Source of the DNA: Branchiostoma floridae
Lineage: Eukaryota; Chordata; Leptocardii; Amphioxiformes; Branchiostomatidae
Direction: 5' to 3'
DNA length: 64,000 nucleotides
NCBI RefSeq assembly: GCF_000003815.2
Contig: NC_049992.1
Coordinates: 11,360,753-11,424,752 of the forward strand
Part shown: piece after piece, positions 1 through 64,000 of the stretch
How positions within the stretch are numbered: the first letter of the stretch is position 1
How the letters are laid out: each line of letters opens with the position of its first letter
Notes under the pieces: model-generated
Databases searched by the model: none
What the model was told of the DNA's origin: nothing
What the model saw: the letters and a program-made list of their open reading frames with translations, nothing else
Made by a program: the position numbers and the translations under genes

Positions 1-619
1 CCGGCAAACGAGAACGGAAATATGAGCAGAAATCCAATACTTGGCGGCTCGCGTCGCGGAAGTAATCCAAAAGTGATTAAGGAACACTGTAAAGGAATAT
101 TGTTAGCCTTTATCAACATGGACAGATGGGACGATAGCATCCACATGGGTGTTTGAGTGAAGCCCACCATTGCCAATGTCGTCTCCAAGGCGACGGAAAG
201 GCAAAGAACCAGACGATAACATGGCGTCAAAACAAAGTGGAGCTGTCTGGTATGACTGTCTGCGACAGCTCGGCTGGTTACAAAGGAAGGGGTGCGGTAA
301 ATTATCTGCAGCAGCCGTGAGACAGCCTGGAGAAGGGTGAGAGAATAAAGGGGAACTGCAATGATTAATACTGACGGCTTTATTATACTCCCTGTAGGGA
401 TTTATGTAATAAAAAATGATCTACAAGAATCTAGATGCTCCGGTACGTACATCGTATTATGTTCATACCTGAATGGGTGACACTAATTTATGTTGCCTAT
501 CTTTTATTCATGTTGGATGATTACGGCAACAAAACATCGGTGTGTAAAAATGCAGCAGCAGCGTCTAATGTCGAGTTGGTTGCTTTGAAGATTGCAGCAC
601 TAAATATGTTCCTTTGCCA

Positions 620-878
620 TGAGGTGAACTCTCACTGCATTTGCGTCAAGTTTGCGTCACTGCGGGGTTCGTTCATTGCGTCACTGTTTTGTTCTTTTCT
701 CCGATTTTTTTAAAGAATTAAGATATTGCGTAATACATAAAAGTATGACTTTGAAGACGACAAAATACACAAAAAGTATGAAAATACGTTCTTTATCTCT
801 GAAATTCGTTGAGTATCTTTCGGACCCCACAGTGACGCAAGCTTGAAGCAAATGCAGTGAGAGTGCACCTATAGGTAA
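620..878 (-). mobile_element. MITE of the GCACTGCGGGGTTCG family, copy A
   Basis: Inverted ends (CTCTCACTGCATTTG near 628 and CAAATGCAGTGAGAG near 848-862) enclose inner inverted segments TGCGGGGTTCG and its near complement. The core reads, in the opposite direction, like the copies at 4993, 40432 and 42167 (ACGAATTTCAGAGATAAAGA; TTTAAGTCATACTTTTACG). It has no coding capacity; short open frames across it are by chance. Confidence 0.6.
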
Positions 879-3566
879 GGACGGTAATGACACGTCTGCG
901 AGCGTATTGTGGGCTGATGTAGGGTATGTGGATGTGCGTGTTTCCCTTTGGTGACACGGCATAGAATGCCAGAGTGTCTTTAGGAGAAACGTGTGTGGCA
1001 GAGAAAACTAGACCAAATTAGTACAATCATTATATTCATGGTGTAAACTTGTCGTCTAAAAATAATTTACAGCGCTAGTCCACTAAAAACTGCATATTGG
1101 TGCGTACTATCTTTCTTATGAACAATCTAAACAAAACTATCTTCAGGTTGGCTTTTAGCCAGCCAGTCTAGCGACAAACAGCAATGGACATCTATATATA
1201 ACTTTTATCAAGTTTCATACAATAACATAACACTCATGCAGCGTGAAAACTTTAAAAACTATATATTATTAACGTCCGGGTTGGTAATGGTTAGCGACAA
1301 TGCAATACGTCTTTCATGGTCGCGTGATGATTGTGACGTCTCGCGAGACTTCACCAGTTGTAGCGTGACTAGCGTGACGTAGTTGTGAACAGATAGAAAG
1401 TATGTGTACACCAGCTGGTTGCAAGATCAGACAGCATTTCCATAAATTAGGATTTAAAGGCTTGACACATATGACATTTTCTTATAATCTATTGTAGTAA
1501 TGTCACGAAAATGTGTGTGCGGTATGACCGTTTACACGATATAACCGTTAATCTTTGCCTACCAAACGACTATAACTCAAAACAGCACTAGCTCGGCAGC
1601 TATGCCCACAAATCGTAATCTGATGATGTTGTAAATCACAAGCGGGCACTCTGAAAGGTACATCCCCGCTGACTGGATCATAGATAGCTATTAGCAGTCC
1701 TAGTGGATGACGAATTTGATTGAAGAAGACGACGTAGGCGCCAACATGGTCGGAAAAACATGGCCGTCACTAATCAGGAGAGTAATTAGTCCTGCACACT
1801 GTGTTATTGGATCCTGGATCTGATCTCGGAACTGACGGAGGAACTCCAAGCCTCCACCTGGTAATTGGATTTTAACTGCAAACACAGGCGCCGACAAGCT
1901 TCGGGACAAAATGTAATAAGGAAGGCGTATGGCGGCGGCGGGCGAACGAGAATTAATAAAGACAATAAAATGACTGGAATTAGCGCTGTGAGAAATTGAA
2001 TGCCAGCCTTAACGACGCCTTGATATTGGCGTCGACTTAAGGTTATTGGTGAAGGGGATAACTTAATACGGGTAATGTAACAACGTTGTAACTCTATTGG
2101 AGATAAAGCACTAAAGGGCCTTATGTATCATGGTCATTGGCTTTCGATAAGAACAAGTACTCACCGTGGGCTCGGAATTAATTGTAGTACCTATAACCGA
2201 AAATGCTTGCCGGCAGAAATACAACTATAATGCTGTTTTAATTGTTGTGATGGACTCTTTTGATGATTGGATCTCCTATGTGATTAACGTAACAGATACA
2301 CCCACTCTGGCAACAGTAAAATCTATAACCTACTTAAGCCACCCCAGATGGTCTAACCATTCATCTTTCCATATTTATATTACGAATGTCTGAATGATTT
2401 AAACAGCAAGCCATATGGGTTCCATGTCGTATGGTTTATATCAGATCTCGTGAAAGGCAGTCATCATTTTTATCGTCATCTAGCTCTCTTTTACTTAAAA
2501 GTTTCAAACGAATCAAACCTCTGAGTTACATACGTGTCATCTGTATCGGCGAAAAAAACTTTAGAAACCTTGTTTTTATAGACATCTCAACTTACATCTC
2601 AGCTTGATGCTTTTCAAAGCTGAGGAAAGCAACTGCGTGTCCAACGATCAACAGTAAAGTATCTGCGTCATCCGGAGGCGAAGGCAATTTCTGGTCGAGG
2701 ATCGCTCATTAAGATCGGTGGAATGTAGCGGTGGAGTAATTACTGGGGATCAGAGATTGGTAACATTTGTGAAGAAGTTGGGTTAACACGTCATGAGTCA
2801 AGGTTAAGGTCGTGTCATGTATTGATTTCCGATGGCACAAATGTTGCCGTGGCCACAGATAAGCCAGAATTCTGCATATCTAGCGTAAACATCTAACGGT
2901 CAGAAGCCTTTAACGAGCACACGGACTGAATGAGTCTGTACCGGTAACAAACGATGGCAGATTAAGGAAGTCATGTGGTTCGATACAATTGATGCGCTTG
3001 TATCTACCTGCAGTGATGAAAGTTTCCTGTAAACGGTGAGGCAATATAATCTAGGAATTGTATCGAGGGACTAGTATAATGTATGACTTCAAATATCAGA
3101 CCTGAGCTTTCGGGAGACTTCCAATAAGCTTATATAGAGGGGATGAAAGTCAATAAGGCAGTATCGACCGCTGCGGCGGGATAGAAGCAAGTTTGATGTG
3201 GGCTTTTGTGGCTTTGGTCGTGGCGGCCGGATGAATCCACAGGTGGTGCAGGCACGATGAAGGGCCGCACCTGATGACAAATGCTGCCATTAGAGTGACG
3301 ATATAACCAGCGCGACTGGACTAGATTACATCGCTTCTTGTGGTCCTAGTAAGGATCCCTGGAGAACGACTTCTAAAGTAATGAAAAGTCTGCGGAGTTC
3401 ACGGTTGAAGCATGTGGTCTGGCTGAGGATAAACTAGTAATAACGTGAAGGAACCAGACGAAATGGACCATAACAGGCGATTATGGCTTCAATATTGACA
3501 ATAAGACAAGGTGAATTGTTCATCATCAACGATGTGATAAGATAGATTTGCCCATATTCCACATTC
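879..3566. other. Non-coding stretch, nothing recognised apart from the TCTCGCGAGA site
   Basis: Short open frames on both strands show no family similarity I can name and no convincing splice pattern. Bases 1-619 are likewise empty. Confidence 0.5.
1338..1349. promoter_or_regulatory. TCTCGCGAGA palindrome without an evident gene
   Basis: GTCTCGCGAGAC contains the full TCTCGCGAGA element at 1339-1348, preceded by TGACGTC (a CRE-like half). Nearby TGACGT repeats (about 1374) add to a promoter-like look. No coding start or splice donor was recognised around it, so any gene served would lie outside the window or begin with a non-coding exon. Confidence 0.3.
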
Positions 3567-3896
3567 TTATAAAATATCAAAGTAAGAGTCCGTATAATCT
3601 TCCGTATCTAGGGGGTAACAGCCCTTTATACCGCGGTAACGTTGCAAATATTTATGTTGAATATTGACTACATATACAGCTGCATGTAGCCCCAAGTTCT
3701 CCTCTTGCTCTATAAGTTTTTCCTCCACAGCTGAACAGCTGCCACGGATAACATTGACGATAACGACAGTGTATTCCTTTCTTCTGACAGTTGCACTGAA
3801 GGGGATGAAGTTATATTGATTGCCAATATCGTGACTGAAAGTTCCCCATAGATCTGAAACCTCCTGGATCCACACGTCCCCCGGGGCCCGCTAACA
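3567..3896 (-). CDS. Unrecognised open frame, possible last exon of a - strand gene
   Basis: An open frame runs from a TTAG acceptor-like site near 3896 to TAA at 3567-3569 with natural-looking composition (VWIQEVSDLWGTFSHDIGNQ; later YTVVIVNVIRGSCSAVEEKL and YLQRYRGIKGCYPLDTEDY). It has balanced hydrophobic and charged residues and no low complexity. The first Met is at 3875, but the frame is open further up to the acceptor-like site, so it reads better as a terminal exon than as a complete 102-aa gene. No domain or partner exon is recognised. It could also be a chance opening. Confidence 0.3.
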
Positions 3897-4186
3897 GGTA
3901 AGAAATAACGCCTAACAGATGCCTGTCGAACCTCCCAGGTAGCTTAATCAATGAGCACACCTGGGCCACAGGACATGTGGTTCGCACAAGGGTCTGATAT
4001 GGGGTTGTTCTTGGTACAGAAACTATCGCTCAAGAACACATGTCTCCGAACTATTTCTAAATATTAAAATGTCAAGATGATATCAAATTAATAATGATGA
4101 AGGTCCGTGTTCAATTATGCGCAGGGTTGAAGTTTGTATGAAGGTTCAAAGTGACAATTTTTCCGACCGGTATTCAATTTAAACTT

Positions 4187-4399
4187 ACGTCACCTTTCCA
4201 AACCGGGGCCCGGCCGGGCAGCTTTTGGGAACGTAAAGTATGAAATAAGAGACACCAAGCTACAGATATAAAAGTCATAAAATTACACAAGACGTAAAGA
4301 GTTAAGTCGCTGGCATTATTTGTGTATATTTTACGCACACATTTCTATACTTCGTTATCACAAACAGACCGGCCCGGCCCCGGTTTGGAAATGTGACGT
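4187..4399. mobile_element. MITE with GGGGCCCGG-rich 31-bp inverted ends
   Basis: Left end ACGTCACCTTTCCAAACCGG and GGCCCGGCCGG pairs almost perfectly with the right end at 4369-4399. The interior is AT-rich and non-coding. A fragment of the same left part lies at 58634-58690. Confidence 0.6.
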
Positions 4400-4992
4400 T
4401 CGCCTAAGGCCTCTTCTCCCCAGACGCTGATCTGGCTACAATCTCCTAATTTGTATAACCCTTGACTTCATAATAGGAACATCATGCAAAATGTGAAAAT
4501 ATGGTTGAAAAGACAAGAAAACATACAAAGCGTAAAGAGATTAATTTTTTTGTCCATTAAAACCTTTGAGCGCTTGGTCGCCACTCGGTCGCTGCTTTAG
4601 TGGAATGAGGGCGTAATTCAGCCAGCATTTCTCCGTGCTGACCCATATATATGAGTGTCATCCCCGTATAAAGACTCGACAGTAAGTATCCTGTCTGTAT
4701 CCCGGCTTCACCGCGGTAATGTGTCCATTTAGTAAAGGATTAACATGTCGACAACCTGCGCACGATTCTAATCGGGAAGGGCATAGCAACAAGACAAATC
4801 CCATCAATGAAAATAAATCAACTCGTCGTTTCTTATTCCTTCTCATTTATAAGCTCATTTCCTTCAGATGCCCCAAGGTTCACTATCTGCACGATTTCTA
4901 TATAGGTTTCTGTAGATTGTTACCTATGGTCATTTGGTTGTCCATAGGCAACCGCCATTGTAGTCGGGTTTATGACTTCTTTCGCTGCACTG

Positions 4993-5206
4993 TTGGGGCA
5001 CCGGTGCTGCACTGCGGGGTTCGAAAGATTACTCAACGAATTTTAAAGATAAAGAACGGATTTTCTTACGTTTCGTGTATTTTGTTGTCTTTTAAGTCAT
5101 ATTTTAACGTATTACACAAACTCTTAATTACAAAAAAAAATCAGCGAATATAACACAACAGTGCCGCAGTGAACGAACCCCGCAGTGCCCCAAATGCGGT
5201 GAGATA
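4993..5206 (+). mobile_element. MITE of the GCACTGCGGGGTTCG family, copy B
   Basis: Starts around GGGGCACCGGTGCTGCACTG, has the family core (CTCAACGAATTTTAAAGATA) and ends CAGTGCCGCAGTGAACGAAC and CCCGCAGTGCCCC. It directly abuts copy C in inverted orientation. A 144-codon open frame over it is not a gene. Confidence 0.6.
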
Positions 5207-5460
5207 AGGTGCACTCTCACTGGACGTGGGGCACGCTTGCGGCATTGCTGCGTTCGTTCACTGCGTCACTGTTTTGTTATTTTCTCCGATTTTTTATAAT
5301 TCAGATATTTCGTAATACGTAAAGATATGGCATAAAAGACAACAAAATACATAACAAGTAAGACAATTCGTTCTTTATCTCGTTCGAAAATTCTTCGAGC
5401 ATCTTTCGAATGCAGCAATGCCGAAAGCGTCCCCCACGTCCGGTCAAAGTGCACCTATAC
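5207..5460 (-). mobile_element. MITE of the GCACTGCGGGGTTCG family, copy C, inverted next to copy B
   Basis: Runs opposite to copy B, with CACTGCGTCACTGTTTTGTT on the left and GTTCTTTATCTCG on the right. Outer arms GGACGTGGGGCACGCTTGCGG and its near complement at 5426-5445 are paired. B and C together form a palindrome of about 0.45 kb. Confidence 0.55.
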
Positions 5461-8400
5461 CACCTTAACCAACATTGCGGGTTGGTTTATACTTTCTCAT
5501 GTACGTCACCTATCGGGGTTGTAGGCGGGCAGCCTCACGTCGCACTCCAGTCTGTTAGTGCGGGATACCGATATTACCCCGCGTAGAGAGCAGAACGGGT
5601 GTTCCAGTGATGATCCATCAACTCCATGAAATAAACTGTTATCGACTAAGCCTTTTCGTCACACTTCTCGAATGATTCTGGGCTGGATGATTGCTACGTA
5701 GAGACGGGGGAACAGTAACAGGGCTGGATAAGGGTCCTAAAGCTGGTCTGATGATAAGAAAATAGAACCCTTTTTGAAAGGACAGCTTGAGAGTCCTGCA
5801 CTACGCGTCATTAGCTCTATCGTTGCGACTACATTGGGGGATTTTTAGTGCGATATAAATGCACAACGACTCTCTCTCTCTCTCTTTCTGCACTTTTAGT
5901 AGAAGAAGTTCATTTGCAAGTACGTGCCCGAGGGCTAAATGAACAATATTCTACTCTAATACTAGTGTTGGCTATTTCTTAACAGGTTGGGTTTGACTTT
6001 TTTTGGAAGCAGAGGGAGACGAAAAGGCCCACTTTTTCTAAAATTTGTGGGTTCTGCGATTTCAAGAGAAAAGTGGCTTTAGTGTACATGATGGCAGATT
6101 GATGAACCCAGTACATATGGCCATATAACCCATGATGAAAAATTATATAACCATTTGCCAGGATTTCTGCCAATAGTTTTGAAATGATGGCAACCTCTCC
6201 TGGCCACATTGAAAAGCGTTATACGCTATGCGCCATAACCTTTTTACTAGTAATTTGTAGACTAACGTCGTTAATGTCTGAATGCGCCGATAGTAGATAT
6301 ATACAGTTGCTTACAATGTACAATTATGATTTATGGCACTATGATAAAAGTTAGAGACGAACATGTTGATATGTGCTCTTACATCCACGTCATGGTTAAT
6401 GCTAATGTACGGGTACATTGATTGGGTGGATGCCATTGTACAATGTTCCTACTCCAAAAAAGCGCCTCCTAACGAAGTGCACTTTTTAATGGGGAGAATT
6501 TTTCTCGATGAAATACGATTGACAAAGCGTTCGTTTGTGTAAGTAATTTTTTTCTTGTTTTCTTTTTTAATGTTTTAGTGTCTATAGAAGAAAACACAAA
6601 TGGAGTCAGTGAAAGTGAAATGCGTATGAACCAGTATAAAGTGTAAAACAGATTTCAATCTCGCGGGTTGAGCAGAGAATTTCAGGTTGACTTGATATGA
6701 AAAGATTTGGATCAGTGTTTAGCAAGGCAGCTGAGTTTCCTGACGCCGTTTCAATATAGCCCAATTTAATACCATTCCTTGTCGATGGGGGCGCTAATGT
6801 CGATCACTTGTGTGCGCAGAAACACATCTGTACCTGCTTCCGTTTTCATTACTTTCAAGGGCAGGCAGTCCACTGGCGCCAACTTCGTCGTTATTGCATT
6901 TTGTCCGATCGTCTGACTTTCAGCGCGACGTGTCTCAGAGGAGGCTGTCATTATTAAAAGGATATGTAATATTGGTTCCTATTTCCGCTATGTGTGGTGC
7001 TATTTTGTATGCTTTTTACTAGGAGATTATTGTTTGCCTTTCTATTTATATTATTATGTCTGTATGAAATTTGTATAACTATTGTTGTTGCTGAAATTTG
7101 CCATGCTTTCTCATGAATTAACATCACTAATACCGTCGAATTTATTAAGGATGCATTTTGATCTATGGTACTCGTATTGCCCTATGTTTCTGTTGCTGTT
7201 GTTGTTGTAATTTGTTACGCTGGCTTAAGAGCGAGCGTCACAAATACCAAAGGTACCGGCAAACCGATTCAAGAGATTATCTACTCATTACAGAAAACTG
7301 GAATTGGGTCCTTAGGCACAATGTAACAGTCTGATATCACCTGCGTGCAACAACATCACGTGGTCAAGAACGTCAGAGATGTTGCAGATTGCCGCTGTGA
7401 ACACTACGATAACGGAGTAAAAAAAACGCAAACGTCCAAAGGGACACATACCTGGTAGTGTTGCACGCCACGCATGGCCTTGTGGGACACAATCCACGCG
7501 TCACATGGCAGAAAATGATGACGTCATTGAAAGATGCCATCTCTGAGCGGCGCATATCGCCCCCTGGAGACACACACAGGCAGCAGCTGTGTACCGTAGA
7601 TTTCCTCTCGGAACGTTTCCTCAATTTTGCTTATCTTTATCATTTTCTATTTCATTTATTCAACATATTATTTAACTGATGACCTTTTATGTTATAGAAT
7701 CTTTTAAAAGAAAAGGTTGTGGAAATTTAGCTGACGAAAGTTTCGAAATAGAATACCGTCCTCAGGGATATTAATAGTAACGTTAACATCATTTTCCTTG
7801 ATAAAAAAGCCGTTGAGTTTAAGGCAATACCTTTATGCAGAAAATACCCAAGAGAAATTGCACGAGATGAATTTGCCCGTTGGAACATATTAATAGATTT
7901 TGGAACGCTCCCAGGACGACTTGAGGTACAGTGCCAGGTAACATGTAGAACTGGTAAATAGACCGACTGGAAATAAAGGGCAGGTGGGAAATGGCATCTG
8001 TATACGTCTTTCCTGAGGATTTTTTTTCCTTCGAAACACATGATATTACAAGAGCTGATTTTTACACTGTGCAGAAGTAGATGTTCAATGTCATCATCAC
8101 AACAGATGTATTGGCCTTATATATGTCTGATATAGCTTTTATGAATGAGGACAGCGGGGGAAACTTTCATGTTTGCTATTCCTGGTCTGTGTTAAAAACT
8201 TACAGGATATCACCAACATTTGAACACGATCTGATACAGCGAACCTCACAGAAGGCTGTGTTCTCTCATTGATGACGTAATCTATTTGTTCAGGCACTCA
8301 GTGGATTTGATATATAGAATTACTTTGTCAGAAAATAGTTCTGTATGAATGGTAATTTTTCAGTAGAGGAGTCAATAAATTATAGTTGGATGTCGAGTTC

Positions 8401-8721
8401 TGTGAATCCCGTACAAGACGAATGGGGCGAGCTGTATCTCCTTGAGTCACGTTTTATGCATTGAATTGTCTGCCAACGCGAGGAAACTAACGGCCTGGTC
8501 TACTGTGTATGTCTGCATCCATCCATCTGGCTTAGCGGTGACCTCAAGTGGATTTCCATGGGTTGATAGTTACACCTTCGGCAGATCCATCTGTCAGCGA
8601 CATCCCCGCACTCATTTCTCATGGATAGGGCTGTTCCGTCAACCCGACATACCCCCCTTGGATAGAACTTCCACTACTTCTTCCTGTCTGCCGTAATATC
8701 ATCTTAACGGTAAAACGACCA
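5461..8721. other. Non-coding stretch, nothing recognised except a CT repeat
   Basis: Several short open frames, none with a domain or consistent exon borders. Bases 3897-4186 and 4400-4992 are also empty. Confidence 0.5.
5871..5886 (+). repeat. CT dinucleotide repeat
   Basis: Eight CT-type units in otherwise unremarkable sequence. Confidence 0.8.
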
Positions 8722-8875
8722 ATCTCCAAGCAGATCCTACGGTAGCATAAGATAGTATCAAAAGCTGTAAAGGAGTGAAGCCGGCCTAGGAGTGTGTTTG
8801 GCTACATGGCAAATGTACACCTCTTGGCTGACAGTTTAGTACTATCTTATGCAATCGTAGGATCTGCTTGAAGAT
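8722..8875. mobile_element. MITE of the CTCCAAGCAGA family, copy 1
   Basis: Ends ATCTCCAAGCAGATCCTACG and the near complement of CGTAGGATCTGCTTGAAGAT enclose about 150 bp, including GATAGTATC arms. The interior shares GCCGGCCTAGGAGTGTG with the copy at 9499. No clear target duplication. Confidence 0.65.
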
Positions 8876-9498
8876 TATACAAGTTCAACGACTACATCAC
8901 CAATAACTGTTATCACATTTGTCTCATTGTCAGAATTGTAAACAGTCATTGATATATCATTGTTGAGAATTTTCAATCCAATACCCTCCCTGAGCATGGT
9001 ATTCCCGAGTTATCGACTTTGTGACAGTTAGTATTGTGACGTATGACCACGTGCGGATGGTGGAAGAAAAGTACTTTATCTGTGATATGTCTCCAATCAA
9101 CTTGTTCAACCAAGACAATTTACAAGCAAGAAGAAACTAAACTTTGTTCATCTATGAGAAGAAACTAAACTGTTTAGTTACTGCAGATTCTAAACTAGAA
9201 TGCAGACTCTAAACTTGGGCAAAATTTCCCAAGTATAGGCAAAACGTGGATGGAGCCACATATCCATGTACACATGAGCAAGAGTATTTGTCGCCGTGGC
9301 TGGTAGCAGTATCATATAGTTAAGCCCCTGGTTACAATTAGTTAGTAACTGGGAGGACCCGATTCAACCCTAGCCTGGATATTGCATCTGCTATGCCCGT
9401 CGATGTGGCGTAAAATGAAGGTCCCGTCACGTTATTAAAGGGGAAGGGCTTAAGCACCAACTGCAAAACCACACCCTGCTACTGAAAACGTGAGCAAA

Positions 9499-9684
9499 TG
9501 ATCTCGAAGCAGATCCTACGTTAGGATAAGATAGTATCGAAAGCCAGCAAAGGAGTTAAGCCGGCCTAGGAGTGTGCCTCCGGTAGTCATACACACTCGG
9601 AGGACGGCTTCACTCCTTTGCCAACTTTCGATACTACTAACTACGGTAGTATCTAATGCTACCGTAGGCTCTGCTTGGAGATTA
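9499..9684. mobile_element. MITE of the CTCCAAGCAGA family, copy 2, with 9-bp target duplication
   Basis: Ends TGATCTCGAAGCAGATCCTA and the near complement of GGCTCTGCTTGGAGATTA. The direct repeat GTGAGCAAA flanks both sides (9490-9498 and 9685-9693), fixing the borders at 186 bp. Interior arms GGAGTTAAGCCGGC and CGGCTTCACTCC also pair. Confidence 0.75.
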
Positions 9685-10105
9685 GTGAGCAAACCCTATA
9701 TGTGTGTCATCAGGCTCTACACGGTTCCGAACGAACGAAGAATGATTGAGTAATCAAACGATGTCCCCACGAATACTGTTGCCATGACGTGCTTGGAATG
9801 TTCAATTACTCCAGTGAGTAGATTATACCTGCTAAGTTGAAGCCTGCAGAAAATTTGGCAGTTTCTGACGGTCATATATCTTTCCAAACCTTTAAGCATA
9901 TATATTATTCACCACGTATTTCTAGATTAAGGGATTATGGAAATTGATATCTTCGGTTTTGTTACTACATTATAGATGTTAACAGAAGAAAGTAAAACAA
10001 AAAGACCTTAACATGTTCCACATGGATGTTATAACGTTACCTGTATGTAACGCTAACGTCCAGTTGTTAATAAAAACGTTGGTAACTTTGCAACATGGTT
10101 AATGT

Positions 10106-10205
10106 NNNNNNNNNNNNNNNNNNNNNNNNNNNNNNNNNNNNNNNNNNNNNNNNNNNNNNNNNNNNNNNNNNNNNNNNNNNNNNNNNNNNNNNNNNNNNNN
10201 NNNNN
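10106..10205. other. Assembly gap of 100 N
   Basis: A run of exactly 100 N, the conventional size for a gap of unknown length. An open frame that seems to start with N here is meaningless. Confidence 0.99.
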
Positions 10206-12273
10206 CGGATTTACAGAACCGAGATCTATTAAGGCGGGAATGACGGGAATGAGTTATCAGACTGAATTGATTGTGTTGAGGTTGAAGAGGCAGATGTCGT
10301 AGCCTACTTCAGACTTTGCGCTTGGCTTGGATGACTGCTTGAAATGTACATTCTCCAAGCACATGTACAGGTTTGGGGGGGGGTGTAGTCGTGACCTGGA
10401 TTTTTTTACGCCTGTGAATGAGGGCAGCCGTAAGAAATCCCGACCGAAACCTCTGCTTGTAGAAGAAGAAGAAGTGTGGTTTTTGGCGAATAGCTGGCTT
10501 TTCTATGACTGTTCTTAGTCACGTAATAGTTTTGCACCATGCAACCGTAGCTGGTAGCAGATGACGTAGTCAAAATAGCATTGAAGAAACTAATCTGCAT
10601 ACATCTCTCTGACCATTCTTTTCTCGGCCTCAAGCCAAAGCAATAATCCAATAAAATACTTCAACTGGCAGACTTGTATTCGTCATGATGGTCTATGTAA
10701 AACACATGGGAGGGGCTAATAGCAACATTTCCCCACCCACTATTAAGACCGGGATTGCCTCTTCCTGTTCTCTTTAAATGTCAATTTAGTTCAAATTGGA
10801 CCTGAGTTCGCGTTCTAATTGTTTCGTCCTTGAGAAGGCAGTGCCATACCTTAGGTAATTGTTTCCCCAATAATTGCATTGCGCAATTGATTTTCGTGAT
10901 TCCCGTTGAAAAGACGTGGAGCCGGATAGGATAAGGTACATACGGGCCCCAGATGGCAGCCTGTGGGCAGAAATCAATGAGAAATCAGCCACTCTCCACC
11001 AGAATGGTTAACATGCAAAATTACGGGCTTTGTCTCATACCCTTTGTTATGAGATGGGGGACTGGGTACGGATGTGACGCGTATCTTTCTTCGTCCCCGC
11101 AAGGAGACTTTTTCTAACCTCCTTGGTCCCCGTGATATCAGGTTCATCTAAAGTATACTTACTTTGATATCAAAAGCAGTTTGAACTGTTTGGAAGATAC
11201 AGTTTCTATAGCCCAATTCCAAATTGGGTCATGAAACGGCAACTTAAATGTGCTTAAAAGTGTCTGCAGAACAATGTCACACACGCAATGCATATATATT
11301 GTAGATGATTTAGGATACTGTAATAGTACCTATATACTGCAATCTGGATTTTAAAACAAGCAGATTTGCTAATACGGGAATCGTGAAAATATGCACCAAT
11401 ATCAGAGCTATTGCGAATACTGAATTACCAATATATGCCGCAAGGTGGCGCTGGCTTACTCATTGTATAAAGGCAATTATGCAATGCGAACAGGAAGACA
11501 ATATTTTATTGTTTCCCTTTATCTGTACACATTTTCCAAAATAATTTCAAACGATATCGTATTTTTGATAATAGTTTGTTTTTGGCCCGGCAAATATAGC
11601 TTGTTATTCACAAAATTAAAGATAAATCACACTGGTTCAAACATGTTAACAGAAGTAAGAAAATCTGACATTTGGGGAGATTCTGCTTGTATACCACAGC
11701 TCGAAATTCAAACAAAGTTGCAATTCCGTTTACATTCAAATAGTGAGATCCCTTTTCTTCTCCCCATGACAACAACGTTAAAACTGCACGCAGAAAATTT
11801 CAATATTTTACCACATAGTCGCTTAAAAACAAGTCACACCATTTCCACGTCAGTGCAAATCCACGCCCATTTAAGATATCAAACCTAAGGCACGTAAAGT
11901 CATTACATCAACTGTTGTATCAACCGTAATGCGTTTTAAACATACACATTTCAAGAACAGTCCAATCTTTAGATGAAATTTCAAATACATTCACGAATCA
12001 AGGTAAATTCAAGATAACAAGCTACATACATTTTCTCAAAGACGCCAACTTATAGGCTGTCCATGTAAAAGAAGCTAATACTGTATAACAGTACATCTAG
12101 CATTCCATGTAAAACGAAAACATCTAACTTAGCTGCTTTTTCCCTGGTTGTACTTTGACAAACAGTATTCTGTAAGTCCAGATAAAACTATATATTCTGT
12201 ACTTCATAAATGTCCAGCTATTTTGTCAAAACCATTAAAATGATTGGTCAGCCTTGAAAATACAAGCAATTCC
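10206..12273. other. AT-rich stretch, partly 3' UTR of the - strand gene ending at 12274
   Basis: A 147-codon opening at 11445-11888 has AT-rich composition and no recognisable motif. A degraded CTCCAAGCA / TCTGCTTGTAGAAG pair at about 10350-10466 may be an old MITE of the 8722 family. Confidence 0.45.
11505..11510 (-). terminator. Candidate poly(A) signal AATAAA for the gene at 12274-14087
   Basis: AATAAA on the - strand about 770 nt beyond the stop codon. The stretch between them is AT-rich and holds no other evident feature. Confidence 0.25.
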
Positions 12274-14087
12274 TTAGAATTTGTAGTTAATTGCTTTTCT
12301 CTTTTCTTTATCCTTCTTTCCTTTGGCTTTCTTCTTTGCTGCATTACTCTGTCCTGTAATCAACAGAGAACAAAAAAAAGTTGTAATCATTGCTACATAT
12401 AATTTAATGATGAGTGTTTTCAGTACCTCAGTGTTTCAATACAGTGTTAATCATACATTAGGAAACATTTATTGTAGTATGAAAGGTGAACAAAGTACAT
12501 AATGAAGTTAGCAGTGCGTTGTTAAAATCAGAGTAGCAAATTGCAAGAAGCGAGTTGAAACAGAATTATGGTTAGCAAACATTGAATTGCATCGAAGGCA
12601 CATATATTGCTCGAAAATTGCATATTATAGATACATGGCGTATTGCATATTGGCTCTACGAATCGTATCTACTTTGCTGCTTTGCACCGCTTCATTGCAT
12701 CATTATTTGCATACCGATATCATCAAGTCACCAAGCATGCATAAATGCACCGCACCAAAAATTGCACACCACGAGTTGTAGAATAGTTATTTGCAACCAT
12801 GCATAACATTATGCATAGCTAAAAATTGCATGATGAGTTGCAGACTTATGCATCCAGAAGCCACAAGCCTTGCACTTCCTTCCAAGCTCACCTGACGACG
12901 CTGCTGAGTCACTTGCAGCCCTCAACCGGTCTTTCAATGACACACTCCTTTCGCCATCTGTCACATTTAAAAACAACCTTTTACCCAAGCATGCATGCAC
13001 TCGCTTACAGACCCAAACGGATTGCTCCATTCTTCTCGAAACATTTTTGCAATAGAGTCCAACTGTTTTCTAGCAGACGTCAATTCTGAATCACATATCT
13101 TTTTGGCAACGCAGAGCCTTCGGTCTTCCTCATGAGGACTGGTCCAATTCAGGTTTTGCCCATGTGACCTCATACCAATCGGTCAAAGGTCACTAATCAA
13201 GAGCAGTTTTGGTCAGTTATCCTGATGAAGGTCAAAGGTTTGACATAAGATAAAGGCTGAGTTTCCTCTTATTTATTACCGGTAAAATGTCGCAATCCAT
13301 CCAAGTCTGTATGTGAAAATAGGAAAGGTACATTACCTTCCTTACAAGCAGTACCCATGGTCAATTTGAATCTGGATCTAAACGACATGTTACGCACACT
13401 GTTCGGATCTGCGTAAAAAAAATAAGATAGGATCCACAGCAGGGATCGTCCGGAATGGTTAATTGTTTACAAAACGGTAACCTTCATAGCAGGCTTTCTG
13501 GGCCTTTTTAGGTCCTTTTTTGCTCATAACACACTATTTCTGACCTTTTCTTTTTGCACATGGTCGCTTACACTACGGCCCACAGTACAAGCAACACCGT
13601 ATTAAAAGAAAAGGCCAGCAAAAGTGTATTATGAGACCAAAAAAAACGAAGAAAGGACCAGAGAGCCTGCTATGGAGGCTATCAAAACAATCTGTTTCGT
13701 TTTGCCGTGCACGGTGGGCAAATGCAATACCTAAGTATATTTTTGTGTTGGGTGATTTAGAGCTGCAGTTTGCCAGAGGTGTGCGGTAGACAATTAGGTG
13801 GGGTGAAACTTGAAATAGCAACAATAACTTACAGAAAGTTCATTTTAAGATACAAGATACTAGTACTTTGCAAACAATTGGAATGTCACAACTTGGTTTT
13901 AAATATCATATCTTGAGCTAGTTTTATTGGTATTGTGCGAGCAGTTGTCACCTAATTAAAGATTGACTGTGTTTATCAAAGAAACTCCCACAGAATCATA
14001 TAAAAGGAACTGCTCACTTTCCCCTGCCTCGTCTGCGTTTCTTGGTGACCTTGAGTGGTGGTCTGAATGACTATTCTTGTTCCCCAT
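12274..14087 (-). CDS. MGN-family small basic protein 1 (4 coding exons, 95 aa), unrecognised
   Basis: Not recognised. Exons in order on the - strand are 14018-14087 (exon starts 14127 after a CAG acceptor, 40 nt leader), 13337-13408, 12892-12957 and 12274-12353. All introns are GT-AG and phase 1. Residues 1-23 begin MGNKNSHSDHHSRSP, and Gly2-Asn-Lys-Asn-Ser6 fits the N-myristoylation pattern. The middle exons carry RNMSFRSRFKLTMGTACKE and GERSVSLKDRLRAASDSAAS. The last exon is strikingly Lys-rich (AAKKKAKGKKDKEKRKAINY) and ends with TAA at 12274-12276. There is no signal peptide or membrane segment. The protein is strongly basic, so a membrane-surface or nucleic-acid-contacting role is possible, but this is inference. 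It shares start, intron phase and composition with genes at 20917-22307, 52249-54318 and 60284-63721. The second intron holds a hairpin MITE (13486-13675). Short exons predicted by eye are the main source of doubt. Confidence 0.66.
13486..13675. mobile_element. Foldback MITE in intron 2 of the gene at 12274-14087
   Basis: CATAGCAGGCTTTCTGGGCC at the left pairs with the complement of the right end over about 75 bp (further arm pieces GCTCATAACACAC and GACCTTTTCTTTT). The short spacer has no coding content. Confidence 0.65.
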
Positions 14088-15382
14088 CTTGTTTCAGTTC
14101 GTGTGGTTTCTTCCCCCACTCCAGGGCCTGTAGCAAGAACTAGAAATAAGTATCTGCATCATCAATAACTAATATGTTCGCGCCAAGTTCAGGTGCAATT
14201 TATTAAGGATTGCATTGTAAATAGGTGGTACAATTTCTGGGTAAAAACATTAACGTTGTATGTTGCATATGAGCAAGAAGGTGGTACTGAAGCGGCGACT
14301 AGTAATCTATGACGGTACTGCAGCACTGAACTGATCGGCCTATATCACGACAGACAACAAGATGGCGACCGGAAGGTGTCAAAATTAAAAGTGTTGATGA
14401 GACCAAGTTCAAAATAGATTTTGCCATCAAAAACCTGTAATAACATACATTTCACAGATGGGGAAATATGTGGCTTTGAAATCAGTCCATTCATGTATGT
14501 TAACTACATACCTTTGCCCCAAGTGCAAATTGCATTCATGTTTATAATATTAGGGCAATATTTTCAGACACTCGTCGGGATTTTCTAGCTGTAGATCACT
14601 TCAGAATCGAATTGAACTCGCTTAAGACAAGGCTTTCACCAATAATGCAAACGGAATGTTTGCTATAGATCCATTGTGTTACAGTTAATTTCTTCAAACG
14701 TATTATCACCCATGTATCTTCAATCAACTAAGGTTGTTGATTTATTTTCTTTTTCCTCGACCAAACGATAGATACATTACACCCCACCAACAAATGAAAA
14801 AATAAACATCAATTTACAAGATTTAAATCAATTTAGACAACAAAAAGTACTTGCATAATTGAAGATTGAAGAAAATATTTTCTTAAGACACCCATCATTT
14901 GCTCCAAACAAGCGTTCCCCATGAGTAGGTATTCGCTCTTCATCGCACTATACTGAGTACATATGGAGGCAAACAATATTGTTTTGAAAGATAATACATG
15001 AGCTCTAGCGGAACATACCCTACCAAGTGGATTTCTCGTCTTTTGTGTTAGTTGATGCTCTAGTTGTAAGTTAACTCGTAGTTGCATATGCGTGGAAATA
15101 ACAAGAGTCAGGGGACCCGTGACTGTTGACGAGACTATGTAACGGACAAAGGCAATGTCAGGTGTCAGCCTCTATAGCTATCTGTGACTGTAACTACCAG
15201 AAACAGGGAAGCTGTGTGGTGTCTACAAGACTAGCTACGCTGATTAGAGAGAGAACATTTGCCAGAGGAGTTTGTCCACCACAGGGTTTCATTTGCCCGC
15301 ACATTTCCGAGCTAGGGATGGGGGCGTGCGATATTTTTCCAGTGGACTCCTGGCCAATTACTTATCCTGTTACCTCGATGAA

Positions 15383-15506
15383 GGTTAGACATCCAGGTAA
15401 TAAGATACACCAAAAAGCAGTTACTCAGACAGGTACAAGACAATGGATGTTGTCTGAAACATCTGACCGTTTCCAAAATCATATCCAGTCGCTTTTTGGC
15501 GTATAT
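15383..15506. repeat. Dispersed repeat with GTTAGACATCCAGG, copy 1
   Basis: GGTTAGACATCCAGGTAATA, AAAAAGCAGTTACTC and GAAACATCTGACCGTTTCCA recur at 56995-57182. It creates chance open frames on both strands. The family is not recognised with certainty. Confidence 0.55.
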
Positions 15507-16383
15507 ACAATGTTTGTGCCGAATTCTACTATTCATTGGAAAGCCTGGTGGAGCCCATGGATTACACTATATTTCATACTCTTTGATTTAGTATCATAAT
15601 GATTAAAGTAGTCGCAATGCACTCCACAAATGCATACAGAATGTGTACAGAATGCCAAAGATATTTGGAGAAAATTTATATCGTTACATCCCAAGGGTAC
15701 AATACAAGATGTACAACAACTCGTAATGCTGTCTGATAGCCAGAATTATCGACAGAGACCACTGAACGACCTGACGGAATCAAGGTCACATTACTCTTGG
15801 TCACTTTTCTAGATTAAACCTACCGGGAGGCTATGTATAGAGTATGGCACAAATGTTGTTTTTGTACATTGTAATAGATATGCAGCCATGACTGGAAATA
15901 TTGTATTGTTGTAGTTTTCTTTCTTCGTTTTGTTTTGTTAACTTTTGATTTATTTTGGTTGTCAGCAATGTAGGGAAAATTAGAACTATGCATACTTTTG
16001 TTTTCTTTGTCATAGCATTTTTCAATCGTTAAGTTTGCAAATATTGTCAATAGTGTTCTTGTAGTGCATGCACGATATGCATGTACAGTGAAATGTCTGT
16101 ATAGACGGTCCCCAATAGATACAGCCCTACCGTTTACCCTGCTTATTCTTTCCATTGTTAACAGATTGACACTAACCATTTGAAACATTTAGCATTCAAC
16201 AATTCTGGAAAGACAAGTCTTTAAAATACCCGTCAATAGTAGTCTGGTCTTAGAGGGACAATAGAGGGTCTACTTGGCCGATTATCTCATCTGGCAAATT
16301 ATTCAACTTAATTTGGCTAATTTGCACTGTTCCAACGAAAGATCATATAAGTCCCAAATTAAGATTTAGGAGATACCTGCTTA

Positions 16384-16396
16384 AGGTCAAAGGTCA
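16384..16396 (+). promoter_or_regulatory. Perfect DR1 nuclear-receptor site
   Basis: AGGTCA A AGGTCA is an exact direct repeat with one-base spacing, the site type used by HNF4, RXR heterodimers and COUP-TF. A CACGTG E-box follows at about 16402. A near-match (CGGTCAAAGGTCA) lies at 13180-13192. Use is inference; both lie near the gene at 12274-14087. Confidence 0.3.
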
Positions 16397-17049
16397 TTCT
16401 GCACGTGACGTAAGAGTCAATGCAAAACCAAAGGACATTGTATGGGTCCTTGGCTTATTGGCAAAAGTCGGTGATTTGACGAACAATTCATGACGACACG
16501 ATTAAGTAACTCTTAATCGATATACGAGGATCCTATTGTCGTTTATAGACATTTATCCTGTAATATCTGAACGGATATGTAGTCCGTGTTGGGGACAGTT
16601 GCTTTACTCCCGGGACAAATTACGCATTTTTCTTTGAAAGGTAGTGACAGGATCAGACCCTCTAAAGCAACACCGGCCTAAGAACAGAAACCGCCTTAAG
16701 CTAAGCTTCTGTTTATCTTCATGCGCTATCTCTTCTAATTGTCTGACAGAAATGCCTGTTACCTCCCCCCCCCCCTCCCCACACAGGTGCGTTGGCATAA
16801 GGACGAACATTTGTTGTAGCATTACATACCTCATGCTGTGTCATCGACTTTAAGCACAGAGTCAATGTGTTATTTCACTGGAGGAAGGGAGGTCATTCTT
16901 CTACGTGACGAAAAAAAAAGGAACAAGGCTATGTCTGCACTGAAAGAATCCTTCAGACAAATATCGTGTGTATGTTTACCAGTGGCAGCTAACACCACAC
17001 TACGGTATAGACAACAAGCGGGATTACTATATGACATGAAAACGCTCAC

Positions 17050-17163
17050 CTCCTGTAGCTCGAAACTTTGCTGGGTTCTACCTGTTCGAGTCAGACGTAC
17101 AAGACGACATTCCTACGTTCTGCAGACAGGTGTTATGACGGCTGTTCACACCGCGCTGTGTGT
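17050..17163 (-). other. Possible spliced non-coding exon upstream of the gene at 12274-14087
   Basis: On the - strand a pyrimidine-rich acceptor (CACCCCATTGCAG) and a strong donor (GGAG, then gtgagc) bound 114 nt in which all three frames contain stops. It lies about 2.9 kb upstream of the MGN exon at 14127, which needs an upstream exon. The link between them is inference. Confidence 0.25.
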
Positions 17164-19596
17164 CTGCAATGGGGTGAAACGGTAACCAGCACGACAACTC
17201 GTCCTGACGCGGACTGGAAGCTAGTCTTTCAACTTCACTGACTTCAGTTCGTGGTCTGGTAGCTCAAAATGGGAAGGCTCTTTTGGGGGAATTAACCTAC
17301 ACCTGATATCTTCGTTAATGGCGCGATTGAAGGTTGGTATATACATAACTTACACACATTCAAAGGAAGCTATTTTTCGTACACAGTCCGAGTATTGTAG
17401 CTGATTAAGGTACGGTCTGATTGTGTCATACCCAAATTGGTAGAAAAGAAACTGATTGGAACACTGCCCAAGGGACGGTACATAATACAATGTACCCACT
17501 TTCACTATTCGACTTTAATTCGAAACAAAGAGGGGGGAAGTGTCTTTTAGGTACAAAATTGCCACTCCAAAGAGATCAAAACACTAGAAATTTTTCACAC
17601 TTTAAATATCCCACATTTCATAGGACGGAGTCTCTATTAAAGATGGCTTAGAATGTGGACATCTGAAACAACGTTGTTGAGGATTGCATAATTACAGTGC
17701 GTGTTCTGCTATATATCGGCATCGCGATTGCTTGCTATCAGCATGACGACATGGTCACAGACACTTCTAAGCAGGTATTCTGTACCTACTATATCCTTAG
17801 ATAGGGGTAATCACCAGAATACATGGGGGACATCTATTGACACTTCACAGGTTTTCTACGCATAAACCGCGCAGAGGCACGTATACCACTAGACCATACA
17901 ATTCTCTTTTATGTGGATATACTTAGGAACTCCCACGCATATACGCTCGCACACACACGCGCACAAGCACGCACTGTGTTTTGTCCGTTTAATCTATGTT
18001 TTAATATACATCTCAGCGAACGTGTAAACCTATTCTACTTACCGTATTGAATTTATCATGGATTGATCGAGCTGCAACAATATGGAAAGCACAATCCGTT
18101 CTCGCAATGTCGCACCGTACGATATGTACGGGCGGGCACTTATGTGATTACAGTTCCCTGTGCGTCTTTAGGGATCGTTTGGTATGTTCTATATTATACC
18201 AACACGTAGATACATACAACTAGGGCAAATCTATGAAATGAAATCTATAAGCGAGACTATTTGTCAAAACTTATTGTTTGGTGCAGATTTAGTCAATTAA
18301 CCGGGGAGGGAAATACTGACAAGGTAAACATCATCATCATCAAAATCATCAAAATGGTTTATTTTTAAAACAAGATACTGGCAGCCAGGAACTGAATTTT
18401 GTCTTGTTGTACATTAAAATCTATGCTCATTTTAACATACATATCGCTTAAAACATGTCGCTTAAAAGTATTCACCTCTATTGATAACACGAGGCTATAC
18501 ATAGACGAGACAATTTTGATAAACGGTGTGGTCTCGTATTCAATCCTATTATATGTTTCAAACTCGCTGACATTTTATCACTGAGTTCGTCACCTAATGT
18601 AAGAATTTAGCGAACACTCCTAGGAAAGTACGCCCTTAACATCGACATTTACCGAGTATGCGGTATCCCCCATACAGACCCCCTATTTGTTTAAAATCTC
18701 AGATGTAGACAATGTTGTTGACAAAACAGAGAATTTGAAAACGCCCCTTCTCTCTTACAAGAGGAGCTATTGAAATTCGTCCTATATGGATGACGTCAAG
18801 TGAAAAGACTGGATTGTTGACGTAATGAAGGTGTGCTATTTACCGTCAGATTAGGTGTGAAATGTACATTTATGGATAGAACTCATAAAACCATAGCTCA
18901 AGTGCATGAACATACGATAAAGTATTTCAAACATTTCTATTTTTTTTTCGACAGACGAGGAAAATGTGGCACTCAAGTTAGTAACGTATATATTTTACAC
19001 AGTACAGACAGAAGACCTCCTGACAAAAGGCAGGTCATTTCAAACATTGCGTACTTATTTCCTAGGTTAAAATGTCTACTAAGATATCACGTATTTGGAC
19101 TAGACCTCCAATAAGGTTGCAATGCAATCGACTGATGATAACCACAAGTACAGAAGAAGAGATACCTCTGAATACGTCACGCTTTCAATAGAAATGTGAG
19201 CGTGACGTGATTCTGGTTCATAGGATTTGTTTGGTTTATATGATTCTGCATGACTCCAAGAATGTATTCATACATACCTCTTCCCCGAGACACAATATTT
19301 TCCTTTCCCTCGCCTAGAATAGTGAAAGCGTCCTATTGTTGTTTGAGACAGGAGGTTCACCGTAGCTACACCTACCTGGCAGTGTGTAATGGATACAGCG
19401 TACCAGCGTGGGTCAGTGATACACAGTGGGTAGGTGTGTTCGTGTGTAAACATCCGTGCGATTTGATACATCCGAATGTCTGTCAGTGTATCCATAGGTC
19501 ACCAAAGGCCAACCTGAGTTGGACTAGTCTATATGAAAACTGACGGGTGGTGATAAGAATTCTGAGAAAAAGAGACGAAGGGAGGTCAATCTTCGG

Positions 19597-19810
19597 TACT
19601 CTCCAAGCAGAGGTTAGGCTCCGGCTGTTTTTTAACGTTTTTTTTAAGTCATTTTTATCGGGCTTTCTATTTTGTCATTTTTCTTGAGGTACGCCAGCCA
19701 AAAGTTAGGTTTTGGCACAGCAAGATGAAATAGAAAATAGAAAGCCCGATAAAAACGACTAAAAAAAAACGTTAAAAAACAGTCGGAGCCTAACCTCTGC
19801 TTGGAGAGTA
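19597..19810. mobile_element. MITE with CTCCAAGCAGAGGTTAGGCT ends and 9-bp target duplication
   Basis: Ends TACTCTCCAAGCAGAGGTTA and its complement at the right, with long arms (TTTTTATCGGGCTTTCTATT pairs with its complement at about 19736-19755). The direct repeat AATCTTCGG flanks it (19588-19596 and 19811-19819). It shares the first dozen end bases with the elements at 8722 and 9499 but not their interior. Confidence 0.8.
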
Positions 19811-19895
19811 AATCTTCGGATGGATACAGATGGTGCATAGTAAATCAGCTCTTTGCTTTACCTGCCTGTTTCCACCCTATCGTGTATTTTGTTCC

Positions 19896-20110
19896 TACAT
19901 TCTTCCATTAACTCCCGTTCTAATAAAGTCCCCAGCCACGTTTGTTCTTTTGTCGTTTTCCCCCTCTACACTCTTCCCTTCACTCAATCCCATTATAATA
20001 AAGTCTCCAGCCACGTTCCTTCTTTTGTATGTCGTTTTACCCTTATACACTATTTCCATCACTCCATCCCGTTCTAATTAAGTCTCCAGCTATGTTTCTT
20101 CTTTTGTACG
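19896..20110 (+). repeat. Tandem repeat, three units of about 75-79 bp
   Basis: TAATAAAGTC (or TAATTAAGTC) recurs at 19921, 19996 and 20075, each followed by CCAGCCACGTT-like and TTCTTTTGT-like segments and ACTCCATCCC-like spacers. Pyrimidine-rich. Long chance open frames cross it. Confidence 0.65.
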
Positions 20111-20530
20111 TCGTCCTCACTACTCTATAGACCTGAATAATAGTTAGATGTATGCCATGCTCCATAACAAACGTGTGAAGCGACGTTTGCATTCGGCCTC
20201 GAACATTGAGTCACATAATGTCACGTCACACCTCACACCCTGCCATGCCCAGTACGTTTAAACAAAGATACTTGGTCAAGTTCACACGACCGTGGGGAAG
20301 TCGTGTTCAACGCCTTGGAAAGAAAAACAACGCCGTTACGTACGGGTAGCTCTGAGGTATTTTCAATAACCTGTGTACTTAAAGGGCTTTGTGTACTTTT
20401 TAATTTAGAACTTTCAGCACGTAGTGACTGCACTCGACATAAATGAGAAAACAACATGCATCGCTGAACTGTTGCATCATTGGAATTTGTATGTAGTAGT
20501 GCCATGGATTCTATTGCTTGGAGATATTTT

Positions 20531-20536
20531 TTTATT
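20531..20536 (-). terminator. Poly(A) signal AATAAA for the gene at 20917-22307
   Basis: AATAAA on the - strand lies 381 nt beyond the stop codon. Confidence 0.45.
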
Positions 20537-20916
20537 TGTGAGTTTTAGTAAAACTCTTTTGTCTAAAAGATAAGACTCTGAGATCAAGGCGTCTTTGGAA
20601 CGGTTGTTGATTGAAATAGGCAACAATTGAGTGGTGTATATACATTTGGTGGTTAGGGTAAGATCGATCGTTGTCTTAAAAAATAGAGCGATTATATATC
20701 AACATGTTCTTGTCCTTTTTGAACTATGAAATTCGGAATGTTTCTCTGCTAACAAATTCTCAAAATCTGACTTAATTGCACTGATTTTGTTACGCATCAT
20801 GCATTAGAAAAAGTTACAATGCCCATAGCATTGCTAAATGTTCAAACTTGTTAACGTTAATAACTTAGATATGATATGCATTGACCTATGTACAAAAGTT
20901 CTATTTGAGTCAACTA

Positions 20917-22307
20917 CTAAAGTAAAGACTCCGTGGACGGAGTGGTCGCTGTGTTTTCAAGCGCCCTCTTGCGGAGGCCGAGTCTGAAGCTGTCGTTTCT
21001 GTCAACAACCCGGACCGAACCTGTGGAGATAGGTTTGTACTCATTATCGACTGCACACATGACACAATACCTCTGTGTCCTAATGTTTAAAGCGAAACAG
21101 TAGACAAATTTACCATGAACGACCTAAAGTAAGACGAACACAAATCCGTTTTTTTAACTGAAGGAAGTAGACAAACATGTTTAACACACAGATTCTGGAA
21201 ATTGGAACTACGACCAGAACTACATGTAGAAGAGAAATTGTGAAGTTATTTATTACCTTTTACGTCAGAATCATCATCAGGGCGACGAAAGACTCGTCTG
21301 CTTTTGACGTCACCGAAACGTGTGGGCTCCTTTGCTGACGTCACAAGGTCATTGATGCCCTTCAAATCTGCATATAAAGTGGAGATCACAAATGCTTAAA
21401 CTTATACACACTAACATGTGCGTCAGAAGAAAGAGAAGATATTGGAACTCTTTGTGAATGTTTATGTACACAATGGCAACGTGGGCACTGACGCAATGCT
21501 CTACCTGTCGGCTTACCCACTTCAATGAGACTATTTATCAGTCCAAATAGCCCTCCGGCGATTTTGGCACATTGACAATTCTGCGTGTGTCTGTTACACC
21601 TTGGTACAGTATGAAATGAAGTGACAGTACATTTGTTTGTACAATCAGGTTCTGATGGTGGAAATCTATACTGTGTTGGGATATGTTCACGTGTTTTGCA
21701 CCCACCTCTAAATCATCATCGATATTTGTTTGATTTAGCAGCTGAGCCAAGCATGTCCAAAAAGTTTAAAGACGTGTACGTAAACAACAGTATAGCATGA
21801 TTAATTGTTGTGTAAACAATGATGTCTGTCTCACCTTCCATACTGTTGCACCGTCGACTGCCATTCAGAGTGAATTTCTCAGCCGTGTCGATCCTATGTC
21901 TGAAGGACGTCCGGAGACGGTTCTCTCTACACCGCAGTCGGCACTTACTACGTTCTGTTTTGGGGGGAAGGGGGGGTAAGTGTTATACAGGAGTGTAACA
22001 ACACTAGCAAACTTTGCCAACTGGATCATATGGTCTAAGTGAAAATATTGTCATTAATATTGGATAATTTCATAGGGAAGGAAGAAATTAAAGGAAGCAT
22101 AAAAGAGATCATGAAAACGGAAAGAAGGGAAACGAACCGAGATCACCAATGCAGAAGAGGAATAAGAAAATAGGGAAATGTCATATGACATGAGTTCAGT
22201 TCCGTTTTATCTTGCAAAATTATTTAAGTATATAGAGTTTTAAATATATAAACGCTATACCTACCTTCTGACATATGCGTGCTGTGGTGGGCCTGGGAGT
22301 TTCCCAT
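20917..22307 (-). CDS. MGN-family small basic protein 2 (4 coding exons, 125 aa), unrecognised
   Basis: Not recognised. Exons in order on the - strand are 22265-22307, 21835-21954, 21257-21367 and 20917-21020, all with GT-AG borders and phase-1 introns; the second follows a clear polypyrimidine tract. The start MGNSQAHHSTHMSE fits the N-myristoylation pattern (Gly2, Ala6). Exon 2 is very Arg-rich (RSKCRLRCRENRLRTSFRHR). Exon 3 carries LKGINDLVTSAKEP and RRVFRRPDDDSDV. The last exon has DRNDSFRLGLRKRALENT and ends SLL, TAG at 20917-20919. No signal peptide or membrane helix is seen. Several basic-then-Ser/Thr sites could be kinase targets. A candidate AATAAA on the - strand at 20531-20536 gives a 3' UTR of about 380 nt. 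The gene is divergent from the sialyltransferase at 24993 with about 2.7 kb between starts. Its first coding exon has the same length (43 nt) as that of the gene at 60284, supporting common descent. Confidence 0.68.
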
Positions 22308-24992
22308 GTTTACTTTGAACAAACTGTGTGGAAACAAGTATAACAGTTTTTATGATACATGCGGTTATTGAGGTATTTGTTATCTTATTACTCATATTGC
22401 CCTGGATAAGGTTTACAGGAGATACGCAATAGTTTATATGTATCTAATCAATAGGAATTTCATTCAGTCCATACTCGTCGTTTGCTGGTACCCACTTTAA
22501 GTTTACTCTGCTCTGATAAAAGAGTCAAATTCTTTGTTAAACAGACATCTATAGCCACTACTTCTTTTGCCCACCAGTATCTGAAAAAAATGAGACAAAA
22601 TGATACAAAAAAATCATTTTTAAAGAAACAAAATACAATATTTCTAAACTGACCTTAGTGAAGGCTCAACAGTTAAAGAAACGTTCAAAATGCACTCAAT
22701 GAATGTAGACACAACGGAGCAAGTATTTTCAGCAACAGTCCACCACCTTGTTCAAGTAACGTTATTTAGCTAGATCAGGGTCTCGACTGACACAAGGGCA
22801 GAAAAGCCACCATTTATAAGAGCAGGGCGCCGGATCTACGCAAGTACAGGTGTGCCAAACCGTGTGACGTATGGCTCACAAGGTGTCAACACAACAGGCC
22901 CGCAGGCGACATCTTGTTTTTGTGACGTCACTTGTACACACCAAAGGCAATGCTCTCGGTGCACTATCATAGACGCATCGCGAAAGACGTAAACAGTAGC
23001 CAAACTATACCACCGGACGTAAGTACATTGCATAAGTTAAGGTCAACTCCGTGCACCAAAACAGTATGCGTCAGACGCAAGCTCGACGTGTCAGTAAGGA
23101 CTAGGGAATGTACGTACGGACATATATGTTTGAAAAGAATGTGATTGGTTTCAAGGACACTACGATTTGTATACCATTACCCGATCTAGAGCAAATTAGA
23201 AGTTCTAAAGAAGAGAGAAAATTTGGCGTCCTACATTTTTTGTGGTATTTGGGCATACGTCTTAGAAAGAATGCATTGATTCCTAGTCATATCTCCGTTT
23301 AGAAAAGCAACGGCGCTAGTTTGAGTATGAAAAAATTTGTGTATTACTTAACGTCATAAGATACAAACTCTTGTACGTATGTGGATTTCGTCTCAATTCC
23401 TTCTACAAGACGTCACTGCACAATATCGCGTGAGAACAAGGGCTACATTTCTACCTACAGTGTCACGCATAAACGGGTTCAAATCCTAAGATATTAACTT
23501 AACTTGGCCATTGTGTTCAAGAGAATACTAAATGTATGTTCATTTTCATGGGCTACCTAATAACCTATACGCCTCACCTAGAAACAAAACTTGAAAAAAA
23601 AATTAGTTTAGTCGTTATTTGTTTTACTCTTCATATTTTAGGCTTCTCCGCAAATACTAGTAACCCATACATATGGTGTACATGTAGGTTGACGCATGCG
23701 CATAAAAACGTTAGTCCCACGTATTTCAGAATGTCGCCCCCGCGCCTGGGCGTGCTCACTAGGGGAAGTGGGTAAGGCGTGCCATTTCCGCAATATTAAA
23801 TTTCTACCCACACAAAATTGTAATTGTATCCCTACCCACACTTCCCATAGAAAGGGTTATTTTACATAAGGGTTTCTAGATCTCAAAATGCAGAACTTCG
23901 TTTAGACAAATTGTTCAATTAAACAATTTTGATACTCTGAATTTATGTCATGAAGAAGTTAAGATATTGCCCAACTTTGGAGGTACATAAGTCAAAAACG
24001 TTGTACAGTGAGCAAATGAAACTACTACAAACATCTGTGTCTGTACATACTTCTAAATTATCATTATGATAGCTATATCCATGTCTTACCATAAGACAAA
24101 TAAAAGTGTATCATCGGCTCAAATCGGTGCTTTTATCAACTAACTCACTGGATAGAGGCGTCATTTAAAAATCCTTCTATATTGTCAATGTTGTCCGCAT
24201 GGAAGATCCTTAACATATCAGATACCATATGAAAATAGGACAAGGTAGAAAGCTTAAAATCAAGAAAGCGAATTTTCAGTCAATTTCACAGACAATGGTC
24301 ATTGTGTCATGATGATATGGCACGAATCCAAAACTCTTTGGTCCAGCGATAACCAAAGTGTTTAGCATCTGCAGATATGGGGTTATTCGCAAGGTGGCCA
24401 GTTGCTAAAACAGGGGACATGTAGTCATAGGCACATCACATTAATATCGTGGAGGTAAGTAACGTTGAGATATATCACTAACCCATTTCCCCATTCTTTT
24501 CCACAATTCTTTTGTCTCGATATGTGAGATTAATTACTTGTCAGACACAATATAATAGCAACATGTGGGTGTTTCGAATGTCGTTTAATTGCAATACGAG
24601 CGATCGCTGCTGTTGTTTATATCCGGGGATTCGATGGCTGGTGCCTACGAGGACGTCAGTACATTCGATTAAAAATTGCTATTTGAATTAGCAGATCAAA
24701 TTACTGGTTAATATGTAAATAATTTTTTTTCCAAACACCTGCTCTTTTTTGCCTACCACTGCGTCGCCGTGACATCATCGCGATCGCTCGTATGACCCTA
24801 TTGATGCGAATGTCGGTACCATGTGTTGAATTAGAGACTGTTTTCTGTTTCATGATATCGTCCCTCCAAAGAGGGAGGGCGTTGGTCTGAAGTTCCAACT
24901 TTGTATTTCTATTCAAAAGCGTACTGTGAAATATTACTCGATAATTATTTGAGTACATTAATGTAACGTCCACCAAGCGTTATTATAGAAAA
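22308..24992. other. Divergent upstream region of an MGN gene (-) and sialyltransferase 1 (+)
   Basis: About 2.7 kb without a supported coding exon. It contains a CRE palindrome at 22923. GCGATCGC-type palindromes near 24600 and 24780 stand out (CGAGCGATCGC and its complement about 190 bp apart, close upstream of the sialyltransferase start). Confidence 0.5.
22923..22930. promoter_or_regulatory. CRE palindrome TGACGTCA in a divergent upstream region
   Basis: A full TGACGTCA lies about 620 bp upstream of the - strand MGN gene start at 22307 and about 2.1 kb upstream of the + strand sialyltransferase at 24993. It is the binding site type of CREB/ATF. No TATA box is evident next to it. Confidence 0.25.
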
Positions 24993-27370
24993 ATGGGGCT
25001 AGCCAAAAGCAAGAAACAGGGAGAGCAAAACGCACAGTTTGACAGGGGAGACAAGTTGTTGATGTTTCTGATGTTGGCGGTGTTGTCGTGCACGTCACTA
25101 TTTCTCAACCTGGACTACGACGCCAGACAGGAGAGGTGAGTCTGTATATTGCACGTTAAACCTCGTTCAAGTGTAAAATTTCTTTCTTTACTTGTTTATG
25201 CCTGATAGGCTGTAAGGGAATTTGGTTTTCCCCGGAATTATTTCCGTAAACCTATATGATAGACGAGAACACGTTTGATGGACGTGTTTTAATCAAAGAA
25301 AGGAACATGCAATAATATTTAGCATACTACCGAAGCAATGTTATGTTTTGAACAAAATTCCAATCTCTAGGTGATTACAAAGTCTATGACGCCAGTGTCG
25401 GCATTATGATTACCGTCTGTAATTTGGGCAGTAATGGGCAGTTCATATGGTAATGCGCTCAGTGAGGAATGTTTTGACAAAACCATTGTGCACTTCCATT
25501 GGCTCGCTCCTAAATGATTAAGTACCGCAAAAAGCTGTTGTATATTTTTGTTCTGTAGCTGCAATCATAATGTACTCATTGACAGATTTGAAAACAAACA
25601 GCTAATTAAAAGCTTTGAGACTGATGACTTTATCTTTCAGTCTTCGAAGGGCGCGTGATCTCAGCCGTTTGGCAACCGGGCGTCTTAAAATGACATTCGA
25701 GCTTCTTAAAGTGCCATCTAGTCGTCTTGACTCCGGTGATTCCTTCTCCTGGAACAACTGGCCTGTGAACGAGACTGCCATCATGGAACTAAAGTAAGTC
25801 TTCCTCCACACACATGTTTCGTTACATCATAAGATTGCGAATTCTGTAGAATTCTAATTATATTGTAAGGTTTATAAAAATGGGCTAGTTGGCAGATTGC
25901 AGCCTGCCATCCACATTACCTTATCATGTAGAGATGACGATTATTTCTGTAATTATGAGTCATGGTATTTTAAAAATAATTCCGTACAATATGCAAACAA
26001 GAAGGGATTTCACATGCTGTTTCCATTATTGAAGTTCATCTTCTTTTGAGATCGGTCGTTAATGAAAATGACATGTAAATTCAACACAGGCAATTGTCTA
26101 ACATGCTTGACCCCGGAAGGCTACAACAGCGAGAGATACGAGGTACGATACGCGAAGATCCCTTCGTATGTGGAACTGAGAGAGAGGAAAAGTGTCTGCT
26201 CCAGGGGTATGACCAGATTCGACAATATAACACCTGCGCCATCTTGGGGAGCGGTGGCATTCTCACCGGCAGCCATTGCGGTGATGAAATCGACTCGCAC
26301 GACTTCGTTCTCCGCTTCAACCTCGCTCCTATGGACGGTTATCAGAAAGACGTCGGCTCCAAAATCACTCTGACCGTCCTGAACCTTGCAATCATGCACA
26401 CCGTCAACATACAGCCTAAGTTAAACCCCTTAGCCATGACCTTGAGACTTTCGAACCGAACGATGTTTCTTGCTCCCAAGGGCAAGATCACGAGGCTCTT
26501 TAAGCACTTTTACCAGGCTGTTCGCACCAATCGTGTAGTGGTCAACTTCAAGTATTTTCCAGGAAGTATGCACGAAGCTGGGCAGTTGACGTAAGTAGAA
26601 ACTATGTCATTTTGTCAAAGTGTACACATTGCCTTGCATGACCCGTTGTTTACATTGAGAATTTTCCCGGTAATTTTCGTGGAATCGTGTTGATTCTTTG
26701 TTGGATTTAATGTACAGGTGAACATCAATTTGGCAAATAAGGACCTCATTTGCATAAATCATCAAAAAATGCTATTATAGCGTTCTGCTTAGATCTAAAT
26801 GTATGTCTGTTATCTGGGTGGAGGATAACAAATGGTCTAATTTATATAAATGAGGACCTTATTTGCATACTTGATGACAAACACATGATAGATCAGTTGT
26901 GAAGGTTAAAGTTTAACCAGCTGCTGCCGCGCCGCGTGCCTGCGAAGCTGGTGTGTTACGCCTAACGGCGGTTATACCGGCTATATAGATACAGAAAGTC
27001 ATTTGGCGGAGGTATGAGGTAGTGAGCTCTAGTTTTTTATGTTCCCCATAGCATTCGGGAGAAGCTTTCCGCACACGTGAACATGACCCTGACAGGCCAG
27101 CCTACCACCGGTCTCCTGGCAGTATTGACGTCTATCCACTTCTGTCATCGGATCAACCTGTACGGCTTCTGGCCTTTCGACACGGACTCCAACAACAGAC
27201 CAGTCCCTTACCACTACTACACACTACCGTACTACGAACCCAGGTTTCCCAGAGAGGAGCCGCACAAGAAGGGTGAACATCACAACTTCGACCAGGAGTT
27301 TGCGCTGTACCAGGCCCTACAGAGTCTGGGTGTCCTGCATATTGTAGACAGGGCCTGCAAAACGAGCTAG
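24993..27370 (+). CDS. ST8Sia-type alpha-2,8-sialyltransferase, paralog 1 (4 coding exons, 371 aa)
   Basis: Predicted Golgi type II glycosyltransferase that moves sialic acid from CMP-sialic acid to a sialylated glycan. Exons are 24993-25135, 25641-25793, 26090-26590 and 27052-27370, all GT-AG, and all three introns are phase 2. The first exon gives a short basic tail (Lys5-Lys8) and one membrane segment at about residues 22-38. Sialylmotif L runs about 148-197 (CAILGSGGILTGSHCG, then the IDSHDF core), motif S about 280-303 (TGQPTTGLLAVLTSIHFC), motif III is YHYY at 319-322, and motif VS is His343-x4-Glu348. Four cysteines (148, 162, 297, 368) sit where ST8Sia enzymes form their two disulfides, so the fold looks complete. 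Potential N-glycosylation sites include Asn91 and Asn276. Length matches vertebrate ST8Sia proteins (about 355-400 aa). Motif L lacks the usual NPS that follows its conserved Asn (here Asn-Leu-Ala). Which glycan it uses, and whether it makes di- or polysialic acid, cannot be read from the sequence. Confidence 0.93.
26921..26996 (+). repeat. Dispersed 75-bp GC-rich repeat, copy 1 (3' tail of a retroelement or SINE?)
   Basis: Carries CGCGCCGCGTGCCTGCGAAG and then GGCGGTTATACCGGCTATAT, nearly identical to the copy at 51019-51096. It ends AGATACAGA, like the repeated GATACA of the other copy. It lies in intron 3 of sialyltransferase paralog 1, just upstream of the last exon. GC content stands out from the AT-rich surroundings. 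Confidence 0.6.
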
Positions 27371-28373
27371 ATAACTAGAAACAAGAAAGCTAAAAGTGCA
27401 GTTGGTTTTGACAGGGAGCATATATCGTTAGCTCTGATGTGTACTTATTTTGTTGGGAAAGAAGAGTGTGCCAAACACGGTCTTTGGTAGGCTTAAAGAT
27501 AGCTGTCTACTATTGTCCTATACTTCAAACAGTTGCTTTAAGAAAAAAAAAGAAAAGTAACCAGATTTACGTGAAGCATGAAAGAAATCTGGGTCGTTTG
27601 AGTGATTAATTACAGCTTATTTAGATATGAAAGAATGAGATAACTTGCGTGTGGCACAATTTACGTTTTTTCTACGCGGTGCCATTTCGTTTCTTTCTGC
27701 TCCTTTGTCACGCCACATTTGTTCTATTTACAGAAGAAAGCTTGTACAGAAAAGTGTTATGAGACAAATTGATGAGTGATTGCTCAAAATCTTATTTCGT
27801 AGAATTTTTCAAGTTTCAAGTCTCGTGGAGGAAAGTATCTAGACTTATGAACTATGACAAAAAGAAATGAATGTCACTTCAACATATGGAAACTTACAGA
27901 ATCAAAAATGAAGACAGATATCTGTGTATCTACACAATATATTTTTATTTTGTATCAAACTGGTTTATGGGCTGCTCTTACTGTGCTGCATGGCATGGAA
28001 TTACAATACTTCACGCATATATTCGATGATTGTGTAGGTACGCCCTCTTGCAGTAATAGAGCAAAGTGTATTTTCAATCAAAATTAGAATTGCTTTGAAA
28101 ATTACATGTGGTTTTGATCTGCTTGTCATCTGTATTATTTTTAAGAAATTAGTTGAAGAAGACAATTTCTTTTTCTTTGCCAAAATATTTCGTCAACAGC
28201 AATATCTACATGTACAAGTCCCACTTTGAATGATGAGCGATTGATACAATTCCATAAACAATGAAGGAGATTCAGATTCGTTATTGAGGTGCGAAATAAG
28301 AGGACATGGTCTTACAACACTGCATATTTCTTCAGTCAAGTTCAATTCATCTAAGATTTTCACTCTTAAAAGC
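27371..28373. other. Convergent 3' ends of sialyltransferase 1 and the CRAL-TRIO gene
   Basis: No coding exon; the two transcripts may overlap here. AATAAA for the - strand gene is at 27944. Confidence 0.55.
27944..27949 (-). terminator. Poly(A) signal AATAAA for the CRAL-TRIO gene
   Basis: AATAAA on the - strand lies about 425 nt beyond the TGA at 28374, inside the convergent region shared with the 3' end of the sialyltransferase at 27370. Confidence 0.4.
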
Positions 28374-31300
28374 TCAATCGACGTTCAGCTTTTTGAAGCT
28401 TCCCGCCATTCCTGACATGGTCTCGTCCCCAGTGGCGCTCGTCCCCAGGTTTCCGTGGGTAACAAATCCCTTCTTGTTGAACTTGATGAAGTCCTGCGCA
28501 TGTAAGTAAATCACAGCAAGAATATGTAACTTTTCAAAATATGAATTATAAATTCTTTGAATTTGTATGATAAGTGACACGGCTATGAAAATAAGGAGCA
28601 ATTCGAAACAGCACTAAATCTTAAAAGAATCCGGCGTGAAAGGTAACTCTAGTTCACTTTTATCAGTGCATGCGGTAACCTATATCCGTTGCTTTCAGAA
28701 ATGGGTATTTACGGATATAAGTCAACGGACGGTAGTTTCAAACAACAATATTTTGGACGTTCGAACATACTAAGTTGATACTAAGTTGATTCCTTAATAC
28801 TATGTGGGTAAACACAAAGAATATACGTTACCTCGTGGATAAAGGTGAACCAGCGTTATATGGTCATATTAAGGGTATTTTGACATACCTGTTCAGACGC
28901 CATGAGTCTGTCAGTCCACAGTTTGACAGAGTCGTCGTAGTCCGGTCCGTCCCCTCCGTACTCGGGTGGCAGGACATGTTTCCCCACACACGCATGCAGG
29001 GTGCTGTACACCTTACCGTGCATCTGGATCTGTCACAATACAAACAGATTGTAGCAAACCTACATGTAACCGCGCTTGCGGATACATGTATATCACAATT
29101 TCATAAAGAAAATAGCATCCTGTGCAGACCCTCTAAGTCCGACCGTTATTTGCAATGTTCAACCTAGTCCAGATTCTCTCTGGGTGTTACTGAGTTGGCG
29201 TACCAACCAGATCCTCACAGAAGCAAGGTCTGTATAGGACACTAATGTAGAATCAACGACACATCTACTGTTATAGCCTCAATTCGTTTCTTGCCAGTCG
29301 AAATCTATAATCTGTCTGTAATCCGCCTTATGTGCATGCATTCGAGAAGAAACAAATTTGAGTGGCACGTGTCAATAAAATTACAATTTTACCCTATGTG
29401 CGATAAACCTTTTCAATTCAATATGCAACGCCATTTTCGCACACGCTTGAGAGATAATTAAATGCACTACATTCTTAGCGATGACATACATACAACGCTA
29501 TTTCTTCAGTGTAATTTGACTGGAAGTATGGACGATTGCACAGGTCAGCATTCACTGACTCAGCAATAACGAAGATAAATCTAGGCGCCAATCTAGGCTC
29601 CGCAAGAAACCGTGAAGAGTATCAGTGTCCAGGAGTCGTAAATCTAAGTGATGACCTACTTATGGGGTAATAATTCTTCTCGTACAACCGTTATAAATCT
29701 CGGGACAGTCGGAGTTAATAAGCTCTTTTTTTTGCCACGCCTGAGAATGGAGACATTATGTTGCAAAGCTGTTGTTAATATTGCCAACGCGTAACAGTTA
29801 AACTTAATAAATCAGAAGCACACTCTAGTGTGATAATGACCTACTTGTGTTCCACTAGGAATCCTAGCACAGTGAAAGGTGGTAAGCAGTCTTAATAGAC
29901 CATCCTTCAATATTAACCAAACGGAAACAGTGTCGGGTTACTGAAATGAATAAGACCTACCCTAGATTTGATCTTCTCTGACAAGATTGGCTTGATGATG
30001 GCAAAAACTCCATCAAACAGCGGAGACTCGTTCAAGTAGTGACCACCCTTAATCCTACAGGGGAAGGCATTCTGTAGGACAAATAAAAGTAATGACCAAT
30101 AAACTGTAAAATGACTACCAAAACGACATGATTTCTATGCCTATACCATTTAAGGTGCAAAGCGTTTTAAAATCACTGTTTTGCCACCTAACGAAATATA
30201 ACGAGATTTCATGAAAAGTCGTTAGAATCGAACCTTTGGATAATTCAAACATAACCAAAACAAGTATGTCTGTCACTCAATAAGCCTTTCCCCACCTGAA
30301 AGGCTCCGTACCCCTTGTACATCAGTGTAGGACTCGAGGCATAGTACACGTGATTCGCAGTCATTCCCGCCAGGTCCTCAACAAACACCACCCCGGCCAC
30401 TTGTGTCTCCTCCTCCTACAAGGGTACACGTAAGGGTCTATTAGCATGCATGGAAGGGATGACGTGATTTTACTTAAAGGCCCTGTCAATCAATCTCAAT
30501 TCCTCTCAATTTTTACAAATATTCAACATAGCAGATATGCACACCGGCAGCCTAAATGACGTTGCTTTTACACTTACGCTTACACTACCTAAACATGACA
30601 GGTCCCATCATTTCATACAAGAGTCTACGTCTGATTTTACTGTTACAGTTGTCGTATGCTAGGCTAACTTACGACAACAGGTCTAGAACATTTAATTGTC
30701 ATGTGATGAATGTTGCTGTAGACCCTTGACAGTTCTACCGTATGTGTTTCTTCATCTCCTACGTGAAAATGTACATTTTTGTATTGTGTGACGTACAGTA
30801 GGGTACAGTGAAACAACACACGTACCTCGATGATTTTTTCCATCAGTAAGAACCCCGCTTTGAAGATATCCGCCAATGTGATGACGACAGGGTCCCATTT
30901 GTCTGTCAGTGTGTAATCGAGTAAAGATACCGTGATGAATGTATGACTTGTTTGGGAAGTTTGGCTTCACTTCATTAAATTCAACTTGAGTATTGGTGTA
31001 TTGGTTTGAGTTGTGAGCATTACTTTGTGGATCTGAAAAGAACATTTACCTACGTAACGATGCGTTTCGTCCTTCGGCCGCGGTTCTACAGTGTACAGTA
31101 GTCACTATAAACGATTATATATACCGAAGGTATCTCGGCACGATAGGAGATATAAGATGTAGAAGGTGTATCAAATGAGATAACAGGTGAACTATCAACT
31201 AAATTGTGTACAGTAATACCGATTCTGAAGACCATGACTCTCCTGCCCTCCCTGTCCCTATCCCTCAGCACCGCTATAATCCCGGACTCCAGCACGTGCC

Positions 31301-32585
31301 GTACGGACGATGGGGTGAAGTTGTCAAAGAACTCGGGAGCGTCTGTTCTCGCCTTGTAGTATGACTGGACAAGCTGGAACAAAGGGCCTTGCATGAGGTG
31401 AATCATTGAGATTAAAGGTTATGATTTGTCTATGACGCAAATTCTCTTGATAAGGAAACAACGCAAGACTCAGAAACAGCTGCACCAAATGTATTACTTA
31501 GACACTAACACTTCTATCCCTTCTATTCTACACATGAATGCAACAAATAACATGTATTATCAGTTATGGCCGAGATGAAAGAACAGATATGTTTTATGAT
31601 CGATGGAAACTAGACAAACCATCGACCATAAAACATATCTGTTCTTTTAAGAACAGATAAAAGAACAGATATGTTTTATGATCGCTGGAAAGTAGACAAA
31701 CCATCGATCATAAAACATCTGTTCTTTTATCTCGACCATAACTGAAAAGCGAGGAGATGTTGAATTTATTTAACGCTTGTTTTATCTTCAAGTTGTATCT
31801 GGTAAATGTATTTCTTCAACATGTCTTGTTGTGATCTGTACTTAGCCCTGTGTGACAAAAATGTGCAATTAAGGTCTCCATAAGCGGTGGGTAATGGTTA
31901 GGTGTACCGGTACAAAACCGTTTTTCTTATTGGACCGCCCCCCCCCCCCCAAAAAAAAGCAGACCTGAAAAAATTAGGTGAATCGGAGTTTGGACCTATT
32001 GGAAAAATGAACGTATATGATCAGGCATTCACACCTTTCGGGGCTTACCGGTCGAGGAAAATAACAAGAGCGAAGTAGAGTATATAGTCCTTTCTACCAA
32101 GTTTCACAGTCAACAGTACCGAGGCAGTTAGCCTTGTAGGATTTTAAAACGCCAGTGGGAGTCGAATACTCCACAAAACAGATTTCTTTGTTGCGAAATG
32201 GACCATTGTTTTCAGTATCGTCCATTCACTAGTTCTCACATACTGAATCAGGTCCAGGTTCAGGTCTAAACCTGGACCCGATCCTTTGGACCTGAACCGG
32301 ATCTGGACCTGAATTTTCTGTACCGGTATCCACCCCTAGTCTTCATTCATTTATTCGGATGACCCTCACCTGAAAAGCCCTCTCCACGTTGTACTTCCGT
32401 GTGCGCAGGAACCGCACCAGAAACCCTCCGTCCGTGCGGGAGTTCAGTCCCGGCATCCCCCTCACCTTCTCCCGAAGGGCCTGGATGTCCCTGTCGCGGT
32501 TCAAGTCCGTCTCGTTCAGCTCGTCTTCTGCAAGTTTCTTCATGGCCGAGCTCAGAGTGCAGACATATTTCTCGTCCTCTGCCAT
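28374..32585 (-). CDS. CRAL-TRIO lipid-transfer protein, alpha-TTP/clavesin-like (7 coding exons, 312 aa)
   Basis: Cytosolic lipid-binding protein of the Sec14-like CRAL-TRIO family. Coding exons in order on the - strand are 32370-32585, 31220-31373, 30826-30902, 30296-30415, 29961-30071, 28889-29029 and 28374-28493. All joins keep one frame with GT-AG borders, and the stop is TGA at 28374-28376. Residues 20-75 form the CRAL-TRIO N-terminal helical domain (ALREKVRGMPGLNSRTDGGF, then LVRFLRTRKYNVERAF). Residues about 95-260 are the lipid pocket, with WDPVVITLADIFKAG, VAGVVFVEDLAGMTANHV, FPCRIKGGHYLNESPLF, IKPILSEKIKSRI and LPPEYGG. The basic Arg/Lys pair in FPCRIKGG lies where alpha-TTP has its phosphoinositide-contacting residues. 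The length (312) is between alpha-TTP (278) and clavesins (about 350). A splice acceptor at 32623-32624 shows a further 5' non-coding exon upstream. The ligand is not readable from sequence. The gene lies antisense between the two sialyltransferase genes. Confidence 0.93.
31561..31744. mobile_element. Double-hairpin foldback element in a CRAL-TRIO intron
   Basis: Outer ends CAGTTATGG and CCATAACTG enclose two successive hairpins (about 31577-31649 and 31651-31730), each with arms GAACAGATATGTTTTATGAT and complement around a TAGACAAACC loop. The two hairpins are copies of each other. It lies in the first coding intron of the CRAL-TRIO gene. No target duplication was seen. Confidence 0.7.
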
Positions 32586-32622
32586 TTTGATGACTATTTA
32601 TGGTAACCTGTGGGTACCGGAC

Positions 32623-35208
32623 CTGCAAATACACGACAAAACAAAACACATTCTTGACCTAAGGCCTATAGTTCATTTATTTATGTTCGTACGTGGCTAA
32701 CAATAATTTACTACAATCCATAAGGAAGTGGCGAACGGTGTTAATAATTCACCATGTCTGCGTTCCCGAACATATTGTTCATTTAGAATGGTGGTGGCAA
32801 GTATTGATAGTTTCTGAATGAATAGATTGCTATTTTACGGTCAAAAGCGCTTATAAAACAAGGATGTGATATAGCAACAAAAGATCAAATACCATAATGA
32901 AATCTATAAATATGACGCCACTATCCTAACGGCAAGAATATGCAGTGTACGTGACTTTGCCCGGACTAATATCTTGATAGCTTTTGGTCAGTTAAAGTTT
33001 AAACCTGACCTCTTTTTAACTCGTCATAGAGCCAAAGTACTTATTGCAAAATTTACCCAAATAGCTTGTGACAAAAACAAGGATCTTGTGTGAACAAATG
33101 CCAGCTTTATACGGCAATACAAGGCAGCTTTAATTTGCATAGTACCCGTTACCAACGTTTGTGATTTCCCGGTACAAAGTTCAAAGCCAACTGACCGGAG
33201 CATTTGAAGCATACACCAACAATGAACAAAAGAGCTTTTTCGTTTGTTATTACTGGTCTAGCTGTCACAATAAACACGTTATATATTTGACTCACCTCAC
33301 CTCAACCAAGGTATAACGTCCTTGCCTCAACAGAATTTTCAGCGAAATATATACATTATAGAGTCGAACAAGCACAATGTCATCTCCCACCTTGTGCGTA
33401 TATTGTTAACAATGTTATATTGAGGCGGGTATGCAATGAATTCACATACTAAAGTTTTGCATTCGTTGGCCACGCTTAAAAAGCATACTAACACCGTAAT
33501 AATGTATAGCATTTCTTACCACAAAGCAACGTTGCTTATTTGCCTGGCAGCGTAAGAAAACAAACCTGAGACCTCAGAGGGAACGTTTTGCGTTTTCCTG
33601 GTGAAAACTTTCGGTCAACTCTCGCGAGAGTTGAAGACGCAGTGAACGATATTTCTTCTACATCAGATTTCTATATCAGCGGATCTCAACTTCTAGTATT
33701 AAGGATGCCAATAACAAAACCTATGAATTGAAAGAAGAGTTATCTATATTTTCTATATTGTACATTTTTGGATAGTCCCAAACGAGAGAAAAAAATATCC
33801 AGCACTTAATGACAAATGATGGGATTATTCTACTTGTTATATGTGTAAGCCAATCAATGATGAACACCACCGTGCATAAATCATGTAAGTATGTATGTTA
33901 TTTACATAACATCTACAAAAGCTCTAAATATTTCATGGAGGTATGAGGTCACCGAACTCCAGTTGTAGTTGAGATTGCGGACGGCGTTGTTTCTATATAT
34001 CATTTGTTTAAAGAAACCCACAGCTTTGTTATCATGCAAGGAACGTCGACGTCTTCTCTCTTCACCACTTCTGGCAGCTTTCTCCCCCTCAAGGAGACCA
34101 CAGAGGTTATATAATCTCCTTCACAAGACCTTCGTTCTCTTCGACCCCATTAGCATTACGTATTAATCAAGTAGCTGTAGTTGCCGTTCACATGAGCTGG
34201 AAGCGTGTGCAATAAACATAAGTGCTCTTTATATTGATTGTACTGCCTTAGGTGGGGCTTTTATCAGAACACTAGAAACGAGCAGTAACTTCCTCATTTT
34301 AGTGCAGCAGATTAGAGCATACTTGAGGGATTGACACAAATTTGGATCTGCCAAATATCGTTTCGTCCGTGCTGTCTATTATTTTATTGTTTTCTGTTTG
34401 ACATGTGCCGGTTGACATGTTAACTCCAGGTTAACGTCATATCAGTCAAATTTCTTTCGTTTTTGATAACGCCTTGTCCAGCGAGGTAGTGTTACTGAGA
34501 GTAATACATTGTAGTTCTTGCAGTACAATAACTCAAGCTGTCATGGTGGACAGGTTTGTTGATAATCGGATGATTAATAATGATGCTAGAAGACGAACGA
34601 ATTCATGTGTTTGAGAAGTTTTCAATTCCTTTTGAGTTCATGCCACCAACGGCAATGAGCTTGCGATTCAAAATGGCGGAAACAGGATCACGCTTCACCT
34701 CAGATGAGAATTAGAAAGACTGCTTAACCTTCACCTTTTTAATAGCTCCATAAAGAGTCACGGCACTTACGTCTGTATATTGACACCACGCCTTATTGAA
34801 TAACTCAGAAGCAGTCTATATATGTTTAAATAACAGGCTGATCTGAGTTCTCAGCGCCGTTTTAGATTATAAAGGTGACGTAAGGCCAGTGGATCGATGT
34901 CCAGACGAACCATTTGATGTCTCCCATTGTCCGCATGTCACGGTAACGACTCGCACACATGATGCCATCTCGTGCAACAACAGAAGGCCTACATTATATC
35001 GTGTCGGATCACCATTAAAAACCGATCGATCACAACACGGTTACCATGATGTGATGTGTACGTAGACTGTTGCGAGGGCCTTCCTTCACATGTTCTGTAC
35101 AACAAAACCCAAACTAAACCTCTTAGTCCGACTAAACAACGATGGTTGGGCTTTAGGAAGACTTCCTTTGAGACATATACGGTTTGTGCATGAAGAAATA
35201 TTGTTGCG
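32623..35208. other. Divergent upstream region of the CRAL-TRIO gene (-) and sialyltransferase 2 (+)
   Basis: Holds the TCTCGCGAGA palindrome at 33615 and probably the 5' non-coding exon(s) of the CRAL-TRIO gene. No coding exon is seen. Confidence 0.5.
33615..33634. promoter_or_regulatory. TCTCGCGAGA palindrome, candidate promoter of the CRAL-TRIO gene
   Basis: A perfect 20-bp palindrome, TCAACTCTCGCGAGAGTTGA, contains TCTCGCGAGA at 33620-33629, the element known in vertebrates as a core-promoter motif bound by BANP. It lies about 1 kb upstream of the CRAL-TRIO start codon exon, which needs a 5' non-coding exon, and about 1.6 kb upstream of the divergent sialyltransferase start at 35209. It could serve either gene. 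Confidence 0.4.
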
Positions 35209-37708
35209 ATGGGTTGTCTGCATCAAATGAAGTTCGTTTGTTTCCTTGTTCTTCTCTTCACATCGACTCCGTTCATCTTGATGGTCAACAGGACAAATTT
35301 AAGGTAAGAGTTCTCAACTGAACAGAAAAGCGCCTAGAATTATCATATGACGTCGTTGTGAGTGTGTGATGCTGCCCCAAATTCATAAAATATATTGTAT
35401 CAAATATGTAAAAGGTTGCATTCTGCATATTGAAGGATGGAATTTGCAAAGGTATGAATTTTGCAAGTTATTCCCTGCGTCAGCAATGACTTTTTTTCTA
35501 AATCATAGCTGTTAACGTCTAAGTGCCCCAGATAATGTTTATACTTTATTACAAATGCGGAAATGTACTAAAAGGTTTCACGTTTGCATCTACCGAGGCT
35601 TGGTTGTACGAGTTATGATTATGGACTTGTCCTTACGGCTCCATTTATACCATATGTATAACAAAATACATCTTCCGCAGCTATTCACCCAAAGCTCTGT
35701 GGAACTACGCTAAGAACTTGAAGAAGACTTCAAGGGGTCTGACTGCTTCCAAGGCTTTTGAGACGTCATTGAGGGATGAAAACGAAACAGGACATTCTTC
35801 AAACCGTACTCTTCATATGATCAAGAAGTCTGTCAGGAGGAGCTACTGGCACGACCCCATCGGGGCCGATACTCAGGTCTGGGATGACGACCAGACCTTG
35901 GACAGAATAAGGTACATTTCTGAATTGACTGTGTTGACAAATTACTAAATCATATTTTCGTGATATGGGTGAATGACACTGTGATTCTGTAATAGACATT
36001 CACCAGTTTCTCAACACAACAAACATATAAACTAGTATTTAAGTTACAAACAGTATCAACTGAAGTCGGACTTTCATATCATATTCTTATATAGTGCTAA
36101 ATGTGTGTGATGTTTATCAAAAGACTCCAATCTTTCTCCAAAGACTCCATTTAACACAAGTTTATATATTGCACAAGCGATTCTTTTATTGGTTTCTAGC
36201 TAGAAACCTTCTTTTCTTGCAGTGACTCAAAATCATTTGTTTAACCCATTTCCCTTTAACACAGATCCACCAATAGGCCTAATGAATTACATAACCGTAG
36301 AATATGCAACAAAAAGCACAATTTCCTTCTATGAAATATTAATGAAGCATGAATAGTGTGATTAATTATCGACAGGGGGCATTATAATGAATATCCCATT
36401 GTTCTCCCACAATCGATATGTCATTTTCGTTATCCATTTAAGTGACGTTCGCTTTAACGGCACATATGTAGAGTGGAAAATCACATTTTACAAACGAAAC
36501 AGATTTCGGGATGTTTATTCTATTTGAGACAAAGTATAATACTGTGTACGTCCTAGACATACTGTAAGGTTCTAACATGTTGAGTGGAACCTGCCTCAAC
36601 CAGTGTTTAAGACTAGCTCTGATATTTTCTAACTCACCATCAACTTAGTTTTCCCTTCTTTTTTTGTCATTTTACAGAAGTTACGCGCGAAGATTTAGGC
36701 CAGATCACTTCACAAGTATTGAGCTGAGGGGTCACAAGAAACCGAAGGAGATGGTCTTTTGTGGGAAAAATCACGACAACGAATGTTTCCTTCAGGGACG
36801 GAACGAAATCGTTCCTCACCGCACATGCGCTGTAGTCGGTAATGGCGGCGTCCTGTCCGGCAGCCTTTGCGGGGAGGACATCGACTCGCACGATTACGTC
36901 ATCCGTTTCAGCCTCGCTCCCATTACGGGGTACGAACGTGACGTCGGCATTAAAACTAGCCTCATATTCATGAACAAACAAATTGTAGAGAGGGTACAAA
37001 AGAGTCTTACATTAAACACATCCATGAACGTTTACAAAAGTAGACTGAAACGACTGGACGGGTCCATTTTCGTCTTTCCTATGGGTAAGAGAGAGGAACT
37101 TTTTCGCTTCTTCTTCAATGCCGTCCGATCCTACTGGATAACTGTTACACTGAAGTACTTCTATCCTCTGAACGACGTGAAAAAGTAAGTAAAATCTTTT
37201 AAAGTTCCACTTTTGCATGCCACCTTTGTATAATCTGGTACACCCTTAGTAAAAACCGTATTATAAGAATCTTGTAATAATACAAATATCAGAATTTGAT
37301 TGATGCGTGTATCATATTCAATCCACTGTTTGTACAGTTATAATGACTCTACATCAGCCTTCACACGTACATTAAGTAGTCACTGATTCTCGTCTCATCA
37401 TACATGTACAATTTGTGATATTCCATCCGTGCAGAATCATGAGGAAGATCTTTCCTGACATAAGCCGCCATATTGGACGATTAGTCACCACGGGGCTGAC
37501 GGCCGTCGTCATGGCAACAAACGTGTGTGACGACATCACGCTGTACGGATTTTATCCCTACAAATCTAACTACGCGGTGACCTACGATACTCTCTCTTAT
37601 CATTACTACCCAGATGACTACATAGAACCGGCCATTATGGACTCCATACATAATTTCACTACAGAGTTCAGGCTCTTGAAGGAGATGGAAAAGGAGGGGG
37701 GTTCTTAA
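35209..37708 (+). CDS. ST8Sia-type alpha-2,8-sialyltransferase, paralog 2 (4 coding exons, 368 aa; C-terminus probably frameshifted)
   Basis: Second sialyltransferase, same orientation and same intron positions and phases (all phase 2) as the gene at 24993. Exons are 35209-35303, 35681-35911, 36678-37184 and 37435-37708. I chose the ATG at 35209 because it opens on a signal anchor (hydrophobic about residues 9-26); the ATG at 35190 is in another frame and gives no membrane segment. Motif L is at 159-208 (CAVVGNGGVLSGSLCG), motif S about 292-315 (VTTGLTAVVMATNVCDDI), motif III YHYY at 333-336, and motif VS His350-x4-Glu355. The stem exon is longer than in paralog 1 (231 against 153 nt). As written, the protein stops at 37706-37708 right after six G (37696-37701) and has no partner for Cys173. 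With five G the frame would run to TGA at 37743-37745 and end GVLKLVTSRCKRPET, which parallels paralog 1's GVLHIVDRACKTS. Motif L again lacks NPS (Met-Asn-Lys). Confidence 0.9.
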
Positions 37709-38048
37709 ACTAGTCACGAGTAGATGTAAGCGACCTGAAACTTGAACTTGTAGAGTAAGAGACTCTCTGGATCGGTTGAAAAGAGAAGCAAATTGTCATG
37801 ATGTCGTGGGGTGAGAGAGAGAGAAGTCGGCGGTTTCACGGTTTTGTGTGTGCTCACTTGACCTAACTTTTATGGCTACGTCTCAGCTTACCTGTTACAA
37901 ATTTCTACGTGATATCTGCTGCTTGTCGACTGTTCTATGTTGTGTCTGATTTAGTTATGACTTAATGTATGTGTTAGCATGAAAACTTATCATGTATTTC
38001 TATACTCATGTACGTTATAATATAATGGATGTTCAATGATGATTAAGA

Positions 38049-38054
38049 ATTAAA
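38049..38054 (+). terminator. Poly(A) signal variant ATTAAA for sialyltransferase paralog 2
   Basis: ATTAAA lies about 340 nt beyond the stop codon at 37708; it is the commonest variant of the signal. Confidence 0.35.
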
Positions 38055-39049
38055 CACCAAGCAGGGTAAGCACCACGAGAACTATGACCTCCTTAGGTGC
38101 ATTTCACTCGTCGTTATTAAACTTATTTGACCTTCTGACAGAATTACCTCTTGCCGTGACGGTCGTAGCATACGATGTTCTTGTAGTCAGAAAAGTCAGC
38201 CTATCAAGGACCAGAGATATGACTGATTGACATCGTCCTTGGCGTTAACGTTGTGACTGCAGTCTTCTTTAAAGTAGAGCTTAGTCCGTCCCAAGCCCCC
38301 TTTACTAACTAACACCCAATGTATTTACGATTTCCACTCAACTACAAATGGACGACACCATTTTATCAAATGATGAGCCCAAAGGCCTCGAGGGTTGTTA
38401 TTTCATGGTTTTCAAGCGCCAATTTCTATTTTATTACTCTAAACTGAATGTGACACCCATTTATTCCATAAATACTAATCCAAACAACCTCCGAACACCG
38501 TACGAGTATACATACCACTTTCTAAGGTTCTCAGATACTGACAACCCCATAGCCTTAGTTGTACGCAATGGTGCTCTGGTCCGACCGGTTTGCCTTACAT
38601 GCATCTATTAGTATCATGCAAAGTTCGCAATGTAACAGTGTATTACAGGTTACAAAATATGTACACGCTGGAGAAGTATGATTTCACGTCATGCACAAAT
38701 GTAACACAAAAAAGACGTTTGTATCTGAACATATCCATATCATGATGATATTACTAATATCAGTCCTATAGATAAACCTGTAGACGGAAGTTTTATGTAA
38801 AAAAAAACACAACATAAATCCCGTTGCCTCCTTATGATCTGCAGGCATGTAGATATGTCAAAGGTTACGAACTCAATGCCACCCATAATTATGACTAGAG
38901 GGCTGAATAGATAATTCCTGTTTTGTACGGTCTATAATGATGTGGTGCACCCTAAAGTATTGTTTCACACACCACAATTATATGAACAGTGGACCACCAT
39001 TGACTAGCATGAATTCAGGTTCCAGGCTGTAAAATTTGAGTTTCTTTCG

Positions 39050-39089
39050 CACACACACGCGCACGCACACATACACACACGCACACATA

Positions 39090-39152
<63 letters not shown>

Positions 39153-39173
39153 ACACATACACACACACACACA
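39050..39173 (+). repeat. CA dinucleotide repeat, about 124 bp
   Basis: Nearly pure CA with CG and TA interruptions. Open frames coding Thr-His or Cys-Val repeats over it are artefacts. Confidence 0.95.
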
Positions 39174-40431
39174 TCGAGTACTAGTTCACAACCGTCAAAA
39201 TGCAGTCCATTATTTTGCAAAAAGAACCCATTGACCTACAAGCACGCGCATGTCGTGACCACAAGGTGCAGAATCTTCAATTTGTGTACCACCTGTTTCG
39301 GAGAACCCACAGGTAAGACTGGAGATCCCATATTGTCATAAGTGATTTAGAACAGGTTTTGATAAGGCTGAAGCTCACTAATAGTGTATCAATCAGCCGC
39401 TATAGCCGCCCTTTGGTATAAGACATAGTAAGTATGACCATGTTTCACCGTACCGTAACGTGCAATTTCCGTTCCGTAACGTATACTTTTCCGTCATAGC
39501 GTTAGGACCAAAGCTTGAATACACAGCTAAATGTATAAGCACAGTTTCTTGTCTATCCTTGCAGGTGTACATGTGAAAAGAAGGTCATGCATTTTGATAT
39601 CGTGTCTCGACAGCTCCTACCCTTAGGAAATGTTTATCTTTTCTCGATATCTTGAAATTGCGTATAGCCTATTTCAGGCAAAGTGCTAGCGATCTTCAGA
39701 ATCCTGCTCACTTGCCTCAAACGCCACATTAGGGCTTCTGACCGTTTTGAATGGTAATAGATGTTTCTACAAGAAAAGGCCCCCCTGAGCGCCTTAGGTA
39801 ACATACCGTGATTCGCGTTGCAAATAAAATGGCGCGGTCTGCAATTCGTCACACAGCGGCTTGGGTGTCCGTGGGGTTTATTAGCAGTTGCTGAGTAATT
39901 GCAGAACAAGTTTTGCGGTCTGATCTAATCTTCTAGCCCTTTCAGTGATCACATATCACGTACAGACACTTCTTTTTTTTTGTCAACAAGATTATTCGAC
40001 GAGACCTAATTGGAATGGGATTCGTGAAGTTCCCGATTTTAACGTTTATGCATAATCTCACATATGCAATATATTCTTTGTCATTCTGAAGCCATGCATG
40101 AAATATTCGGATTTATCCAACAACCACTTTATGTAACAAGTAATACCCGGCGTGTACACGTAGGCAAAGCATTTAAAGTTATCCTCTGAAGCGTACAGAG
40201 CGTTTACTTTTAGCTCATTAGCCGTGTAAATGAAGGTATTCTTGCATGATATGCAGACTGTATATTGCTACTAAGTGGCCTGAAGCGTTTACAGAAATTG
40301 CTGTCGAGATGCGCGTCGTGTGGTGTACTGAATGTTGATTCTCATTAGTCCTGATGTTTACAGCTTCGTTGATTCGAGACTGACAGGAGAAATACTGGAC
40401 GTTCGTAAAATTGTATCTTCGCTGTCTTACG

Positions 40432-40671
40432 GTTGTATCTCACTGCACTTGTGGTACCGGTGCGGCACTGAGGGGTTCATAGATGACTCAACGAATTTCA
40501 GAGATAAAGAAAGAATTTCCTTACGTTTTGTGCGTTTTGATGTCTTGTAAGTCATACTTTTACGTATTACACAAAATCTAAGTTATAAAAAATCGCCGAA
40601 AATAACAAAACAGTGCCGCAGTGAAGGAACCCCGCAGTGCCGCATCCGTGCCCCAAGTGCAGTGAGATACC
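40432..40671 (+). mobile_element. MITE of the GCACTGCGGGGTTCG family, copy D (clearest ends)
   Basis: Outer inverted ends TGTATCTCACTGCACTTG and CAAGTGCAGTGAGATACC, and inner ends GTGCGGCACTGAGGGGTTC and GAACCCCGCAGTGCCGC, enclose the family core. About 240 bp; non-coding. Confidence 0.65.
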
Positions 40672-41710
40672 ATCCTTAACCTACGACACAGCGTGCCCAG
40701 TCTGAATGGACATTTTCATGTTTGGAGGGATAGAGAACCATTCTTTTACGTACTTTGTACGGTTGTACCTATATAGTTAGGAGGAACAGAAAAAAAGTTA
40801 AATAAAGCAAATGTTAACGCCGGTTACACACTGTTTTGTAAGAAACGTAACGCAAAAAAAACATGATTTATGTAAAAACAATGCCCTAAATGCCTTCAAT
40901 GTGCAAGATGTATGCGTTCCATTGAGCATGTTGCGTGAAGGATATCACGGTATTGAAGTCTGTAGGAAACCGAATTTATCTTTAGATGAATTAGTTTAGT
41001 TTTGTACTTTTTACAGATTGTGAAATATCGGCGTACATGGCTTTGTTTTCCAAACATTTTTATTCTATTGCCTTCATGGGTGTCCGAGTTTAATGTTATC
41101 AACTTTGAAGTTTTATTACCTTTATAACACAGGTACCGGCGCTGTCCGTTATCTTTATGGTAGGAACCCTGCGGCAAGGCTTTCCCGTTCATTACAGTGC
41201 TATGTTAACGTCTGAAGATGATGGTAAAACTATCAGTCTACTAGTCATCATGTGACGGATTGTACACCCTCTAACGACATCTAAAGCTGCTCTGTTTTTG
41301 TTACGACTGGAGGAAACGTGATTAGAATGTTTCTTCTTTCCGTCTTCTTTTCAGAACGGACCAACTCCTTTCAACTTGGAATGTATATGTTTAGATATAT
41401 ATAGCTAGATATATTGAATTGAGGAAATCTAAGCTTATACTTGAAAAGCATAAGAGCAGTTACAAAACCGCACAATATTTTACTCAAATATACGTAGTTA
41501 TTCCGTCCTATATGATAAAGACGTCCTTCATCTTGTCGTAAATATAGCATTTCCCTGAAGGCAAAATGTCATAGAAACAAATACATGTAAAAGGAAGGTC
41601 ACCGATGTTGACATGGCGACAAGTCTATGATACATACATGCCGTTTTTTGGTGTATTGATAAAAGGTTTTGCTAGACAATAAAAAAACTAACAAAGCGAC
41701 TTTAAAGAGT

Positions 41711-41745
41711 CAAAGCAAGGAGCTTTTATCAGTAAAAGCTCCTTG
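41711..41745. repeat. Short perfect hairpin
   Basis: AAGGAGCTTTTATCAG followed by TAAAAGCTCCTT gives a stem of 11-12 bp with a short loop, flanked by partial repeats of AAAGCGACT and GTCAAAGC. No gene is nearby. Confidence 0.5.
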
Positions 41746-42166
41746 GTCAAAGCGACTATAATATTTTTTGGGCCTATTTGCTAGAGAAGACATGACCTGA
41801 ATGAAATATTTTACGACTAATACATACGTGTTGGTTCACATGACTCATGGTGTGTTGTCAACAATGACTACAGAAAGATCATGACAGACTCTCTTATTCC
41901 ATTTGTTCCGATTCTGCGACCATTTGTATCAAGGTCGTGTAATAAATCTTTCATCTCGAGACTGCTTCAGGTCTTGTGACAAGTCCGGGTAAGCCACTCC
42001 CAGCTAATAGATTACTGGAGAAATTACACCCTCATTGTGAGCACGGAGCGTGAAGTCATTTTCACTGACACGTCAAAGCCCCCATCTTCCCTTGGGTCTT
42101 AGGGCGGCTTCCAACGGTAATCTACTGAGATTTACGGACTCGGCTAGGCACTGTACGGAGTCAATG

Positions 42167-42406
42167 CGGTATCTCACTGCACTTGGCACTGGGGGCACCA
42201 GTACGGCACTGCGGGGTTCGAAAGAGTACTTAACGAATTTCAGAGATAAAGAGCGACTTTTTCTTACGCTTTTTTTAACGTTTTCTCACGTTTATTTTGT
42301 TGTCTTTTAAGTCATACTTTTGCGTATTACGCAATATCTAAATTATAAACAAATCGCCGAAAATAACACAACAGTGCCGCAGTGAACGAGCCCCGCAGTG
42401 CCGCAC
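42167..42406 (+). mobile_element. MITE of the GCACTGCGGGGTTCG family, copy E
   Basis: Begins GCGGTATCTCACTGCACTTG, carries the core ACTTAACGAATTTCAGAGAT, and ends GCCCCGCAGTGCCGCACTGG; the outermost right arm is missing. An extra ACGTTTTCTC-like insertion is present in the centre. Confidence 0.6.
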
Positions 42407-44024
42407 TGGTTGATTTCTATACCTTTTGATTGTTTTATATTTATTGCATTGTCCCAATATTATACATTGCTTTTCCAAACAAAATGCCAATGATTGCGTT
42501 CATGTTTCCCTGTTGCATGTTTATTTACTAAAGCTATAATGCGCTGAGGCTATTTGCATCGATGGGCTATAAGTAGTATATCAAAAGTAGAATATTATAT
42601 AGTAAGAGCACGAAAGCACCAGCTGTTCAGGGAGCCATGTGCTACCAGGACCTTATGACACCGGTGTGTAGATTTTATGCCCCTTCAACCTCCACGATTG
42701 TTGGTGCTGTTCCAACAGGGGACGCAGGGGGCCATTATACAGCGCTGCCGTGTGTTTGAAATGCAATATTTTTGTTAAATAGTGTGGTGCAGAAAAGATA
42801 CAGGGTACAATGAAGATAGTTGTTTTGCTACTGAAAGAAAATGACTGACTTGCTTCACAATGCTACGTGACTGCCTCTGTTTCCCCAGAACCATACAATA
42901 TGGAGGATCCGAAGTTCTCCGAAATTCATACTTCACTAGCATCATGAACATACGCAGATGTAATGGGTCCCTTATGTCTACATGATTGTCTGTAACGTCA
43001 TCGAACTTGCAAAGGATAATATCTAGGTAATAATCATATCATCAGATATGACATTCAATCCGGTCGTGATAATTGGGAATCTTGAAACACAATCAGGTGT
43101 TGATTTACATGTAAGCTTATAAAGCAGCATGGCTTATTTTTATTGTTTCCGTTCGTAAGCGTTATGGCTCATCAACTTGCATTTGCTGATATGTTGATTC
43201 AATGTTAACCATATAACATACTATTATAACGAAAAACACATCCACAAACATCGTAATACGTACAACAATAATTGACAGTAATACATGCACACATTTTTAA
43301 CTTCGTCTCTAGGCAATTTCTAGGCGTTTTCTCTCCTCCGTTATGATTTTAACACCTTCGATTTTAAACATTGTGAGTTAGCGACTTATTCAGATCATGT
43401 CTCCATGTACATGAAATCTGCTACGCTAATAAAATTCTTGATGATGATTAAAAATTTGTCAGGTCTGAGACTTAAATTATGTTCCAACTATCAATATGGA
43501 AATCCTCTTATAACAGATAAAAGCAGATTCAGATGACTTCTGCGGTACAGGCTCAAAGATCACTGACCTTACCCGGATCCTCCTAACAAACAGTCCGCTG
43601 CCGCCCGCATCCAATTATTTACACCGTTAGGTTCAGTGGTGCGTTTTACGTAACAAGGCTCAGGGAATAACGTTACGTTCCTAAATATAGTATCACTATA
43701 CAACTTAACAACACTGAATGCAGATAAGTGTCGGATATGTCACCTATAGGCTGTGAAAGGCTTCAAATTCTATCTTATCAGAATCGAACAGAGGCTAGTC
43801 GATATGAAAGTTTAACCAATCTTTGCCTTGTCAGAGGTCATATACCCCGTGACTATTTCAAACTTATAATGTTCTTCCCGAAGGAATCTATCTCAAATTT
43901 CTCTTTTATTTTCATTTATAAGAATACAAACTATACATGCCAATTGCTTTTTGAATTATATCTATTGCATGATTTATTACAAATGGATGGCGTAAACTTT
44001 TTTTAAATGGCCACGTCATGTATA

Positions 44025-44095
44025 TCACGTGACCCCTACCCAATCAGCGTCTGGTTATTCTTGGATATCAGCAACATAAGTAAATGTATATAAAT
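44025..44095 (+). promoter_or_regulatory. Candidate core promoter: TCACGTGA, CCAAT and TATA boxes
   Basis: A TCACGTGA palindrome (44025-44032, the USF/MITF/TFE type of E-box), CCAATCAG (44040-44047) and TATATAAAT (44087-44095) lie in the usual order and spacing for a RNA polymerase II promoter. Transcription would start near 44118. No coding start follows; a strong donor at 44544 does. The likely use is the first, non-coding exon of the MGN-family gene that begins coding at 52249, or a non-coding RNA. Confidence 0.5.
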
Positions 44096-44117
44096 ATTCA
44101 AAAGTACAAGGGAATTA

Positions 44118-44543
44118 CTTTGAAAGGACTTTCAGTCTCTATTCCTAGAATCGGTGTTCCTAATGATATGCGATGTTTGATGGCTTTTCTGGTGGCTCTC
44201 GTGCAAATCGGATCTGCCGTGCATGCAGCGTGTCGATAGAAACGGGTCAGTGCAATCTGTATCGAGGGAAAGACTTAACGCCCTCACGATAACGCCCTGA
44301 AAACGCCTTCTATCTCTTGGAGCAGCCGTGTGCAGAGGGTCCTCCAAACCTCGGGTTGCAACAGGTGATTGGCTGATCTGGAGAGCCTGCTGAGTTCGAC
44401 ATCTTATTACGGAAGGACTTGCAGCTGCCGCTTTGCTGTAGATCCAAGGGTGGAACTGGGGTAAACACACTCTCGGCAGCTTCGCGCTCTGTTCACCGTG
44501 TCCTCCGTGCGACTAACCTGAACAAGGCTATACTTTCACGTTG
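44118..44543 (+). other. Candidate non-coding first exon
   Basis: The stretch downstream of the TATA box ends in TTCACGTTG followed by the donor gtgagt at 44544. It contains several out-of-frame ATGs and no long + strand reading frame, as expected for a 5' UTR exon or non-coding RNA. The gene at 52249 needs an upstream exon, because its first coding exon begins with an acceptor only 9 nt before ATG. The distance would make a first intron of about 7.7 kb. A 112-codon opening on the opposite strand here resembles no protein I know. Confidence 0.35.
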
Positions 44544-45562
44544 GTGAGTTGAACATGTTCGAGTTATACATTATCTTCATATGGTAAAGTTGCAACGATC
44601 TTGATGCTTCTGATGTCCGCTAGTCTAGAAATTTTATGCTAGCATTCATAAACGGCTGATGTGAATCATGTATATTGTTGATTCTTTACAATACATGTTT
44701 ATCTTGTTGATGCTTTACGGTAACAAGATATACTGTATTGTTGGGCATGCTTGCGAAGTGATGTGTTATGTACGAGTATTTGTCTCATAAACGGGTTAAC
44801 AGGAATCGTCTAGATCTAGTTTTGCAGGACAAAACAACATATCCACAATGTTATTGCTGATAGGTTTATACTTCTGGTTAATACTTCAGTGGCTAGAAGA
44901 ACCAGGTCACAGGCTTTGTAGTCCTTTATCCTGATCACTGCGGCCTTTTCTCGCTTGGGCTGGTGGCATTCCAACCTGCGGCCTGTATCCGCTATGTATT
45001 TACCTGTTTTTGTTCAGCTGTCACAACGGTCTTGCCGCCATGACAGGATAAAGAAAGATCTCTCTTGTTTCTGTCTTGTCTTGCATTCCCAGAGTATTTC
45101 TGATAGGCTTCCTTGATATATGTTATACCATGACAAGATCTTGACCATACATCTAGTTCCGGGCGTATTCTTGATTTGTGACATTTCTTTATCTAATCAT
45201 AACCTCCTGCGTAAACATTTTTGAAACGATGTTTTCTACCGCATACTGTTGAGTTCTGGGTGTTCGCTGTTTCTGTTGCTGATGTATAACGTTGTTTATA
45301 TAATTATCATAATTAATCCGGCTCTTATACTGAAGGCTGATACAACGCTTTCAAAGGATCTAAAACCCTTTGGCTATCTTCTATTCAGAAGAATTAATTC
45401 GTGAATTCAATTGAGACGTGAACATCATTCTCATTCGTAACGGTATAGTCCTGAAAGGTGTGTTATTGGATGTTATTGCTGGATTTGAAAGGATTTGAAC
45501 CGTTGATCCCTTAGATTACTTTATGAAAAGACGCGTTTGTGTTTCTGCTCTGGAATACAGAG

Positions 45563-45955
45563 TGAAGTTTATACAAGCCGTCTAGAAAGCTGCAGTGCGA
45601 AGTAGAATATGCGTGGAGTGTTCTTTTCAAACATTCAGGAGTGATACATGTGTCCTGGTGTATACATAAATTTCCAACTGACAAGTTTATAGCAGCCGTC
45701 TAGAAAGACGATGTGAAGTGGAATATTCGTCGAGCGATGTGTTGACTGATGTGTTCTTTTCAAACATTCATGAGTGATACATGGGTCCTGGTGTATACAT
45801 TAATTTCCAACTAACAAGTTTATAGCAGCCGTCTAGAAAGACGATGTGAAGTTAAACATTCGTGGAGCAATGTGTTGACTGATGTGTTCTTTTACAAAAA
45901 TTCAGGAGTGATAAATGTATCCCGGTGTAAACATATATTTCCACCTAACAACTTT
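45563..45955 (+). repeat. Tandem repeat, three units of about 118-133 bp
   Basis: GCCGTCTAGAAAG starts at 45577, 45695 and 45828. Each is followed by GAATATTCG-like, GTGTTCTTTTCAAACATTCA and GGTCCTGGTGTATACAT-like segments. Units diverge by point changes; the second and third carry an extra TGTGTTGACTGA segment. Confidence 0.7.
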
Positions 45956-48023
45956 TCCTATATCCGTGCTGAAAGCAACATTTATATCACGATTCCACTG
46001 GAACATGAAAACGAAGCAGGGATGGATTTGTACGGTCGCATTGCGCTCGTTTTTCATGTCCACTCAAGTTGAGTTTCTTGACGAGTCGTGACCAGAATAT
46101 ATACACACCACCCAACCTCAGAATCTGTATGTCTTACAAGTACAACTTTTGCTACGCTGAACGACTTAGGCAGTCTTGTTCTGCCTGGATTTAGAAATCA
46201 TAAACAGAAACATGAAATGGGATGGCCGAGGGGAAATCAAAATATTGCATTGCACCCAATCCGTATGAGGTCGACGGCTTGAAGGCTTACCCTGCCTGTC
46301 AGTACACGCCAAATCTGATATGGTAGAACTACCCCCAAGTTATGACCACCATGGTTTGTGTCAGGATTATAAAGACTGGTTGTCTACATGTGCGGGCATG
46401 AATTCGAAGCCAAAATAGAATTAAAAAGTTTTGGCGCCTTCATCTCACCAAGTCTACCTAGCTTCTTTATAACTTGTTACCAGCGGGAATAGCATATTAG
46501 CCAGACAGTTCGGAGTTTTCAATTTCACCCGTATCAGGCTTGGTGGGGTTATTTATTTTTATGGTACTGTTTTTTTCACTCCGATGCCAGTTTTATGTTT
46601 ACATCGAAGACTATCAAAGTTGATTTGGCTTGATGCATTGGTTTGTTACAAGATAATGGTTTGAGATAAAAATACGTTCTTATTACAAAGCCTGGCTTAA
46701 CTGATGGCATCCATCCAGGCCACAGTCTTTACATCTGTGTTAAGAGGCGTTGTCACACCGTTTTCTGGACAAGGTTCTGGATACTGTTCTCCAATCAATG
46801 CCTTGCAACGATGCAGGCCAACTCCCAACGCTGATATCAAATGGCTCTTAAAAAGTATCCTAAGCTTCTAAAAGGAAAATAAGCTGGACCAATATCAAAG
46901 TTGCCATATTTCCAAGTACATCACCAACAGCATGAAATGTATCTACATCTAGCCGTTTATATATCCGGTTCTAGAACTCCAACTTGAAAGTACGTATTTT
47001 GGTCCCAAAACATTCATTGCCTTTGACCGCTCCCTCGCAACCTAATAAAAGCCTGCCATGAGTGATCTCATGTCTAAAACAGCCCAAAAGCCAGGGCACC
47101 ACTTTCTCTAACTATCGTCTATATTGCAAGTCTCTTATTATCTACTTTGGCCAGTCGTAGACGTATCTTAAGGCTAGCCGAGAAAATTTAGAACTTCCAT
47201 TATTTCACCTCTTATCTTCTTCTTTCCGCGAACAGAAACCGCTCACTTTATTCCGAGTAACCCACAGCCTTATCTTCAGCTAGATAACAGTTCGATTCAA
47301 AGCCGGAATAAATGTCGCTATCTGTGAAAGAGGATGCTGATATGGGGGCCTTCGCGAATGAGTGGCTACAGAATTCATCAAAAAGATGGTATATCTCATC
47401 TCACAATTGACGACTGAGCCTTCACGAATAACATGCTCTCACACGGAAATGTACTTTGAGCCCATCAACAACGTACCTGCTTGAGTAATACAAGGTGCAA
47501 ATAGTCTCCTGGCCATGGCAGAGGGAGAGAGAGACAAGTAACTCAACGAAGTCCAGTTAGCCGACAGTTGGTGGAAGTTGTTAGCTAACTTCTACCAGGC
47601 CTTGCTACCGGGGAATGCGGATCATAGAATTCGGCAAAAGGGTGAATAATTGGTCAGGAGAGTAGGTGCACAGGAAGGTTAACATACCCCCTCCTAACTG
47701 TACATGCCAATAAAGCCCTATGGTGGTCACATACACTCCCCTGGCAATTTTTCCTAATGGCCAGTGTAAGTTACTCTGGTAGAGACTAGTTGTTAGCATG
47801 CAGGTCTTGCAACTGACAAACCCAGGTACCCAATTAAAGTGGAGTCATTGTAGATGTCACAACGGTAACTAAAGGCGAAATATTACTCTAAATTGCTTAT
47901 GGAAACAATTATACTTGGGTAATAATAAAGACTATGAAACCACAAAGGAAGAAAGTGAAACTGATGTATTTCAAACTATAAATGCATTCTCAAAACATTA
48001 GGCCGTCACCGCTCATATCGGGC

Positions 48024-48036
48024 GGGGGGGGGGGGG
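48024..48036 (+). repeat. Homopolymer of 13 G
   Basis: Runs of G or C also occur at 16765-16775 (11 C) and 31938-31950 (13 C followed by 8 A). These are places where base counts in the assembly are least reliable. Confidence 0.8.
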
Positions 48037-51018
48037 TACCTTTCTCCTGAGTGTTCGAAAGCAAATTAAAACTGGTGTACGATTTCAATTGAACTCAACA
48101 CTTATCAAATGCGTTGACATTTTTGTAATTGATTGATTGGAGGACCGGAAAATGTCAGCACACTGTTTGCATAGGGCAAGACGGGTAATAGAGCGTCTCA
48201 TCCACGCTCTAATTGTCGAAGTAGTCTACATGCACATAGACTATACTGTTAACCCCAACTACTACACTAAATACTTACTGATGAATGTTGTTTCGTCTTT
48301 GATAGCTCATTCTAGATTCTGAGTTACGTTCTGAGTTTTCTTTCATGTGGCCATTCCTCAACTATGAAATTATCAAGCTTTACATTAAGCACAAGAAGAA
48401 ACTGGCTATGCTTTGCAGCGTAGTTTTTTAAATGAAAGTTCCGATCTCTTGTGACTTTCATGGAATATATGCATTGTACCTAATCTCTCTAGTTTTATTA
48501 ACGTTGCTTTATCGTGGACCTGGTAAGCACCACAGTTCCCACTGCGCCTGTCTTACATTGTGAGCCTCTCGGCTATCTCCACTCCGCCGACTCATGACCT
48601 CATGACCCTTCCATCTCCTATGACTTACTTTAAGTGAAGGGTATTTGGGGCACCATAGGCATATAATTACATTTTCCTACATGGTGCTAATGTTCTGCCC
48701 TTTCAATCCACGGGCAGTCCCTTTCTATTAGAATGCCTGGAAGTTCATTTGACTTTGAAAATATCAGATTGTTTCGAGCACAGTCAAATGGAGAACTTTT
48801 GTGTTTTGCTTTTCAAATCACGTCGCATCATGAAGCCTTGCCCTTGGTGCGGAAAACCCGCATCTATCTTAGTTTGAATACTTAATAAAATGTATTTTTC
48901 ACATTTAAACCCGAATATATACTTTAAGGGAATACCTCACTATTTTAATGGCTAGACAGGGTGCCCAGCTGGCTTACCTGCCATTACATTGGCGACGTTC
49001 ACGTCAAACTTTCCCAGTCCCCACCGCCGTTTGATTCATCAAGTAACGCCAGCAGGCCAAACGTTGGATTTGTAGCACGTAGTAATGAACGACGGGCTCT
49101 GGTACGCGTACACCCTTCCTTAATGGACAACTGAGCAGACTATTTGTCATGATATACTGCAAAACAGCTGAAGGATACAGAGCTGAATGAGACATAATGA
49201 ACCAATGGCGCATGATTGAATCACAGTCTTGCATGTCTTAATCAAGTTCCTAATGCAATGAGATCTGTAACGAAATGATTATGAACGATTTGTTTTTTAT
49301 ATCCTTATATCCAATTGACATCAAAAGAAAATTGTCTATCATGTGTGATGACATGCAGTTTCTTGTAAAATGAAGACTTCAGTGACTTACAGAAGCCATT
49401 TTATTTATCTAAAGTGCTGTCTGTGTAACATAAACTCCACTGTCAAGTGCTGGAACTGGCCCCTCCTCACAGGGAACTAGTCAGATCTAATCAGGCTATC
49501 TAAAGTGTATTTGAATATGTGGTCATATGTGCCATATTCCCCTTTGTACTTTTCTAACAATTTCATTACATAGTCCAGGTTGCCCATCAGTAGTTATAAG
49601 CACCATATTAAAAGTACCACCTGAGACATATGTGCGAGTATTCTTGGCAGCTACAAAGGACTACGTCAATCTGTATTCAGTAGAAGTAGCTGAAAATTGG
49701 ACTCACAACAGACATTCATCGCACTCTCCAACGGTTGTGTGCTATTCTCTAAGGAACTAATGGTCTGAGATTGGTGCGGAATAAACTCCGAGCGGTGAAA
49801 AGAATGAAATTCGGTGAAATTCGAAACACACTCTGAATACCAATTTGTAGAAAATATGTACATCTGGTCCTTTAATGGCATAGAAACTACCGAAATGATG
49901 TAAATGCTCTGCTGGAGTCTGCATCATGAACGGAGTTTCGCGTCGTACCATGTAATTTAACTATGTTCTCCGCTTCCTGGGTGTTACAAATTGGTGGAGA
50001 TGTGCAAAGGCGGCCCTTCCCTTGCAAAATGGGAACCTTAAGCTTATGAAAAATGGGAAAACACTAGCTTCTGTACACCTGACCCTGAGATTGGTTTATG
50101 ACAATCTAAGGGTGAACCAGAGAGCATGTCCGATTGGTTAAAGGCAGACTACAGAAGTTAAAAATTCCAGCTAACATTTACAACTTACAAACCAATCATT
50201 ATTTAATATCCACGAGAAAGTTAACTTTACTGAATGCAGAAAATATCGTAATAAAGGTCAAGTAATTGAGTTACGTCGGACTATTTCGTTTTTGAAATGA
50301 GTTCCGTCCAAGAGATGTAATATATCAATGTCATGATAGTCGATCTTCTGTCGAGAGGAACCATCTTTTTCTCGTCAGGTTCTTAACGTTTCCGTAGTCA
50401 GGTGAGCATGACTTGCAACTTTGACCGCCGGTACTCTCCATCTCAGTCCACTCTCATTGTCGTCAATATAACTGCTTTTTCGTTCAACTTAGAAGCCACA
50501 AAACATCTATCCGCCTTCGTTTTGGAATATACGACCCTGTCGGTTCGTTCCAGCCATGACATGTTGCCACTTTTATCAAGTAAAGCAGCTGTCGCCACGA
50601 GACAGATGTTCTGATAACGTCCGACAGCACAGTGATGTACTAGCCATTAGTTCTCCGGCTTCCTTGTATGAAGCCTCAACACGAATTGATGCCGAAAGGC
50701 TCCACGGTTGGAGAGGAGTTTGACGTGTTTTGCCTGCGTTTGTAAGTAGTTTGAGAGGTTTGGCCTTGAATACTGGCGCTACTTTAGTGGCCAGGGGGTT
50801 TGAAGTAGGTTTCATTGACGCTGATAAACATCAGAAAATGCTGAAGAAAGTTCGTGATCATTTGTCACCTCTCTGGTCTTCATTTATTGCCCTTATGGGT
50901 ATATTTTACCATTAAGTGGTAGTAGACCCCAGGTTATCATTTTACTTTTAATCAAGATACATGTATCAATTATAGAAGTAAAGTGATTTTCTATCCATAT
51001 CATAACTGTAAATACGCA

Positions 51019-51096
51019 TGCTGCCGCGCCGCGTGCCTGCGAAGCTGGTGTGTTACGCCGAACGGCGGTTATACCGGCTATATAGATACAGATACA
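51019..51096 (+). repeat. Dispersed 75-bp GC-rich repeat, copy 2
   Basis: Same sequence as 26921-26996 with about two differences, followed by GATACAGATACAGAT. A short tandem tail of this sort is typical of non-LTR retroelement or SINE 3' ends. No tRNA-like promoter boxes were found in either strand. Confidence 0.6.
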
Positions 51097-51840
51097 GATG
51101 TTTTTGTGCACCATCTCAACTTTACATATGAAATAGAATATAAACATTATATAATCACGAAATACGACGTTACCAGACCGCGTACCGTGAAGTAAGGACA
51201 CCATTCACTCCGTGCATCCATTACCTTCATGAACACCCCATAATATAGCAGCATGTCCACAACCCTAATGGTGCTCCAGGATTTCCATACGTTTCCAATA
51301 TCTTTTCATCACCCACAAGGGTATGATATCAGTGTCTATCATACTCCCAAGACGGATATCTGTACCTGCTAACGTAAAAACTTCACCTCATCAATTTTCT
51401 AGTAACATTTCTTACCAGATTGAATACGTAGGTAACATGTTGAAGTCTTAAATTCATCGGTACATTTTTAACCAGGGGCAGCGTAGCCAGATTACATCCC
51501 GCTTTGACGGCAGGATAAGTCATATACTCTGAACCACGTCGAGATTGATTTATGTCTTCAGAATTCTGTTTTGTAAGTGGTGCTATACATTACTGTGCTG
51601 TATGTCTTAGGGATATATTGAGACGGTTTGATAAATGGTTAGGGCCCGAGCTGGAAGGTACTGTTGTCCGTACACAGGATTATGGTGTTGTGGGTATCTT
51701 TAACCGTGTGACGTAAATGGGGTGCATTACTTAGCACGAGTTTTCAAACTCAAGGAATATTTCACAACAAACCAATTTATAGATTTCTATAATATTTTTG
51801 TAAACGATGCTTAGTATATAGTGCAGATCGTCTACCACCG

Positions 51841-52000
51841 TAGCCTGGGTACCATCCGGAAAGTTTTTCGCTCCGGCGTTCATTATATACTATAAACAGT
51901 CGCTTCTAGCTCTTACATTCATTGTACACTATAGTATATACAGTCGCTTCTTCAGAAGCGAACATAGGAGCGAACTACTATCCGTATGGTACCCAGGCTA
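51841..52000. mobile_element. 160-bp MITE with TAGCCTGGGTACCAT ends and 9-bp target duplication
   Basis: TAGCCTGGGTACCAT at the left pairs with ATGGTACCCAGGCTA at the right; inner arms include GAAGCG and CGCTTC. The direct repeat CTACCACCG lies at 51832-51840 and 52001-52009. Inserted about 240 bp upstream of the MGN-gene exon at 52240. Confidence 0.8.
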
Positions 52001-52248
52001 CTACCACCGAGCATTTCTGAAGCTTTAACGTACCATACATTAATAATATGCGAGTACCCAAGGGATGATGTCACGTTTGGTGCCACAATGCCACCATGCG
52101 GTAAGGAGTAGGTCATTACGCCTTGATGAAGACAAGTTAGTAATACGCAAACGTTAGCTAAAGTTAAACGTTTGTTAAAGAATACTTATTTTAGTAACAT
52201 ATTCTAAATTAACAATGTTCTCTATATTCTTGAATCCAGGTCTCTGAG

Positions 52249-54318
52249 ATGGGGAATCTGCAGAGCCAGGTCGGCAAACGTCATGGAGATTCGAGTAAGT
52301 CTTACTGAAAAGTTTCTTACACTTTTCCACACATCAAGACTGACCTGGAACCTAGCCTGATTTGCGTGGTCCTTTATGCTATATACAGAATTAGAAAGAT
52401 AGTCGTTAAAGTCGGTAATTTGGCGTATCAGATAAATTTTTAGTTATAGTAACTGGAGGAGAACATCATTCTAACATTTCGTTGATGTCCTTTTCTGTTA
52501 TTGATTGTTTATCTAAAAATATGTGGCCTCACACATGGTCATTTTATATCCAACGGGAGCTAGTAATGTCCACCAGCGGCACATTGGTACGATTACCATT
52601 GCATTTTATGGCGATGTAATGGTTGCTAAATGGGCTGTAGACATCATGATATTGCCCAGCGTATTCCAAGGCACCTCTACTAGTCTACTCAGAAGTCTCC
52701 ATAGACAGAACATTTACACTAGAAGTGATGCTATGGTAGAGGACTTTATTTCAAGGCCAAAGTAAACATTGTTATTTGGCCAAATCAGAATGGAAATTGC
52801 TTTCATTGGATATTTCTAGTTTTAGAATTTTATTGTGAATGTACTTGTTTACTTTCAGTTTTGTTTCTTTTATACGACATTGCTGTATTCTAATTTCAGG
52901 GCCCGACAACAATTCAAAGTTTGACGAAATTTTGAGCAGATTTTCGCATGATGACAGAAACAACCATCGCACGACCAGTTGAGTCCGACGTGTCCATGAG
53001 TTTCTTTTATTTTCTTTCATTTCGTTTCATTTAATTTTATTCATTTTCTTTCACATTCATTTGTTATCTTTTTACTTTCTTCACCTTTTAGAAGTTTTGT
53101 AGGTCCTTGAGGACCAAAAAGTTCATAAAATAAAAAGGAAAGCTATCCATCTTCCTACCCTGCATACCGGAACCCCCCCCCCCTCCCCCGTAATATCTTA
53201 GGGTATTAACACCATCTCCCTTTTCCAGGGCCCAGAAACGGACGGGCCAGAAGTTCCGGATCTCTCCAGTTCGGGATGTCTAGATCAGAGGAGGACGTTC
53301 GCGAGAAGACTAAAGAAAAGAGTCATAGTAAGTTTTTAACTTGTACTAAATACATCCGTCATTTTGAAATGAATGACTTTTCCTAACTTCAATGCTCAAA
53401 CATGGCATAAATTTAATCCCAACCAAAATTCGACTGATGACGACTTGTAATTAACCCTCCTCTTAACATCCCAAAACCACACATTATCGAAAAGGTGGCA
53501 TCTTTCGTCTTCTACTGTCTCAGAAAAAGAAGTCAAACTCAATAGCAATAAGTTTTTTGCTTTGTTTAGTGTATTTGAATTTATCACTAGAGTTAGTCGC
53601 TTACTATTAATTTACTGTTTACCACTGTTTGTCTGTCACTTTTTGTCACTTGCAATTAGCCCTCGGGCAAGAACTTGCAATAAACTATCTTATCAATTCT
53701 TGTCATAATTATTTCCAGGCTTCTCCGGCTTGAAGGACAGTCTGAGACGGTCCTTCCGGGTGCCGTCTAGAGACGAGCAGGAGAGAAGACCGAAGGGGAA
53801 GCCCAAGGACAGGACGCAAGTGGTCATGGGAAGCTGGGCAGGAGGAGAGGATGCTGGGAGAAAGAAGCGGAGTAACTCCCGGGATTCGGGTGGAGGTCAC
53901 AGGCAGGCTGGCAGAACTTGCAGTAAGTGTCGTGTGTTCAAAAATTTGTTCAAGATATTTGTAAGGAGTTTAAAGCTTTCCATCCAGCATATTGTAAGCT
54001 TGACCTCCACATGACAGCTCTTTAAAAATTCTAATATGTAATTGTTCTTGTTGAGATATCATACACGTAAGAGACTCATGCATGCGTAATTGTGTTGTTG
54101 TCTCACGTTCAGTTTTACAAACCATTTCCTTGCCATAGATTAATAGTGAATTTCTGTAAGGTTCCGGGAGCAACCGAAGCGGTTCGGGTCGGCAGTCGGG
54201 TGGTTCCGTGAGACGTACGGCCAGCACCGGGAGTTCTCGGAGAGGTTCGGCGGGGTCCAGAAGATCCAGTGGGAAGAGAAGGGATGATAGCAAATCTTTC
54301 ATCTCATACTTTTCTTAG
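52249..54318 (+). CDS. MGN-family basic Ser/Arg/Gly-rich protein 3 (5 coding exons, 194 aa), unrecognised
   Basis: Not recognised. Coding exons are 52249-52294 (exon starts 52240), 52900-52977, 53229-53327, 53719-53922 and 54161-54318; every intron is phase 1. The start MGNLQSQVGKRHGDS fits the N-myristoylation pattern (Gly2, Ser6). Exons 2 and 3 both begin with the split codon Arg then Pro (RPDNNSKF; RPRNGRARSSGS), which suggests exon duplication. Exon 4 has LKDSLRRSFRVPSRDEQERR and then VVMGSWAGGEDAGRKKRSNS; this last piece resembles ILGSFKAGEDTGRKGKDG in the gene at 60284. The last exon is almost only Ser, Gly and Arg (SVRRTASTGSSRRGSAGSRR) and ends SYFS, TAG. RRTAS, RRGS and RRSF are good basophilic-kinase sites. 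The donor after exon 2 (GTTGAG) and the acceptor before exon 5 (TTTCTGTAAG) are weak. The CAG acceptor at 52238-52239 shows that a non-coding exon lies upstream, perhaps the one at 44118-44543. Confidence 0.7.
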
Positions 54319-55691
54319 ACACAACATTGTGTGGAGGACCGGGATGAGCCAGTTAATCTATTTGTATTTAGGTTAACAAGAAAAAAGCAACAAGACAACA
54401 CTTTCAAGACGTCAACGTACAAAAGAACATACATGATAGGAAGAGATGAGGCCAGAGGCTAGAGCTTTAAATGATCGTTCATATTACCTATTTCTTCATT
54501 ATGATAATTGCTTTGATAGCATGTAATGTGTTGGACACAATATCTATGCAGACGTTTGATATTGTATCTAAAGAGTACACCTTTTGCACCAAATGAACAA
54601 TAATTTCCTTTCTACAATATGGCGCACATTGTGTCAAATGACCTACTTCAGCTTTCCATGAACATAAATAGCTTAAACTTGCTTGAGCTTTGACAAAATC
54701 ATAAAATGATTGTACGATTAGAAAAAAATGATTGTGTGATTAGCAAACAGTGAAATGCTTTTCTTTCTTTTGTGAAATTCGACCCCGTTAGCCTGCGGTT
54801 CTAGCAGGACTGTGGAGGAAACATTGCTCATCCGATACGTGTAAAAGACGAGGAAGGTTAATCTTAAATGACATTATATATATAAGCGATACATTCTAGA
54901 TGTGCAATATCTAACTTGACGTACTTGATGTTGACTTTGTAACAACTTGTTATACTTTGTAACAACATGCGTTAAGGGAAAAAAAGAAGCGTTAATTGTA
55001 TTCCGTGGGACCAAACCAGTGTCAGTGCCAGCCATGTGTAAGCCTTACAAAGCTTCAACGTAGTTTGATGTATGTATACATTGATAGATACATTTTAGGG
55101 AATATGTCATTGCCTACCAATGGATTGAAAGAGATTGTTGAGTTTTGGATCATGGATGGAGAGATGTCTGGCCAAATTTTCAAATTATAAAACACAGTGA
55201 AAAGATCTACATTTTGTATGTAAGCACATTAAAATATTGGAGAGTCAATTTTCCTGGCAATTCCAATTTGACACCTTAACTACCGCCGCATTGTACGTGG
55301 TTCGGTTTATACCAGCCTTACAAATGTAGTAGTTTCACATCTACATGGAAAGCAATAGAAAAGTTTTTGAATAGAATTACCCAGTCCATTTTCTTTTCCG
55401 TCAAAAGCAACAACTTCTTTCAAAAATGTTACACTATAAGCGGACTTAGGATAGGATCTATGATCTCCCTCTTCTCTGTCAAAAATAACAGATTTTTTTT
55501 CAATCTGTAAATTTCCTTTGGGAATTGGATTAGTGTGATGATAAATCGGTATTCGTAAAGAAGATCCCGGATGGTCTAGACGAGATATCGCAGGCAATCT
55601 ATACATATTTCCTAAGTGCAAGCGAATGTTGTTGTATCGGATTAGTGTTCGTGCCAGTTGTCTACTTGCTCTTTGTGAACAACAAAGTAGT

Positions 55692-55697
55692 AATAAA
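55692..55697 (+). terminator. Candidate poly(A) signal AATAAA after the gene at 52249
   Basis: First AATAAA noticed after the stop at 54318; another lies at 55921-55926. The resulting 3' UTR of about 1.4-1.6 kb is long, so the true end may be elsewhere. Confidence 0.25.
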
Positions 55698-56994
55698 CAC
55701 TAATTTTCATTTTTCATCTATTAAAGATTTAGATAACGTAGGGGGATTAATGAATAAGTTAAGATGGAGAGGATCGTGTGTTTTTCAAAACGCATTCTTC
55801 AATGTTTAAATGCATTTTTATCTTGTCTACTGAATGACAATTAGGCCTGAATAAGGCTTTTGTATGTACATGTATGTGACTGTAAGATCGTCACGCTATG
55901 TGCCTGTATAGCATTGATCAAATAAATGGGATCAAAAACCATCGAAAATATTATCGTCTTCCTACAAATATTTTCCCGACGTTTGTGTAGTGTTCACACT
56001 ATGATTTTATGTTGCTCTTTTGCCATCAAATGCAGCATATGCATGTTGCATTTTTCCATCGAGGTATTTTACTGTCTATGTACGATGTACAACGTTCCCG
56101 TGTCACAATCCGTCTAACGGCCTTGATAATGTAACATGCCGCAGGGGTAATCTTCGCACAGACCAGTTTTCCCCAGTTACCGCCAGTTTCCACCGTTAAA
56201 ACAGCACATGATCCCAGCCGGGGACTAGGGACACTCCACAGCTCTAGGAATGACAGAGGTGTGATTTCCCTCGCCAAGGACGCCTGCCCCCTACATATAC
56301 TTGTCAATGTCTTGTAGTAACTGGGGAGTTATTATTACATCTTACAGATTTTCCGTCCCATACACCTGAGAGATTTTCATGTTTTGGGAAACGGTTGTCA
56401 TATTTCATTTTTATGCGTGTTACTTTTCTTAAAGCTTCTTGGCCATTTCTCTTCCTCTGAGATGTCTATGCCGAAGGCTATCATTAATGGGCTCAAATAC
56501 AAATAGGAATATCTAAGAAAAACAATGTTAGATTTGCAACGTCATATGCCTGGGAGCACAGAGTAAAGATGCCTAACACAGGAGGAAATAGGTAGTATTA
56601 TTCAGAATATGTTATCCACATAACCGTTCCAGGAACACATTAACATATCTGCTCAATGATCTAAGAAATAAAACTGTCTCGGGTGAAAATATATTACCGT
56701 ACATGTAGCTCTGTAAGACACTGGATCTAATGCTACTTGTTACGAACTGGTCTTTCTATATTTGGATTATCGGAGATCGATTATCGGAGATAACAGATCC
56801 CTACACTAGAAAAAACTGTTATATTCTATGGAATAGAACTAAAGAGGGCAGGATTTTCTTAACTTCTTTCTTCTATTACATTTCCATTTCCAGGTGCAGG
56901 CGTTCTGGCTTTGGTACTCCTTCATTTTTAGGAAATGCCCCTTAAAATGATGGTTGTAAACTTGTCGGTAAAACTATGTATGTCTTACAACAAA

Positions 56995-57182
56995 GGTTAG
57001 ACATCCAGGTGATAAGATACGCCCAAAAGCTGTTACTCGATCGAGCAACTGGACATGATTTTGGAATCAGTCAGACGTTTCAGACAGCATCTACTGTCTT
57101 TCGTCAGTGAAACATCTGACCGTTTCCAAAACCATATCCAGTTGCTTGAGTAACTGCTTCTTGGCGTACATGTACGTATCAC
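56995..57182. repeat. Dispersed repeat with GTTAGACATCCAGG, copy 2, palindromic
   Basis: Left arm (GATACGCCCAAAAGCTGTTA, then GACATGATTTTGGAA, then CAGACGTTTCAGACAG) pairs with the right arm over about 90 bp, so the element folds into one large hairpin. Its sequence matches the copy at 15383-15506. Confidence 0.6.
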
Positions 57183-58633
57183 CCGAAGGTGCCCTCTTAC
57201 TGCAAGAACTGATTACATTTGTGACCCTGTCCTCGAACTCATAAATAGAGAGAAAGCTTAGGATAAGCAAGTAAATTTTTTTAACCACACTCATAGCTTC
57301 CATATTGCTGTTACTTTTACATCTATCCAATAAGTTTCATTTCTACAACTACAGTCCTGGGTACCTCGCAAGTGTCACTAACTTCTACAAGTACAATTAT
57401 TAGGCTACAACACAACATATTCGCTTATTTTGGTACTTAATCGTCATGTTGACCATCCCTGCAGAAGAAAAAAATCTTGTTTTTTTCCTGAAATCAGGCG
57501 AAAATTAATGCGCGCGCTGATGTCATCCATAAAATTTACTTGCTGTGGCCTTACCACACATCACTGACTAATTTAGGCTTGAAATCAAACAAAGAATAAC
57601 CAAAATCCGTGTGGTCAAGGCGTGGAATGAAATGGCAGTAACACGAACCTAATATCGCCGTAGGAACCAAATTACCTCCGCCGCGGCCGTGTGTAATAAG
57701 ATTTACTTTGATCGAAAATTACCATAGAGAGTGTCAAAAACCATCTATGGAGATGCCAAACTTTTACATCCTTTCTTACTATTGGATAAAATCGAATATT
57801 TACGTTCATCCGAAATCCAATCGTCAATGCTTCAATGGCTATAGAACCGCCTGCATGTTAGTGCATCAATGTTATCAGGGTGCTTGTTTGCTATGGAAAG
57901 CAAATCATCGGGCTAGCGTTAGTTGATACTGTTATATGTACATCTAGCGACGATTCGCAGAACTGCAGCGCAGGAATGGTCTGAATTAAGATAATGTTAT
58001 AGAGGGTGTGCTTTTCGCCCTCGTGATAAGCTAACGTTTTGTTTGTTTATTTTTTCTGATCTTGTATCATAGAGACTCTGGGGACGAACAGTCATCATCA
58101 TTAGCCCCATAAAGACTGGGATGAAAATACAAGCCGTAACCGTTGGATTTATACAACGTGTGTCATACCAACTGTAAAAAAGTCACAAAAGTTACATGAC
58201 AACTTAAATAAGATGTAACATATAATCACCCGGTAAGACGTCCGGTATTCCATTCTCCTTGAAGAACAATTGGGAGAAAAAAATGGGTTTAGCCGGGGGC
58301 AACCGATTCAGTAGTCTGCGTTAAAAATAGACATTCCGTTGTAAATATCAGGGCTTTGAGTATTGTGCCATCTTTCATGTACTTTACCTAGACATTGTAG
58401 TGTTAAGGAAATGAAAACTAGCAAGTTGACGTCCAAGCTACATGTGATTTATCGAAAGCTGATAACATCTCAGACTGACCAAAAAAATGACAAATGGGTT
58501 GACGCTATTGCACCCGATCGCCCGAAGGCTTGCTAATCTAACCACTTTGACAACCAGGTGACAGTTATAAAGCCCAACTCTGATAGAACCATAAATACAT
58601 GTAATTATGCGATCACAGGGTGCGTTTGTGGTT

Positions 58634-58690
58634 CCTTTCGGGGCCCGGTTGGGCAGCTTTCGGAAACGAAATGTATTAGTATAAAAGACA
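58634..58690. mobile_element. Fragment of the GGGGCCCGG MITE
   Basis: CGGGGCCCGGTTGGGCAGCT and the following TTCGGAAACGAAA match the left part of the element at 4187-4399; no right end was found. Confidence 0.45.
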
Positions 58691-58944
58691 ACAAAACACA
58701 CAGATTGAGAATGTAGACTAACCAAATAGTCATCCGCACAATTATTGCTTGTTCCTTGATTCGCTTGACTCGTTTCTGCAAACTTCCCACTTTGACTTTC
58801 CCGTTGAAATTTTCATCATAAACTACACTTTTAGTAGTCTTTATCAACCTGGTCTTCGTCCCAAGGGTATTGAATTTCCTAAAGCTTTACGTATGGTCAA
58901 TGGGCGGCGGTGCATGATGGGACTGATTAGCCAGATTTTAGGTC

Positions 58945-59071
58945 ATGAGGGTCACACGCAACAAGTCGCAGTATAGTCAACTATCTGAAGAAAGAAACGA
59001 CGAGAGTTTTCAAGAGGCGATTCCACCACAGCCTGGTACAGACGTCACGCAGGTTGGTTCGGGAACTGTAG
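58945..59071 (+). CDS. Possible alternative first coding exon of the gene at 60284
   Basis: An open stretch starts MRVTRNKSQYSQLSEERNDE and runs 42 codons to a strong phase-1 donor (GTA G, then gtgagtat). A TTTTAG acceptor sits just before it (exon from 58942). Joined to 60732 it stays in frame with the RRARSDV exon and skips the MGN exon, which would give a form without a myristoylation site. Joined to the MGN exon at 60275 it would instead act as an upstream reading frame that overlaps the MGN start and soon stops. Which of these occurs, or whether the exon is used at all, cannot be told from sequence. Confidence 0.35.
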
Positions 59072-59794
59072 GTGAGTATAATGTTAAACGTTGTTGCTGC
59101 TGTGTTGGTTGGTTCCCGTTTTGGTATGAGTAGTCGCTGTTCAAGTCACAGTTGTTGTTGTGTAATTGACGTTGCTACTATTGTTGTTCTTGTTGTAAAC
59201 ATCGCCAATAAACCTATCTTATCCACCTAGTCAACCATATTTAACACTTGACTCACCTCACCTCAGTAATCTAATCATACTAGTCACCGTCCTTAGGTGA
59301 TATAAAGTATCGTGGTTTGAATAAACGTCAGTTAAAAACATGTACTAGTCGCTTCATGTCGCCCGACAATTGGAATGATAATTAGTCTTTCTGAAAACTA
59401 CTGACCCGATTCAGACTTCTAAAGCTGACTTATCTTAACTTCTGAATGGGGGCTTAAAGTTCCATTGTTAGTCAATGAATCTAAACCCACTCATTGGAAA
59501 CATCACCGAAAACCAACGAGATATGTCACACAGAATGATATAGAACCATGCTTGCATACATTTTACGAATACTTGCATAGGTAAAACAGTAGCTTGGTAA
59601 ACATGGAACGGGTCGGTACAAAAGATAACTGATCCCAATGGTAGATAACGCTTACAGAAAATGTGTGAAATAGTGCCCAAGGGGGCTGAAGCTGACCTAT
59701 ATTGGATGTATACCCTAGACACCGCGTACCAACGTTTCAAGGACTGCTGATGCAGAAAATAGTAGTGGATGATAATAATGATTAATTAATGAAT

Positions 59795-59935
59795 GCACAC
59801 ACACACACATGCGCACACACACACACACACGCACACACACGCACACACACGCACACACACACAGACACAGACACACAGACACACAGATACAGACAGACAC
59901 AGACAGACACAGACACAGACACACACACACACACA

Positions 59936-60003
<68 letters not shown>
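59795..60003 (+). repeat. CA/CAGA microsatellite, about 209 bp
   Basis: CA units with CG variants, a central CAGACA block and a pure CA end. It lies about 280 bp upstream of the MGN exon at 60275. Confidence 0.95.
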
Positions 60004-60005
<2 letters not shown>

Positions 60006-60283
60006 AAAAGTTTTCACATTGAAATGTGTGAACAGGTAGTCAACAATTTCCCACTCGTTCTGTGACGGAATTCTAAAATTCCATTATGTATACACGCACC
60101 TTGACCAGAATACAATGTAACACTGCAAAGAATGAGAAAGGAACTGGGGATTTTGCTTACACCACGCTGCGTAAAACACTACTTTTAAGTTAAGTCTGTT
60201 AACGCCTCACACTGCTGATCTACAATGTACCTTAATGTCATGTCGGTGACTGACTAGCCGTTTTATCTGTCCAGAATGTCATT

Positions 60284-63200
60284 ATGGGCAACAACCAAGC
60301 CGGGAAAGTGCAGCGTTCAAGAAACGGTAAGTGTTGGACCATTTTTCTCCAAAGACTCCGTGCTCATATATTGAAATGAAATGAACTTTATTGCACGACA
60401 GTTGTACATAGTCATATGTATCACGATTCAACCTAGCCTGATTAAATCTCACTTATAGCAGCCCAACAAACCTCCGCCGGGGAGGGGCCAGTTACAGGCC
60501 TGGACAGCGGAGTTTGTGTTACACAGACTACATTCAACCGATTCTGTTGGCTGAACATAAATCGAAAAGAAAGAAAAGGTCCCTATTAACGTATTAACCC
60601 AAATTTCTGATACCGGTGTTTTTGCATTATCTTTAAACTTAGTTAGGTTGGCCACACAAAGGTTCCTATGCATTGTCACGACCGTCTTGTGATTGAACAG
60701 TGCCATGATCATGACCTTTGACCATTTTCAGGTCCCCAGGGAAGGAAAAATGGATACCCTGGCCGGTCCAGAATTAGGCGTGCAAGATCGGATGTCGGGA
60801 GCAGGAGAAACTTGAGAGGTACGTCACTTACGGTCAAGGGAACGTTTCAGTAAACAATTTAGTAAACCTTCTTGGTGTTCTAAGTCTCTTTCGTCAGCAA
60901 TATTTGTGGGCCAGGTAAACAAGAAGATAAGGGGTGTATAACATTTAGCGGGGAGGTGCTTAGGTCCGGCCCAACAAATTCCTTAGTCAAAACTTTTTCC
61001 ATGACTTTTCCTTGCAAAGAAATCGTCTTAAGGAACATATGTAACTCCAGAGTGAAAGACATTCCATAGATTAAGTATTTGTTTGTTTGTTTGTTTTGCA
61101 TATCCGATAAACCGAAGCGTAACACACCAGATTTGTACTGAACAGTTCAAGCTGTATATCCGGACAGATTTATTTGATCCAATCACACCGGGAAGAACCC
61201 CTACTCTTGATGGTGGTGATAAATTTGGTTATCATTTCTTTCTACCTGTATCAACATGGATTATTTCTGAAATTTTGAAGTAATTTTCTTTTTTCCTTAT
61301 CTCACAGTTACCAAACTTAGTACCCAACAAACACTTTCCCAGAGAAATCTAAAAAATAAAGATGTCAGCAGACAAATTAAAGTAAGTGCCAAAGCCAGGG
61401 AGATTAAAACATTTTACAATAGTACTGAATACGTTGAAGGCGAAAATGGTGCCACAAAAAAGTACAAACTGCAAAATTCGCCAAATAAAAATGAAGATGG
61501 GATTCAAGACCTGGATTCAAGATCATCTACTTCCGCTGAAACCCCAGTCAATCTGGACAGTCAAGAAGAAGACGAAGACTGCTGGAGACATGGGTCCCGG
61601 AGACCCAGGGAATGTGTTACAGGATACGATGATTTAAAAGGTACGTCGCTGTGGAAAAGGTTGGATAAAAGTTCCAGTTAGTATTTTGATACGTTTGAAA
61701 TTTACAGTCTGTAACACATACGCTACATTTGCAGCCAATGTCGGTTGTTACATAACTACAGAATCATTTTTCTTGTACCCTATTTATTATAGACTATACT
61801 GACATTGCAGCTTGCAATATCCTCCCCCCAGAAACCACGATAGGCACATCCCGGCTTCGCAAATCTTATAAACTGAGACGTTCGAAATCCGATGTGAACG
61901 TCAGCTACAGAGGAAGAGGGAGGGGTAAGTTGACAACATGTTCAGTACTGATCATTTTTCTACGTATGCAGACAGACGAACCACTTTCTCTTCTGAGCTG
62001 AAATTGACATAATCCATGTTTCCATACAGGAGAGTTTTGGGATCCAAATGACGGTCATAGATCTTCACCATACAAGAAACATATACCGTCGGAAAAGAGA
62101 AGTCCATATTTGATGAAGCAGGATTTCCGAGAGCGAATGATTGAAGACGAAATGGACGCTTCACCCAGAAGTCCTGTTAAAGCAAGGAGGAAGAGTGAGT
62201 ACACCTGGTCCAAGGTCGTGCCTCCAAAAATGTCAAATAATCTGTATATTTCTATTCATACAATTCATCCGATATGCTTTTTAAAAAGGTTGCAATGAAA
62301 CAATTTACAGTGACAACTTAACATTCCAATAATACGTACCATTGTATATTTATGGCACTATGGCTGTCAAATTCTTTTCGGCAACTTCATATTTTGGATG
62401 TATGATTGATACTGTCTTCCAGGGCGGCCTGGCGATGGTCAAGTCTCTTCAACCTTAAGACGATCCTTGTCAGACGTAGACGTAAGTTACCGTGGCAACA
62501 GGAAAGGTGATTTTGTTTTTCCTACAGCTTTTGCTTTGTAGATGAAAACAATACCTTTGCGATTCTTGTTACCATTTGCAAGGATTCGTGTCTTTTGTAA
62601 CTAACATAGCTACTTCATTCTGAAATACATATGATATAGCACATGTTAGTATGATGGTGATCCAATTATAACCTACACAGGGCACACCAGCCCCCGACAC
62701 CGCCCTACCAGAAGGCCTATACCGGTGGACAATGATCCCAAGGACGCGATATTCAAAGATGCTGAAGCAGTGGAAACAGACGATCGGCGGAAGCACAATA
62801 GAACACGCGACCACAGAAGAAGATGTAAGTATCTTAATTTCATGATTATTATCAGCCAATATCAATAATGATAAATCTCTACTAGTATCTATGGTGTTGA
62901 AATGAAGTTGATACAAAACTAATATCATTTCAATCACATGCCTGTTCACCTGCAGTTGGTATGCCTTCCAATCTCCGTCGCTCCATGTCTGATGTTGATG
63001 TCAGCTACCACGCCACCAACAGAGGTATCTCACAAAGCTGTTACATATGCCTGCACGCCATCAATGATGCTTAACTCCAGCACTGTTCATGCCAGGTTAA
63101 AACCTTAAAAGTATCAGTACCTATAAGTTTTTCTCGAACTCTTGTCCTACCGGGAATTACAGGTTCTGCACTTCCTTCCGATTGACACAGATTTTCAGTA

Positions 63201-63721
63201 GATACCATTTTGGCCAAGGGTAAAGATCCGTCTGCACGCGGACAAAAAGAAAACCTAATAAAACAGACATCCCGAGAAAAAAGCTAAATAGCACGTCAAA
63301 ACTGACCGCATCCTAACCTTGGCATGCATGGAAAGTAATATAGATAGTCGCCATTTTTACTATGGTAGTCCTGAATAGAAGACATGACTTTTAATATTAT
63401 CTGTACGCACATGCTTCAACCAGATTCAATAGCTTCGCTGAAAAGATCCCATCACATAACCCGGTACTTCATTGTTGTCAGGTGACTATGGCACTTCCTT
63501 TTACGGCTTCATGTCTATAAAATAGCGTCTTTATACTTTATCTTCAGCTTACAATACCAGCCCTACCCGCCATGAACAGTTTCTATACAATGTTCCACCT
63601 GTCGAGTACGCAGAGGATTGCTCTGAGGGAAAGATATCCGATGAAAACCTTGTTATCTTGGGAAGCTTCAAGGCGGGAGAGGACACAGGAAGAAAAGGGA
63701 AAGACGGTCGAACACCAACAG
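60284..63721 (+). CDS. MGN-family multi-exon basic protein 4 with repeated RRSxSDV exons (partial, at least 410 aa), unrecognised
   Basis: Not recognised. Nine coding exons lie in the window: 60284-60326 (exon starts 60275), 60732-60818, 61308-61640, 61793-61924, 62030-62194, 62423-62506, 62681-62824, 62956-63024 and 63548-63721. All are phase 1 at both ends. The next exon may begin at 63997 (TTTCTTTAG acceptor), so the gene runs off the window. MGNNQAGKVQRSRN fits the N-myristoylation pattern. Short exons repeat one motif: RRARSDVGSRR (about residue 30), LRRSKSDVNVSYRGRGR (182), LRRSLSDVDVSYRGNRK (265) and LRRSMSDVDVSYHATNR (336). They alternate with longer, charged, low-complexity exons. 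Residues near 390-410 (ILGSFKAGEDTGRKGKDG) match the gene at 52249. No signal peptide, membrane helix or known domain is seen. Donors at 63722 (GTTAAA) and 62507 (GTGATT) are weak. An alternative first coding exon may exist at 58945-59071. Confidence 0.68.
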
Positions 63722-64000
63722 GTTAAAGATATAAGTTGTATTACTCTTATTTGTTAGGATAGTTGATAGTTTTAATGTTAGAATAGCACAGCCTTCATTG
63801 TTTTAAAGCTTAGTACATCTTCGAACAGTTCAGAACTTGGAGCACTGGTGATAGTTCAGATGAAGAGATGGCAGTTTCGGTACACATTTTTCAAAGTCAA
63901 AATTTCTCTCTCCTCTTGGCTTTTAAAACAAAGCATGTAACATATCCTTAAGTTCTTCATTCTATGATTATCATCAGTATCAAAATGTTTCTTTAGAACC

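Follow-up and report, generated by a model that had tools for sequence, protein, structure and literature searches.

Perilipins are amphipathic-helix proteins of lipid surfaces. For MARCKS, an effector domain with clustered basic residues is described in two reports (PMC4602126 and PMC5964646). The proteins analyzed here are similar to MARCKS and MARCKSL1 in having a myristoylatable glycine, predicted disorder, basic serine-containing segments, and possible phospho-control of membrane binding. In contrast to MARCKS and MARCKSL1, they have neither a Pfam MARCKS match nor a concentrated basic segment, and they are encoded by up to 16 phase-1 exons with repeated modules of a helix and a GED peptide. 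As in perilipins, several weak helices could provide membrane avidity, but a Pfam match is absent, each helix heads its own symmetric exon, and a conserved GED peptide mostly comes next. They also resemble lineage-specific tandem orphan families in occupying a single locus, in lacking detectable homologs in Pfam and PDB, and in their fast divergence; however, their phase-1 exon modularity is unusually regular for proteins that seem to lack a signal peptide. A report of this family was not found among the best matches listed in a literature search.

A preliminary description of the window (the whole 64,000-nucleotide stretch of DNA that was analyzed, positions 11360753-11424752 of contig C14) presented four genes, here g1 to g4, as small MARCKS-like paralogs that begin with Met-Gly-Asn. 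All coordinates for g1 to g7 are window positions. The four Met-Gly-Asn ATGs sit where they were placed (g1, 14087; g2, 22307; g3, 52249; g4, 60284) and are four of the eight ATGGGNAAY sites in the window, of which two are on the plus strand and six on the minus strand. Our rebuilt models reproduce first coding exons of 70, 43, 46, and 43 nt, have phase 1 at all junctions of g1 to g4, and reach a stop codon in g1, g2, and g3. The outward-pointing orientation of g1 and g2 (minus strand) versus g3 and g4 (plus strand) is correct, and Pfam does detect a GT29 sialyltransferase exon (PF00777, 3.5e-25) in the block between g2 and g3, together with an exon for CRAL-TRIO N (PF03765, 1e-5). A local family of MGN-start genes with symmetric phase-1 exons, encoding basic Ser/Arg-rich proteins without a known domain, is genuine. 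However, the cluster that is supported by sequence comparison is g3 to g7, not g1 to g4, and the earlier reading overlooked the feature that unifies it, which is a repeated exon encoding an amphipathic helix and the peptide GS[WF]x[GA]GEDxGR. The exons of g3 and g4 are as follows.

52249-52294, plus strand: g3 exon 1, MGNLQSQVGKRHGDS (rebuilt model)
52900-52982, plus strand: possible alternative last exon of g3, with a phase-1 acceptor and stop TGA (open and in phase only)
53229-53327, plus strand: g3 exon 2, phase 1-1 (rebuilt model; codon score)
53719-53922, plus strand: g3 exon 3, amphipathic helix SGLKDSLRRS plus GSWAGGEDAGRK module (resembles exons of g4, g5, and g6; helix in a low-confidence model)
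54161-54318, plus strand: g3 last exon, Ser/Arg/Gly-rich, C-terminal KSFISYFS and stop, weak acceptor of 0.10 (rebuilt model; codon score)
60284-60326, plus strand: g4 exon 1, MGNNQAGKVQRSRN (rebuilt model; aligned to g5 exon 1)
60732-60818, plus strand: g4 exon 2, basic, RARSDV (rebuilt model; g5 alignment; exon-pair comparison)
61308-61640, plus strand: g4 exon 3, the longest in g4 (rebuilt model; aligned to g5 exon 3 with only 24 of 90 residues identical)
61793-61924, plus strand: g4 exon 4, LRRSKSDVNVSYRG module (rebuilt model; exon-pair comparison)
62030-62194, plus strand: g4 exon 5 (rebuilt model)
62423-62506, plus strand: g4 exon 6, LRRSLSDVDVSYRG module (rebuilt model; exon-pair comparison)
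62681-62824, plus strand: g4 exon 7, basic (rebuilt model)
62956-63024, plus strand: g4 exon 8, LRRSMSDVDVSYHA module (rebuilt model; exon-pair comparison)
63548-63721, plus strand: g4 exon 9, GSFKAGEDTGRK module, weak donor gttaaa (aligned to g5 exon 8 with 30 of 50 residues identical)
63997-64000, plus strand: start of g4 exon 10, which reaches 64176 beyond the window (continuation model)

The rebuilt g3 model encodes a protein of 168 aa with a pI of 11.7. If the exon at 52900-52982 (plus strand) were used, a short form of 42 residues is conceivable. In g4, the weak donor of exon 9 lies just ahead of an in-frame TAA and can lead in phase into 63997-64176. Six further exons follow exon 10 and end at 67056, past the window, and this continuation is backed by the corresponding exons of g5. 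With a total of 16 exons and 787 aa (pI 9.5), g4 is therefore not one of four small proteins as first described. Farther downstream, g5 (69294-74408, plus strand) has 14 exons, one of them with a GC donor, and encodes 710 aa starting with MGNKQD. Gene-finder models place g6 at about 77069-86454 and g7 at about 89448-102408, both on the strand of g3 and g4; their predicted starts are MSGG and MEKT, respectively, and not MGN.

The borders of g6 and g7 are those of the finder, while those of g3 to g5 were set by hand because the finder fused these genes. Its first settings gave run-on genes. Its second settings joined the sialyltransferase region and g3 to g5 into a single chain from which the final exons of both g3 and g4 were missing and in which several joins between genes, as well as one within g4, were not phase 1. 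The finder is not independent for g1 to g5, since it was trained on their exons. Phase-1 introns make up 3/3 in g3, 15/15 in g4, and 13/13 in g5, all in hand models that were built seeking phase 1, and 15/16 in g6 and 15/15 in g7, for which the finder was allowed all phases.

Comparison of the 75 exons of g1 to g7 gave 89 of 2,775 pairs at a z of 4.5 or more (z was computed solely for pairs scoring 32 or more). All 89 fall inside g3 to g7, both within and between genes, and none includes an exon of g1 or g2. The exons of g3 to g7 are largely symmetric phase-1 modules, many of them duplicated, and the commonest module has a short stretch predicted to form an amphipathic helix, which a linker connects to GS[WF]x[GA]GEDxGR. 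An exon with this motif or a near variant is present in g3, g4, g5, and g6 and absent from g1, g2, and g7, although g7 is linked to g3 to g6 by other shared exons. Other segments recur as well: the N-terminal MGN segment in g3 to g5, basic RSxSD segments in g4 (three RSxSDV plus RARSDV) and g5 (two), and a C-terminal SF[WL]xxL segment in g4, g6, and g7. The claim of four paralogs thus stands in part, in that g3 and g4 are paralogous to each other and to g5 to g7, whereas g1 and g2 have no significant similarity to them.

The g4 and g5 proteins align across most of their length with a z of 55, a score reached by 0/400 shuffles. The coding frame outscores both other frames in 5/5 tested exon pairs, with a small margin in one. 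Ten exon pairs with 447 aligned codons give a pS of 0.75 and a pN of 0.42, and the six best of them, with 281 codons, give 0.69 and 0.37, although pN is lowered somewhat because the pairs were aligned as protein. Alignment is poor in two of the ten pairs, those of exon 3 (27% identity) and exon 7 (22% identity). Judged by these values, g4 and g5 are old duplicates, with synonymous differences near saturation.

Genome searches were made against an assembly of 513.4 Mb in 431 contigs. Protein searches with three queries (g3, residues 1 to 411 of g4, and the tail of g6) found, at E values up to 0.1, matches at the g3-g7 locus alone; for g3 and the g4 segment, there was no off-locus match below an E value of 0.3, and the best outsider was on C7 (E = 0.315). 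A degenerate DNA pattern for the motif has 16 genome matches, 8 of which are within the cluster and all spell GS[WF]x[GA]GED. The 8 matches outside the cluster are about the number expected from the reversed-pattern control, which gave 7. Since no second locus was found in the genome searches, g3 to g7 are, as far as sequence comparison goes, a tandem array of at least five genes known thus far from one genomic locus. Two isolated pattern matches are at C8:21337617-21337640 (minus strand), which spells GSFHGGED, and at C4:19154508-19154531 (minus strand), which spells GCWVGGED.

Searching Pfam with g1 to g7 in pieces gave sub-threshold matches only, and a PDB search with profile A1 found nothing up to an E value of 5. 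A PDB match of g4 (residues 573 to 721, E = 0.034, named Fig4 Sac homology model) was regarded as chance, which leaves no credible match from these Pfam searches or from the PDB searches with profile A1 and g4. The 13 hand-chosen exon heads from g3 to g6 are amphipathic when modeled as helices, with a moment mean z of +1.43 at 100 degrees and -0.19 at 170 degrees; 6 of the 13 are singly below a p of 0.05, and the values are not independent because the heads are paralogous. In an AF2 model of the g3 module, residues 2 to 11 form a helix and the remainder is almost all coil, at a low-confidence mean pLDDT of 63.5. Based on composition and this model, the g3 to g7 proteins are probably largely disordered.

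The reading that we favor, with a probability of roughly 0.35, is that g3 to g7 are a tandem, single-locus family of probably intracellular, largely disordered, possibly membrane-attached multivalent scaffold proteins that are tunable by phosphorylation. Its exon family comes from the sequence, while anchoring, docking, and switching are parts that we infer. The family would have arisen by gene duplication together with duplication of symmetric phase-1 exons bearing short modules. N-myristoylated g3, g4, and perhaps g5 would be located at the inner face of the membrane, held there by myristate, basic residues, and several weak amphipathic helices. Copies of the GED motif may each act as a peptide to which a partner docks, and phosphorylation of the serines in RSxSD and RSFR might loosen membrane contact. 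Lipid anchoring would not be family-wide: the PROSITE-type N-myristoylation pattern fits all four of g1 to g4, as had been noted, but not the fifth MGN gene, g5 (MGNKQD), and the predicted g6 and g7 begin with MSGG and MEKT.

The same composition could instead belong to nuclear or RNA-associated Ser/Arg-rich proteins in which MGN is incidental. The Ser/Arg/Gly-rich tail of g3, the high pI of g3 (11.7) and g4 (9.5), and the Arg/Ser-rich exons that are present in g6 and g7 too are all consistent with this, but no Pfam RNA-binding domain was found and the exon heads are amphipathic, and we consider it unlikely. Phase-1 exons with module heads such as LLDRCKKFFASW are also what might be seen if each exon encoded one amphipathic, antimicrobial-like peptide within a secreted precursor. 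However, by inspection, no MGN start is followed by a hydrophobic signal peptide, and the modules are mostly hydrophilic linker, which makes such precursors very improbable. We give a little less than even odds to a further proposal: that a short amphipathic helix joined by a linker to GS[WF]x[GA]GEDxGR is an undescribed repeat unit, one per symmetric phase-1 exon, in a single-locus intracellular family, where exon duplication would have worked as it does for extracellular domains but on disordered peptides for membrane binding and docking. Should the locus prove to be transcribed and conserved, it would be a clean example of a disordered protein assembled by duplicating symmetric one-motif exons, and GS[WF]x[GA]GEDxGR would be a new motif with a partner yet to be assigned.

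The preliminary description had compared g1 to g4 with MARCKS, as myristoylated paralogs with an electrostatic switch, and the MGN start, phase-1 junctions, and basic composition are indeed common to all four. However, there is no concentrated basic segment in g1 to g5, where the maximum charge of +7 to +9 per 20 residues is equaled or exceeded in 62 to 463 of 500 shuffles. Neither does Pfam MARCKS (including MH2) match g1, g2, g3, the 411 in-window residues of g4, g5, the g6 first exon, or the g6 tail at E values up to 5, or the remainder of g4, g6, and g7 at E values up to 1. A CaM_bdg_C0 match in g4 was sub-threshold (E = 0.42) and was treated as noise. With no Pfam match, and with the basic residues of g1 to g5 unclustered relative to shuffles, we rejected MARCKS membership for g1 to g7, and the electrostatic comparison is an analogy only. 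The models of g1 and g2 are as follows.

14018-14087, minus strand: g1 exon 1, MGNKNSHSDHHSRSPRNADEAGE, phase-1 donor gtgagc (rebuilt model)
13337-13408, minus strand: g1 exon 2, phase 1-1, contains MSFRSRFKL (rebuilt model; codon score equaled by 25% of background segments)
12892-12957, minus strand: g1 exon 3, phase 1-1 (rebuilt model; codon score)
12274-12353, minus strand: g1 last exon, Lys-rich, stop TAA (rebuilt model; codon score)
22265-22307, minus strand: g2 exon 1, MGNSQAHHSTHMSE (rebuilt model)
21835-21954, minus strand: g2 exon 2, phase 1-1, contains TSFRHR, weak acceptor of 0.51 (rebuilt model; codon score equaled by 12% of background segments)
21257-21367, minus strand: g2 exon 3, phase 1-1 (rebuilt model; codon score)
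20917-21020, minus strand: g2 last exon, contains DSFR, stop TAG (rebuilt model; codon score)

The rebuilt products are 95 aa (g1) and 125 aa (g2). They align weakly with each other over about the first 69 residues, a score equaled in 6/400 shuffles. SFR occurs once each in g1 and g3 and twice each in g2 and g4, and the SFR of g1 and g2 recurs in the helices of g3 and g4. The counts for g1 and g2 are matched by 2/20,000 shuffles, but SFR was picked post hoc, after the sequences had been read, and g5 has none. Against common descent of g1 to g4 stand the lack of g1 and g2 exons among the 89 significant pairs and the six protein alignments of g1 and g2 with g3 to g5, which 17 to 332 of 400 shuffles score as high as. 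MARCKS-like paralogy of all four genes is thus improbable. In genome searches, g1 retrieved only its own locus plus two weak hits on C10 (best E = 0.34), and g2 retrieved its own locus only.

The closure of the splice models in one frame had been thought unlikely by chance, yet 511 of 1,528 background phase-1 first exons likewise close a four-exon all-phase-1 chain. The best such chain of g1 is equaled by 31/511 of the background and that of g3 by 5/511, where the g3 chain scored differs from the hand model because the last-exon acceptor scores just 0.10. For g2, no chain was obtained, since its exon-2 acceptor of 0.51 is below the limit of 1.0. When any phase was allowed, background chains equaling g1, g2, and g3 numbered 302, 150, and 24 of 3,536. 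The background in these comparisons may itself include real genes and overlapping alternatives. An earlier null was discarded because its chains ran through the whole array, and in its replacement, the length was fixed at four exons. A paralog family therefore cannot be defined by a shared start context together with open phase-1 chains. Both g1 and g2 could fail to be genes, their likeness arising from MGN and an easily found open phase-1 chain, or could be one gene with two alternative first exons, as g2 exons 1 to 3 are phase-compatible with g1 exons 2 to 4 (22307-12274, minus strand) and the all-phase finder links them through two extra exons. To this we assign a chance approaching, but below, one-half. 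Codon scores trained on g4 to g7 argue against g1 and g2 being non-genes, with Stouffer z values above background (2.9 for g1, 2.7 for g2, and 5.2 for g3) that are biased upwards because the exons were chosen by eye. With the shared SFR and moderate codon scores in their favor, g1 and g2, small look-alikes of the family, are plausible as genes; given their weak alignments to g3 to g5 and the commonness of phase-1 closure, they are judged possible genes with at most a putative kinship to it. They may be short, outlying variations on the theme of g3 to g7 or unrelated open chains.

The first exons of g6 (77069-77774, plus strand) and g7 (89448-90084, plus strand) are predicted to encode a zinc-knuckle-like CxxCGRxxxxH...C and a coiled-coil-like stretch, for which no Pfam match above the cut-off was found. 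A transposon origin for this exon was rejected because a genome search at E values up to 0.01 found just two copies. In g7, five predicted exons of 30 to 32 residues each (96699-98303, plus strand) carry the repeat [SP]xxxGLLGSK...MSQMSEK, and a sixth open match to this repeat is at about 101944 (plus strand), outside the g7 model.
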